Source of the DNA: Crossaster papposus
Taxonomy: Eukaryota > Echinodermata > Asteroidea > Velatida > Solasteridae
Direction of reading: 5' to 3'
DNA length: 64,000 nucleotides
NCBI GenBank assembly: GCA_037893245.1
Contig: JBAIAA010000352.1
Coordinates: forward strand, 2,914,001-2,978,000
Part shown: positions 1 through 64,000 of the stretch, piece after piece
Numbering within the stretch: position 1 is the stretch's first letter
Layout of the letters: each line of letters begins with the position of its first letter
Position numbers and translations under genes: made by a program
The notes under the pieces: model-generated
What the model was told of the DNA's origin: nothing
Database searches by the model: none
The model's input: the letters and a program-made list of their open reading frames with translations, nothing else

Positions 1-50
1 CTTGTTCACTGAACAAATTTCTATTCTTCCTATTTTCCGTTATCTTTCAG

Positions 51-2732
51 GTCACAGATCAAAAGTTGCCAGAAACGAACCTGAAGAGGTCGTTGGTCGC
101 ATTGGTGCAAGAAGGATTCTACTTCAACACAATTCCCACTGGTTCCGTGGGAAACGGTGCAAGTGCAAGTGCAAGAGCAAATCCGTCCACAGAAGCTGAA
201 AGAAATGTTGGAGAAAATGACCTTCCAAAGCCCGGAGCAGCAAAACCAACAAAATCAGTAGTTGGCAAAAATGAACCAACATCAGAAAAAAATTTGGTTG
301 CAGAAGAATTGCATTTTCTTATAAAGGGACAAATACCATTTGACGGTAGAACTGCGAATACCATTAATAGCAAGCAAGGGGAAACCGGTGTAGTTGGTTT
401 TCTTCGAAGAACAAACGGGCAAAACGTGAGCAAAAAACTATCCAAGCTCCACGCAAACAGGGTGAGAAGAGGAATGTCCGGTGTAGGAACTACAAGTCTT
501 CCCACAACAAAGTTCGCAAGCGATTCCCTCAGCATTGTCGCTAAAACCACTTCCAAGCTAAGCCCTTCCAGTTTGAATTTGGACAGTGATACTGACTCGA
601 GTGACGCACCTCCAAATGCTAATCCGGTGGTATCCTCTGGGATGAGTGAGGATCGACCGGCTGCCAATTTGCCGCCTTCTCAGGGGCTATCTCCGATGCT
701 TCCAGAAGGCATGACAGAGGGACCATTGGTAGTGCTCGAACCCTCTACCCACACTACGTCAGATCAAGGAGTCATAACATTGAACACTCTTTCAGTCACA
801 GCTTCCATCCACATTACAAAAAATTTCCTCCAGACCACCAGTCAGCCCAGTCCTGTAAGCACCATTGCTCACAGACGGCTCACTTCTATGCCGAGAACAA
901 AACTGCCCGAACCGCCCGTCGCCAAGACATCGCCACCGCTAACTAACCATCAGAGTAAACTGTCATCAAAGCACAGAACTGCGGTATTTCAAACGACAGT
1001 GTCTACCTCTTTGCCTCCATCGCCGTTGCCAATGAACGCGACCGCCAGCATGGCGGAGGCCCAACTACAGGACGTCAAAGAGAGGACACCGGATGGCGAC
1101 TGCGCAAGCGGCAACTGCGATCCTGCTCTTATGAGGACTGATGATGCTTACTGGGCCTTCGGGAGTCTTCTGAGCATACTTCTGATCCTGACGGCCTGCG
1201 TGCTGTACACGGGACTCTGGAAGAAGCGCAATAACATGTCCACCCCCATCAGTGATGTCAACTGCCACCCACAGGCCAGCCCGTCGCGTAAAAGCAAAAC
1301 GAATATTAAGGGTATGGATACAGAGTCGTATTATCTTTTGATGTGAGCGACTGCAATTTGCAAATCTTATGGAAGCTCTTAACTAGTTTGCGCCAGGATT
1401 ATTTTGACGTTGACCGGGCCGAGGCGCAGGATTGTTTTTCACGAACCTCGATCCGAGCAGGTTTAGGCCGTTCTCCGTGGGTAGCACACCCTGATATTTC
1501 TGACCTTGCCCTTGCGAGCCGGTTGCTGACAGATTTTTCCGGCAAGCAACCAGTTGCTGACAGATATTTCCGGTCTTGCTCGTGACATGTTGATCCGTCT
1601 TTCGTTTTAAATCCCGGAATTTGTTTTGCGTGTTTACTCGGCATCTGACGCAAACTGGTTAATAGTGTTTTCACTAAAAATATTTCAGCATGAACAATAC
1701 ACCTAAATTGAAATCGGGTAAGATAGCATCGATATTGACTTCCAAACTCTTCTTTTCTTTTTCGCTGATGAGGAGGTACTTGTGCACGGAGCCAATAAAT
1801 GGGTGCCGGCATTAGCTGGGGAGTAACCTGCGATGGACTAGCATCCCATCCAGGGGGAATAGAATTATTCTGTCGTTTCACGCTAGAGAAACGAGAGATA
1901 AACACCGGCCTAATGAGCCATACTGGCTTGGCACAGACTTTACTTTAACCAGTTCGCGCCGGGATTATTTTAACATCACTGAGCCGAGGCGCAGGAATAT
2001 TTGTAACAAAATTTATCCGAGGCCGGTTCAGGCCGATAGTACCGTTAAACACACCCACGCATTTCCAGCCTTGCTCGCTGCTGACAGACATTTCCGGCCT
2101 TGCTCGTGACGTGTTTATGCGTCATCCGTTTTGAATCTGGGGAAAACTTTGCGTGTATACATCCTCGAGCGCGAACTGGGTCCAATTTCATGGAGCTGCT
2201 AAGCACAAAAATTTGCTTAGCACAAACAAATCTTGCTCAGTAAAAGTCGGTTACCAGCCAAAAACTACATGTGTTTTTCATGCTAAGCAAAAACCAGCTG
2301 AATATCAGTCACAAACAATATAAATCACCTGAAAATTTGGTTAGTAACCCTGTTTTTGCCAAGGTAGAATTTTCATGCTAAGCAAATTTGTGTGCTTAGC
2401 AGCTCCATGAAATTGGCCCCTGGTTAATACTTACCGCAGCACACGAATCATTGTCCCTCTACTCCATGCCAACAGATCTTTTGAAGACGAAGCTAGGCCA
2501 CATCAAGAGCTTCCACAACTCCCCGCTGTCGTCAAAGTTGCCGTCGCTGAGCAAGCAGGATACCAGGCAGCACAACGGCAGCAGCAGCAGCAGCAGCAGC
2601 AACAGCAACGGCAGGGCCGGGAACCGGTACCCGCACAGATACGACAGGCTCCCTCTACTGGGGGCCGATGAAAACGAAGAGGAGGAATTCACGAGGGATT
2701 GGGGACCACGAGCAGAGGAACATGGTGTATGA
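51..2732 (+). CDS. Unrecognised type I membrane protein, last two exons (5' partial)
   Basis: Two exons fit: 51-1311 (acceptor ends TTATCTTTCAG, phase 0) and 2440-2732 (acceptor CTTACCGCAG, stop TGA at 2730). Exon 51-1311 ends at AAGG|GTATGG in phase 1, which matches the next exon, giving 517 residues of C-terminal protein. The outer part is long and rich in Ser, Thr and Pro, mucin-like, with a possible N-glycosylation site (NAT, near 1034) and two close cysteines (near 1098-1115). A hydrophobic helix at about 1146-1221 is followed by WKKR, so the tail is cytoplasmic. The tail has a short AGC-coded serine run (2579-2600), the sequence YDRLPLL (both a YxxPhi and a DxxxLL-type sorting motif) and an acidic EEEE stretch. 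I do not recognise the family; upstream exons lie outside the window. If the intron is retained the protein ends earlier, in ESYYLLM at 1345. Exon structure is well supported, function unknown. Confidence 0.72.
1383..1658. mobile_element. TTAA-flanked MITE, family B (CCAGTTCGCGCC ends), copy 1
   Basis: Starts CTAGTTTGCGCC and ends GCAAACTGG, with TTAA at 1379-1382 and 1659-1662. The inner sequence (ctcgatccgag, ttccggccttgctcgtgac) is shared with more than ten other copies in the window. It lies in the intron between the two exons of the membrane protein gene. Non-coding; the TTAA target suggests mobilisation by a piggyBac-type transposase (inference). Confidence 0.75.
1949..2423. mobile_element. 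Family B TTAA MITE, split by a family CWG element
   Basis: TTAA at 1945-1948 and 2424-2427. The element reads normally up to GCGCGAACTG, is broken by the 241-bp element at 2179-2419, and resumes with the last bases CTGG before TTAA. The outer element is therefore the older insertion. Confidence 0.75.
2179..2419. mobile_element. Family CWG MITE (GGGGCCAATTTCAT ends), nested copy
   Basis: Inverted ends GGTCCAATTTCATGGAGCTG and CAGCTCCATGAAATTGGCCC, with inner hairpins of GCTAAGCA/TGCTTAGC words. Flanked by CTG on both sides (2176-2178 and 2420-2422). It sits inside a family B element, whose intact sequence shows the unoccupied site GAACTGGTTAA. Confidence 0.85.
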
Positions 2733-4360
2733 TCGCGGTGAATGTGAGTACAGCGAGATGGAAAGTGCCTTTTTATAAAAATATTTTTAGGGTTGGGGAA
2801 AAAAAATAAATGTTGAGGCCTGTTTGTGTGTGCTAATTATTGCTAAATCTTTTATAATGCATCTAACACATAAATGCACAAACATCTGTATGTCTCAATT
2901 TTCGGCGCCCTGGACAGCATTCATATTTGACACGATTACCGGTAATATTTTTTTTATAATGGCGGTTCCCACGCAGGGTAATATGTAAACTTAATGAGTA
3001 TACGTAGTAACCATTATTGTGAATAGCAATTTTAAGTGTTTCGTTTGTTTTTGTAACAAATTTGTTTAGATTTTTTATTTATTTTTAACTTTTAGTGTCA
3101 TTAAAAAAAAAAATTGTATTGTTAGGCAGGCAAGTTCTTCCTACTCACTTCTATGACTTCATCTTTTGAAATATTGGCATGTTCCCAAATGACAATATAA
3201 TGAAATCCATCAATGCAATGTTGTTTTTAAAAACAATTTTGTTAAGTTCTTTACTAACTTATTTTACGCAATTATCAAAATTGATTGAAATTGAGTGATA
3301 TACATGGTTAGAAAGCCCAGAACGCAAGCTTTCATTTGGTATAATAATAGAGCATAGCCCCTTTTGTTCTGGAGATATGACATGTTTGCATATTGATTAC
3401 TTCCTTGGAGTTCAAATTACACAAATGAGAAAACAGACTTTGAAATAGCCGGCTTTGTTGTAGTAAAACAGAACGATGCACACAAAATGGGTTTTTTTGT
3501 GCACTTTATTCATCAAAAACAACATTTCTTTAAATGAAACCTGAAACTGTACGTATTACCCTAACTCCCTACACAACAAAGAAAGTTGGAGGATTTTGAA
3601 GGAATTGTATTGTTCAATAACAATGGTGAGGGAGTTAGGGTTAAAGATGTCATTCGTGACAACAAATGAAAATCACATTTTGATGAAATGTTTACCCTCT
3701 CAACATTGAGTGGGCCATTACATGATAATGCACAACGCGACTTAATATTAATTTTTTGGAGAGCCGCTCATATCTACGGTACATTACCCGCAAACTCTAG
3801 CATCAGAAATTGTTCATATCCAAACTTCCAAAGGGGTTATGGCTAAAACAAAAAGTATAAAAACAATTGCATGAAAGTCATTGCAGCCATGCCATAATGC
3901 ATACATAGCCAGTTTGAGTAAAAAAAAAAACCAACAAAATTAATTTTAGAAACCTTGTCTGGTTGTCTCAAATTACAATGGTTGTATTCATTATGCATAG
4001 TCTACAATTATCAATGCACCAATAAATATCAATGCAAAAATTATAAAGCGGATGAGCCGGAACACGTGGTTTATTAAACAGCTGCAACAAATATCCCCAC
4101 AACGACTGTTAGCCCTCTGGTCTTATTGCTGTATTAATTTGATGTACATGTAATGAATACAGCCTTATATTAATGTATAATTGGACTTCCTTAAACTTAT
4201 ACTGTGCCATTATCTCCATTTTGGCATTTTGTACATTCGTTTAAAGATGGACTACAACGGAATAATGATAAAGGCTGTGTTGCTGTTTTTTGTTCGAGAA
4301 ATGTATAATGATTACTAATATAATCATTAGTATTCAATAAATCTTGTTCCTTCATGCAAA
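2733..4360 (+). other. Probable 3' UTR and flank of the membrane protein gene
   Basis: AT-rich sequence without a convincing coding frame. Possible polyadenylation signals are AATAAA at about 2805 and at 4336-4341; the second is followed 16 nt later by an A-rich tract (from 4358), which would suit a transcript end. It contains part of a dispersed repeat (3290-3735) that recurs near 7200-7560 and 42840-43110, and the 82-bp micro-element at 3559. Confidence 0.4.
3559..3640. mobile_element. 82-bp TTAA micro-element, copy 1
   Basis: Ends CCCTAACTCCCT and AGGGAGTTAGGG, 82 bp in all, with TTAA at the right edge (3641-3644) and TTA at the left. It interrupts a dispersed repeat whose other copies read GTATTAAAGA without a break (near 43060; ATATTAAAGA near 7460), so the empty site is seen. 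Confidence 0.75.
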
Positions 4361-4451
4361 AAAACAAAAAAAAATTGATCGGCGTTCTACGACCCAGAAA
4401 AACTCAGTTTCAGCAAAAGCCCTTAACTCATGAATAATTCATACTTTGTGT

Positions 4452-4711
4452 GTGACGTACTACCCATGAAAACGCATACATATGGTGGCCCTGAAGGGAC
4501 TCCGCAGATCGCGAATATTGACGTCAAATTTGATGTCAATATTCGCGACTTTTGGGGAAAGTCGTGAATATCGACGTCAAATTTGACGTCAATATTCGCG
4601 ACTTTTTTGGAAAGTCGTGAATATTGACGTCAAATTTGACGTCGATATTCGCGATCTGCGGAGTCCCTTTAGGGCCACCATGTATGCGTTTTCATGGGTA
4701 GTACGTCATCA
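4452..4711. mobile_element. Palindromic element with CRE-like octamers
   Basis: A 260-bp fold-back. Outer arms pair GTGACGTACTACCCATGAAA with its complement near 4693-4710, and the middle holds three related units of TTGACGTCAAATTTGACGTCAA type separated by AAAGTCG. The perfect CREB/ATF octamer TGACGTCA occurs at 4519, 4584 and 4625. A fragment with the same outer words lies near 51470. Function of the octamers is not shown. Confidence 0.7.
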
Positions 4712-5332
4712 CTTTTCGCTGGTTTACAAGTCCGCTGGTACTATATCGTGGATTTCATTGTGGTTTTCAGTGGATCTTTGCCGGGAACCAGTACAGGGCG
4801 GGAAATTTCAAAATCGAAGAATCGAGGTCTAATTTTTTCGGTCAAATTGCAACAAAATTATTTAGAGAAAAACATGACCGTAACAATAAAGTGTTACCTG
4901 AACACAACATAAACAAGGTCCGATAATAAATTTAATGTGTGAGTTTTCGTTGTAGTCCATCTTTAATAAACAACAGATTGTACCAAAAATATGATCGTTT
5001 TTTTTAAAGTAAATATTGTTCAACTCAATCCTGTACATAAACAAGTGTGCAAAGTCTTATGTGTAAATAATTTTATACACAAATTTTGTATGCATACGTT
5101 CTTCGTTTACATTCAATGTAGATGTATGATACAAGATACACGTTGTGTGTGTCACATAAATTACACACAGCCCAAATGCAAAAATGTGGTTTCTTTACAC
5201 GTCCGCAAAAGGCGAACAATTTCCGGCTGGAATTGGGACTAAACCCAAACAGCCCAAGGTTTGGGGGTCAAAAAAACTGTCTTACAAATGTCCTACACAT
5301 ACATGTAAACATATACTGTACATTTGTTATTT

Positions 5333-5748
5333 GTGAGGGGTTCTGGCAAAATGAGACGGAACTGGGCAGAGGTTGAAATGAGAGTTATCGGTTATTAGAA
5401 AAGAGGAAACAATTCTCATTACAAATTACAATGTCATTTGTTGCACTTCCATCGGACATTCCGCTAAAATGTTTTGGCTGTTTAAAGTTCGCATTCATCA
5501 ACATTTGCAAAAGTAAATTGTTGAGAAAAAAGCCTTTGAAGTTTCGAGTTTTGTACATGCGATTATGAAGAAATGGCAATTGTTTTTCCTTAAAAACACT
5601 TTTTTTTACACTACTTTCATACTATTTCTTAACAAAATATAGTTAGTAGGCATACCAAAAATTTCAAATATCAATGAATCTGAAAATAAACAGTTTTGTC
5701 CACTATGCCCTGTGCCCAGTTATGCCTCATTTTGCCAGAACACCTCAC
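5333..5748. mobile_element. 416-bp inverted-repeat element with 11-bp target duplication
   Basis: Ends GTGAGGGGTTCTGGCAAAAT and ATTTTGCCAGAACACCTCAC. The flanks carry ATTTGTTATTT at 5322-5332 and 5749-5759. No coding frame. Loose ends of the same family lie near 10263-10312 and 37950. Confidence 0.7.
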
Positions 5749-5956
5749 ATTTGTTATTTTACGGTTTTACATAAAACAAAATTGCACTACTACTAAGGTC
5801 ATTAATCATTCTAGTTTTAACTAAAGCTAATTTCCAGTTTCATGATTTTAAATTCATGAGCTTCAGAAGTTTAATTGGCCCTTTTCGTAAAACTGGATAT
5901 AAGTACATACATGTACATGTCTAGTCACAGCTATTTTGTACCCTTAAATCTCTTAA

Positions 5957-6156
5957 CCAGTTCGCGCCGGGATTATTTTTAACGAAACTCAATCCGAGGC
6001 AGGTTCAGGCCGATGGTACTGGGAAGCACACCAACGCATTTCCAGCCTTGATCGCTGCTGACAGACATTTCCGGCCTTGCTCGTGACGTGTTATGCGTCA
6101 TCTGTTTTGAATCTGGAGAAAACTTTCTGTGTATCCTTTGATCCGGCGCAAACTGG
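5957..6156. mobile_element. Family B TTAA MITE, copy 3
   Basis: CCAGTTCGCGCCGG at the left and GCGCAAACTGG at the right, between TTAA at 5953-5956 and 6157-6160. Slightly shorter than other copies. Confidence 0.75.
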
Positions 6157-6593
6157 TTAATTGAGGCTGCAAAATGAGCCCGACAGGAGTTGAAAACAGA
6201 ACCAGAGCTAAAGCTGAAGCCACATTTTATATAATTTCCTGTCAATAAATGGCACATGGTTGATTTGAGCCGAAAAACAGAGCCACACCTAAAGACAAGT
6301 TTTCCAAAATGGCCTTACCAAATGTACAGTTTTTAATACCTGTCCTTTTCCCACTTCCGAAAGCTAGAACTTTTGGAAACGGTGCAATTCAGTTGTACTA
6401 TACGAATGAGTTGGCAGATGAATAATAAATATGTGTCTTTCACTTGTTTGTACAAACAAATGTTATATTTTGAAATCTTACGGATAATCGTTGTTTCATA
6501 AATGGATTTGCTTATTCCAATACATTGATCTTCTTGAATGTTTGGCTTGTGTGTGCAATTTAAGATAAGAGATCTAAAACTGACATCGAAAAT

Positions 6594-6862
6594 TATTTTT
6601 AATTAAGTTGTACATAATTATGTTAATACATGTACATGTACATGTATACATCGAACATTTATATCAATTGATGTGTGTAAATTTGATAAACAATTATTCT
6701 GTAACTAGGGCTTTCCATTTTTGAAAAATGATTTTCAATTAAGTTGTACCTAATTATGTTAATACGTGTACAATGTATACATCGAACATCTACATGTATA
6801 GCAATTGATGTGTGTACATTTGATAAACAATTATTCTGTAAATAGGGCTTTCCGTTTTTTAA
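6594..6862. repeat. Tandem duplication, two units of about 134 bp
   Basis: The segment from AATTAAGTTGTACATAATTA to GGGCTTTCC is repeated with a few changes. The surrounding 6161-6935 region is AT-rich and shows no gene. Confidence 0.6.
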
Positions 6863-6937
6863 AAAGAAAAGAAAAAAGTGACCCGCTTCACTAAAATGGT
6901 TACATGTCCCAATTTAGTTATTGACATGGTTATAGTG

Positions 6938-7196
6938 AGTGAGTGAGTTTTTAGGGTTTAACGCCGTACCAGCATCAATGGCCATATTCACGGCGGGAAC
7001 AAATTTCATTCAACAATTTTTTATTTCATTCAACAATTAATGTGAAGAAGTTACAGTTTTAGAGGTGGGAGGAAAACCCACGGAGTCAGGCAGGGACTGA
7101 AAACCCAATCCACATATTGGCCCAGGCCGGATTCGAACCCGGGTCATAGTGGTGGAAGGCGAGGAAAGAACCGCTACACCAACCCGACTCCCCGAC
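6938..7196 (-). mobile_element. tRNA-derived SINE with an ACTCACTCACTCAC tail
   Basis: On the minus strand the head reads GGGTTGGTGTAGCGG (A box) and GGGTTCGAACC-type B box, then TATGTGGATTGG and CTGCCTGACTCCGTGG. The tail has GGCGTTAAACCC and ends in repeats of ACTC. The same head occurs at 57784 and 16737, but with a different tail, so heads and tails have been exchanged between families. Confidence 0.7.
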
Positions 7197-7841
7197 ATGG
7201 TTATAAAGCCCACCATGTAATAGCTTTTAATTGGTATATTATAGAGTTCCATAAACTCTCTCATTCAGGGAATATGACATGATTACATATTGATTACGTC
7301 TTTGCAGTTTAAATTATACAACTGAGAAAACAGGCTTTGAAATACTGTAGCTCGCTCTAGCCTGTTGTAGAACAACAGAAGGTTGCACACAAAATGGTCA
7401 TTTTTTTTTACTTCATTTATAAAAATCAACATTTCTGTGAATAAAACCTGAAACTGTTGATATTAAAGATGGCATTAATGACAATAAATGAATAAAATAA
7501 AAATCACATTTGGACAAAATGTTCACCCTCTCAACATTGAGCTGGTTATCACACGATAATGCAGAATGCGACTTAATACCCTTTTTTGTGGAGCCGGTCA
7601 CATTATATGATTATTTGAAAATGTACCTGACCGAATATTTAAAACTTGATGATTACGTTTCACACAGGCCAATGGCAACTGCCTGTCTTGCTGGTCAAAA
7701 GTTGCATACATAATCTACTTGGTTTTGTACAGCAGTTATCTGTGCATGGAGTATATATATGTAGGTCACTCATGTAATCGTGTTTTCCTGTTGACTGTTA
7801 TCAACCAAAAAAATCTACTTCCCGTTGACCTAGGATGTTAA

Positions 7842-8187
7842 AGGTACCGGTAGGATACACCATTTGCAGATATATCGAAAATATCTTACTCATTTCAAAG
7901 TAAATATTTATTTCAGGCATCCAGCAAAATTATTGTGCTGGATATCCTGTAATTATTTCGAAAAATATAATTTTATAAAGAAAATATTTGCAATCGAACC
8001 AAAGAAAACATAAGAATAACTGCTCGACGCTGGTTTTCTCGTCATCCATGATTGTAAAACTTCGGACAAGTCACTTCAACAATATTTACTATAATACTAT
8101 AATTACTACAGTATAATACAACCCCCCCCAAAAAAAAATCTACCCATTCATGATAATTCAAGCAATTACCAATGGTGTATCCTACCT
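7842..8187. mobile_element. TTAA-flanked MITE, family A (AGGTAGGATACACC ends), copy 1
   Basis: TTAA at 7838-7841 and 8188-8191. Ends AGGTACCGGTAGGATACACC and GGTGTATCCTACCT, with inner words shared by all copies (CATGATTGTAAAACTTCGGA, ATTATTTACTTTC-like blocks). Confidence 0.75.
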
Positions 8188-8409
8188 TTAACCAATTCCG
8201 CCATTAGTCAATTCTTCCAGGTCCCCAAAAATGTGCAGATTTTTTTAAAGAAAAATGTTGACATTCTTCTGACTAAAATATGAATGTATCAAGACATTTA
8301 GTACATGTAGCTTTACATTTTTACAAGTTTACATATTATAGACTACCTCACAAAGTGTTTTTCTTCATTTTATTTGTTTTTAGTCAATCAAGTCTTCTCA
8401 TATAATCTG

Positions 8410-8648
8410 GGGCCAATTTCACGGAGCTGCTAAGCACACAAATTTGCTTAGCATGAAAATGTGTCCTTGGCAAAAACAAGGTTACAGACCAAATTTTCAC
8501 GTGACCTTTACTGTTTTTGATTGATAATCAACTTTTTTTGCTTAGCATGAAAAACACGTAGAATTTTGGCTGGTAACCTGTTTTTAATGAGCAAGACTTT
8601 TTTGTGCTAAGCAAATTTTTGTGCTTAGCAGCTCCGTGAAATTGGCCC
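8410..8648. mobile_element. Family CWG MITE, copy with clear CTG duplication
   Basis: Ends GGGGCCAATTTCACGGAGCT and AGCTCCGTGAAATTGGCCC; CTG at 8407-8409 and 8649-8651. Confidence 0.85.
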
Positions 8649-8814
8649 CTGTTTAGATCATATAATCAATGCTGCCTTATCTAGGTTTTTGTATACAGGA
8701 TGTGTATATTGTGTGACAAAATAGTGACAATAAATGATACATTTTTAATGAGACATTTTTCAGGTGCTTTTGTAGATTTATTTTATTAAATATTCGGTTA
8801 ACCCTTCAATCCCT

Positions 8815-9347
8815 ACTGTTAAGAGTAGGATGCGCCGGTCTATTTTAAGATATCGAACATTTTTACTACCGAATTATTACAAAATATCTTATTATTTGAA
8901 AGTAAATAATGAGTCTAGGCATCCAACAAAATGATTTCACTAAATATCCTGCAATTGTTCGAACAATTGAATTTTATTTTTTAAAAATCACAATTGCCGG
9001 GAAAAACAAGAACTGCCCTATGCCCCACTTCTGTTGAAAACGAATGCTGTTTTTCTTGCTTTTTTCTCGGCATCGATGGTTGTAAAACATATTTACTATA
9101 AAATTAAACCCCCCAAATCAACCCATTCTTGATATTTCAAGCAAATACCAATGGTGTATCCTACCTTTAAATCCACCCATTCTTGACGATTCAAGCAAAT
9201 ACCAATGGTGTATCCTACCTTTAAATCCACCCATTCTTGACGATTCAAGCAATTACCAATGGTGTATCCTACATGTACCTTCAAATCCACCCATTCCTGA
9301 TGATTCAAGCAATTACCAATGGTGTATCCTACCTTTAAATAAAACCT
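8815..9347. mobile_element. Diverged family A element with tandemly amplified terminus
   Basis: The left part matches family A loosely (TAGGATGCGCCGG, AAATATCTTATTATTTGAAAG). The right end, about 57 bp from AAATCCACCCATTC to GTATCCTACCTTT, is repeated about four times in tandem at 9110-9345. Confidence 0.65.
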
Positions 9348-9477
9348 TTGATGTGTATACTATATATCAAAGATGTGTTGGATTCCCTGCAAGTCCTTTT
9401 ATAAAGCCAGTCATGTGTACTGGGTGAACAATTACAAAGAAATGCTTTTGTCAAAGCTCATTTAAATTTGACTACAG

Positions 9478-9882
9478 TAGCTTTCAATTTCAATAAGCCA
9501 TTTGCGCGTGACCCCGAGTTAAATTTGAATAACATCTGGTACACCGACTTGCTCATGTAGCTTGGCACAGTTTAACTTTAAATTCTCCAAACCAAAGACG
9601 CTGTTGCTATATCACGTGATTCGGGGCAAGCCTAACGCGTCATACGCTAGCAACCCCCAGCTCTGGAATGGTCTGGTGTCTTTTTGCCATTCTCACCAAA
9701 TTGTGAGCGTCTCTTAGGTAACTATGCAAAAGCTTGCCCCGAATCACGTGATATAGCAACAGTGTCTTTGGTCTGGAGAATTTAAAGTTAAACTGTGCCA
9801 AGCTGTGTGAACAAGTCAGTGTACCAGATATTATTTAAATTTAACTCGGGGTCACGCGCAAATGGCTTATTGGGACTTGACA
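9478..9882. mobile_element. Fold-back element, arms about 160 bp
   Basis: AATAAGCCATTTGCGCGTGA at the left pairs with TCACGCGCAAATGGCTTATT at the right. The arms continue through TTTAACTTTAAATTCTCCA and ATCACGTGATTCGGGGCAAG to an unpaired centre near 9640-9725. Confidence 0.65.
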
Positions 9883-9927
9883 TCATGATTATTCAGTAGT
9901 TTCAACAATAACGCTTTAAAGATAGGA

Positions 9928-10140
9928 TACACCATTGGTACCGTATTTGCTCGAATTATCAGAAATGGGGGGGTTGTATTTTATAGTAAATATAGTTTAA
10001 CCGACCTGTCTGAAGTTTTACAATCATGGATGCCAAAAAAATCAACCAGCCATTTTCAACCAGCTTCGGGCAGTCATTCTTATGTTATTATTATTTTTTT
10101 TGCGATCGCCGTCCGGCCTTATACTTAACATTTTACTTTT
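9928..10140. mobile_element. Truncated family A element
   Basis: Begins AAAGATAGGATACACCATTGG, passes through TTTACAATCATGGATGCC and GCGATCGCCGTCCGGC, then stops; the other terminus is missing. Confidence 0.55.
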
Positions 10141-10347
10141 GCGACATGTTGATAAATCCAACATTTAAACAGCTATAACTTGTTCCGATTGGAGCGCAAC
10201 AAATGACAGGGAGAATTTTATTCTTTTTTGTTAATGCTCTCCAACACTCATTCAACCTCTGCCTAGTTCCGTCTTATTTTGCCAAAACCCCTCGCATATT
10301 TGATTAACAAATATTCTTAAATGAAAGTCTTTACTTCATCAGTCCTG

Positions 10348-10586
10348 GGCCCAATTTCTTAGAGCTGCTAAGCAAACAAAATTGCTTAGCACAAAAAGTC
10401 TTGCTCATTAAAAACAGGTTTCCGGCCAAAATTATACATGTTTTTCATGCTAAAGCAAAAACACAGCTGATTATCAATCCAGAACAATAAAGATCAGGTA
10501 ACCTTGGTCTGTAACCTTGTTTTTGCCATGGACAAATTGTCATGCTAAGCAAATTTTTGTGCTTAGCAGCTCTATGAAATTGGCCC
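10348..10586. mobile_element. Family CWG MITE
   Basis: Ends GGCCCAATTTCTTAGAGCTG and CAGCTCTATGAAATTGGCCC, with CTG at 10345-10347 and 10587-10589. Confidence 0.85.
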
Positions 10587-11092
10587 CTGATTTGAGGCGT
10601 GCGATCGCACCCCCTACATCACCACATGCCTAAAAGCTTATTAATTCTATTTTTATTTCATTAACAGACGAACAAACCAACATGAAAGGAAGTATTTTTT
10701 TTTTCCAAAGGGATTAGTTTTATTTACAATATCAAATGTCAAGCCTACGCATATTTACAATAAAAAAGAAAAAGTGGAGTTTAGATTATCAGCATTAAAT
10801 TACAGATAGTCATCCTTGAATTAGTTACGCACAAACAAATAAAATTTCCCAGAATTATCATGCACTCACCATTGTAGGAAGAAAAAAGCTTTGCTGGTAT
10901 ATGACAGCTGCATGCTGTTGCTTACATAATTACTGCAGTGTTGTCGCACAGAAGTTCCGCTAGTTGCGGGGGTAGAATATTGATTGACACCTAAATGCCT
11001 AAAGCATGGATCAATCATGTCATCATTGTTACAGTTATAGTAATGGACCATTTGTCAGTTGTACATTTTTAACGTTTAATAACCAGGGGCCA

Positions 11093-11550
11093 ATTTCATA
11101 GAGCTGCTAAGCACAAAAATTTGCTTAAGCATGACAATTTGTCCTTGGCAAAAACAAGGTTACAGACCAAATTTTCACCTGATCTTTATTGTTCTGGATT
11201 GATAATCGGCTGTTTTTTTGCTTAGCATGAAAATCACGTATAATTTTGGCTGGTAACCTGTTTTTAATGAGAAAGACTTTTTTGCTAAGCACATTGTTTT
11301 GCTTAGCAGCTCTATAAAATTGGCCCCAGTTCGCGTATATAAACGCAGTTTTCCCCAGATTCAAAACGAATGACGCATAAACACGTCACGAGCAAGGCTG
11401 GAAATGTCTGTCAGCAGCGAGCAAGGCCGGAAATGCATGGGTGTGCTTCCCAGTACTATCGACCTAAACCCGCCTCGGATCGAGTTTCGTTTAAAAAAAT
11501 ACTCCCGCACGTCAGCTTGGTGATGTTAAAATAATCCCGGCGCAAACTGG
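11093..11550. mobile_element. Family B TTAA MITE split by a CWG element
   Basis: The B left end (CCAG) is cut by the CWG element at 11097-11326 and resumes as CAGTTCGCGTATATAAACGC, running to CGCAAACTGG and TTAA at 11551-11554. Confidence 0.7.
11097..11326. mobile_element. Family CWG MITE nested in family B, CAG duplication
   Basis: GGGGCCAATTTCATAGAGCT and AGCTCTATAAAATTGGCCC ends; CAG at 11094-11096 and 11327-11329. The empty site is the normal B terminus AACCAGTTCGCG. Confidence 0.85.
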
Positions 11551-11849
11551 TTAATTAAAGCAACATACGTTCTCAAAAACTAAAGAAAAGTGCTTGAAAA
11601 ACACAGTTTTAGCTCTGTGAATGACATATCCCAAAAAAATACCAGTTTATGTCGATTTTGAACTAAATGGAAATCCCAAAAATGAATCTGATAAATGTTT
11701 GGACCTCGTTCGATTTTTTCTTCAAAATGAAAGCATGCCAGAAGGAATAATTCCACAGGGAGTTTAGAGCCACTAATACCTGTACATCAAGTAAGATTTT
11801 GTACAAAAACTTGGTTGGTTACTTTTTGGATAGTTACAAATTTTGGCAT

Positions 11850-12028
11850 TGACCGGGACTGGGCCCTGGCGCGAGATTTTTTTTCACGAACCTCGATCCG
11901 AGACGGGTTCAGGCCGGCATCTGTGGGTAGTACACCCTAAATATTTCCGGTCGGTGACAGATTTTTCCGACCGTTTTGAATTCCGGAAAAAAACTGAGCA
12001 CGTAAACACGGCATCCGAGGCGAACTGG
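11850..12028. mobile_element. Degraded family B element
   Basis: Shares TTGACCGGG, CACGAACCTCGATCCGAG and the right end GGCGAACTGGTTA with family B; the left terminus is lost. Confidence 0.5.
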
Positions 12029-12895
12029 TTAGAAAATGAAAGCCCAAATGACCTTCTCTAATTGAATTACTGCATAATAACAATACTTGCATATTCGTAA
12101 ACCTTGAATAACTACAGCCCATAACTTTGAGGCCACCTGTTTATAAGCTAGTTTTATCCAGTCCGGATGTTTATTGCAAATAAACATAGTATTTATAACT
12201 GTATATTGATAAAATGAAATATTCAAGTGAACCATAATTGTATGCATTCATATCATTATTGTCAAATTACATCAGCATAACTTTGGTTTGGTAATGAGGC
12301 AAAAGATGCACTGTAATGACGACAAAGTAATCTAGAAAAAGGCCAGTTGGTAGAGCGCAATTCTGCCACAACCAAACAACATATATATCTCTATTCCTAT
12401 CTCCCAAGGTAAAAAGAATCATCCAGTGATCCAGATCATTCCAGATCAATCGTCTTGGATCCATAAGCTATCTACCCACCAAGTTTGGTTAAAATCCCTC
12501 AATTAGTTTTTCTGTAGTTCTGCTAACAGACAAACAGATAGGGGTGAATCATAGAGCTTTATTAAATTACTAGAGAGCTGGCTCGATGTACAAAGTGATG
12601 CGAGCTGGGCGCATCCAAGTTTGTGCACAAACCTATGGAAACCTCAACATTTTGTACGGCTTTTGTACGGCTATTTGCATATCTGCGTTTGTATTCTATA
12701 CAGTGCGTTACCGAAGCCGATACGCCCAAAACCAAAACGCAAGATCCGCAAGTAAGCGCAAACATTGCAAATGCGCAGGCGTATACACGAAGGAACAATT
12801 ATCACATAGGAAAAGAATGAGAACGTTTCAAAAGAATGAAAGAACCATTGTATAGAAGTATAACGATAAACTGATTCTAGGCAGTTTTCCAGGAG
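12029..12895. other. No gene recognised
   Basis: Mixed AT-rich sequence. Short open frames at 12562-12855 on both strands have no splice context or recognisable domain. Confidence 0.4.
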
Positions 12896-12898
12896 AAT

Positions 12899-13107
12899 GA
12901 CTCGACTCGACTCGACTCGACTCGACTCGACTCGACTCGACTCGACTCGACTCGACTCGACTCGACTCGACTCGACTCGACTCGACTCGACTCGACTCGA
13001 CTCGACTCGACTCGACTCGACTCGACTCGACTCGACTCGACCCGACCCGACCCGACCCGACCCGACCCGACCCGACCCGACCCGACCCGACTCGACCCGA
13101 CTCGACC
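12899..13107. repeat. Pentanucleotide microsatellite, (CTCGA)n then (CCCGA)n
   Basis: About 42 units of 5 bp. The first 28 or so are CTCGA; the block from 13040 is homogenised to CCCGA, with a few CTCGA at the end. All frames stay open, which gives a spurious Thr-Arg-Leu-Asp-Ser repeat protein. Lies downstream of the CENPQ stop. Confidence 0.95.
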
Positions 13108-13237
13108 TACGGTAATAAATTGACTAGACTCACTTCTTTAAAAATCTGTGACTTGTTACAACTCTTACTAGTATTAATAATGATGTTAATAGCCAATGCA
13201 AGTTTCATAGTATAAAGTCGAGTGTTGATCAAGTTAA

Positions 13238-13402
13238 CCAGTTCGCGCCGGGATAATTTTAACATCACCGAGCCGAGGGGCGGGATTTTTTAAAACAAAA
13301 CTCGATCCGAAGCACACCCACGCATTTCCGGCCTTGCTCGCTGCCGACAGACATTTCCAGCCTTGCTCGTGGCGTGTTTATGCGTCATCCGGCTCGAACT
13401 GG
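13238..13402. mobile_element. Family B TTAA MITE, internally shortened
   Basis: TTAA at 13234-13237 and 13403-13406 with CCAGTTCGCGCCGG and CTCGAACTGG ends. About 140 bp beyond the CENPQ stop codon, so probably in or next to its 3' UTR. Confidence 0.75.
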
Positions 13403-13542
13403 TTAAGGCTTCCCACAAAATAAACATCTGTTCGGGTGTAATGTGCTAATAACTAAAAGTTGCACATTGTACCAACAAATCTGCATGTACTTCTGATTTT
13501 CTTGTGCCTAAACTTGTGATGGATTTGACCACAGCTCAGTTG

Positions 13543-15107
13543 CTATGGTAACGCTGCTCTAACGGCAGATACGGCATCCACAAATTCCGTCATCTCGACA
13601 TCTCCTTCGCCCTGCGTCTGGCTCATATGACGCAGTGATTCAACAACATGCTGCTGACACGAACTCCTTATATCGTTAAACTATACAGTAAAGGAAAAAT
13701 TGTACAAAAATCTGTAAGAGTACTGAATCTATCAATAGGCCGTATTTTTTAACATTGAGGGCGCTGTGGTCACGGCATTGTGGGTATAATTTAAAGTGAT
13801 TATAGGATAATTTACGTCAGTCTACATTTTCTTACAGCTCCAAAATTTACATTTCTCAATATTCTATTATTATATAAAAGTAAAGTTACTAAAACTACTT
13901 AAATAAACGCGATTTTGCCTGTGTTGGGTACCCAGAAAATGGCGTCTTACAGCGCTCCCATGCGACCAGGAATAATTCTTCATAAAACATCACTTTATAA
14001 AACATCACTGTTTTGTTTTTTTGAAACACAGAATTTTGGTTTTCACGAACTGACAAAGATCTAAAGTCATTATTTTTTCTCAAACTGAAACCCATCTTAA
14101 TTATAGAATTTCTAAAGCCGTGTTTGCACTGGTCTTTTGGGGGGAAAGGTTTTACTGAGATGATGGTAAAATATAAAATAGTCAAATGTTACCACTGTCC
14201 GCACTTGAACTTTCGACACGGGAAAGTTTTACCGAGACCACAGGAGAAGTAGCCGAGCTGTCATTATAATGACTCATGAGGGTGCTTTGCGTGACCTTTC
14301 CGCGTTGATCCCATGTACCAAAGCGCGCGCACATGCCCCTTTTGTCTGATCATTCATATAAAGGTGTCGAAATGTCAACAACGAAAAGGCATACTCCAAG
14401 TTCACATCTTCGATCCAAATTCACATCCTGGGTTAATTGGATGTGAATTCAGTGAGTGTGAATTTGCATTCTAACGGATTCACCCAGGATGTGAATTTGA
14501 ACTGAAGATGTGAATTTGGAGCATTACACTGTGAGGGCCGAAGACAAGAAAACTTTTTGTAGGAACGAAAAACGTGAAGAGCAAAGAATAGGCCCCATTG
14601 TCACTTTTTGTAATACGGGAACAAATTACTTATTGTACTTTTCCCGCCCTTAGGCCTCGCAGTGTTAGGATGGGATTTTTAAAAATCTTTTGTTGAAGTC
14701 ACATCCTGCTAAGGACTGTGTCCGCTTTGAATACAAAATCACATCATGCTCTTTCGGGGTGTAAAGGGATACAGCATCATTTACCTGTGCTGATGATGCA
14801 TTGCTATGGTGACTTCTCCTTAGAGGCGGTAGTCCCAAGACATCTTGCCTGGTATCCTGCAGAAGTGGATGGAGCTACGTGTACAAACAAGAGAGTGTCT
14901 GTGTACCAGCTATCAGTAAACCAGTGAACCTTTTTGTTGGTCAATCTACTGCGACTTTTCTGTAGAATGACACAATTGTGTCCGATAGGAACGCAGGGTA
15001 GACTAACATCCCTGTCAACTTACCGCGACATTGATGTAAAACTATCGGGTCGAACGTGGTTACGGGTATAAAACACCACCAATTACGAAACATGTTCATG
15101 TACTACA

Positions 15108-15145
<38 letters not shown>

Positions 15146-18100
15146 ACAGACAGAAGCACAATAGGCGAACAATAGATCTTTTCAATCCTCGGGCGTTCGT
15201 CTTTTGTCCTCTGCCGTTAAAGTGTACAATAAGTCTATGAAGTTAGGTTACAGCACAGGAACAAAGGGAAACACAATAGGGCATCCTCGGTCAATATGGC
15301 AAAGCAGGTGATGAGGTGATCGTCATGTTTTATTTAAGGCATTTGTATTTTTTGTTTTGGCATTGATTTTTTTAAATTTCATTAGTGTACGTCACACCCA
15401 CCTTCTTGGTAATTTCTTTATCGTTGTCATGGTGATCTTTCGGTTCTGCTTCCAGTTTCTCCAATTCCTCCTCCTTTTGCTCAAGTAATCTGATTCACAA
15501 AAACATTAGCTTTATACTACACAGGATGCAGAGTTGTATTCGAGTCACCAAACATCGAGTCTGAGTCCGAGTCCGAGTCCCCCCTCCCGAGTCCGAGTCC
15601 CGAGTCATACAGGTCGAGTCCGAGTCCGAGTCACGAGTCACGAGTCACGAGTCACAAAGGTCGAGTCACGAGTACGAGTCACGAGTCACCATTAACTAGT
15701 GAAGTACCGCGAAAAGCTAACAGTGTAAACAGTTCAATTTTTACAGCTTTCCTCTACTTTAAGGAAGCAGGACAAGCATCACTGATATGAGCGCGTGCAA
15801 TATAGCTAGCAACACACAGGATTCAAAGCTATTGCCTGGAACAGCGCCAGTCTAGCAGTCTGTGCCTGAACGGATAATCCGGACAATCTCAATTTGCATT
15901 ACGCAGTATCACCGTATGTGGACGCCGGGATACATGTTTCGATACATTGATTTCGCTAGTCAATATATCAGAAACTAGTCTTTGGGCAAGACGTCAGATA
16001 CGCGATAACGTCCTCTCGCGGCGGCTGGTTATCGCATATATCTATATATAAAGTAACAACGTCTTGCCCAAAGACTAATCGGAAATATCGGAAGCCAACC
16101 GCACAGTACGTGCATTTCTAGAGAGATGCGTTGCGTCGCGTCGCGTCGGATCTGCGTGAACAATCTTTATTCCCTCTTGGTCAAACAAAAAGTGAGTTTC
16201 TTGTTAACAATAGTCTAAAAAATAGTTGTTATGGTATTTTTTGGTCGAGTCACAAGTCACGCAGGTCGAGTCCGAGTCCGAGTCCGAGTCCGAGTCCACA
16301 AGGTCGAGTCCGAGTCCGAGTCACTTATCATCGTGACTCGAGTCCGAGTCCGAGTCACGAAAAATGGGACTCGAGTCGGACTCCGAGTCACGAGTCATAC
16401 AACTCTGACAGGATGTCTTTCTGCCTTGGGAGAGGGGGGGGGGGGGGGGGAATTAGAAAATTAGAAACCTTTCTTTAAATATCATTTTTGTAACTTGGCC
16501 AACATGTACTTTCACAACTGTGCCCTTCTCCTTGCCCTTTTTTTTTTCTTTGAAAAAGATGCCTATGTGTCTATATATTTAACTTGTCGACTATATATTC
16601 AACTGTTCGAGGGCGCTAGTCAGAAGTCATAAACACCATAATGCTGTGTGGCCAGGGATCACACCCATTTTTTACGATACAACTTGGGAAGCGACACTGT
16701 GGGGGATCACTCAATGAGGATACTTTAGTATTATTATTAATTCTTTCTGGTATTGAAACCAAGGATCCCTCAAAAGCGCCTGTGGCGGCACTAGCTCATA
16801 AGCCTGAAGAAACCTACAGTAAGAATGCAATGAGAAAAAGGTTCAATTGTAGAGGCGGGAGGAAAACCCCAGAAGAATATCCTATGGAAAACCTACGGAG
16901 TCAGGAAGGGACTGAAAACCCAATCCACATAAAGAACCGCTACGCCAACTAACGTCCGTCGATATATCGAGTATACTCGATATATCGATTATTTCCCGCG
17001 TGCAAGATGAAGCCTAAAAACAGCGCTCAATATACTGAAGACCGACAGTTCAATAGGTACGTTGCATATACCGGTTTTCGGCTTGTCCTTCGCGCATGTT
17101 GTCGGTCCGAACAATATCAAATTGCGCCAGCCCGCGTGTTTTTGGTTTTACAACGAAGATAAGAAATTATTACGGTTGCCGCTTCCGCTTGCTATTGTTC
17201 CGCGGGGCGCGCCGTTCGTTATCTTGGCTTATTGAGGGCGCCTTATTATAAGGGCGCCCTCATAAGCCCAGATAACGGACGGCGCACCCCAAATGAACAG
17301 CTCGGTCTTAGAATCCAGACTGGCTTGCTAGGCCAATAGAAGGGTGCAGAGAACGCTCCCCGCAATTCCCGACCCGTGATTGGCCACCCCAAAATGTTAT
17401 CATATCAAGGGAGGGTTACGTCCCGAACAACCGATAGGCTGGGTCGGCATGGCCGGTTTCTTTTGAGATTTTACTGGGCACGCGGTTGTGAACTGTATAG
17501 CGGCGGGCCGCAGGTGAAACACAAAGAACAACTTCACAACCGCAGTTGGTCGTCGAACGTATTTTATTTAATAGGCCTACTCAAATGTTTTAATCGAAAT
17601 GTCGATATTTCGATATGATTAAAAAAGTGACATCGGCGATATTGATGTCAAAATAGTATCGAGTATTTGAGTAATATCGATATATCGACGGACGTTAACG
17701 CCAACCTGACGTTTTATCTTATATTACACCGATATACCACAAGGGAAACTGAACAAAGATACTGACAGTTCGGGAGATCGCCAACATAGGGCAAGATACA
17801 TGTAGCTCTGGTGGTAGAGCGCCGGTACGGTATTCCGGAGGTCGCAGGTTCAAGTCCCGCCTTGCCAATTTCTTTGTTCACTTTGACATATTTAGCTAGT
17901 CAGTTTCCCTTGTGGTTTATTTGTGTACATATCAATTTAAACGGTGCTCCTGGCTTTAGATATGCTTCAAGGTGCCCCCTGCCCCCTCCCTCCCTCCCCC
18001 AAAGAATGCCGGGAGGCCTGTCAACATATAAAATGAATTACAAAATCACTTTTTAGAACCAAACGACACCAAAATGATCCACAAGTTCTCCTCGTACTCT

Positions 18101-21100
18101 TGCGTATGTATTGACCGCCAATCGTGGTCGCCAGACAAAAGAATTGGGTACGTCCACGATTGACAAAACGTGTACAATTTTCAAATCGTGTACAAATCCT
18201 ATGGAGGTCATCCGAAAACGTTTGAGTACAAACAAAAGAAGGGAAGACGGTCGGACAATGCCCCGTCCACGATTGGCGGTGTTTACCAACCTACATGTTC
18301 CCTACTTACTCTTGCTGTAGCTGAACTTCACTGTCCAGACGTTCTGCTTGGTTGTTGGTTTCTACCAGGGCCACATCCAGGATATGCTGTAAAGACAAAC
18401 AAGAACACCACTGGGTCAAGGCGAGTTATTCGTACATTAAAGATGATTGGATTATTTTCTTTTTCCCACATTTATTGTTCATTTGAAGCAACAAAATTAT
18501 CAACATCTTAAGTTTCAGCTTAGTTGATACTACAAATTCAAAGGAAAGAAAACCCCCAAAACAAAGAGAAACCATATGCACAATTTAACAATAATATAAA
18601 AACATTTGCACACATCAAAACTACTGAATTATTACGAACTAACCAGAATTTAAGAACAGAATTTACTGTTTGGTTTTCCAGCATCTATGAACACAAAACA
18701 GGAAAAGCGAATAGTTTTTGAAAAGTAAAATATGATTTTGAAAGTCAACCACACTTTGAAAACCACCCTCGCTTTTTCCTGAACAATACCATTCATCAGG
18801 ATGAATACATGTACTTTCACAGAGTATTCAAAACTATTACCACTTTGGGCAAAGTTTTTCTGCAATCGGTAATTAGTCCATTTCTGGGGATTACGTTCTT
18901 CTCTTCCTGACCATTTGTGACCCAGCACGAGTAAATGAGACACTTTGCGGCAAAAATAAAAATTGAGATTTTGATTTCATCATTTAAAGCTTGTTTAACT
19001 TTAAATGATGAAATCAAAATCTCAAATTTTATTGTTGCCTCAAAGTGTCTCATTTACTCGTGCTGGGTCACATATAATCAATGAGTATATACTCACAGCT
19101 TGTTGCTCCATTTCTCTGTAGTTCGGTTGTCTCCGGTTAGGAACTTTGAGGGATACAAAACTCTTCATAAGCCTGCAAGATCAAAACAATGAAATTCAGT
19201 ACCGTACTGCACCCGATTTCATGTTTGGCTGCTTTATAGCTCAACGGTAAATCCACTGCAAGATTGTTCAGGATTCAGGCAGTGGTCACCAGTAACAATT
19301 ATTGGAAGATTTTTCAGGATTCAGGCAGTGGTCACCAGTAACATTTATTGGAAGATTTTTCAGGATTCAGGCAGTGGTCACCAGTAACAATTATTGGAAG
19401 ATTTTGCAGGATTCAGGCAGCGGTGACCAGTAATAAATATTGGAGAATTTTGCAGAATTCAGATTACATGGAGTTTTAACACTTTGGAATTGCAGGATTT
19501 TGCAGGATTCAGGTTATGTGTAAGAAAAATAGGGTAGGGAGTTAGGGTTAAGCTTAATTAAAATTCAAATAAGTTAAGAGGGCCTAATATTTCGATCTTA
19601 AAGGTAGTATACACCATTTGCAGATATTGCAAAAAATTTACTACCGAATTACTAAGAAATATCTTACTCATTTGAAAGTAAATAATGATTCTAGGCATTC
19701 AGCAAAAGGATTGCGCTAGATATCCTGTAGTTATTCCGAAAAGTAGAATTTTATAAAGAAAAATTCGTGATCGCCGGCCGGCGATCGCGAAAAAACAAAG
19801 ATAACATAAGAATAACTGCTCGACGCCGGTTGAAAACAAACGCTGTTTTTCGTGTTTTTCTCGGCATCCATGATTGTAAAACTTCTGACAGGTCAGTTAA
19901 ACGATATTTACTATAAAATACAACCCCCCTTAATCTACCTATTCATGATAATTCGAGCAATTACCAATGGTGTATCCTACCTTTAACAAGATCTTCTTCA
20001 GAGACATAATGGCTGTGTACAAGAAACAAACATATATAGGGCAACATACAGCATGATGCACATTAAAATTCAACGGCATTTACTGCAATATTCAAGGTTT
20101 ATTTGAATTGACTACGGTGAATGTTGCATTTATTACTTTCTCTGTATTTAGGTTTGTTTATTCAAGTTTTACCACATAAAACCAGCTAGGAAAATTATAA
20201 TTTTATGACAACCAAAAGACAAATCGTAGCTTATAAAGTGTTTCAAACCGTTTTTAAAACAAGTGGTTACTCTAAATAAAATTAAATTTAAAATTAAAAA
20301 AAAAATCCTAGTTTGCAGCATTTGTAATCCATATACTGGATTATGGGTTCTGACTAGCTCCCCTGTGGTAAAATTGTAATCTATTGGTTGCAGGTTTATA
20401 ACCTGGGGCTAATTTCACGGAGCTGCTAAGCACACAAATTTGCTTAGCATGAACATTTGTCCTTGGTAAAAACAAGGTTACAGACCGAATTTTCAAGTGA
20501 TCTTTATTGTTTTTGATTGATAATCAGCTGGTTTTTTGCTTAGCATAAAAAACACGTAGAATTTTGGCTGATACTTGTTTTTAATGAGCAAGACGTTTTT
20601 GTGCTAAGCAAATTGTTGTGCTTAGCAGCTCCGTGAAATTGGCCCCAGTTCCAGTAAATTTCTGTTTTCAGCATTAAAAAGAAAGAAGACCTGATGAATT
20701 CAAACGAAGAGTATAGCCCTCAAATTTAAGATTGATCATTTTTTAAACGAGTTCCAACCTTGTTTTTAAATTGTTCAGGTGATCCTGGATGTCGTTGTAA
20801 GCTGAACCGCTCGTCTCGTTCAGAGTCACACTGCAGAAGTAAAAAAAAAATGAAACATTTTAACGACAGAGTCGTTTAGAAATGTGCAAGTAACTTTTTC
20901 AACTTTTCATTGTTGAATATTAGTGTTGGATATATCTCTGACTGTGGGGAGTTATAGAGCAAATAATGTGTTCACATTTCGGCGACAAAGTCGTGCGATT
21001 TATCGTGCAACTTTTTTTAATTCAAGTGATTTTGTACCGCGTCGAAAAATGTTGCATACGTAAGTCCACAAAGACCCTACAGCTCCAAACTAGTTATTTG

Positions 21101-24100
21101 TTAACCAGTTCGCGACGTATATAAACGCAAACATTTTCCCAAATTCAAAACGGATGACGCATAAACACGCCAAGTTCAAGTTCGGAAATGTATGTCAGCA
21201 GCGCGCAAGGCAAGAAATGCGTGGGTGTGCTACCCAGCACTATCGGCCTGAACACGCTTCGGATCGAGTTTCGTTAAAAATAATCCCGCCCGTCGGCTCG
21301 GCGATGTTAAAATAATCCCGGCGCGACTGGTTAAAGATCGCGCGACGTATCGTGCATTTCTTCACACAAGAGCACCTATGTCATTGCCGCACGACATTGT
21401 TGCGACGAAATTGCTGTTGCGACAAAATCGTGTACCGGCATGTGTAAATAAGGTATAAACAGTGCGAGGACCCGGTTATTACTGCGTGATAATGACCGGG
21501 TTGGGGGATGACCGCCGAAGGTGAGGTCCATTACCAGCGGTCATCCCCCAACCCAGTCATTATCACGCAGTAATAACCGGGTCCTCGCACTGTTATTACC
21601 TTTAATAAATACCTATTAACAAGAACAATTGTGAAAATGCTCGGCGATACTTCCAGCGTTTTGTGTTCATGTTTAGGAGCCATGTTTTAGCTTATGCATG
21701 GTACCCGATCTCTTCAATATGTGTTTTTATTATAACCCATACTTTGAGACCACACTAGCTGACCACGGATGCCCACTGTGCATAGCAACACACTAGCGTT
21801 AACAGACGACACGCGCATTTTGAAAAATGCCGCGCGTATAGATACAAATATTCTACGCGTACATTTATAGCGCGCAGGATCAAGATTTGACGCGTCCTTG
21901 TTACAAGTTACCGTAGAACTGTTGCATTCGGCCAATCATGGGCTTACATGATGCTTGATTAATGCTGGTTCAGGGAACATTTATTCGCTTCTTCTTGAAA
22001 GCCGGGTTATTACTACATAATAATCCACTCCGCGTGATCGAGTCTCGACCAATCAGAAGCCAGCAACTCTCCTAGGCATTTATTAATAGGTCTTAACTAT
22101 TGCTCTTGTTTATTGTCCAACGCACCTAAACATGCACCCAGCATGTACCACTACCGTGCAGTGATCTGCCCCCATAGAGAATTAACGGTCCTTTCCCAAA
22201 CTTACTTTTTGCTTAACGAAAACAGAATGCTCCATGGATAACCTTCGGAGCCTAGTTTTACTGCACCGCCCAAAGCAGTTAATATTATAGTAACAAATTG
22301 GATCTTACGTGATGGCGCTGTCAACGATCTGATTCAAGAATTCTTGGCTGGTCTTGGTCATGGTCTGCCATTTGGCGACGCTCTGGGCTGACACCTGTCG
22401 CTCAAGATAATCCTCGTCATCTAAAGCATTCCTGAAATCTGCAATTGAAAAAGGCATAGAGCCAAGATAAGGTTCTTAAACGAAAAGTTCGGGAGTTTTT
22501 TTGTTATCTACATGAACAAGGTGGTTCTCAAACCACGCGTCTCGTCTGATTTTATTAGCGATTACCCTCAGAAGAATGTGGTCTATGGAATATCCGCGAT
22601 ACGAGTGTCTATGATATGCGAGCAGATTTGGTGATTAATTATGCAAACAAGACTGCATCTTGACCCCAAGATTCTGAAACCAAGCGCTTTCCATCGCAAT
22701 ATCTCGTCTTCCGTTACCCGTTGCTATGTTACAAAAACTCTGCAGCCAAATTCTGTCCATTCAGCAATGGCTTTCCATCGCGATATCTCGTCTTTCGTTA
22801 CCCGTTGCTAGTTACAAAAATACGACAGCCAAATTGGCCAATCAGCAGCTTTGTCAAAATTACTGCACCAAATGACGTCACAGTGGACTCTGTCCCAAGT
22901 CTGTCCCAAGTCTGTCCCAAGTCTGTCCCAAGTCTGTCCCAAGTCTGTCCCAAGTCTGTCCCAAGTCTGTCCCAAGTCTGTCCCAAGTCTGTCCCAAGTC
23001 TGTCCCAAGTCTGTCCCAAGTCTGTCCCAAGTCTGTCCCAAGTCTGTCCCAAGTCTGTCCCAAGTCTGTCCCAAGTCTGTCCCAAGTCTGTCCCAAGTCT
23101 GTCCCAAGTCTGTCCCAAGTCTGTCCCAAGTCTGTCCCAAGTCTGTCCCAAGTCTGTCCCAATTCTGTCCCAAGTCTGTCCCAATTCTGTCCCAAGTCTG
23201 TCCCAAGTCTGTCCCAAGTCTGTCCCAAGTCTGTCCCAAGTCTGTCCCAAGTCTGTCCCAAGTCTGTCCCAAGTCTGCCCCAAGTCTGCCCCAAGTCTGC
23301 CCCAAGTCTGCCCCAAGTCGGTCACAAGTCGGTCACAAGTCGGTCACAAGTCGGTCACAAGTCGGTCACAAGTCGGTCACAAGTCGGCCACAAGTCTGCC
23401 ACAAGTCGGCCACAGGTCTGCCACAGGTCTGCCACAAGTCTGCCACAGGTCTGCCACAGGTCTGCCACAGGTCTGCCCCAAGTCTGCCCCAAGTCGGTCA
23501 CAAGTCGGTCACAAGTCGGTCACAAGTCGGTCACAAGTCGGTCACAAGTCGGTCACAAGTCGGTCACAAGTCGGTCACAAGTCGGCCACAAGTCTGCCAC
23601 AAGTCGGCCACAGGTCTGCCACAGGTCTGCCACAAGTCTGCCACAAGTCTGCCACAAGTCTGCCACAAGTCTGCCACAAGTCTGCCTCAAGTCTGCCTCA
23701 AGTCTGCCTCAAGTCTGCCTCAAGTCTGCCTCAAGTCTGCCTCAAGTCTGCCTCAAGTCTGCCCCAAGTCTGCCTCGAGTCTGCCTCGAGTCTGCCTCGA
23801 GTCTGCCTCGAGTCTGCCTCAAGTCTGCCATAAGTCTGCCATAAGTCTGCCATAAGTCTGCCATAAGTCTGCCATAAGTCTGCCATAAGTCTGCCATAAG
23901 TCGTTCAGTCTCAAGTCAAGTCAAGTCACTAGCTATTCAAATGTAACAAAGCATTCCTATGTTATTGTTCATCCAGTTACTTGCGACTGGCTTTACGAAT
24001 GGACTCTCGAAAAGACTAACAGGGACTCCAATATAACGCTGTGATACCTGTCCGACGTTTCCTTTTAGTTGGACTACCTTCTCCTCTTGCAACGGTAATC

Positions 24101-25190
24101 TCTTCCTGATAAAAACAAAACGAAAGAAAAAGTATTTCCGGTAAACTTTAGAGCACGAATACAATGATACAACTGCAAAGGTTATTATGAACGGAAAGAC
24201 CCAAATAGCTTTGTATGCAACCTCTAAAAAAAATAGATACTCACTTGGTTTTTTCCCTTCTGTTTTTGTTGCCTCTTCGCCCCTGTGCCCTTGCTCGTTT
24301 CGACATCTTCCTGCAAGGCATCTGTCGCATCTTGAGTCCGCTCAGACGACCCTTCACCTGTACCCTTCCCCCTGCCTCCCCGAGCCACCGTCTTCCCCTT
24401 CCTACGGCCCGTGGGAGAGCCACTCTTATTAGCAGTACTTTCCTCGGATGCTATGTTCTTTTGCCCTCTGCCGGTAGCTCTTTTCACCGGCTCTGAAGAG
24501 CTTTGTTGGGAGGACGTGTCTAGGATCTTTTGATTCAACGTCTTTAGCATCTCCCCAACATCACCGGAGGACTTCTTGGACTTCTTTCTTTCGGAGGTAG
24601 AGCCTGTTTAAAAGAAAGAGTAAAATGAATTCCATATTCAGGCATTGCATGTTGTTATGCTGAGGAAATCCCAGTTTTTACCACAAAATAAAGAATACTT
24701 AAATTACGGAAGTTGGAGAACACTGTTTAGGAATGAGAAAACTAACAGTATATAAGTTAAATAAGATTTAAAGCTTTGCATGGTGGAGACTAGACTTAGA
24801 AAGATTTGCGGTAACACCATGTGAAAGGATCTCTTTTGAGAAGAGGTAGGGTGGTTCCGATAAGAATTGGTTGTTTTTAACACCACCGGTTCTTATCAGA
24901 ACTTCTGATAAGAACTGGTGGTGTTAAAAACAACCAGTTCTTATCGGAACCACCCTACCTCTTCTCAAAAGAGATCCTTTCACATGGTGTTACTGCAAAT
25001 CTTTCTAAGTATATAAGTTTCTCCTTGACCATACCCGTCAGTGCACTGCACTTGGGTAAAATATGAGGACTTTCTGAAAGAAACAGCCGGATGTTATCTG
25101 TAGAGTAAATAGATAAAAAGTGAACAAACCTTTTTTCGCTTGAGGTTTAGCTGCAGCGTTATTGGCCTTGGTTTTTGTTGTCCTTGGCAT
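13543..25190 (-). CDS. CENPQ: Centromere protein Q (CENP-Q), complete 10-exon gene
   Basis: CENP-Q is a CCAN subunit that works with CENP-U, O, P and R at the inner kinetochore. Exons, in transcript order: 25190-25130, 24603-24245, 24105-24048, 22438-22309, 20830-20759, 19172-19097, 18386-18310, 15489-15402, 14856-14785, 13680-13543. All have AG/GT borders with matching phases and sum to 1131 nt, 376 aa plus stop. Residues 1-160 are basic, Ser/Lys/Arg-rich and low complexity. Residues 161-278 hold the family core: KWQTMTKTSQEFL (human TWQPLSKSTRDHL) and the LKVP motif near 235, followed by coiled-coil heptads (QQELLEQKEEELEKLEAE). The C-terminus (LGLPPL, then a helical end) also parallels human CENP-Q, which is 268 aa; the extra length is N-terminal. 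An in-frame ATG at 25268 would add 26 residues; I prefer 25190 (context AGCCATGCC). The exon 5 donor GTTGGA is weak. Introns carry many elements. Identification rests on remembered human sequence. Confidence 0.85.
14393..14524. mobile_element. Fold-back element in CENPQ intron 9
   Basis: CTCCAAGTTCACATCTTC pairs with GAAGATGTGAATTTGGAG, and inner words ATTCACATCCTGGGT and ACCCAGGATGTGAAT also pair. The rest of intron 9 (13681-14392) shows nothing recognisable. Confidence 0.6.
15111..15143. repeat. Poly-C tract, about 33 bases
   Basis: Uninterrupted C run in CENPQ intron 8; its length is probably unreliable in assembly. Confidence 0.9.
15529..16407. mobile_element. hAT-like non-autonomous element with GAGTCC-rich ends, 8-bp duplication
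   Basis: CAGAGTTGTAT and ATACAACTCTG termini, flanked by ACAGGATG at 15521-15528 and 16408-16415. Both subterminal zones are rich in GAGTCC/GAGTCAC hexamers. The centre carries a nested hairpin (15974-16078, TAGTCTTTGGGCAAGACGT and its complement). No transposase. Its left end is only about 40 bp upstream of the CENPQ exon 8 acceptor. Confidence 0.8.
16737..16949 (-). mobile_element. tRNA-derived SINE, interrupted and internally deleted
   Basis: Minus-strand copy of the SINE seen at 57784: tail AACCAAGGATCCCTCAAAAG, body CTGAAAACCCAATCCACAT, A-box complement CCGCTACGCCA. The B-box segment is deleted. The head is split in the A box by the element at 16950. Confidence 0.7.
16950..17697. mobile_element. 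748-bp hAT-like element inserted in a SINE A box
   Basis: Ends TAACGTCCGTCGATATATCG and CGATATATCGACGGACGTTA, flanked by ACGCCAAC at 16942-16949 and 17698-17705. The SINE at 57784 supplies the empty site GGTTGGCGTAGCGG. The centre has a strong hairpin of GGGCGCC words near 17190-17290. No transposase coding. Confidence 0.8.
17736..17916. mobile_element. Small inverted-repeat unit enclosing a tRNA-like sequence
   Basis: ACCACAAGGGAAACTG at the left pairs with CAGTTTCCCTTGTGGT at the right; inside these, AACAAAGA pairs with TCTTTGTT. The right arm has an extra 22 nt between the two blocks. The tRNA-like sequence lies between the arms. Confidence 0.6.
17790..17867 (+). tRNA. tRNA-like sequence, probably a degenerate or tRNA-derived copy
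   Basis: GGCAAGA pairs with CCTTGCC for six of seven acceptor pairs; the D arm is GCTC/GAGC; GGTTCAAGTCC fits the B box and T arm. The anticodon stem (CCGG/CCGG) has a T-T mismatch and position 33 is C rather than T. If read literally the anticodon is GGT (Thr). Because of these defects I treat it as a pseudogene or SINE head. Confidence 0.45.
18926..19072. mobile_element. Hairpin MITE in CENPQ intron 6
   Basis: GTGACCCAGCACGAGTAAAT pairs with ATTTACTCGTGCTGGGTCAC, and the arms stay paired through AGATTTTGATTTCATCATTT to the centre near 18990. Its edge is about 25 bp from the exon 6 donor (exon edge 19097). Confidence 0.8.
19261..19446. repeat. 46-bp tandem repeat, about four copies
   Basis: The unit runs AAGATTTTTCAGGATTCAGG, CAGTGGTCACC, then AGTAACAATTATTGG. 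Copies 1-3 are nearly identical, the fourth is diverged. Located in CENPQ intron 5. Confidence 0.85.
19602..19982. mobile_element. Family A TTAA MITE inside a Penelope-like 3' end, empty site known
   Basis: TTAA at 19598-19601 and 19983-19986; ends AGGTAGTATACACC and GGTGTATCCTACCT. The host reads CGATCTTAACAAGATC in the uninterrupted copy at 53860, so the TTAA duplication is demonstrated. Confidence 0.88.
20406..20645. mobile_element. Family CWG MITE in CENPQ intron 5
   Basis: Ends GGGGCTAATTTCACGGAGCT and AGCTCCGTGAAATTGGCCC; flanked by CTG on the left and CAG on the right, so the duplication is imperfect here. Confidence 0.8.
21115..21330. mobile_element. Family B TTAA MITE in CENPQ intron 4
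   Basis: TTAA at 21111-21114 and 21331-21334; ends CCAGTTCGCGACG and GCGCGACTGG. Confidence 0.78.
21460..21606. mobile_element. Palindromic element, arms about 60 bp
   Basis: ACAGTGCGAGGACCCGGTTA pairs with TAACCGGGTCCTCGCACTGT; pairing continues through CGTGATAATGACTGGGTTGGG. Short loop near 21515-21535. A structurally similar but unrelated palindrome lies at 60965. Confidence 0.75.
22889..23926. repeat. 11-bp minisatellite, about 93 copies, CENPQ intron 3
   Basis: Consensus TGTCCCAAGTC. Variants lie in blocks: TGTCCCAAGTC to about 23270, then TGCCCCAAGTC, GGTCACAAGTC, TGCCACAGGTC, a second GGTCACAAGTC block, TGCCTCAAGTC, TGCCTCGAGTC and TGCCATAAGTC. Since 11 is not a multiple of 3 and the unit has no stop, long frames stay open on both strands; these are not genes. 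Confidence 0.97.
24785..25013. mobile_element. Near-perfect palindrome in CENPQ intron 1
   Basis: AAGGATCTCTTTTGAGAAGA at the left pairs with TCTTCTCAAAAGAGATCCTT at the right, with continuous pairing through GGTGGTTCCGATAAGAA to a tiny loop at about 24898. Arms about 105 bp. Confidence 0.8.
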
Positions 25191-25514
25191 GGCTGTGAGT
25201 TTGTTGAAGCTGAGAGATCTGGATATTAAAAATGGTTCTGGATGCGTCCACACACACGTAATGTACACTACTCACTTAAAGTCAGAACCTACATTTGGAA
25301 AGATTGAAATAAAAAATGATTACTATACTATGGGATCGTTTGTTTCGCGCAGATTCGATGATCCGGAGCGTCGATACCTGATCTGGAGCGTCGATAGTGG
25401 ATCCGGATCATGTTTCAACAAGATCCGGAACCAAGTTTCTCAAGAACCAAGTTGGCGACATTTGTGACAGACAGAAAAATTGATTAATGGCTCTGCGAAG
25501 GACGGCTTTTGCAA

Positions 25515-26850
25515 TCATGCCATTATGGTAGACCCAATAATTGGGGCGTTTTCACTCCTTTTTCGTATTTTGGATTTTGTCTGTCGTTCTACGCCCCAAC
25601 CGTTGTAAAGCATTGTGCCAATTAAAAAAGAAGTTGTGACCACAAAAGTTGCCGAAAACATGCCAAATACGTGACAAATGTATATTGGAAAGCGCACACT
25701 GGCTTCTATACATGTTAAAGAAGAACTGTTATGGCTTTATTGGTACTCACGGTTATTTGGGGTTGCAAATCCGAGCAATTTTGACCAGCTTTTCAAAACA
25801 ATGATGCCCATAAACGTCCGGTCAATATAAACTACATAGACGTCTCGACAGCACCCGACTCATGTAAAGAGCACGCTATGCGAAGACGGGGGACACGACA
25901 ATGGCTTTTCGAGCGACCACCAACGACTGTTTTATGGTGCAAGAGCGCAGAGCGCAGGCTTGCATCGCTGCACTGTATAGCGCGCATGCGTGTGCGCGCG
26001 TAGCGGTACTTGTACAAAATAATGCAAATTCGTATTGAACCGGGCTGATTGCTGGCACACGATGGGGCCAATTTCACGGAGCTGCTAAGCACAAAAATTT
26101 GCTTAGCACAAAAAAGTCTTGCTCAATAAAAAGAAGTTATCAGCTAAAATTCTACGTGTTTTTCATGCTAATCAAAAAACCAGCTGATTATCAATCAAAA
26201 ACAATAAAGATCATGTGAAAATTTGGTCTGTAACCTTGTTTTTACCAAGGACAAATTTTCATGCTAAGCAAATTTTTGTGCTTAGCAGCTCCGTGAAATT
26301 GGCCCCTGATCGTGTGCCAGCAATCAGCCCGGTTCAATACGAATTTGCATTATTTTGTACAAGTACCGCTACGCGCGCACACGCATGCGCGCTATACAGT
26401 GCAGCGATGCAAGCCTGCGCTCTTGTACCATAAAACAGTCGTTGGTGGTCGCTCAAAAAGCCATTGTCGTGTCCCCCGTCTTCGCATAGTGTGCTCTTTA
26501 CGCGAGTCAGGTGCTGTCGGGACGTCTATGTAGTTTATATTGACCGGACGTTTATGGGCATCATTGTTTTGAAAAGCTGGTCAAAATTGCTCGGATTTGC
26601 AACCCCAAATAACCGTGAGTACCAATAAAGCCATAACAGTTCTTCTTTAACATGTATAGAAGCCAGTGTGCGCTTTCCAATATACATTGTCAAGTATTTG
26701 GCATGTTTTCGGCAACTTTTGTGGTCACAACTTCTTTTTTAATTGGCACAATGCTTTACAACGGTTGGGGCGTAGAACGACAGACAAAATCCAAAATTCG
26801 AAAAAGGAGTGAAAACGCCCCAATTATTGGGTCTACCATTATGGCATTAT
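25515..26850. mobile_element. Large palindrome between CENPQ and RFC2, arms about 545 bp
   Basis: Left arm 25515-26063, right arm 26308-26850. Outer words ATGCCATTATGGTAGACCC and GGGTCTACCATTATGGCAT pair, as do CGGGGGACACGACAATGGCT and the complement near 26465. Without the central family CWG insertion the centre would read GGCACACGATCGTGTGCC. No coding capacity of its own. Confidence 0.88.
26064..26307. mobile_element. Family CWG MITE at the centre of the large palindrome
   Basis: GGGGCCAATTTCACGGAGCT and AGCTCCGTGAAATTGGCCCC ends; GAT lies on both sides, an exception to the CTG/CAG flanks of the other copies. Confidence 0.82.
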
Positions 26851-26999
26851 ATGTCCAGCAAGTATTTGTAGGCCTCTTTCAAGTCCACGGTTTCTGTCTT
26901 TTATGGGGACAGCAAGACATTTCTGTGTTTCTTCCAAAGTCCGTCAGCCGTGCCGTGGTCTTTTTTCTTTGTTGCAGGGAAAGATTAATCTCTCTAGTT

Positions 27000-27160
27000 T
27001 GTACTTGTAGGACCAAATATCGTTTAACTGACCTGTCCGAAGTTTTACAATCATGGATGCCGATAAAAGAACGAAAAACAGCGATTAATTGTTTTCAACT
27101 GGCGTCAAGCAGTTATTCTTATGTTATCTTTGTTCTTTCGCGATCGCCGTCCGTTTAAAA
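27000..27160. mobile_element. Family A fragment
   Basis: Contains AACTGACCTGTCCGAAGTTT, ACAATCATGGATGCCG and CGCGATCGCCGTCCG, all typical of family A inner sequence; termini absent. Confidence 0.55.
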
Positions 27161-27235
27161 AAAAACAGATTTAAAAAATTTCCTCTGGGATCGACCGTGA
27201 GCCCTTAGGGAATTGAGCGCATCTTTTAAAGACGC

Positions 27236-27346
27236 GCAGTTTTCAAATTTGCGCGCACAAATTTTAAAAATTGCGCGCACAAATTAAACAAATTGCGCGC
27301 ACTAATTTTAAAAACTGCGCGCACAAATTTTAAAAACTGCGCGCGA
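27236..27346. repeat. About 22-bp tandem repeat rich in GCGCGC
   Basis: Five diverged copies of GCGCGCACAAATTTTAAAAA-type units, some 620 bp upstream of the RFC2 start. 27350-27970 is otherwise AT-rich spacer that probably includes the RFC2 promoter; no TATA box could be assigned. Confidence 0.6.
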
Positions 27347-27970
27347 GGATTTGTTTGGTTGTGTTGCAGCGCAATCGACATGATCGACCAATCGATAGCG
27401 TCATGAAATCGACCGATAACGCAACAATCGCGTGATGGCGCAGATGGATCGATTGCGCCCAACAAATAAAACTAAAGATAGGCCTATCCTATATCTTTTT
27501 TCGTTCAGTCACTTTTTGAAACACAAAACTTGCTGCTGTTTACTTACTTTTTACGTCGCCATTAATAATAAAACATCGTTCGTCGAAATAAGCGCGCGGT
27601 TGTTTACATCAACCTCGTTACAGATTTGGAGCTTTATCACGTACAGCAACAAATATAGATCACTGGGAATGAGGTAGCGTACTTCCATTGGAGTAAGAAC
27701 GTTCGTGTCTATTGGATCGATCGTGGAACGTGTGCGTGTAAGAACCAATCGCATAGGTTGTTATGTGTGCAAGATCTGTGACCCTTTGGTGGCGCGAAAC
27801 ATGTGAATACACTTGCAAAGCATGTGTTTCACGAAATTTGGTCGAAGCATGGGTTAAATCATAGGTTAAATTAAAGCACTGTGCATTTTTAGTCTTAAGT
27901 ATTGTAATCTGCAAGTAGGCCCTAATTTGCAAATCATTTAGATGAGAAACAGTGCCCACTGATTGTTGAA

Positions 27971-30900
27971 ATGGAGGACAAAGAAGAAATTATGGAAACT
28001 GATGGTTTAACCACGTTAACCAACGAAGGAAAGCAGTCGACGTCCACAGCATCAGACAAATCCAGTAAGAAATCTAGGCCCAAGTACGAATTACCATGGT
28101 AAGTTAAAGTTTTAGTTTGTAGCTTTATGCAGATAACAAAAACTATGATCATGTTTATTTATCTATTACTAATTATACTAGTTTTATTTAGTAGTAAAAG
28201 TATTAATTTTGTTAAAAATAAAATTCATGCGTTCATTCATGAACCCGACTGTCAAACAGTCTGGTTCCAAGATTGAAAGGTCCTGAGTATTGTCAATGTG
28301 AAGTCAGGGAATCAGATCTTTAACTGCCGTAACGTTAGCCATTGTGAATTTTTAAATAATTTGTGTTTTATTTTTGAGTTAATTGAGTAACACTTTCTTT
28401 TTCCTTTAGTTCATCCTAAATAAGGTGTTTCACGGTAATATGCGCCATCTTGTTCACGGGTCAAATTGAACATGCGTTGCTAGACGCGCGCACATTTTAT
28501 AATGAACGCATGATGACATGGAAACGCAAAAGTTTTTGATCGACGATGCGTACACAGCAACGCTTGTAAATTTGCCCCCTGAACAAGGTGGCGCATATTA
28601 CCGTGAAACACCTTATTGAGTTCAACCTCAATTGCAGTTGCCCTCAATTTAGCCCAGGTTGGACGAAGTTCTTCATTGCATTACGACTGACGTCCAGGGT
28701 ATCAATGTATCCTGCCATAGCGGAAAAAAATAATGGGTACAAATATGAACAAATGTTGTTGTAAAATTTTTCGCTATGGCAGGAAACATTGATACCCTAG
28801 ACTCCGTCGCGTTGTACACAACGAAGGAGTCCAACCTGGGCTACCCTCAATTGATTGATGCATTACTGACTGTATACCGAAAATCATGACGATGTCATCG
28901 TTGATAATCATCATTGTGTTTTCAGGGTTGAGAAGTATCGTCCGACTCTTCTGACTGATATTGTTGGGAATGAGGAGACCGTCAGCAGGCTGGAAATATT
29001 CTCCAGAGAAGGCAATGTGCCTAACGTTATCATTGCTGTAAGCCGTTGTCACTTGTCATTACTGTAAGCAGTCTCTACGAACCTCAAAAACCAAGTACAT
29101 TTGCATACCGAAATTTTTTAGTATAATAATAATAACATTAATAACAGGCATTTATACTGCGCTTTTCCAAAACATGATCAAAGCGCATAACAAAAGAAAG
29201 CATAAATTAAAACAAACTAGAACAAAACTTAAATCTACTATTTAGGAAAAAGATAAGTTTTAAGTTTACTCTTAAATGTAACAACACAAGTAGAATCACG
29301 GACACTAACTGGGAGACTGTTCCAAAGTTTAGCAGCAGAGTGTGAGAAGGCATGTTTGCCATAAGATAAACTTGAGTTGTGAGTGTTAAGCCGAGTTCTA
29401 TCGGAAGAAGAACGAAGTCCTTGACGATTGCTTTGGTGAAGATGAAACATATCAGAGAGATAAGGTGGAGCAATGTCCTTCAAACATTTAAAAACATATA
29501 GAAGAGTTTTGAACTGGATGCGTTTCTCCATGGGTAGCCAGTGTAGTTTAGCGAGTAAGGGGATCCATGAGCTCGTGGTATGCTATCTCGTGAAGTGCCG
29601 TGGTCTCGTGGTCTGGAGGGTGTCAGGTCAACTCGCCCCCTGACCGACTCGCCCCTTACCTACTCGCCCCTTTCCAACTCGCCCCCTGACCGACTCGCCC
29701 CCTGACCGACTCGCCCCCTGACCGACTCGCCCCCTGGCCGACTCGCCTCCTGGCCGACTCGCCCCCTGACCGACTCGCCCCCTGGTTTGATTTACATGTA
29801 TTTTTAATTCTATAATTTGTATCATTTGCCCTCGTAGAACTTAACAACTGAAAAGACTATGTGGGTAAACTTTTTCCTTGATTATTCTCTTGCATAGGCC
29901 ATAATCTCGATTATTTTTATCTAAGTTTTAGAAAATACCTTTTGATGTTCATAAATTAAAGACAAAGCAGTAGGCCTAAATCCTCGAAGCCAAAAAAGTT
30001 AAGCTCATAACAATTTATTTATACATTTATATATTTAAAGAAAAAATTTTTTTTGGGGGGGAAATAATCATGTTTGGTTCTTGTTTTTATGAGTTTTTTT
30101 TCGGAGCGCGGGGGGACAAGTTGATCACATAATTTGATGCGATTTTGTTTACTGCTTGGCCAACCCAATAGGGCTTTTCAAGGAAGCTATAGGGAATCTG
30201 TCAATCACTCCACCATTCTTTGTTACGAAAACCAACGCTCTTAATGAGGGATTGAACTGGGTGTTACGACGCTCATCTACAAAACTGTCGGATCCCTCTG
30301 ATCAGTCCGCCAAACGTGGTGAAAGATGGTGAAAAACCCAGATCAAAGAGCTGACAGTGAATACAATAAAGTCGCTAATTTGACCAATGAGGTTGCTACT
30401 TTTGGAGAAGGGGGGGGGGGGGGACGACTGTTTTTGGTATTTTGTATCATGTCCGATGGTGTTAAATGTGATTTTCACATTTTATAAGACGTTTGGTATG
30501 TCGTGTTAGACCTGAGAATATTCAGAACATAAAAAGCACGAACTTTTTAAAGACGCATCCATAAACCGTTTTTATGCATGCTTTAGGGTGGGTTTTTGCG
30601 GGGCACGCGAACGATTTGCGAAGGATGCAAATGCCAAAAAAATGGCAAAGTCAACATTCGTATTTTTAAGTTTCAAAAAGTTTGCAAAACATGCGCGGGG
30701 GTTCGGAATCGTCGTCATTTATTGTTCGCGGGAGTCCAGTCTAGTCCATCACATTGTAGATTTCTCCTTAATTATAATATTTGAATCATTTCTTTCATGT
30801 ATGCCTAATGTAAATAAATTGTACACAACTTGAGGAAGAATATTATTAGAAAGTTGTCCGTTTCCATTGATTTCTTGGAAGTCGCATTCTTGCAGCCTAT

Positions 30901-33900
30901 TTTTTGCTTCCCCTGATCAGTCCGCAAAATGTCTAAGTTGACAGTTCGTTTTTATTCCTCAAAATGACGAATTTTATGGTAACGAATATACATGATGTAC
31001 ATCGATCGTACAAGGTCCATAAATCAAACGAGGGGGCGAGTCGGTCAGGGGGCGAGTTGGTCAGGAGGCGAGTCGGCCAGGGGGCGAGTCGGTCAGGGGG
31101 CGAGTTAGTAAGGGGCGAGTCGGTCAGGGGGCGAGTCGGTCAGAGGGCGAGTCGGTCAGGGGGCGAGTTGATAAGGGGCGAGTAGGTAAGGGGCGAGTCG
31201 GTCAGGGGGCGAGTTGACCTACAATCGTCTGGAGCATTGAATTCGTAATCTGTAGGTAAAAGCTACAAGTTGTGGGTTCGAATTTGGCCCGGGACTACGG
31301 TGTGCGTGCCCTTGGGCAAGGCACTTTGCCACTTTAATATTGCTTCTCCCCACCCAGGAGTAAATGGGTACCTGTGATGGCAGATATGGTTATTGTGGTT
31401 GATTTAGCTGCTTTGCGCTGAAATGGCAGCATTGAGCTGTATACTCCCCAGGGCCAGGGAGCTGAGATGAGATTTGAGATGAAGGTTTCATGGGCCCAAT
31501 GACTGGGGTAATAATGTGAGCGTGCCTTAAGTACCAGTCTTGGTAGATATGTGCGCTAAATAATAAGCCAAAAACTCGCCATTAATTTTTTTTAAATTTG
31601 TTGTTAACCAGTTTGCGCCGGATGACGTATATAAACCAAAAGTTTTCCCCAGATTCAAAACGGATGACGCATAAACACGCCACGAGCAAGGCCAGAAATG
31701 TCTGTCAGCAGCGAGCAAGGCTGGAAATGCGTGGGTGTGCCTTCCTGTACTATCTGCCTGAACACGCTTCGGATCGAGTTTTGTTAAAAAAATCCCGCGC
31801 GTCGGCTCGGTGATGTTAAAATAATCCCGGCGCGAACTGGAGCAAGTTCGGGCGCGAACTATAGTTAACCATTAGTCAGTCTCTGCTTTACCAATGCGCA
31901 TGCTCAAATGCAGTTCGCTCGAACGGCTCTTGTCGAACTATTGTTGAAAAGATGGCAACCGCTTTGTTTACATTTGCGACCTGAATAAAATGGGTATTGC
32001 CACTATTCTTCCACGCATATAAGTAGGATAAGCCATGGAGGTGTTTCCTACCTCCATGAATAAGCCATAACGTTAGTCATGTTGGTCCAAAAACAAGACA
32101 AAAAATTACATTAGGCTCGCCAGATTTTCACTTAACGTTACTCAGCCTTTCCCCTCCATCCGACTACTGACATCCTCTTTTTTCTACGTCACTGGTTCTT
32201 TCCATGTTTTCCTACCGGTATGAACTGAGGCTACTGTCAACCAGCGGCAACCGTGCCTCGGGGTCTGGTTCCAAATAGTCGACTAGATAGTTTAACCATT
32301 CTGCGTTCGAGTGACGTTAGTCGAACTATGGTTAACTATAGTTCGCGCCCGAACTTGCTCCTGGTTAAAGCAGATATTTGACCTTTGATGCTAATGACCG
32401 CATTATTGTTTTCTTTCTCTCAGGGCCCTCCAGGCACGGGCAAAACCACCAGCATCCTGTGTTTATGCCACGCACTGCTAGGGCCCAACTATAAGGACGC
32501 CGTGTTGGAGTTGAATGCATCCAATGATAGGCAAGCTATTGAATCCAGCAATATCTAATCTCCAGATTTTTGTTCCGAGATTTGACTGAGCATTTTAGGA
32601 GGATAAAAAATGTTTTCTTGACCCTAGATGTCTCTATTGGGGCGTCCCTTTTTATTTCTGTGGTTCTCATTTCTGACGGACCCTATTTTGGGCTCCTGAC
32701 CCAAGAAAACAAAACTTTGTAATTTCCGCAGACCCTATCTGGAACCCCATTCTCAAACAAATATATTAGCAAATAAAAGAAATGAATAGCTAATTTACAA
32801 AATCCGACTCTGTGCTATTGGAAAACTATTGAAAATGATTAGTTTATACTCAAAATATAGCACCTGACAACCTGTCGAATCTAATCCCAGATGAGGAGAT
32901 GCATTGTGTTGACTCTCATCGTATACTGTAGATGTCTATAGTATACCTTACTGGTATGTCGTAATTGCCACTACAGCCAAAACGTTCGTGATCTGCAACC
33001 TAAGTCAACGGCCTCTCACTAAAAATGGTTTGATTATTTTTATGCGGTGATATCAACTCACGATAAACTCACTGCAATAAACAGAACTGGAGTTAACCAG
33101 TTCGCGCCGGATGACGTATATAATCGCAAAGTTTTCCCCAGATTCAAAACGGATGATGCACAAACACGTCACGAGCAAGGCCTGAAATGTCTGTCAGCAG
33201 CGAGCAAGGCCTGGAAATGCGTGGGTGTGCTTCCCGGTACTATCAGCCTGAACCCGCCTTGGATCGAGCTTCGTAAAAAATAATCCTGCGCGTCGGCTCT
33301 GTGATGTTAAAATAATCATTTAATTTAGCCATCTAACCAGGTGGAACTGCACATTTTTATCTTTCAAATGTTTTTTTTTTTTTTGACTAACCGACCAACC
33401 AAACTTCAAAGGCAAAAAAATATAAGAACCTCAAAAATAAAAAGGGACGCCCTTTATAGACTATTACCAAGTATTAAATAATAATCTCATTTTTATTTTG
33501 CATACAATAAAAAGAGAAAAACTTGAAAAGCAAAAACAGCTAAAGTTCAATATGATTTTGCACACACTCACACTCTTCAAAATATCAAAAATAGATTTGT
33601 AGGGGTGGGGGGCGGGGGTTAGGCTGTATTTGTTTTTGTGGCTGTTGTTTTACAGTGGGATCCCGTGTGATTTTCCCCTTTTTGCAGAGGTATTGATGTC
33701 GTCAGGAATAAGATCAAAACGTTTGCGCAGAAGAAGGTCACGCTACCCAAAGGTCGGCAAAAGGTCATCATTCTGGATGAGGCTGACAGGTACGTGTCGG
33801 GTCGGGTCGGATTGGGTGTTAGTTGGCCGTTCTGTTTCTGGCTGCCAAGAAACGCAGTCAGTGAGCTACCTAGAGAAACTCATTCAGCCATACTCTTTAT

Positions 33901-36900
33901 TTTGCCAAAACCAATGATTTTTATGAACAACATTTAAGGGAGGATACACCATGGGTAATTGCTTGAATTATCAGGAATGGGTGGATGTAAAGGTAGAATA
34001 CACCATTGGTAATTGCTTGAATTATCAGGAATGGGTGGATTTCAAGGTAGGATACACCATTGGTAATTGCTTGAATTATCAGGAATGGGTGGATGTAAAG
34101 GTAGGATACACCATTGGTAATTGCTTGAATTATAAGGAATGGGTGAATGTAAAGGTAGAATACACCATTGGTAATTGCTTGAATTATCAGGAATAGGTGA
34201 ATGTAAAGGTAGGATACATCATTGGTAAAATTGCTTGAATTATCAGGAATGGGTGGATGTAAAGGTAGAATACACCATGGGTAATTGCTTAAATGATCAG
34301 GAATGGGTGGATTTAAGGGGTTGTATTTTATAGTAAATATCGTAAACTGACCTGTTCAAAGTTTTACAATCATGGACGCCGAGAAAGCAAGAAAAACGGT
34401 GTTCATTTTTAACCAGCGTCGGGCAGGTGTTATTGTTTTTCTTTTCTTTTTTTTCGCAATCGCCGTCTGGCGATCGGGATTTGAAAAGAGAAAAGATGAC
34501 CAACAACCTTTGAAATCTTAAAGATTGCTCAATAACAAAAAGTTCACACCCAACTTGTACAAAAGTAGGCTGAAAAAAGTGTACCTTTGAAAGTTGTGCC
34601 TTAACATTTTGTTTAAAAATTATACAAAATATTAAAAAAATTGTCGATGTTCAGTGAACAAATGAACTTATGTTCAAATGTAATGTATTGGTCTACTTAT
34701 AGATTTTTTGTCCATAAATTCATTGTTATTGGCAAAATAACAAGTTTCTCTTTTGATTAGTGGTTATTTGAAAGAAAGGTTTCCATTTTTTTTTTGATTG
34801 TACAAAAAATTACACAGAATTTAGATTGGGTTACCACGTCCCCCGTAGCCTTGTGTGCATTTATCTACCGCGCTTGTCCCAAGAGACAAATAGTAGAATC
34901 TTGTTGTGCACTTGGGTATTTGGAATACTGAACTGTCGTATTCCTTGTTTTTTTTGTCTGTCATTTCCCCACCCAATCACGTACAGCATGACAAGCGGCG
35001 CCCAGCAGGCCCTCCGGCGCACCATGGAGATCTACTCCAAGACCACCCGCTTCGCCCTGGCCTGCAACGCCTCCAACAAGATCATCGAGCCCATCCAGTC
35101 CCGCTGCGCCGTGCTGCGGTACTCGCGGCTGACGGACAAGCAGCTCCTACGGCGACTGATGGAGATTGGGGAGCAGGAAGGGATCGAGTGTACCGATGAC
35201 GGGCTGGAGGCTGTCATCTACACCGCGCAGGGCGACATGAGACAGGTAACGTTTGCTGACCGGGTCGATTGACGAGAGTCGGTGGACGAGAGTCGGTGGA
35301 CGAGAGTCGGTGGACGAGAGTCGGTGGACGAAAGTCGGTGGACGAGAGTCGGTGGACGAGAGTCGGTGGACGAGGGTGTCGAGATGGACGAGGGTGTCGA
35401 GATGGACGAGGGTGTCGAGATGGACGAGGGTGTCGAGATGGACGAGGGTGTCGAGATGGACGAGGGTGTCGAGATGGACGAGGGTGTCGAGATGGACGAG
35501 GGTGTCGAGATGGACGAGGGTGTCGAGATGGACGAGGGTGTCGAGATGGACGAGGGTGTCGAGATGGACGAGGGTGTCGAGATGGACGAGGGTGTCGAGA
35601 TGGACGAGGGTGTCGAGATGGACGAGGGTGTCGAGATGGACGAGGGTGTCGAGATGGACGAGGGTGTCGAGATGGACGAGGGTGTCGAGATGGACGAGGG
35701 TGTCGAGATGGACGAGGGTGTCGAGATGGACGAGGGTGTCGAGATGGACGAGGGTGTCGAGATGGACGAGGGTGTCAAGATGGACGAGGGTGTCGAGATG
35801 GACGAGGGTGTCGAGATGGACGAGGGTGTCGAGATGGACGAGGGTGTCGAGATGGACGAGGGTGTCGAGATGGACGAGGGTGTCGAGATGGACGAGAGTC
35901 GATTCGTCGATGGACGAGAGTCGATTCGTCGATGGACGAGAGTCGATTCGTCGATGGACGAGAGTCGATTCGTCGATGGACGAGAGTCGATTCGTCGATG
36001 GACGAGAGTCGATTCGTCGATGGACGAGAGTCGATTCGTCGAATGACGAGAGTCGATTCGTCGAATGACGAGAGTCGATTCGTCGAATGACGAGAGTCGA
36101 TTCGTCGAATGACGAGAGTCGATTCGTCGAATGACGAGAGTCGATTCGTCAAATGACGAGAGACTATGCAATCACTACCTGTGTACGTAGTCTGTCCGTA
36201 CAGATGTATCAATTTGGTTACAGTTTAGAAAAAAATGTTCTTAACCAGTTCGCGCCGGGATTATTTTAACATCGCCGAGCCGACAGGCGGGATTATTTTT
36301 AACGAAACTCGATCCGAAGCGTGTTCAGGCTGATAGTGTCGGGAAGCACACCCACGCATTTCCGGCCTTGCGCCCTGCTGACATACATTTCCGAACTTGA
36401 ACTTGGCGTGTTTATGCGTCATCCGTTTTGAGTTTGGGAAAATTTTTGCGTTTATATACGTCATCCGGCGCGAACTGGTTAATGCAAACTTGAAGACTAA
36501 TTGCAATCAATCTTAGGCCATGCATGCAATTTTGTAACCTTTTTATGGACAATTACTGAGGTTAAAGGCCATTTGAGGTCAAGTTTTAAAATAGGCTTGA
36601 ATTTTTAAACTGGTATCTCATTTGGAAACTTGGAGTTCAATTGCAATCAAACTTGGGTCATGCGTGCAATATTGTAACAGTTATATGATGCTTGTGTGAG
36701 GTACTATTAAGGTCAAAGGCCATTTGAGGTCAAGCTGTACAATAGGGTAATCACAAAAATAGACGAGACACATGGTTTTTAGAACCATTCCCTCTTTAAT
36801 AACCTACTTCAGATTTATTGTATTGTTGTTCCTTTAATTGGCGAACTGGCAAAAATACATTTTTTTGTAAACATATCTATTACCTTTGATGTCAGTTTTG

Positions 36901-39900
36901 TTGTTGGTTTTTTTGGGGGCAGATATTTGAATATTTAATATTGATATATCCTAAAATATTTAAATGATTGTTATGTAATTTTTGTAATTTATTTGTTAAT
37001 CAAACTTTAAAATATATATATATTTTTTGTCTCACCTCAATGCAGGCAATTAACAATATGCAGTCTACACATTCTGGGTTCGGTATAATCAACAGCGAGA
37101 ATGTATTCAAGGTAAAGAACCGTCCTGTTCAATTGTTTTTACCTTAATGACTGGAAAATCATGCATATTTGCTTTCTTCTGGCACTAAAATCAAGGGGTG
37201 TCATGTGCATCAGAACCGGATACTTGAGTATCCGACCGTTGATGTCGGAGATTGAATACTCGTACCCATCTTTACAGTAAACTTCTCAGACGATCAAAGT
37301 AAAAGGTTTTGAATGTAATGTGGTGGAAAATTTTACAATGAAACCAGGCTACATAGAAAACAAATATGTGACCTGTCACCACAATATGAGATTAAAGTCG
37401 GGAAAATTGAAAGTTGAGTTATTGGTATTTTCAAATTCTTGGGAAAGAGAGCTTTCCAATGGTACATAACACTTGGGGGTTTTGCGATAAATACCTTTCA
37501 CAAAACGTGTTTGTGTGAAAACCTACTTAATAAACATCTTAAACAAAACACGCAAAAGATTGCAAAACAGGACAAGTACGGTTAAGCATATCAACAGCTA
37601 TGTTCTAATCATTATTTCTTCTTGAAACTTTTCACATATATATATATGAACCATTGTATAAACAACCAAATATTAACATTTTGAAAACATGGGATGGTTA
37701 CGAGGACCTAATTTTCAAATTTAATTACTGTGTTAATTAGACCACTAATGGACTTTAATCTAAACACTAACTACGCAAACACTATGCAAAATTGCGTAAT
37801 TTAAGAGGTTTTCGCTCATCTGATCGCACCCAAAAAATAGGTAGAGGAGGACTTGGGCTTTCCAAATTACGCAAAATCTCAACATTTACCAACCCTTCAT
37901 ATTTTGACTTTAAATGACCATATCTCCGAATCTCCAGGTCATTATGTGAGGTGTTCTGGCAAAATGAGACGAAACTGGGGTTCTAAACATACCACCCACG
38001 TGTCAGGCTCTTGACCAATAGGAAGGGCTGAACTGTCTCGGGTATTGATGAATAATAGTTGTTACCCTTGCTCCGATTGGCAGGTATGCGATGAGCCCCA
38101 CCCAATCCTGATCAAGGACATGTTTGCCAAGTGCATCGAGGGGGACATTGACAAGGCCTACGAGGTGATGGACCACATGTGGAACATGGGTTACGCACCG
38201 GAGGACATCATTGCAAATATGTTTAGGGTTTGCAAGACGTACGACATGGCCGAGTACCTCAAACTGGAGTTCATCAAGGTTGGTCTGCTGAGCTGATTGT
38301 ATGTCTGTTCTGCCATGCTTATAGTCATGCCCTGTCCTGCCCTACCCTGCTCTGCCCTGGTTTAGTGCCCAGTCCCTGTCCCCAGTCCCTGTCCCCTCTT
38401 GCCCCTCTTAAGGCGCGGTCTCGTTAAAGACTGTGTGTTCTTGCCCCGTTCTTACCCCGTTCTTCCCGATCGGTCCGTCGTTGTCAAGGAGAACGGGAAT
38501 CCGCGAACTGGACGGGGTGTGCGCTCAAGCGCGGCGAAGTTTAATGAGCGAGGCTATTGTCATCGCTTCAATGGTGAAATGAATAAACATGATCCCACTA
38601 CTGACCTCATGCATACGAACGGGATACACGCGGACTGCACGCCAGGTTTAGAACGTGCCTTTAATAAATAAATGTAATAAATTGTGCGGGTACTTTTTGC
38701 AACTGGGATCTGGTACATAGTTTCGAGCTGACCTACACCGAGAGACCAGTAATTCCCACTATTCTACAGAAATAAACCATGTTGTAGGCCCATTTGTTTT
38801 ACTACACCTCATAAAAATATTAACTGCCGTGTCTATAACGGTCTTCGTTGATTTTGCATCCTAATTCAGCACAAAACATTCAAATTCTTCGTTAGTCAAT
38901 GACGAAAATCTAGTAACGTTTACCGAGACTTGTTTTAGAAAGATTACAGGGGAAATTGTTGGTGCTACCGCACGCGTGCGTGGCCGGCTGCGAGCTCAAT
39001 ACTCACCGGGATCCACGCACGCAATCCACGCCTGTCATGCATTGCACAACTCGGGACTAAAAACACACGGGTCGTTTTCCAATCCCCAGCCTAGGCCCAG
39101 ACGGGCTCCATCACTATTGGCAAACTACATGAACAAAGCCCCAGTGGAGACGAAGTTGGGGTTCGGCCTCGGGAAATCCCCGCTGGCACGCAATATTTCA
39201 AGCGGTAATATTGCTACATGTATGTAGCTCGGGGAACACGACGACAGTTTATGTATGCACTCTAAAAATGAAGATAGGGGAAGCGCACAACTAATTTTAA
39301 CAGACAATTTTTGTGTGGCACAGCTTCCAGAACAGAAGTTTCCTCCCCAAGTTGCTAAATAAAAGCAAATTAATTCTCCCCGATGTTGATGGTAGGGTGC
39401 AGATCGTATGTGTTTTTCGACACTGTAGCACTAGCAGGCCTCTGGACGGATAATCAACGGTTGCTTTATTCTTACCCCACATTTGCACAATCCGAAAGTA
39501 TACCCTGTTAGGCCTTATCTAATATTCATTGTGAACATCCGTTGTTTATTAATGTTTACAGGAATTTTAGAAATAAATATTGATTTTATAAATTATTGTT
39601 ATTTTTAGGATGATTAGAAAAACACACATGGCGACAATGCTGTAACATGTAGGAAAGCTATCTCTCAATTATATAATTATGTTACTAGGACTGGTCTACT
39701 ACTTGCACAGCAAAGAGCCGTCCACAACTCCAACCGATGCTTTGCGCGGGAAACTTCTTGGCCCATCGCCAAGTAAATGACCGTGGGAATTAAGTGCAAG
39801 ACAGCAAATTGTCATGGAGACGGAATTGTAGCACCAATGAGATTATCGGCCTGAAGATGCTAATAAAGGCCCAAATATTAGGGCCGCCCAAAACAATGAT

Positions 39901-42614
39901 GGTTGCATAGCAACATTGTTGTCAAGGAAACCACTGTTAAATTGCTTTTTCTCTTGATAAATTTGTTTTATTCCCTGACGCGACTGAGGGGGGGGGGGGG
40001 GGGGGGGGGGGGGGGTACTTTCGATATATTTATTTCTCGGATGAAGTGCATTTGCAAATAGAATAAATCCGCTGTGGACGGTGAATGAACTTCAAAAATT
40101 TCTCCAACCGATTTCAGGGGTAAATAATAATACGATTTATTCTTGGTTTTCTGATATCTAATAAAATCGACATACACCCGACCATTAAATTACGAAGCTA
40201 GCAAAATAAATTCCAAGTTTATAAACATTTATTTCTGGTTTCATTGTTTTTAAAAAGGAAGAGAAAAAGAATAAACGGAACCTTAACACCTAATATTTTG
40301 AGCTCCTAAACATTTTTCTAACAGTTTTAAGGGGGAAATTTAATACGATTTATTTTCCGTTTTTTTTGTATTTAACAAAACGATCTATTTCGTGGAAATT
40401 GAGAGAGCTTGTTACATGTTTTAATTTATAATGGTTCCGTGGTATAATTTTACATAATAAACGCTTTATAGTGCAAGAGGAATAAAGTAAAATGACGGGA
40501 GACTTTTTCGGGAGTATTTTCCGAATATATTCCAATAGGGGCAAGAAATTCAGACAATGATTGACAGCTGACCTACAAAATGTACTCATTGTAGCAAGCG
40601 GGCCAACATGTGGCAGACCATTACTTTGGAATTTCAATAGGCTGGGAAATGTCACTTTGTGGCATACAATTACACCCAATGAAAAGAAGAGATTGTTAGA
40701 AGGAAGAACAAGATTGGACGGTTTTTTTATGGGATGGTTTATTTTTGATGTGGGTAGATACAGGGGGGATGGAGAAGACACAGTTAATAACGAAACCACG
40801 CTATATATTTAACACTATTGTAATACATTGCCTTTGAGTGCAGTTCAGGGACGCGGCCGGCCGCGGTAGCTTAAAAGGTGAAAAAAAAACCAGGCGGACC
40901 AATGAAAATGCTGGCGGGCTAGTAACAAGTCAACACAACTGGCCCGGCCGGCTAGTGAAAACAAAAGTTAAGGGGAAACCCTGTCTAGGTATTGTTGTCC
41001 CCCGATTGTTCCACACATAAAGTGGTTATGTTGATGTTATTTCAATGAATTAAGCCCAACGGGGTATTTATTATTTGGACTTCCCTTCCCTTTATCGAGT
41101 TTTTGCGCTGTGAATTCGCAAAAGTAGAACACATTTCTCAAGCAAAATGTCGTCTCATGACATATGAAATTTGTTTTGCATTTGCATTCTCGTGAAGTAT
41201 GTATGTATGAATCCGCCTTTAAATCATCAGCGAATTTGAACTAATTACTTGTAAAGGTTGTAAAGGTACGTACGTGCACAATTTATTTGGTGGTGCATTC
41301 ATTATGTACACGTAAATTCACTGAGAAGTTGTTTTTATTCAACTCGTACTACGTTGATTGTCTCGGCATTTCTAGTATTATAGACCCAAAAAATGCCGCG
41401 AAATACTTGTGGTTTGGCAGGCCGGTATTTCGCGGACTGTCGGCCCCGTGATGAACCATTCATATTTAAATTAGCCTTCTGGGCGCTGAGAGTAGCCCGG
41501 CGCCTCCGCACAAAGACCGGAATATTCATGTTCTTTGATATGTAAATGACCGTTCCAGACGGGGTTATACCGGGTTGTCAAGGGGTCTTTTGTTAACTTT
41601 GGTCCTGGGTATCCCCCAGACTTCCCGGGGCGCCGCACAGTCGGTCTTTAATGAGACCGCGCCTAACTAGTTCACGCATCGGATGATGTGTATAATATAC
41701 ATGCAAAGTTTTCCGGAATTCAAAACGGATGACAGATTAAACACGTCACGAGCAAGGCCAGAAATATGTTAGCAACCGGCTCGCAGCGAAGTATCAGGAT
41801 GTGTGCTACCCACAGATGCTGGCCTAAACCTAAAATTCGCACCTGGACCCGGTCAATGTGGCCAATAAAAAAGGTTTCTTTGTCGATCCAAGAAAACGAT
41901 CTAAATTTTGAGCGAGGCAGCGTGAACATGAAGAAAAATTACCGATCAATTCTTGAATACTTCGAGAGTATGTACGTTAACGTTAACATGGTTAAGTTGG
42001 TAGCGAAACAAATGTTGTTTTCTAAAAATCATTTATCTTGTGCCTCAAAATTTTTCAGAATGGCTGCCATTGCATTGTATTCTACCTATATTTGTATTTA
42101 ACGAGTTCGCACCGGAGGACGTTTATACATGCAAAGTTTTCCCCAGATTCAAAACAGATGTGGTATAAACACGTCTCGAGCAACGCTGGAAATGACTGAT
42201 AGCAGCGATCGAGGCTGGAAATGCGTGGGTGTGCTTCCCGGTACCATCAGCCTGAACCCGCCTCGGCTCGAGTTTTGTTGGAAATAATCCCGCGCCTCGG
42301 CCCGGTGATGTTAAAATAATCTCGGCACGAACTGGTTAAAGGGCAAAATCTGCGATGGCCCTGTAGCCAAATATTGACCGAGTGTCAAATTTCATGCTTT
42401 TATCATCAAGCAAACAATCCTATCATAGTTTTGCACCATTCTGCCATCTTGGTCGTCGTTTTGCAATGTAGCCATTTTCTTGGTTTTTTTTATGTCACAG
42501 GAGATTGGCTTCACACACTTAAGGATCGCAGAGGGAGTAAACTCGCTGCTGCAACTTGGCGGTTTGCTTGCAAGGCTGTGCCAGAAAGGAATGTTACCCA
42601 CTGAAGAATCTTGA
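27971..42614 (+). CDS. RFC2: Replication factor C subunit 2 (AAA+ clamp-loader subunit), complete 8-exon gene
   Basis: RFC2 is one of the small ATPase subunits of replication factor C, which loads PCNA onto primed DNA; it also serves in checkpoint RFC-like complexes. Exons: 27971-28098, 28926-29037, 32424-32530, 33688-33789, 34987-35245, 37046-37111, 38084-38278, 42501-42614 (stop TGA 42612). They sum to 1083 nt, 360 aa, against 354 in human. Visible motifs: RFC box with YELPWVEKYRP (39-49), Walker A GPPGTGKT (81-88), Walker B ILDEAD (144-149), sensor-1 region ACNAS (175-179), SRC motif (188-190, arginine finger that acts in trans), and the C-terminal collar helices ending LLARLCQK. Every splice phase agrees. 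Intron 3 starts with GC (AG|GCAAGC), the accepted minor GC-AG class. Only the first 38 residues are unlike human. Divergent from CENPQ. Intron 5 starts with a large minisatellite and intron 7 holds a 3.25-kb transposon. Confidence 0.96.
28430..28616. mobile_element. Inverted-repeat MITE in RFC2 intron 1
   Basis: AAGGTGTTTCACGGTAATAT at the left pairs with ATATTACCGTGAAACACCTT at the right. No clear target duplication beyond a base or two. Confidence 0.75.
28650..28843. mobile_element. 194-bp MITE with 9-bp duplication, RFC2 intron 1
   Basis: Ends TAGCCCAGGTTGGAC and GTCCAACCTGGGCTA, plus inner pairing CAGGGTATCAATGT. CCCTCAATT stands at 28641-28649 and 28844-28852. The 9-bp duplication resembles Mutator-type elements (inference). 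It ends about 80 bp before RFC2 exon 2. Confidence 0.78.
29118..29560 (-). mobile_element. 3' end of a CR1/L2-like LINE
   Basis: The minus strand encodes the reverse transcriptase C-terminus: [13 protein letters not shown], then [23 protein letters not shown] and LKTYLF, ending at 29238. After the stop come AAGCGCAGTATAAATGCC and a short ATT-rich tail, as in CR1/L2 elements. Only this 3' part is present. It lies in RFC2 intron 2. Confidence 0.85.
29562..31560 (+). mobile_element. tRNA-derived SINE split by a 1.6-kb element
   Basis: The 5' part (about 29562-29618) and the 3' part (from 31235) join as GTGGTCTCGTGGTCTGGAGC. The B box is GGGTTCGAATTTGG near 31275, followed by CCCTTGGGCAAGGCACTTT, a common SINE body word. 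The 3' end is not sharply defined. Confidence 0.6.
29619..31226. mobile_element. 1.6-kb element with minisatellite terminal repeats and 8-bp duplication
   Basis: Left end GGTGTCAGGTCAACTCGCC, right-end complement GATTGTAGGTCAACTCGCC. Both ends contain arrays of about 15 bp (GACTCGCCCCCTGACC type; 29636-29790 and, inverted, 31030-31216). GTCTGGAG flanks it at 29611-29618 and 31227-31234. Inner sequence has a poly-G run and no recognised protein. The 8-bp duplication is hAT-like. Confidence 0.75.
31618..32364. mobile_element. Family B TTAA MITE split by a 521-bp element
   Basis: TTAA at 31614-31617 and 32365-32368. B sequence runs to GCGCGAACTG, then the insertion, then the last bases CTGG. 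Confidence 0.8.
31840..32360. mobile_element. 521-bp inverted-repeat element with CTG duplication
   Basis: Ends GAGCAAGTTCGGGCGCGAAC and GTTCGCGCCCGAACTTGCTC, with pairing on through TATAGTTAACC. CTG at 31837-31839 and 32361-32363. No coding frame. RFC2 intron 2, just upstream of exon 3. Confidence 0.8.
33097..33318. mobile_element. Family B element, right end lost
   Basis: TTAA at 33093-33096 and CCAGTTCGCGCCGG; the match stops after GATGTTAAAATAATC. RFC2 intron 3. Confidence 0.65.
33938..34310. repeat. 54-bp tandem array made of a family A terminus
   Basis: Seven units of GTAGGATACACCATTGGTAA, TTGCTTGAATTATCAGGAAT and GGGTGGATGTAAAG. The last unit runs into a family A body (34310-34525: TTACAATCATGGACGCCG, GCAATCGCCGTC). 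RFC2 intron 4. Confidence 0.85.
35271..36163. repeat. Composite minisatellite in RFC2 intron 5
   Basis: Three zones in a row: 14-bp GAGAGTCGGTGGAC (about 7 copies to 35370), 18-bp GAGGGTGTCGAGATGGAC (about 29 copies to 35890), and 22-bp GAGAGTCGATTCGTCGATGG-AC with a later variant CGAATGAC (about 13 copies). The units share GAGAGTCG and GATGGAC words, so they probably derive from one another. The array starts about 25 nt after the exon 5 donor. Unit lengths explain the long frames on both strands. Confidence 0.95.
36245..36478. mobile_element. Family B TTAA MITE in RFC2 intron 5
   Basis: TTAA at 36241-36244 and 36479-36482; ends CCAGTTCGCGCCGG and GGCGCGAACTGG. One of the best preserved copies. 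The rest of intron 5 (36483-37045) has no recognised element. Confidence 0.85.
37112..38083. other. RFC2 intron 6, mostly unassigned
   Basis: AT-rich. Holds a loose terminus GTGACCTGTCACCACAATATG near 37369 (related to the element at 43117) and GTGAGGTGTTCTGGCAAAAT near 37947 (related to the element at 5333). Confidence 0.5.
38412..41663. mobile_element. 3.25-kb PIF/Harbinger-like element without recognised transposase
   Basis: Ends GGCGCGGTCTCGTTAAAGAC and GTCTTTAATGAGACCGCGCC (one mismatch), flanked by TAA at 38409-38411 and 41664-41666. TAA is the usual TWA-type target of PIF/Harbinger. Inner open frames (for example 40799-40350 minus, 149 codons) show no known domain. It contains a 27-base poly-G run at 39989-40015. 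It fills most of RFC2 intron 7. Confidence 0.75.
41664..41850. mobile_element. Family B element, left end adjoining the 3.25-kb element
   Basis: TAACTAGTTCACGCATCGG and AAAACGGATGACAGATTAAA match family B; the right end has decayed. Its original TTAA target is completed by the TT before 38410, so the large element landed in this TTAA. Confidence 0.6.
42102..42335. mobile_element. Family B TTAA MITE, RFC2 intron 7
   Basis: TTAA at 42098-42101 and 42336-42339; ends CGAGTTCGCACCGG and GCACGAACTGG. About 165 bp before the last RFC2 exon. Confidence 0.78.
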
Positions 42615-42819
42615 GTCTGTCCGCTCAAATAACAGAAGGCCGCATATGCTTTGTCAAGAGAGGAAGGGTTCAATCACGTTTCAATTTGTCCCAATGTCCC
42701 AAAGTAGCACAGTGTCTAAAAAAACAACCTCAGATGACCTGGCATCGTTTGAAACATGGCTGCTCAAATGTGACCCACTCCGCACAAAAAAGATATTATG
42801 CCGCAAAAAAAAAGGTGAA

Positions 42820-43620
42820 ATTTAGTTATACAATGTACTTGGTTGGACAGCTTTCATTTGCTATATAACAAAGCTCCATAGCTCCTCTTGTTCGGGAGAT
42901 ATGACATGATTGCATATTGATTACTTCCTTGGAGTTCACATTACACAAATAAGAAAACGGGCTTGGAAATAGCTGGCTCTGTTGTATAACTACAGAACGA
43001 TAAACACAAAATTGTTCATGAAAATCAACATTTCTGTGAATGAAACCTGAAACTGTAGGTATTAAAGACGTCATATATGAACAAAAAAATATATAAAATT
43101 ACATTTTGATGAAATGTGACCTGGCACCACAAAAAGGATGGAAATTTAAAAAAAAAAAAAATTGACATTGTTGCATTTCTAGAAAGAACTCCAAGGCTTT
43201 CAAATGAGGTATTGTGTGTTGCTGTAGCTTATTCCTAGCCGGCGCTATACTCTTTTGAAATTGCTGAAGTCATGCTCCCTTGTTTTGAGAAAATGGAGTT
43301 TAAAGTCCGTGAACCGTGCCAACTATACTATCACTCATTGCAATTCAGCCACAAAAAAAAACACTTTAGAGTTTTAATTGAGCTTTACAATCTTGGGATA
43401 TGATAAAGAAAGTTTTGGGGTATGTAAAAACGTTAACAACTCGAAACCGACCTCCCACTTGAAAAATTGACGTTTCGGCCAATAACTTGTTATGGCCATG
43501 TGCGACTTTCCGCTCATTTCGTGGTGCCAGGTGCCCAGGTCACAAATGTTCATCCTCTCAACGTTGAGCAGGCCAATAATTACCGGTACATGATAATGCA
43601 CAGCGTGACTTAACCCTGAC
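42820..43620. repeat. Dispersed repeat copy, interrupted
   Basis: Shares GATATGACATGATTGCATAT, TTACTTCCTTGGAGTTCA and CTCTCAACGTTGAG with 3290-3735 and 7195-7565. Split by the element at 43117. Confidence 0.6.
43117..43543. mobile_element. 427-bp element with 5-bp duplication AAATG
   Basis: Ends TGACCTGGCACCAC and GTGGTGCCAGGTGCCCAGGTCA-C. AAATG at 43112-43116 and 43544-43548; the other dispersed-repeat copies show the unbroken site GATGAAATGTTTACC. Confidence 0.72.
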
Positions 43621-45006
43621 CCTACCAGACGCAGCACAGTGGCGCTTCAGGAAAAAAAATCTCGCGCACTTTGATGCATTCGGCTGTCAACATCCAGGGA
43701 GGTAGGTAGTTAACTAATGTATTTTTTCCTTCATTGCTGTCCAGTTTCAACTTTCACGTGGTGCAAAATGATTCGGTCAGGAAAAAGAATTGAAAAAGGT
43801 GTTCATTTAAAAAAATTCAATTAGCAAAATGGCACTAAAAGGTTTGAGGTTGGCAGTTTGGCCGGCACAAAACCAGGTCGGTCAGGTTATTGACATATTT
43901 TGTCATAATGGTGTTACACACTATCGTTTCAATCACACAGCGAAAAGCTTTGGGCATAGTACAAGAATATGTTCATAGTGAGTGCAGTATATTCTTGTAT
44001 CCCCCCAAAAAAGCCTTGTATTTTATAGGTTTTCCCGCACATTGTAAAACTTTTTTCGTTCAATTTTATAGACGGTTAACTAAATTTTTGGTACAAAAAA
44101 TCATGACATTGCATATCTCAAGTTTATTCTTTGGTCGCTCATGTTAGTACTAATTATTTCGAACATTTGCCATACATTTTAGTAAAAGACAATTCAATTT
44201 CCGAGCGTTATATAGATGAAGCAATTTCGTCATTTTGGTATTTTTACGTTTTCATCTTACTTTTAACATATTTACAAACTCTTTCTTTGTTTAATGTAGG
44301 TCTACACCCATAATTAGGCATTTATCAGCTATATTAATTTGCAAAGTTATATCTTTTTCAAATACGTGTATTCATTTCTTTGACAATTTTATGCGTCAAC
44401 AACTGTCTCTACACATGCTAATAAAAATGTATATACATGTACTTTTGATTTCATACAAAAAATGAGTAGGCCTATGCTTATGAGAAAAATAATGTATCCA
44501 TATTTCCACATCTTTCATTTTCTTGTCTTGCAAGATACTACGCCAAATACGCCTGTGGCGCGTGGTTGCGGTACGACTTTTCTGCTATTAAACTGCAGTG
44601 CCGGAAATTAGGCCTATTGCATAGGGCCACTGCGCTAGGGGTTACCTAGTCCTTGCCAAAGACGAATGCATTTAATCGATTCTGTACGTCGCGTAATCTT
44701 TTCATGCAGTGAGCCCGCTAACGACACGACTATAGACCAGCTCCCTCGTTCACACATACGTCTTTGCAAATTGTTTCTAGCGGTTTAACTTTTTTCTTAT
44801 TTCTCCGCAGGCTTTCCTATAGAGAGCCAATCGGCGATCACAAAACTGCGATTATAAACACAGACTTCTGGCTTATAAACATTTATAAACACGCACTACG
44901 CGCACGCACAAAATTCCTTTGTAAAGCAGCGCGACCGTTGATAGCAGTTGACTGCTAGAAGATGCTATTTGAATGGTCGAATTTGCAGGAAAAGGTTACG
45001 CCTCAT
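43621..45006. other. RFC2-PGRP convergent spacer, no gene recognised
   Basis: AT-rich, with short open frames only. No splice-linked coding, RNA gene or clear transposon termini found. Confidence 0.4.
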
Positions 45007-45010
45007 TTAA

Positions 45011-45392
45011 AGGGATCGTATACGTTTGGTAATTGAAACCCACTGTTTGTTTCAATCCTATATAGATATATACCATAAAACTATCCTGTACAAATTTCAT
45101 TTTAAAAGGTGGTAGCGAGTTGAGATATTGCCAAAAAATCTGGAGCGGTTATGTCCATGCAGGAAGAATAATCTGCATTGGAATACACATTCTGAGAAAC
45201 TTCACTGCAGTAACGCTTCTCAGATTCAAATTTTTGGGGATAAAAAGTGATATCTTTTTCTATAAACGCAGTACTCGAAGTGAACAGTTTCAAAAAATGA
45301 ATTATACTATCCAAAGCTGCTGTACTTCTTTAACCAAGTAAGTTTTTATTGCCATTAATTTTTGAAGTAATTACCAAACGTATACGATTCCT
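45011..45392. mobile_element. TTAA-flanked MITE, family C (AGGGATCGTATACG ends), copy 1
   Basis: TTAA at 45007-45010 and 45393-45396; ends AGGGATCGTATACGTTTGGT and ACCAAACGTATACGATTCCT. A second copy is at 55993. It ends about 100 bp beyond the PGRP stop, so it may lie in that gene's 3' UTR. Confidence 0.82.
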
Positions 45393-45493
45393 TTAAGCAA
45401 TTTTCAAAGACCATTGTGTGATCGAGGGAGCTGATATAAATTGTGTCGTTAGCAGGTGCACGTACTGTCAAATGCAGTGGTCTTTGGCAAAGA

Positions 45494-48400
45494 TTAGGGG
45501 TATCCAGGCTTGGTTGTATCGTTACGTGTGGGCTCCAGGTAGTGTGGCCAGGTTTGTATCTCAGCGTACAGCGCGTCTCCAGGACAGGACGTGGGGCCGA
45601 GCTGCCGTACGTCCCGGTGGCCTCGCAGCACGTAACGGTCGGTCAGGTAACCTAGCTGGACACCGCACTCAGTCAGCTGATGGAAAACAGCCAGTACTCC
45701 TGGACTCGGCTGTTACAGGCATTTAAAGGAACAAAAATAATTTAAAAATAAAATAAAAATTATTGTAATTTTTTGAATGGAATTATTTAAATAATTATTG
45801 TAATTTTCTGAATGGAATCATTTTTGTTGGAGGGGCGTGACCCCAATGTCATTAGTGCAGGTTGGTGCACTCCAACAAAAGTAAATCCAACATAAACAAA
45901 ATTAGTCATTCTTATTTTCCAATTGGTTTATATATTTATAACCCTAACGCCCTTTCTCGTGGTTCCCCAGGACTTGGTACCACTCATAGAATTATTGGTA
46001 ACATCACTTGCAGTACATCTAATGTCATATATCTCATCTCTTTGAGGTTTTGTGGAGTTCAGTATGTCGAAGAGACCAAAATTGCCCCACAAAAATCGTT
46101 TCTACGGTCATCGATCGACTGTCGACACTAAGAAACTGGATACCCCCGTCGGTCATTACTTCAACCAGCCTAACCATTGCATTTCTGATATGATTCTACA
46201 GGGCATAGTAATAGTATCACTTTGCAATCGGAAAAACTCAGCTCGTCTGAGCCGGGAGAAAGTTTCGATGAATCGTCTTCGGACTAATCAACCACATGGG
46301 CTCAACATCCAACTAGGAAATGATTAACTTCTATTTTTTCTCCTATTTGTCATCTGTTTTAGATTTATTCCTTGCCAGGAGTTTGTTTTTGTTTGTTTTA
46401 CTGCTCTGGTTTCCCCTGTCTCTTGTCCTAAACCTCCCCCCCCCCCTTTACTCCTATTCATACTTCTTTGTTAGTTCTTTTTTTGATCCTACCAACACTG
46501 ACCTCACCCTTTAATCCCAAGGCCTAATCCTCCTTTTGTTGATTGTTCCAGGGGACTCTGTGTTTTTTCTTTTGTGTTTCTTCCGCCAACCATAATGTGC
46601 ATCATGCTGTATGTTGCCCTATATGTTGGTTTCTTGTACACAGCCATTTTGTCTCTGAAGATCTTGTTAAGATCGAAATATTAGGCCCTCTTAACTTATT
46701 TGATTTCTTTATTTTCTTGTTTGCTGTTGGATCCAACAAGTAACTCACTCCGATTCTGAATGCATTCAGGATTATATCAAATGACCTGCCTTCAAGTTCT
46801 ATAATCCCACAGGACCCAACGGAATTGTCAAATAGTTGAATGATCCTGTTGGATTCAGCAGGGCTAGGGCTAGGGTTGTACGTGAATCCCCCTTTGACCA
46901 AAACTCCAAACTAAGAATGTTAAGGAGTTTTCTTTCGCCTCTGGGACTACGCCTGCCTTGTGCTTGATTACAGACATCCAACCTACCAGTCTTGTTTGCA
47001 AGACGACGAAATCAAAATATGCAGCGCGCGTAGGCTGCCGATGCTGGTGCCGGTGCCCTCTAACGTACCCCGTAGACCACGCCATGACCTTCCAAAATGT
47101 CCTCTCGTCTAACTCACCTAATCGCTCGGAAAATTCCAAGCAGAATTGTGTAGCATTTGCATGCCTGGTGACGTTGCGTGTGTAATTGCGTGACGTAACA
47201 TACATAATCACTGACTCATTGGTCAAGTTTCTGTCATGCAAATGGGACACAATTCTGCTTGGAATTTTTCGAGGGATTAGGTGAGTTAGACAAGACGACC
47301 TTTTGGAAGGTCATGGTGTGGTGTACAGCGTACGTTAGAGGGCGCCTGCATCGACGGCCTACACGCGCTGCATACCTCGATTAGGTCGTCTTGCAAACAA
47401 GACTACCAACCTACCAACAAACTGGTGTAGTCTCCGATGATTGCAATGCCTTCAGAGTGGTGATTGTAGTATGCAGAGCCAGCATGCGCACCTACGGTGT
47501 CCCAGCCACGCCCTACATACACTCTCTTGTCTCCCCCAATGACAAAATTGTAACCAATGTCGTTCCACCCTTATATATATATATAAAAAAAAAGAGTTTT
47601 ACATTGATAATGGCGGGAATCCGTTTGGCTTGCGTACCAAGTCACAAAGTTATAATCTGCTATTTCCCGGCTATTTAAAAAACATTCACTTGCGAGATTC
47701 ACCAACTCTCGCATTCAATTTTACCAAACCAATTTTAATAGTCCTTTAATACCATTCACTCTCAACATTTTGTCATTTTATTTAAACATTGCCTCGGGAA
47801 TGCCTGGGATGAAATTGAATAAATTTGAAAAAAAAAATTGTAAAAAGCCAGGAAACCTATATCTGATGCAGTACATAATTACAGTGGGCCTATTTTACAG
47901 ATAAATTTGATTTTTTTTTCTAAGTGGTTAAAAAAAACAATGTCACCTTTCTTAAAGTGCCACTCTTGGAAGGTGCGCATTTCGTTGGAGCAGTCCGTGA
48001 ACGACTTGCACTGTAAAGTGTCGGTGTGATGGATAATCGTGTACCCCACAGGCACTGGCATCGGAACGACGGCCTTTGGGGGCTTAGCACCCCATTGAGT
48101 CCGATTAACAAATATGAATTGCTCGCATGGTGAGTCTGCATAGGGAGAAACAAAAACAACAACTCGTAGGGCTAGGACTAGGGCTAGGGCTTAGGCTTGA
48201 CACAATCAGATGCCTATTGGTACTGCACAGACTCATTCAATCTTGAAAATATGCAGTCCAATTTCAGCTTTTTGTGTGAATCATACTAATTAATTTCTCT
48301 TTTAAATGCTGACCCTTCACTGCAGAAACTATGGTCTTAATTTAACACCATATACTGTAGTGGGCAACGCCAGTAAAATGCAACACCAGATGTTCCTATA

Positions 48401-50468
48401 CAGGGCGAGGGTAAAAGAAAAAAGAAAACAAACCAAAACCGCAGCCTCATACATCCAATATTCAAAGACCTATTTTTGATATAATGGAGAGGACTTCTTG
48501 TTGGAAGGAAAATGATACAAAAACACCCGATTCGGTTAAGTAGTTTTTATTCCAGCGCCATTTTTGTGAACCAAAGTCGGGGGCTCTCGCACACAGTGAA
48601 CATCCAGGACCAAATAACAATAACCTAACAAAATTTCCTAGCCATACATAATAATGGTTTAAGTTCGTGGATATTGGAAGTATGAAGTTGCGGTTTAATT
48701 TATAGACAATAGCGGTGTTAATCAACACTTTGATATTTTTTGCAGTGTTTGGGCTTATTGTTTTTGCCTAGCCTACAATACTCGTTCTTATTTGAATTTG
48801 AATGCACGGATAATTTACACATGAGAAGCCAAGCGATTATAACTCATTTACCATTATGAAGCACGATATGTGGCAGAGAAACCCCCCCCTCTTTTGTGTT
48901 GACCATTTTTGTTCCCGGAATCTCAGGAATTCTTTTTAGGTTTCAAGGGGGATGGGTTAGGTTACAATAGTGTTGAGTGCGTATAAAGTATAGAGATAAG
49001 AGGGGGGTATACCCCTGTGCCACATATCGTGCTGGGTATACATTTACCCAGTAATAGTCCAGTCAAAATACATAATTTTGTTTTGTTGACCTCAAACAAA
49101 TTGCAACAAATTGTTTTTCACCACAGTGCACTTCTATAAGGTCCCTAGAATGACATACTAAAAATCTACAAAAATCCAAGTGGTGGAAATATGTCTAATT
49201 TGCATAAATCGTTAATCCCTGCCGTGTAATATGTTTATATTCCCATATTTGGGTATATATTTTATTTTTATTTTTTGAAAAGTTTATTTTGGCGATTATA
49301 CTTAAACATCTTACTTGAATAACATTTGCTAAAGCATATAAGTGACTGAATAATTACGAGAACACAGTAATTATCCAAAATGACAACTTTGTGACCCTAT
49401 AAATGTGCGCACATTACACTGTCTACAGATATCATCAAGTATAGTCAGTATTGGTGAGCTTCAAATTCACCAAGTTGCTTACTGGCACAGTTATCATATT
49501 AAAACCTTATGAAAAATCATATGGACAATGATAACATTGTGATATTTAGCCCAGCAAACAAAAACTTGGAAAAAATGATGTGTCCCTAAATTGGGCTAAC
49601 AAGTAGGTGAAGGATTGCCTAAGGTGAGAGACTTGAACAAGCTCAAGGAAACCCCCCAAATTTAAGATTGTTGTTGCTTACAATAATCATATCTACGTTA
49701 AAATGTATTTTGGGGATTTCCTTGAACTTGTTCAAGTCTTCCATGTTAGGCAACCCTTTAACTACTTTTTAGCCCAATTTATAGACACACCAATACTGAC
49801 TACATGATGATATCTGGAGACAGTGTAATGTGCGCACATTTATAGGGTCACAAAGTTGTCATTTTGGATAATTACTGTGTTCTCATAATTATTCAGTCAC
49901 TTATATGCTTTAGCAAATGTTATTCAAGTAAGGATATGTAAGTAGAATCACCAAAATAAACTAATAAAATATATACCCAAATATGGGAATATAAACATAT
50001 ACACGGCAGGGATTAACGATTTATGCAAATTGGACATATTTCCACCACTTGGATTTTTGTAGATTTTTAGTATGTTATTCTAGGAACCTTTTTAGAAGTG
50101 CACTGTGGTGAAAAACAATTTGTTGCAATTTGTTTGAGGTCAAAACTTATTTTTCCTGGACTATAACTCTCGGCTGCCTTGAACGCAAAAAGGTTTACGA
50201 ATAAAGCTATTTTGAGTAGTGCCATGTACAGAACACGGGACCGCTAAGGACCACACAATAGATGATATACAACTTGATATTGGAATTTAATGTTAACATC
50301 AACATGTAGTTCCAGGGCCAACGAAATGATAAACCTACCTTTGGTCGCGGAGTTTCGCCTTTCACGAGCCAAAGTCTTTCCAAACACGGCTTGATTTCCT
50401 AAGGAGAGACAAATTAAGCAGCATAGGCCTACAACAGCTAAGCATCGCGAAATATCCATCGCGAACAT
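45494..50468 (-). CDS. Secreted peptidoglycan recognition protein, amidase type, complete 4-exon gene
   Basis: The PGRP/amidase_2 fold cuts or binds bacterial peptidoglycan; catalytic members cleave between N-acetylmuramic acid and L-alanine. Exons in transcript order: 50468-50339, 48135-47947, 47569-47415, 45709-45494. They total 690 nt, 229 aa, with consistent phases. Residues 1-30 are a signal peptide (MDISRCLAVVGLCCLICL core; Met4 is an alternative start), then a basic linker. The domain begins near QWGAKPP (57-63). The expected zinc and catalytic residues are present: His79/His80 in IIHHT, Tyr113 in DIGYNF, His189 in GHRDV and Cys200 in SCPGD. C86 and C92 form the usual disulfide pair. 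GRGW, GAHAG and TWPHYL are also typical. Cys200 suggests an active amidase rather than a pure receptor. No transmembrane segment is seen, so it is probably an extracellular immune effector. The gene converges on RFC2. Intron 1 holds large inverted repeats and intron 3 a Penelope-like fragment. Confidence 0.93.
45838..46705 (+). mobile_element. Penelope-like element fragment with GIY-YIG endonuclease remnant
   Basis: STSNVIYLISLRFCGVQYVEETK is read in one frame to about 46090. HRSTVDTKKLDTPVGHYF, CISDMI and LRTNQPHGLNIQ follow in another, so a frameshift separates two halves of the PLE-type GIY-YIG domain. The 3' tail AAGATCTTGTTAAGATCGAA, ATATTAGGCCCTC recurs, as a complement, at 19560-20010 and 53830-53890. 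It lies antisense in PGRP intron 3. Confidence 0.75.
46989..47403. mobile_element. 415-bp fold-back element with TACCA duplication next to a PGRP donor site
   Basis: GTCTTGTTTGCAAGACGAC at the left and GTCGTCTTGCAAACAAGAC at the right; pairing continues (ATTCCAAGCAGAATTGTG-type words) for about 160 bp. TACCA at 46984-46988 and 47404-47408. It starts a few bases inside intron 3 from the exon 3 donor, leaving GTAGGTTGG intact. Confidence 0.8.
48136..48860. other. PGRP intron 1, distal part
   Basis: AT-rich intron sequence with a short CTAGGG-type repeat near 48165-48190 and no recognised element. Confidence 0.4.
48861..49032. mobile_element. GCACGATATGTGGCAGA inverted-repeat element, copy 1
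   Basis: Left GCACGATATGTGGCAGA, right GTGCCACATATCGTGC, 172 bp. Inner words TTAGGTTTCAAGGGGGATGG and AGTATAGAGATAAGAGG are shared with the copies at 53198 and 53388. Confidence 0.78.
49070..50160. repeat. Large inverted duplication in PGRP intron 1
   Basis: About 580 bp at the left (TGACCTCAAACAAATTGCAA, AATCGTTAATCCCTGCCGTG, AATGTGCGCACATTACACTG) recur inverted up to 50150 around a centre near 49660. The right arm lacks a block of roughly 100 bp. Confidence 0.82.
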
Positions 50469-50759
50469 TGTTTGGCCAACTCAATTCAGACACTATGGGG
50501 TGGACAAAATCAAGCTCGACTGTTAAACAATTTCGCCAGAAGAGGAAGTGCTTTTTTGTATATTTAGTGATTGCGAAATGCTACACTAGTACATTGTGTT
50601 ACATGTATGTTTACTGGAATTCCCCATGACATATAATACGGAAACCAGGAAGTAACATAATGCGGACTGAGTCGGCCAAAACACCAACATTATTGTATAG
50701 GCATGGTGTATTCACTGCACAAAACACAACCAAACTGAACAAGCCAGCGGAAACCGAAA

Positions 50760-51410
50760 GAGGTACTATACAACATACATTTTAACGTAGATATGATTAT
50801 TGTAAGCAACAACAATCTTTAATTTTGGGGATTTCCTTGAACTTGTTCAAGTCTCTCACCTTAAGCAATCCTTCACCTACTTTTTAGCCCAATTTATGGA
50901 CACACCATTTTCCCACAGTTTTTGTTTGCTGGGCTAAATATCACAATGTTGTCATTGTTCATATAATTTTTCATAAGGTTTTAATAGGATAACTGTGCCA
51001 GTAAGCAACTTGGTGAATTTGAAGCTCGTCAATACTGACTACTTGATGATATCTGGAGACGAGGTAAATATGTGCAAATTATAGGGTATAGGCCTAATTG
51101 TAGTCATTTTGGATCATTAACTATATTTTCATAAGTATTTAGTCACTTAGCCTACATGCTTTAGAAAATGTTATTGAAGTAAGGATGTGTAATAGAATCA
51201 CCAAAATAAACATTTCAAAAACAATATATGTATATATACCTAAAATATGGGACTAAATATATTACGCGGCAGGGATTAAAGATTTATGCAAATATTTCCA
51301 CCACTTGAATTTTTAAGGACTTTTTATATGTCATTGTGGGGACCTTTTAGAAATGCATTGTGGTGACAAAATGTTGTATTGCCATTTGTTTAAGGTCAAA
51401 ACTGGAAGTT
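50760..51410. repeat. Third copy of the inverted-duplication unit
   Basis: Same unit in the orientation of the right arm, more diverged and including the block missing from that arm (TTTTTGTTTGCTGGGCTAAA, CAGTAAGCAACTTGGTGAAT). It lies just upstream of the PGRP start. Confidence 0.75.
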
Positions 51411-53190
51411 AAGTAAACAATCCAAAACATGAAATATTGACGTCATTATTTACGGGTAGTCCCTCCAGGGCCACCATAGTTAGGCGCGTGTACGACAAAC
51501 AACTTTCGGTCACAGCGTTTTTCGCGCGTTAAACAAAGTAACAATGCATGCAATGTTTCTGGTCGAAGTTATGACGTAGGAGGAGCGCCAAAACCGGCCC
51601 CAGATAAAAAGACCGTAGAATGCCGCAAGAGGGCGCTCTATTTTGAGTCTGATGCATGTCGGTTTTGTTGGGTGGGGAAAGTATTTGATTCCCGTGCAAA
51701 TTATGGGGGAGTTTTTCTTTCCTTTTGGTCGGGGGAGTCGAACCCCAATTTCACCGTTACTGTGCCACTATAGAGTATCTTTCTTTTTTTTCTAGCAAAG
51801 TTGTAGGCCTACCTGTACTACTAGTGACTTTTCCATACGATTGGTGTCAATAATTATGATGTCGCTAGGGCTGGCCGGAAGGCCGCCATCAGACGCGGAT
51901 CCAGGGGTTTGCCGCGGGGGCACTCGTGCCCCCCGGGTAAAAAAAAATTAAAAATGAGGGGTGGGGGAAAAGAGGAAAGGTGGAGAAAAGGAAGGAAGGG
52001 AGGAGGATCGGATCGAAGGATCTGCTGTCTAATTCTTGTCATATTAATATAATACTGACTAAAAATAGTTATCAATCCATGGAACCACAGATGGCGACCC
52101 ACACCCTAGTCTTGGTGCAAGACGTTGTTGTTCATTATCAAACAATAGAGGGCGCTGTTGGGAAACTTCCAGATAACCACCACACACATCGGCTCAGAAC
52201 ATTAACAACGTCTTGGTGATTTCGTCTCGTCTCACGTGACATAACCAAATGTGACCTCAATTGCATATTCAACAAAGGTCATATTGAAAATACGCAAGCG
52301 CACAAGTACGCTGCATAATGAGCTGACAGACTGGTACATTGTACATGTATTACTATGTATGCACACCATCAATGGCCAGAGTCAAAGTCGTGTGGGTACA
52401 AGACTCGTCACGTGTTCTGCAATACATAAACTGTTTATGCAAATTAGGTACGTCATAGGTATGCGAGGAATCTGCCCAGAATTTTCCGGGCAGATTGAAC
52501 GAGTTGGCCAAGGCGTTCTTCTTGACAGATTCGCGGCTTCCAGAATACGCCCTCTATCGGTGGAATAGTCGCGACGCGTATAGTGTTGTTGAGTGCATAG
52601 GCCCTAAGGGTGCACCAGCCTAATTCAAGTCCCATTGAAAACAGTGTAAAATCAACAATGTTTAGGACCAAGTTTCATGCACACCGACATATATTTTATT
52701 AATATATAGTAAAAATATCATCTTAACACCTTTTACAAAAAAAAATGTTTTAGGAAATATTTTATGGCTTTTGTTGATTGATTTTTGGAATCGTTTTTGA
52801 TAGATTTTTTTTGAAAGAATTGGAGCTCCAGGAAAATACAAAAGATGTTGAGTAACTGAAACGAAGTGTTTTTCTTGTACGTGAAATTAATAAAAGACTA
52901 ATTTTGTTATGGATTTATACATTTTGGTGTTTGTTTTTGTCTTAAAACAAATTATTTTTCCTTGATTTTCCACGACTAGACTGTAGACATTAAAGGTAGT
53001 ACATGTATATATATCCATTAGCTTTTGCTGTAATTTTCGGAAAAAACAGACCTTGTTGTCTTCAAAGAAGCTGGAAAAAGCAAGAAAAAAAGTGCTGTTC
53101 TTAAAGTCTAGTTCCTTGAAACCCTTCAGACGAATTAAATACATTTGGGGCTTATTGCTTTTGTTTAAAAATAGTCAGTTTGAAAATACT
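51411..53190. other. Intergenic, no gene recognised
   Basis: Includes a piece of the 4452 element family (CGGGTAGTCCCTCCAGGGCC near 51455) and mixed AT-rich sequence; open frames here are short and without domain or splice support. Confidence 0.4.
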
Positions 53191-53197
53191 ATACCCA

Positions 53198-53364
53198 GCA
53201 CGATATGTGGCAGAGGGGTACCTCCTCTTATCCCTATACTTTATACGCACTCTACACTATTGTAACCTAACCCATCCCCCCTTGAAACCTAAAAGGAATT
53301 CCTGAGATCCCGGGAACACAAGGGTCAACACAAAAAGAGGGGGGGTTTCTGCCACATGTCGCGC
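53198..53364. mobile_element. GCACGATATGTGGCAGA element, copy 2 (opposite orientation)
   Basis: GCACGATATGTGGCAGA at the left, CTGCCACATGTCGCGC at the right. Body words are the complement of copy 1. Confidence 0.75.
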
Positions 53365-53387
53365 TTCAAATGGAAAATACATATGAA

Positions 53388-53406
53388 GCGCGATATGTGG
53401 CAGAGA

Positions 53407-53437
<31 letters not shown>

Positions 53438-53633
53438 ACCCCCCCTCCCTCTTTTGTGTTGACCATTGTGTTCCCGGAATCTCAGGAATTCTTTTTAGGT
53501 TTCAAGGGGGGATGTGTTAGGTAGCAATAGTGTTGAGTGCGTATAAAGTATAGGGATAAGAGGGGGTACCCCTCTGCCACATATCGTGCTGGGTATAGGG
53601 ATAAGAGGGGGTACCCCTCTGCCACATATCGTG
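53388..53633. mobile_element. GCACGATATGTGGCAGA element, copy 3, with duplicated end
   Basis: Starts GCGCGATATGTGGCAGA, contains a poly-C run (53411-53437), and ends twice: the 44-bp segment AGGGATAAGAGGGGGTACCC to ATCGTGCTGGGTAT is in two tandem copies. Confidence 0.75.
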
Positions 53634-53825
53634 CTGGGTATATGAGCTTAGCCGAACAGCAATCGTTTAAAATTGAAACAACATTCAACTTTTCTTAAAA
53701 AACACATCTTATCAGGTATCGTGATTTCACAGGATGCTTGAGACTGTTATTCACTTACAGTCAAGTAAGGTATTTCATAATAATTCAGTAGTTTTGTTTT
53801 ATGATGTTTGCAAATGGTGTATATA

Positions 53826-53890
53826 ATAAATCAAATAAGTTAAGAGGGCCTAATATTTCGATCTTAACAAGATCTTCTTCAGAGACATGT
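53826..53890 (-). mobile_element. Penelope-like 3' end, uninterrupted
   Basis: AGTTAAGAGGGCCTAATATT, TCGATCTTAACAAGATC and TTCTTCAGAGACATG: the unbroken version of the site occupied at 19602. Confidence 0.65.
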
Positions 53891-54096
53891 ATATAATACA
53901 TTGTATTACTAATCTTTAACAATAAACGAACGAAGTGGAGCAGCACTTTAAAAACGGTGTCAAATGCAATCCCTATATTAAAACTTGAAAACTTAAAGCG
54001 GGTCCTGTGTCCCGTCCTTCCGTTTCGGGCAGGGCGATGTACCGGGCACGAGCCGGGCATCGTCTGGGTCGGCATTGTCAATGCGTACCCTGTGAA

Positions 54097-54699
54097 AGGT
54101 AGGATACACCATTGGTAAATGCTTGAATTGTCAGGAATGGGTGGATTTGGGGGGTTGAATTTGATATCGTTTAACTGACCTGGGTCCAATTTCATAGAGC
54201 TGCTAAGCAAAAAAAAATGCTTAGCACAAAAAGTCTTGCTCATTAAAAACAGGTTACTAGCCAAAATTATACATGTTTTTCATGCTAAGCAAGAAAACAG
54301 CTGATTATCAATCTAGAACAATAAAGATCAGGTAAAAATTTGGTCTGTAACCTTGTTTTTGCCAAGGACAAATTGTCATGCTAAGCAAATTGTTGTGCTT
54401 AGCAGCTCTATGAAATTGGCCCCTGTCCGAGGTTTTACAATCATGGATGCCGAAAAAAACCAAAAAAACGGCATTTGTTTTCAACCGGCGTCGGGCAGTT
54501 GTTCTTGGGGTTTCTTGGTGTTTTTTTCGCGATCGTCATTCGGCAATCGTGCATTGTTTTATAAATTACAATTTTTCGGAACATTTACATTTTGCTGGAT
54601 GCCTAGACTCGTTATTTACTTTCAAATAAGTAAGATATTTCTTAACAATTCGGTAGTACATTTTGTCGATATCTGCAAAATTAATGGTGTTCTCTACCT
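54097..54699. mobile_element. Family A MITE enlarged by a nested CWG element
   Basis: AGGTAGGATACACCATTGG at the left, GTGTTCTCTACCT at the right, TTAA at 54700-54703 (left flank mutated to TGAA). The CWG element at 54183-54422 accounts for the extra length. Confidence 0.8.
54183..54422. mobile_element. Family CWG MITE nested in family A, CTG duplication
   Basis: GGTCCAATTTCATAGAGCTG and CAGCTCTATGAAATTGGCCC ends; CTG at 54180-54182 and 54423-54425. Other family A copies read ACTGACCTGTCCGAAG across the site. Confidence 0.88.
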
Positions 54700-54703
54700 T
54701 TAA

Positions 54704-54785
54704 CCCTAACTCCCTCACCATTGTTATTAAACAATACAATTCCTTCAAAATCCTCCAACTTCCTTTGTTGTGTAGGGAGTTAGGG
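54704..54785. mobile_element. 82-bp TTAA micro-element, copy 2
   Basis: CCCTAACTCCCT and AGGGAGTTAGGG ends, TTAA at 54700-54703 and 54786-54789. Same length as the copy at 3559, in the opposite orientation. Its left TTAA is also the right TTAA of the family A element. Confidence 0.8.
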
Positions 54786-55099
54786 TTAAAGGCCTCTACT
54801 CATTTTGAGAAATCTCGAAAACCATAAAATATTCACAGATTTACAAATAACTTATAAACGGTATAAACATGATGATGTTAGAAAACTTCCCATGAAATAT
54901 TTTTGCCTGAAATGCTATAGTCGTTTAAAACAGAAACGAGTAAAACAGTTAGTTTTGGTCTCATGAGACGAGAATTAATCCGCTGATGCCGGTAAGAAAT
55001 CGTCCAGAACATTTTCAGGTTTTTTTTTCTTGTACATGAAATGACCAATTAGGCTGAAACTTTCACAAGGGAACTTTACTACATTATTTTTATCCACAG

Positions 55100-55480
55100 A
55101 AAATATGGATTACTTTAATGGCCCCAAAACCAATGCTGTGCGATGCCTTTAAACAAGCGGAACGCAAAGAGCCCGCAAATCTCAAGTATCAACACGTACC
55201 TCTCGCAACACGAGATAACCCAAATCTGTCTTTTTGTATTGATGGCTCTTTGTTTTCCAGTGAGGGTGGTTTTTTTCTGGATCAATTCGAAACATTGTTA
55301 GTGATTTCATATGGCCCATTATGTGTGTTTGCGATTTGTGTTGACATTGTTGCATTTTCCCTTTGTTCGTTTGTTTGCTTTAGACGTCATTGGAGTCCAG
55401 GCTTGATGCGATTACTGAACTTGGCTTCTCCCCCTACTGGCAAAGGAATGGCGGTCGGTCGTGAGAAGTTACAGGAGGTT
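55100..55480 (+). other. Possible exon-like open stretch, unconfirmed
   Basis: An open frame runs from an acceptor-like TTTATCCACAG at 55100 to a donor-like GAG|GTTAGT at about 55480. It includes a hydrophobic segment (LLVISYGPLCVFAICVDIV). A second acceptor-like site GTTTGCTTTAG ends at 55383. No family recognised and no linked exon found; probably chance. Confidence 0.2.
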
Positions 55481-55992
55481 AGTAGACGTTTGCAAACATG
55501 AACCGAATTTTGTATTGTGGACAAATTGGCGAATGGTCCGCGGGGCCCTCGAAAACTGACGAGTTTGACTTTTTGGCTCGGGAAAGAAAAGACACAGTGT
55601 GCAAACATACAACACGGAAACATATTCTTTTTTGACAAAACGAAACATGCTATTTTATTTAGATTGGATGTTTTCTCACACAAGTGCTTGGCATACATGT
55701 AACGAGCACGAACCAAGGGCCATTGACAACCACCCTTGAGAATAAATGCGAAACGGGTGCATTAGAAGCATGGGAACTCAACACATTTTGGATCTGTCTC
55801 ACTCTGATAGGTAATAAGTGCACATATGGAAGCCATGTTCTTCGATAACATTGACTAATGTGTCAATCATACTTAGCCGTCTTTGGGAATACAAATATGT
55901 AATTTAAATCTCAAGATATGGCCCATTACTGATGGCTTGTACAAAACTGGCCTTTCCACGGGAGCTTCATTGTAAAAAGCACGTCACGTTAA

Positions 55993-56375
55993 AGGGATCG
56001 TAAACGTTTGGTAATTGGAACCCACTGTTTGTTTCAACCCTATATAGTTACAGATACATAAAACTAACCTGTACTAAATTTCATTTCAAAAGGTGCTAGC
56101 GATTTTGAGATATTGCCGAGAATCTGGAGCGGTTATGTCCACGCAGGAAGAATAATATGCATTGGAATACACGATCTGAGAAACTTCACTGCAGTAACGC
56201 TTCTCAGATTCAAATTTTTTGGAATAAAAAGTGATATCTTTTTCCATAACCGCAGTACTTCAAAGTGAAAAGTTTCTAAAAATGCATAATACTATCCAAA
56301 ACTGCTGTACTTCTTACCAAGTAAGTTTTTATTGCCATACATTTTTGGAGTAATTACCAAACGTATACGATCCCT
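55993..56375. mobile_element. Family C TTAA MITE, copy 2
   Basis: TTAA at 55989-55992 and 56376-56379; ends AGGGATCGTAAACGTTTGGT and ACCAAACGTATACGATCCCT. Very similar to the copy at 45011 throughout. Confidence 0.85.
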
Positions 56376-56752
56376 TTAAAGACAGAAACTGAATCGTGGA
56401 CTAGCCACTTTTGTACATAATGATCGGTAAATGGGCTATATCGTGAGAGTCAATTAGGGGAGACCTAGCATTTTTTCTGGATTATTTATGACACAAATTC
56501 TATGAAAATAGACCGTCTAAATCTCATGCATAAAAGGTCACGGTTGAACTTCCGGGCACAGTCCGAGCCGCCGGTTATAGGAAGTTTACGTGTGGTTGAT
56601 TTTGTTTCCTATAATACTTTGTTTTTAACGAAGATCTAAACCATGAAACTCCAATAAATATGGATGATAAATATCATAATTATGAAAACATGGTTGGTTG
56701 ACAATATACATTATTGATTATAAAATGGTTTGACCTGAGCATATACAGCCTG

Positions 56753-57215
56753 CCAATTTCATAGAGATGCTAAGCACAAAAAAATTTGCTTAGCATGAAA
56801 ATTTGTCCGTGGCAAAAACAAGGTTACAGACCAAATTTTCACGTGATCTTTATTGTTTTTAATTGATAATCAGCTGTTTTTTTGCTTAGCATGAACAAAA
56901 AACGGAGCCAATTTCATAGAGCTGCTAAGCACAAAAATTTGCTAAGCACAAAAAAGTATTGCTCATTAAAAACAGGTTACCAGCCAAAATTCTTCGTGTT
57001 TTTATGCTAAGCAAAAAAACAGCTGATTATCAATCCAAAACAATAAAGATCACGTAAAAATTTGGTCTGTAACCTTGTTTTTGCCAAGGACAAATGTTCA
57101 TGCTAAGCATATTTTTGTGCTTAGCAGCTCTATGAAATTGGGCCCTGTTTTTAATTAGCAAGACTTTTTTGTGCTAAGCAAATTGTTGTGCTTAGCAGCT
57201 CTATGAAATTGACCC
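56753..57215. mobile_element. Family CWG element containing another CWG element
   Basis: The outer copy begins CCAATTTCATAGAGATGCTA after CTG (56750-56752) and ends CTCTATGAAATTGACCC before CTG (57216-57218). Its middle is replaced by a second copy, 56904-57144, in opposite orientation, with a small host deletion at the junction. Confidence 0.78.
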
Positions 57216-57783
57216 CTGGTTGCAACGTGACTTGCTCATTGTCGGGAAGAGAAAGCCCGGCACCAAAAATCCCTGTACTTTTCGATGTGCCCGGAAACGT
57301 AGATTCCCCCCCCCCCCCTAGGTTAGGGGAAACTGTTATAAATTGGCGGCTCTAGACCCCTCGCGTCATTATTTTTCAGGAGTTTCAACAATGACGCTAA
57401 TTTTGCTCATTCAACTAGTTAAAAACGGCTTCTGTCGACCTCTCTTAGTGGATAATGGGTTCGTTTATAGATCGTACGGCTGGGGTTCAAATTAGGTGTC
57501 TGCTCATTTTTCATTGACTGTCTTCAAGTTTATTGTCGGAGTGAGTTTAATTTAAGGAAAAGTAAGGTTCTGACAACCTAATTGTCTTCCACTCCATGTG
57601 GTGTAGATATAGACCCAGTTATGATAATTGCCCGTAACCATCGTAGGAAAAAAGAAATGTGCCGCCCGAAAGTTTGGTTTATCACCCGAAAGTCTCGTAC
57701 GTTCTCGATGTCAACTTACACGCTTTGTTGTAAAGAAGATTGCTGAACAACCACCTTAAAATAATTTTGGTTAACTTTTTCTG
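57216..57783. other. Intergenic, nothing recognised
   Basis: Includes a short poly-C run near 57307; no coding, RNA or element termini found. Confidence 0.4.
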
Positions 57784-58075
57784 GGGAGTCAGGTTGGCGT
57801 AGCGGTTCTTTCCTCGCCTTCCACCACTATGACCCGGGTTCGAATCCGGCCTAGGCCAATATGTGGATTGGGATTTCAGTCCCTGCCTGACTCCGTGAGT
57901 TTTCCCCAGGAGATTTGTTTGGGTTTTTCCTCCCGCCTCTAAACAATACTGTACCTTCTTCTCATTGTCTTCTCTCTACATGTTTCTTCAGGCTTACGAG
58001 CTACAGTGCATTGGGCACTTTTGAGGGATCCTTGGTTTCATTACCAGAAATATGTAATAATAAATAACAATAAAC
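57784..58075 (+). mobile_element. tRNA-derived SINE, best preserved copy
   Basis: A box TGGCGTAGCGG at 57795-57805 and B box GGTTCGAATCC at 57837-57847, 31 nt apart, as in a tRNA promoter. The body ends CTTTTGAGGGATCCTTGGTT, then TCATTACCAGAAAT and an ATAATAA tail. Confidence 0.8.
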
Positions 58076-58095
58076 CACTCTGTATACCACCCTGG

Positions 58096-58138
<43 letters not shown>
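58096..58138. repeat. (ATT)n microsatellite between two SINE tails
   Basis: About 14 ATT units between the plus-strand SINE (57784) and the inverted SINE (58139). Confidence 0.9.
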
Positions 58139-58372
58139 TATTTCTGGTAATGAAACCAAGGATCCCTCAAAAGCGCCCTCGGCACTGTAACTCGTAAGCC
58201 TGAAGAAACCAGTAGAGAGAAGACAATGAGAAGAAGGTACAGTTTTCGAGGTGGGAGTAAAACCCCAGAAGAATATCCTGGGGAAAACCCACGGAATCAG
58301 GCAGGGACTGAAAACCCAATCCACATAATATAGGCCCAGGCCGGTTTCAAACCCAGGTCATAGTGGTGGAAT
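58139..58372 (-). mobile_element. tRNA-derived SINE, inverted, head truncated
   Basis: Minus-strand copy with TCTGGTAATGAAACCAAGGA, CAGGCAGGGACTGAAAACCC and a mutated B-box complement (TTTCAAACC); the A box is lost. Confidence 0.72.
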
Positions 58373-58931
58373 TGTTAAAATCACAAGAAAACAGAAAACC
58401 CCGATAGTCCGGAATCAACAGTATCGGTTACCGCGCGCTTATCGAGTTGAATGCCCTACGGGTGCTTAGCCGTGTTGTAATATCCACCCAGCGGCCCAAG
58501 TGCACCGTGAACGACCGCTTCCGGTATTAAGAGTCCCGACCGGAAGTAGTGTAAACATAGGTCAAACCAGGCGTTCAGCCGAACAAATTTCATTGCTGTC
58601 GTCTGCACATTGTGGCTGCTACAGCTGCTGTATCGAACGCTTTCTACATTACGATTCCGCATTCTTACCCCCAACGAAACAGGTGCAAACACCTTTTGTT
58701 CCCTTAGGGGATGCGATATTCTTTTCTTTGCTTCATTCTTCCGTATTTAACGGCGTTTTGAAGAAACCCAATCAAAGCTGCCATTTTTCGAGCGAATAAC
58801 TTCAGACAATAAGGAGACAGCAAATGCCTCAATAAAAATACGCAGTCAGTACCCGATGAACGCATTGAAAGGGAAAACCCACCGCAAACTATTATACTGG
58901 TATCTATGCACACAAATGTAAAATACAGCAG

Positions 58932-59554
58932 GAGCCAATTCCATAAAAGCATTCTAAGCCTAGTTGGTTGCTAACTTCCTTTCTATCTCTAGTTACTTGC
59001 TAAATATATTCCATATTAGCAAGGTTCCTAGTTGCTTGCTAAAATTAGAATAGGTTTGGGGTAGGCCTATGTCTAAATCCTTAGCACCATTCTAAGTCAC
59101 TTTCAATCTTTCATCTTTTGGGAATTTGTATTGACATCCTTATGCGCAGAGTCAAGGACAGATTTTCCTGAGTCGAGTAATTATAAGGCTTCTTTCCTCT
59201 GTTTTGATTTGAAACACTCTCTGAATTAGCCATTTCTGAAACATGTGCTTAGGCCGATACAAATGTACATACCCTAAATAGGGTACAGAGAAATGCATTG
59301 ACAATACAACCCACAGCATGACCTGATTTGAACTCTTTCCCTGTTGTTAACTCAAACTGACCATGTACTTTGGCGATTATGCAAACCCCACACCATTCTA
59401 ACAAGCTGCAAGCAAGCAACTAGTAAGAATGTTTCATAGAATGGTGTTATGGAATGCGATTTAGTTGATTGCTAGCAAGCAACCAACTAGGTATTTGGAA
59501 TCTTGCTAAAACCTAGTAATATACTAAGTTAGAATGCTTTTATGGAATTGGGCC
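58932..59554. mobile_element. GRGCCAATTCCATAAAAGC inverted-repeat element, 623 bp
   Basis: GAGCCAATTCCATAAAAGCA at the left, TGCTTTTATGGAATTGGGCC at the right, with CTAGTTGGTTGCT/AGCAACCAACTAG words inside. CAG precedes and CTG follows. The tips resemble family CWG, so it may be a relative. Confidence 0.7.
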
Positions 59555-60364
59555 CTGGTATCTACACCCCCATGTACATGTATCTATAATTCCATGGCTG
59601 TGTGTTCGTGAGGCTGAAAGTGTGTGTGTCTGCCCATATCTCCAGAACCGAGTGCTGTATGAGGTTGAAAATCGGTAGGTGGAGGGAAATACGGTTACCT
59701 GCGGAGACGTGAACACATTGGGGACAATGGGAATGAATACGTCTCCACAGGGTAATTTATATAAACTATCAATATATATTATTACTAGTCTAATAACTAA
59801 TTAGTAATGATATGAGGCATCTTTTTGACAATTTTTTGTCAAAATGATGCCTCATAACTAATTAATTTACGTTATTTTGGCTAATATAATGTTGACAGTG
59901 ATAGATGCAAAGGTATCCACAAGTTTTTTTTCACGAAATAGATGGATTATGTAGGGAATAATGGATTGACTCAAAATTACTCAAAAACTAGGGTTTGGAT
60001 GTGGGTTAGGGTTAGTGTTTGGGTTAGGGTATACTGTAGGGTATATTGGGTCGAAATTTCAACCCAGAAAATTAATTGTGGTTGAAATAGGAGCATTTAG
60101 AGAAAAGTTGTCGATTTTCTAATCATTTTGTACACGAGAACAAAGCGATGTAAAGAAGGATACAAAAATGCGAATGTTTTGCTCATAGGATCCAAAGAAG
60201 CTTAAGCGCTATTTCATGGATAACGTTTGCACGCGCATGGATATTCTATTGTTACGTCACTGATTTAAGCAAATTTTCTCGCTTACAGTCTCCGTGAAAT
60301 AGACATAGGCTTAGCAGAAAACCGTGTGCTTAGCAGCGCCGTAAAATTGGCCCCAGATTTCACG
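59555..60364. other. Intergenic; hairpin and a TTAGGG-like patch
   Basis: A hairpin at 59796-59866 (ATGAGGCATCTTTTTGACAA and complement). A short GGGTTAGGG-like stretch at 60001-60035. No gene recognised. Confidence 0.5.
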
Positions 60365-60660
60365 GGCATCCAGATTTCATGCGACATCGAACAAGTTTTA
60401 AAACTGGCCTTGGTGTTTTACCATCCGTTTAAAACCGTCAACGTCACGGGCTCTCGACCAATGGGAATGAGAAAATTGTCTAAAGTATTTATGAATAGCT
60501 TATTATGCAAAAAGTCATTATTTTATTTTATTCATAAATACCTGTGACAGTTTAGGCATTCGTATTGGTCGATACCCCGTCACGTGGCCGGTATTAAACG
60601 GACGATAAAGACATGGCTGGAAGTGTTTAAAACCAGCTGGCAACAACGCGATGTCGCATT
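60365..60660. mobile_element. Fold-back element
   Basis: ATGCGACATCG near 60379 pairs with the complement near 60650. Inner words GTCACGGGCTCTCGACCAAT and ATTGGTCGATACCCCGTCAC are imperfect complements. Confidence 0.6.
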
Positions 60661-60974
60661 ATACTCATTCCCAGGGCTCACTTTATTTTCAACCGTACCT
60701 CGTCTCCAATAGTAAGAGCGGGTAGTGTTGAACGCGTACAGCTCGACACCCTGGGAACGAGGTTGCCAATGGCAGTAATAGTCTGGTTCATAGTAGATAC
60801 GCTTTATTGTCTGTATTGTGTAGAGCGACAGAGGCGGAAACATGTCATTTTACACATACAGAATGGCGAAACACCGAAATTTACTTGCAACAATTTTCCG
60901 GGATTTTCGGGTTTTTTTGGCTGAATTTTACAAAAAAGGTATTTATGAATGGGAATAAATGTGTGTTCGGTCGG

Positions 60975-61095
60975 TATTAATCACTCTGTTTAATACCGCT
61001 TGGAGTCTGGGTGCTGATAATTACCCTCGCCTTCGGCTCGGGTAATTATCAGCACCCAGACTCCAAGCGGTATTAAACAGAGTGATTAAAACCTC
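60975..61095. mobile_element. Palindromic element, arms about 58 bp
   Basis: TAATCACTCTGTTTAATACC pairs with GGTATTAAACAGAGTGATTA; pairing runs through GCACCCAGACTCC to the loop CTCGCCTTCGGCTCG. Confidence 0.8.
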
Positions 61096-61370
61096 TCCAA
61101 CACACATTTATTCCCTTATTAGCGTATGATGCATTTTCTTCCTATTGTATAGTGTATGGGTTGTTTTCATCCGTTCGAGTATCTGTCCCAGCATTATTTT
61201 GTGTGTGTTGTAGGTTTTTAGGAGGGGTAAAACAACGGAAATACGGATCCTGTTTGGCGCCATCTATTGACTGAACAAAAACAATCTAACGAATCGTGCT
61301 AACAGAAAATTAAAGTCTATGCAGTTCAATTGAAAGTAATGTGGATTTTGAAGAGCTTTAGTGATTTTAA

Positions 61371-61757
61371 GGTAGGATACACAATTTGCAGATATCGAAA
61401 AAAGTTTTACTACCGAATTATTAAGAAATGTCCTACTTATTTGAAAGTAAATAATGATTGTAGGCGCGCAGCAAAATGTTTGCGCTAGATATCTTATAAT
61501 TATTGTTCCAGTAAAAAATTGAAGTTTATTTAAAAAAAAAAAAATACGATCGCCGGACGGCGATCGCGAAAAAAACAAGAACAACATAAGAACTACTGCC
61601 AGACGCCGGTTGAAAACGAACGCCGTCTTTCTTGCTTTCCTCATCAACCATGATTGTAAAACTTCGAAGAGGTCAGTTAAACGAAATTTACTATAAAATA
61701 CAATCCCCCAAATCCAACCATTCATGATAATTCATGCAATTACCAATGGTGTATCTT
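61371..61757. mobile_element. Family A MITE
   Basis: TTAA at 61367-61370; GGTAGGATACACAATTTGCA at the left, CCAATGGTGTATC at the right, with GATCGCCGGACGGCGATCGC in the middle. Confidence 0.75.
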
Positions 61758-61759
61758 AA

Positions 61760-62815
61760 CCTTGACTTTCTGGAGGAGAAGAAGCCGCGTTGCTAGTATT
61801 ATTGGTGTGCTTTCACCAACAAACTAATCCCCCTATACTGAACAATTGCATGAAAAATATCGCACCCAAACCGCAGACTTTGCGATTTTTTATAATAAAT
61901 TCTTTCCGGATAATTAAGGGCTCCAGTCTAGCGTGTGAAATCATCAACAAATACCCGACTACAGGAAAATTAGTCTGGAACTGTCTTGTAAAAGCCCGGA
62001 GTCGGCACCGCTGAAAGGGGCGAGAGAATGGGACAGACCCAAATCAAACGGTGTAGCGTGTTTTGCGATATTGATCGTGCGGGAGAGAGACCGAGTCTTT
62101 GGATAGACGAGCGCTATATACGCGGTGTGGGGAGAAGCAGCCCGGCGTCCGATTGCAGCTGCGATGACTCGGTGTGTATCACCGAGCCGAGCCTCACTGG
62201 CAAGGCACGGCGGGCCGATCGGCCCCGCAACACGGCTCATTTGCCCGGCTCTCTTCCGCGGACAAGTCAACCGTTGACCGGTCATTTTTGTTTTTTTGGA
62301 GGGGTCTTCAGCCGACATGGGGCGGCTTACATCACACGCTAAAGACACCCTCTTTTAAATAAAGCCACTTCGGGGGCAACACGTCGGTGTTGCCGACTTC
62401 GCTAGTATATTATATCCTTAACAACACCCTCCCTCGTTTCTTTACAAATTCGGGGTGTTATTTTCTTTTTAAACAACGCACCCAACATTGTTTTGGTTTG
62501 TTTGTAATCGCAATAACGCACTCACGCCTCCTCTTTGTTCTTGGCGTGTCCCGAGGGGGGCCGAGGCGTACGCCGGCTTTTCAGGGAGGTGGGAGTATAG
62601 GGAGAAAAGGGGGGTACCACTCTGACCCGCGGGTAAAAGATTGTTGGCACGTGGCCGTCGGGGTCGTATGTCCTTTGCCGTTAATGCGTGGTGTTCTCGC
62701 CGTCGGTCTACATGCCGGTTGATATTTTGATATGTTTGTCACAGTTGGTGAGATATCGCACATTAACATGGCTAAATTCATCCCTTGTCTGTAAGTTAAG
62801 AAGTCCGACCAAGGC
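61760..62815. other. GC-richer stretch without recognised gene
   Basis: About 61980-62350 is richer in GC and CpG than its surroundings and has overlapping open frames on both strands (plus 62028-62342, minus 62348-61959). No domain or splice-linked partner was found. It could be a promoter-type CpG patch or first exon of a gene beyond the window. Confidence 0.25.
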
Positions 62816-62821
62816 GCTTAA

Positions 62822-63203
62822 AGGTAGGATCGGCCTACACCATTTGCAGATATCGAAAATATTTAATACCGAATTATTAAGAAATATCTTGCTCAATTGA
62901 AAGTAAATAATGATTCTAGGCATTCAGCAAAAGGATTGCGCTAGATATCCTGTAATTATTCCAAAACAATTTGAATTTTATAAAGAAAAATTTGCGATCG
63001 CCGGACGGCGATCGCGAAAAAACAAAGATAACATAAGAATAACGGCTCGACCCCGGTTGAAAACAAACGCTGTTTTTCGTGCTTTTCTAGGCATCCATGA
63101 TTGTAAAACTTCGGAAAAGTCATTTAAACGATATTTACTATGAAATACAACCCCCTAAATCTACCCATTCATGATAATTCAAGCAATTACCAATGGTGTA
63201 TAT
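62822..63203. mobile_element. Family A MITE
   Basis: TTAA at 62818-62821, AGGTAGGATCGGCCTACACC at the left; right end CCAATGGTGTATA decayed. Middle has GCGATCGCCGGACGGCGATC. Confidence 0.75.
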
Positions 63204-63385
63204 AGGCCTATAAGGTTCTTTTTTTTCTCGTGATCGCCGTCCGGAATTTCGGAACAATTACAGGATATATAGCGCAATTATTTTGGTGGATGCCTAGAAT
63301 AATTATTTACTTTTAAATTAGTAAGATATTTCTAACAAATTCGATATTAAAATGTTTTGATATTTTCAAATGGCGTACCTTACCC
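63204..63385. mobile_element. Partial family A element, inverted
   Basis: GTGATCGCCGTCCGG, GGTGGATGCCTAGAATAATT and AAATGGCGTACCTTACCC are the complement of family A's other half. Confidence 0.6.
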
Positions 63386-63389
63386 TTAA

Positions 63390-63873
63390 AGGGGTACCAT
63401 GCCCTGGAATAGCCCAATTGGGCTACAAAACGCGTTTTGAACTAATGGTGTTCATCGGAAAAATAATTTAAAAGTAGGATATAAACATTCGCACAACCAT
63501 CCTTTAAAAACTGGGCGCTTTTGTGTTATTCCTATGTATAGAACGAGTTTCTGGGGTAACAAAAGTGACCCCCTTAACTCGAGCTATGGGTGTAGTCTGA
63601 TTCCAGCCGGAAATTGTTTGCCTTTTGCTGGCATGTAAGAAACCACATTTTCTGCATTGTTATCGTGTGCAATTTATGGGAAAGATACAACGTGTATCGT
63701 ACATTGAATGAGAACGACAGGAAAAACGTATGCGTACACGCCGTCTGATGTAAAACAACCGTGTTTGCGATAAGACATTAGGTTGGTTTCCTTTCAATTA
63801 AAATGTTTGAAATAGGATAAGTAAACAATCCAAAACATGATATTTTGGGGGGATTTCAGGACATAGTGCCCCT
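63390..63873. mobile_element. TTAA-flanked element, family D (AGGGGTACCATG ends)
   Basis: TTAA at 63386-63389 and 63874-63877; AGGGGTACCATGCCCTGG at the left, CAGGACATAGTGCCCCT at the right. One full copy; its inner words AGTAAACAATCCAAAACATG recur at 51415. Confidence 0.72.
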
Positions 63874-64000
63874 TTAATCAACAGAATTGTACTCTTCGGC
63901 ATGCATTAGTAAGTTAATGTAAGCTTTCTGAGCTCTGTGGGTGGTCCTTCATGACAATTTGTAAGACACTAAAAAAAGGGGGGGGGTGGAAGAAGGCTAT

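What the first reader, a model, noticed from the sequence alone, without database searches (positions are those of the whole stretch)
3559..63877. Five unrelated miniature families share a TTAA target in one 64-kb window
Seen directly: families A (AGGTAGGATACACC), B (CCAGTTCGCGCC), C (AGGGATCGTATACG), D (AGGGGTACCATG) and an 82-bp micro-element all end exactly at TTAA on both sides in their well-preserved copies. At two sites an uninterrupted sequence with a single TTAA, or the unsplit host repeat, is also present (19602 against 53860; 3559 against 43060 and 7460). TTAA duplication is the known signature of piggyBac transposases. Inference: one or a few piggyBac-type transposases have moved several unrelated non-autonomous families here.
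Basis: partly seen in the sequence, partly recalled or inferred. Interest (0 to 1): 0.7.

Follow-up and report, generated by a model that had tools for sequence, protein, structure and literature searches.

The report
Two transposon superfamilies sharing TTAA sites
Several families of short mobile DNA in this animal genome insert at the same four letters, TTAA, but they seem to be of two kinds, one descended from piggyBac transposons and the other with the ends of Kolobok transposons, so a shared target does not mean one shared enzyme.

Summary
Families A, B, C, D and the 82-bp E end at TTAA, and unoccupied copies of two insertion sites carry one TTAA at the junction. In the genome, TTAA precedes 80 of 100 listed A 5' ends and 87 of 100 listed C ends; chance gives about 0.7.

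The inference is half right. B is piggyBac: 10 of 10 copies compared match both ends of a 3.8-kb TTAA-bounded element with an uninterrupted piggyBac transposase frame. E has piggyBac-type ends, with no coding partner sought. A, C and D begin AGG and end CCT, which fits the published RR...YY ends of Kolobok, a superfamily that also duplicates TTAA. All five piggyBac terminus types I could read here begin with C.

The window also holds a sixth, unlisted TTAA family (4245-4962). It shares both ends with a THAP-encoding element bounded by TTAA and AGATGGACTACA, as expected of Kolobok.

No coding partner was found for A, C or D in a limited search, so their assignment rests on ends and target. New families of known kinds, two of them (A, C) in the thousands of copies; modest interest.

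The parts
19602..19982 (+). Family A copy (381 bp), TTAA both sides; empty sites at 53828-53888 and 46593-46706
7848..8187 (+). Family A copy, TTAA on right side only
61370..61758 (+). Family A copy, 82% identical to the 19602 copy
62836..63201 (+). Family A copy, 92% identical to the 19602 copy, ends eroded
33937..34340 (+). 54-bp tandem array built from family A's own terminus
45011..45392 (+). Family C copy (382 bp), TTAA both sides
55993..56375 (+). Family C copy (383 bp), TTAA both sides; query
63390..63873 (+). Family D copy (484 bp, imperfect terminal repeats), TTAA both sides
36245..36478 (+). Family B copy (234 bp, perfect 12-bp terminal repeats), TTAA both sides
5957..6156 (+). Family B copy, TTAA both sides
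13238..13402 (+). Family B copy (165 bp), TTAA both sides
42102..42335 (-). Family B copy, TTAA both sides
1383..1658 (+). Diverged family B copy, TTAA both sides
1949..2179 (+). Family B copy, TTAA on left side only
11326..11550 (-). Family B copy, TTAA on right side only
31608..31840 (-). Family B copy, TTAA on left side only
33097..33325 (-). Family B copy, TTAA on left side, other end eroded
3559..3640 (+). Micro-element E copy 1 (82 bp); left flank reads ATTA, right TTAA; unsplit host repeat at 7460 and 43060
54704..54785 (-). Micro-element E copy 2 (97.5% identical), TTAA both sides; one TTAA also abuts the 5' end of a diverged family A copy (by eye)
4245..4962 (-). Sixth TTAA family, not in the finding: 718 bp, perfect 12-bp ends AGATGGACTACA, shares both ends with the THAP-encoding element in L070

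Best explanation
The window carries at least six non-autonomous cut-and-paste families that all insert at TTAA and duplicate it, served by two different transposase superfamilies. B, and probably E, are piggyBac derivatives with pyrimidine-first ends. A, C, D and the newly seen 4245-4962 family are Kolobok-type, with ends 5'-AG...CT-3'. In each case an enzyme encoded elsewhere would recognise the terminal repeats, excise the element and join it into a TTAA, leaving a TTAA on each side. Shown: TTAA duplication with empty sites for A and E (E with one duplicate short by a base); B's match at both ends to a piggyBac-encoding element; the sixth family's match at both ends to a THAP-encoding TTAA element. 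Inferred: the Kolobok enzyme for A, C, D and 4245-4962, the piggyBac enzyme for E, and the chemistry itself.
For: TTAA next to 80 of 100 A 5' ends and 87 of 100 C ends listed genome-wide. Two empty A sites. Ten of 10 B copies compared match the L069 element at both ends, over 26-57 bp at one end and 31-94 bp at the other (best E 5e-31); the element is 3,773 bp with TTAA and CCAGTTCGCGCC at both ends, and its 560-aa stop-to-stop frame matches PF13843 (2.5e-84) and PF13842 (5.6e-7). piggyBac termini readable here start CCAG, CCAC, CCCT, CCCT, CACT. Kolobok is described by TTAA plus RR...YY (PMC9587614), T2-MITEs by TTAA plus AGGRR, and a Xenopus Kolobok (Tr2) has left end AGGGGAACTAT (PMC6004289), the same 11 letters as 5 of 100 listed D ends (most of the 11 were fixed by my pattern). 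Window 4245-4962 matches L070 at 99.6% over 275 bp and 96.5% over 229 bp; L070 has TTAA, AGATGGACTACA ends and a THAP ORF. PF20478 (P2X7 C-terminal domain, KolX-like by PMC9587614) has 112 matches; I noted 11 of them, by eye, convergent with a THAP match 2.5-7 kb away.
Against: No element encoding a transposase was found with A, C or D ends. All 20 solo C ends read were ordinary C copies. Of 202 A/C-like ends with divergent interiors, 100 were listed and 8 read: 5 A, 1 C, 2 without a clear match; the one followed further (1.6 kb) showed no long frame. By eye, none of the 100 listed A/C-like places and none of the 100 listed D places lies within 10 kb of the 112 PF20478 matches. A reads AGGTA, one letter off AGGRR. 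B reads CCAG, not the usual CC[C/T]T. With looser matching only 4 of 9 A 5' ends and 13 of 35 A 3' ends have TTAA. The L070 THAP ORF is not itself a transposase, and THAP also occurs here in an element of another kind (L071; ISL2EU, name recalled). Ends of two Kol0 candidates gave no termini.
Confidence: 0.78

Rival explanations
1. All five families are moved by one or a few piggyBac transposases.
For: Shared TTAA target; piggyBac is abundant and recent here (116 matches, all that were scored of 1,336 candidates; one family of 11 fetched copies 99.9% identical over 3.4 kb); B is piggyBac.
Against: A, C and D begin AGG, whereas the five piggyBac terminus types read here all begin with C; piggyBac elements generally carry CC[C/T]T (PMC2872659, passages). 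Not every piggyBac family here was read.
Confidence: 0.1
2. A and C, whose coding partner was not found, are moved by a third TTAA-specific transposase (Sola3 is a recalled candidate) or by a lineage not yet described.
For: No coding partner in the limited search; A and C share their own subterminal TTGGTAATT; A reads AGGTA rather than AGGRR.
Against: TTAA plus RR...YY ends fits Kolobok; THAP-linked TTAA elements with AG ends exist here. No Sola profile was searched.
Confidence: 0.1
3. TTAA at the ends is a chance result of A+T-rich flanks or of how the copies were cut out.
For: Window is 59% A+T; control 4-mers also give inverted pairs: 0 to 10 filtered pairs for 15 controls, AATT the most, nearly all from one repeat family.
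Against: 80 and 87 of 100 against 0.7 expected; reversed-pattern controls 0; the 11 filtered TTAA pairs come from six families plus one unclassified hairpin; two empty A sites.
Confidence: 0.02

Closest known systems
T2-MITEs of Xenopus (Kolobok superfamily; Xmix/Xstir)
   Same: TTAA target, terminal AGGRR in C and D; Xmix is a predominant MITE with an amplified internal segment (PMC6004289, passages), much as A carries 54-bp arrays
   Different: A reads AGGTA and so is not filed as T2; A's array repeats its own terminus; no sequence comparison beyond the terminal letters printed in the paper
Kolobok, Kol0 lineage (THAP transposase plus KolX)
   Same: TTAA, RR...YY ends; THAP and PF20478 matches pair convergently here
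   Different: No Kol0 element with A, C or D ends was found, and no Kol0 termini were read here
KolobokP multimers (PMC9587614)
   Same: PF20700 frames in tandem at about 3.9-6.4 kb spacing
   Different: Terminal direct repeats and the His-Me nuclease were not verified; KolobokP target duplications are reported as 3-5 bp; not linked to families A-E
piggyBac MITEs, e.g. coral CMITEs (PMC2872659, passages)
   Same: B: TTAA and ends shared with a piggyBac element; E: TTAA with CCCT ends
   Different: B starts CCAG rather than CC[C/T]T; no coding partner sought for E

Membership tests
piggyBac (family B) | TTAA target duplication | tested here: met
   10 of 14 two-ended copies TTAA on both sides, 4 of 14 on one side; 26 of 31 single ends
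piggyBac (family B) | Ends shared with an element encoding a piggyBac transposase | tested here: met
   10 of 10 B copies compared match both ends of the L069 element; PF13843 at 2.5e-84 and PF13842
piggyBac (family B) | Terminal CC[C/T]T, which piggyBac elements generally carry (PMC2872659) | tested here: not met
   B and its coding partner read CCAG; another recent piggyBac family here reads CCAC. The paper gives the motif as general, not as a definition; B is filed as a derivative of that specific piggyBac element on its shared ends
piggyBac (E) | TTAA and CC[C/T]T ends | tested here: met
   CCCTAACTCCC at both ends; TTAA both sides in 1 of 2 copies, one side in the other
piggyBac (E) | Coding partner with the same ends | not tested
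   None of the piggyBac termini read matches; no dedicated search was run
piggyBac (A, C, D) | Pyrimidine-first ends (CC[C/T]T in general) | tested here: not met
   Ends AGGTA, AGGGA, AGGGG
Kolobok (A, C, D) | TTAA target duplication | tested here: met
   A 80 of 100, C 87 of 100; D 1 of 1 in window; 216 TTAA-plus-end matches genome-wide against 0 for the control
Kolobok (A, C, D) | Termini RR...YY | tested here: met
   AG...CT in all three
T2-MITE (A) | Terminal AGGRR | tested here: not met
   A reads AGGTA; A is therefore called Kolobok-type, not T2
T2-MITE (C, D) | Terminal AGGRR | tested here: met
   AGGGA and AGGGG
Kolobok (A, C, D) | Ends shared with an element encoding a Kolobok transposase | tested here: inconclusive
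   None found; 20 of 20 solo C ends were C copies, 8 of 202 variant A/C ends read
Kolobok (4245-4962) | TTAA, RR...YY ends, ends shared with a THAP-encoding element | tested here: met
Kolobok (4245-4962) | Kolobok catalytic domain in the partner element | tested here: inconclusive
   L070 codes for THAP only; no full-length partner was fetched

The most novel reading that the evidence does not exclude
Because each insertion at TTAA leaves two TTAAs, piggyBac and Kolobok elements would seed landing sites for one another, and the two unrelated superfamilies would amplify together as strings of elements joined by shared TTAAs. Seen here: E copy 2 next to an A copy, and a piggyBac element followed by two B copies in L011. 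Whether this exceeds chance was not tested.
Probability: 0.12. Interest if true: 0.5.

Novelty: new member of a known kind. Interest (0 to 1): 0.3.

Why it matters
Here terminal letters and, for B, a coding partner split six TTAA families in one window into two superfamilies. One Kolobok-type family, A, leaves 33,599 exact terminal motifs in a 1-Gb genome, tandem arrays included. It is a practical caution for repeat annotation and a place to study two enzymes using one target.

Tried and rejected
Chance and A+T bias: rejected. PF20700 transposases as partners of A, C and D: among L039-L068 (30 of 114 scored matches, many of them neighbouring array units), only L039 holds an A, B, C or D end within 1 mismatch, and there the sequence matches A over 291 bp up to the edge of the locus, so it is an A copy. 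Solo C ends as ends of long coding elements: 20 of 20 were C copies. Divergent A/C ends: 8 of 202 read, none coding; L103/L104 followed for 1.6 kb, longest frame 125 aa. L071 (THAP, 528 aa) has no TTAA-bounded inverted ends in the 3.9 kb read and looks like ISL2EU (recalled). Two Kol0 candidates (C1100, C771): no termini in the 700-base ends. TTAAAGGAAACATGTAAT beside C771 proved to be part of some other, strand-clustered repeat, 1,186 matches with up to 1 mismatch. A terminus search limited to ends beginning with C gave nothing for six loci, L024, L025, L030, L009, L015 and L037. A paper search for 'TTAAAGGRR' gave none. Of 62 window ORFs of 100 aa or more, 10 were scanned and one gave a weak Pfam match.
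Full report
WHAT WAS CLAIMED. Five unrelated miniature families end at TTAA in one 64-kb window, and piggyBac transposases moved them. The window is part of a 1.02-Gb, 1,841-contig genome that is not named.

CHECK OF THE OBSERVATION. Counting copies in the window and in loci L001-L071 whose two ends are each within 2 mismatches of the motif (E: 1), TTAA is on both sides in A 2 of 4, B 10 of 14, C 2 of 2, D 1 of 1 and E 1 of 2; each remaining copy has TTAA on one side; more eroded copies fall outside this count. Single ends with up to 4 mismatches give B 26 of 31, C 4 of 4, D 3 of 3, A 5' 4 of 9 and A 3' 13 of 35, the last with many ends inside tandem arrays. TTAA occurs 455 times in the window, so about 0.7 in 100 ends would have it by chance. 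In the genome, the A 5' end has 9,003 exact pattern matches, and 80 of the 100 listed are preceded by TTAA. The C end has 6,618, and 87 of the 100 listed are preceded by TTAA. D looked like a single copy with a long exact pattern, but a degenerate TTAA-plus-end pattern has 216 matches and 0 for the reversed control, so it is a real family.

EMPTY SITES. The A copy at 19602-19982 sits in a repeat whose unoccupied copies lie at 53828-53888 and 46593-46706; in each the matches to the left and right flank overlap by four bases, the TTAA. E at 3559-3640 splits a repeat that is whole at 7460 and 43060; its left duplicate has lost a base and reads TTA. Its second copy, 54704-54785, has TTAA on both sides.

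B IS PIGGYBAC. A search with PF13843 gave 116 matches, all that were scored of 1,336 candidates. One, fetched as L069, lies in a 3,773-bp element bounded by TTAA|CCAGTTCGCGCC and GGCGCGAACTGG|TTAA, with a 560-aa stop-to-stop frame matching PF13843 (2.5e-84) and the zinc finger PF13842 (5.6e-7). The 10 B copies compared match it in the right orientation over 26-57 bp at one end and 31-94 bp at the other. B is thus most simply an internally deleted derivative of this piggyBac family.

A, C AND D DO NOT HAVE PIGGYBAC ENDS. The other piggyBac families whose ends could be read start CCCTTTGCATGC, CCCTTTCAATACC, CACTTTGACTGC and CCACTTGGCGCC, the last at one end only; all begin with C. Three of the 30 fetched piggyBac loci, and the families not fetched, were not read. 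A, C and D start AGG and end CCT. The literature states that Kolobok also makes TTAA duplications and differs from piggyBac by RR...YY termini (PMC9587614; sections 3, 10, 12, 16 and 20 read, section 4 in part), and that T2-MITEs are TTAA plus AGGRR, presumed Kolobok derivatives (PMC6004289, passages only). C and D fit AGGRR; A, AGGTA, is one letter off and is not filed as T2. Five of 100 listed D ends read AGGGGAACTAT, the same 11 letters as the left end of the Xenopus Kolobok Tr2 in that paper's Table 5; most of those letters were fixed by my pattern. TTGGTAATT lies at the same offset inside one A end and both C ends, so A and C are not independent of each other.

KOLOBOK-TYPE ELEMENTS ARE PRESENT. 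It matches both ends of a 1,256-bp element, L070, at 99.6% over 275 bp and 96.5% over 229 bp. L070 is bounded by TTAA and carries a THAP domain in a 224-aa stop-to-stop frame. THAP is a usual part of Kolobok transposases (PMC6004289). PF20478, the P2X7 C-terminal domain to which KolX is similar (PMC9587614), has 112 matches; I noted 11 by eye that face a THAP match 2.5-7 kb away. PF20700, which Pfam calls Mutator-like, forms long tandem arrays that I read as KolobokP-like; that is inference, and the C/DxxH motif in its ORF is shared by five superfamilies.

WHAT IS MISSING. I found no coding element with A, C or D ends. Twenty of 20 solo C ends were ordinary copies; 8 of 202 divergent A/C-like ends were read and none coded; of the 100 listed A/C-like and 100 listed D places, none lies within 10 kb of a PF20478 match, judged by eye. 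The search was limited by the letters allowed. E's coding partner was not sought.

HOW IT WORKS. Most likely ordinary cut-and-paste in trans: a piggyBac enzyme for B and E, Kolobok enzymes for A, C, D and 4245-4962, each joining its element into TTAA and leaving two TTAAs. Because each insertion doubles the target, elements can sit side by side. E copy 2 shares a TTAA with a diverged A copy (by eye), and in L011 a piggyBac element, a B copy and a second B copy are separated only by TTAA.

VERDICT. Observation confirmed; interpretation right for B, plausible for E, and not supported for A, C and D. New families of known kinds.

Noticed in passing
window 4245-4962: Sixth TTAA family with perfect ends AGATGGACTACA, sharing both ends with a THAP-encoding element (L070); its middle holds several inverted copies of a GACGTCAA-type motif.
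   Followed up: yes
window 33937-34340 and 9121-9334; G000:C1:805330-806207 and 957825-959682: 54-bp tandem arrays whose unit is the terminal stretch of family A, recalling the Xmix/Xstir case in Xenopus. Exact A motifs total 33,599, well above the 9,003 A 5' ends.
   Followed up: partly
G000:C82:920263-1029990; also C530, C887, C293, C616, C113: Tandem arrays of PF20700 transposase frames at about 3.9-6.4 kb spacing, 29 listed in C82, resembling KolobokP multimers.
   Followed up: no
G000:C80, C863, C669, C336, C430, C592: piggyBac transposase frames repeated at about 11-12 kb spacing, eight in a row in C863.
   Followed up: no
L011:878-3836: A piggyBac element and two family B copies in a row, separated only by single TTAAs.
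   Followed up: partly
window 54704-54785: E copy 2 shares its TTAA with the 5' end of a diverged family A copy (by eye).
   Followed up: partly
window 60977-61089: A 105-bp hairpin-like pair TCACTCTGTTTA bounded by TTAA, not assigned to any family.
   Followed up: no
window 22735-23850, 35150-36216, 12859-13141: Long minisatellites with 11-, 18/22- and 10-bp units.
   Followed up: no
window 34772-35269: ORF with a weak match to the RFC1-like AAA+ lid domain (PF25361, E 0.00024, below the curated cut-off), so a replication factor gene may lie here.
   Followed up: no
L024-L034: piggyBac family with 572-aa frames, 11 copies about 99.9% identical over 3.4 kb, left end CCACTTGGCGCC beside TTAA in 8 of 8 printed: a recent burst, or recent duplication.
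   Followed up: partly
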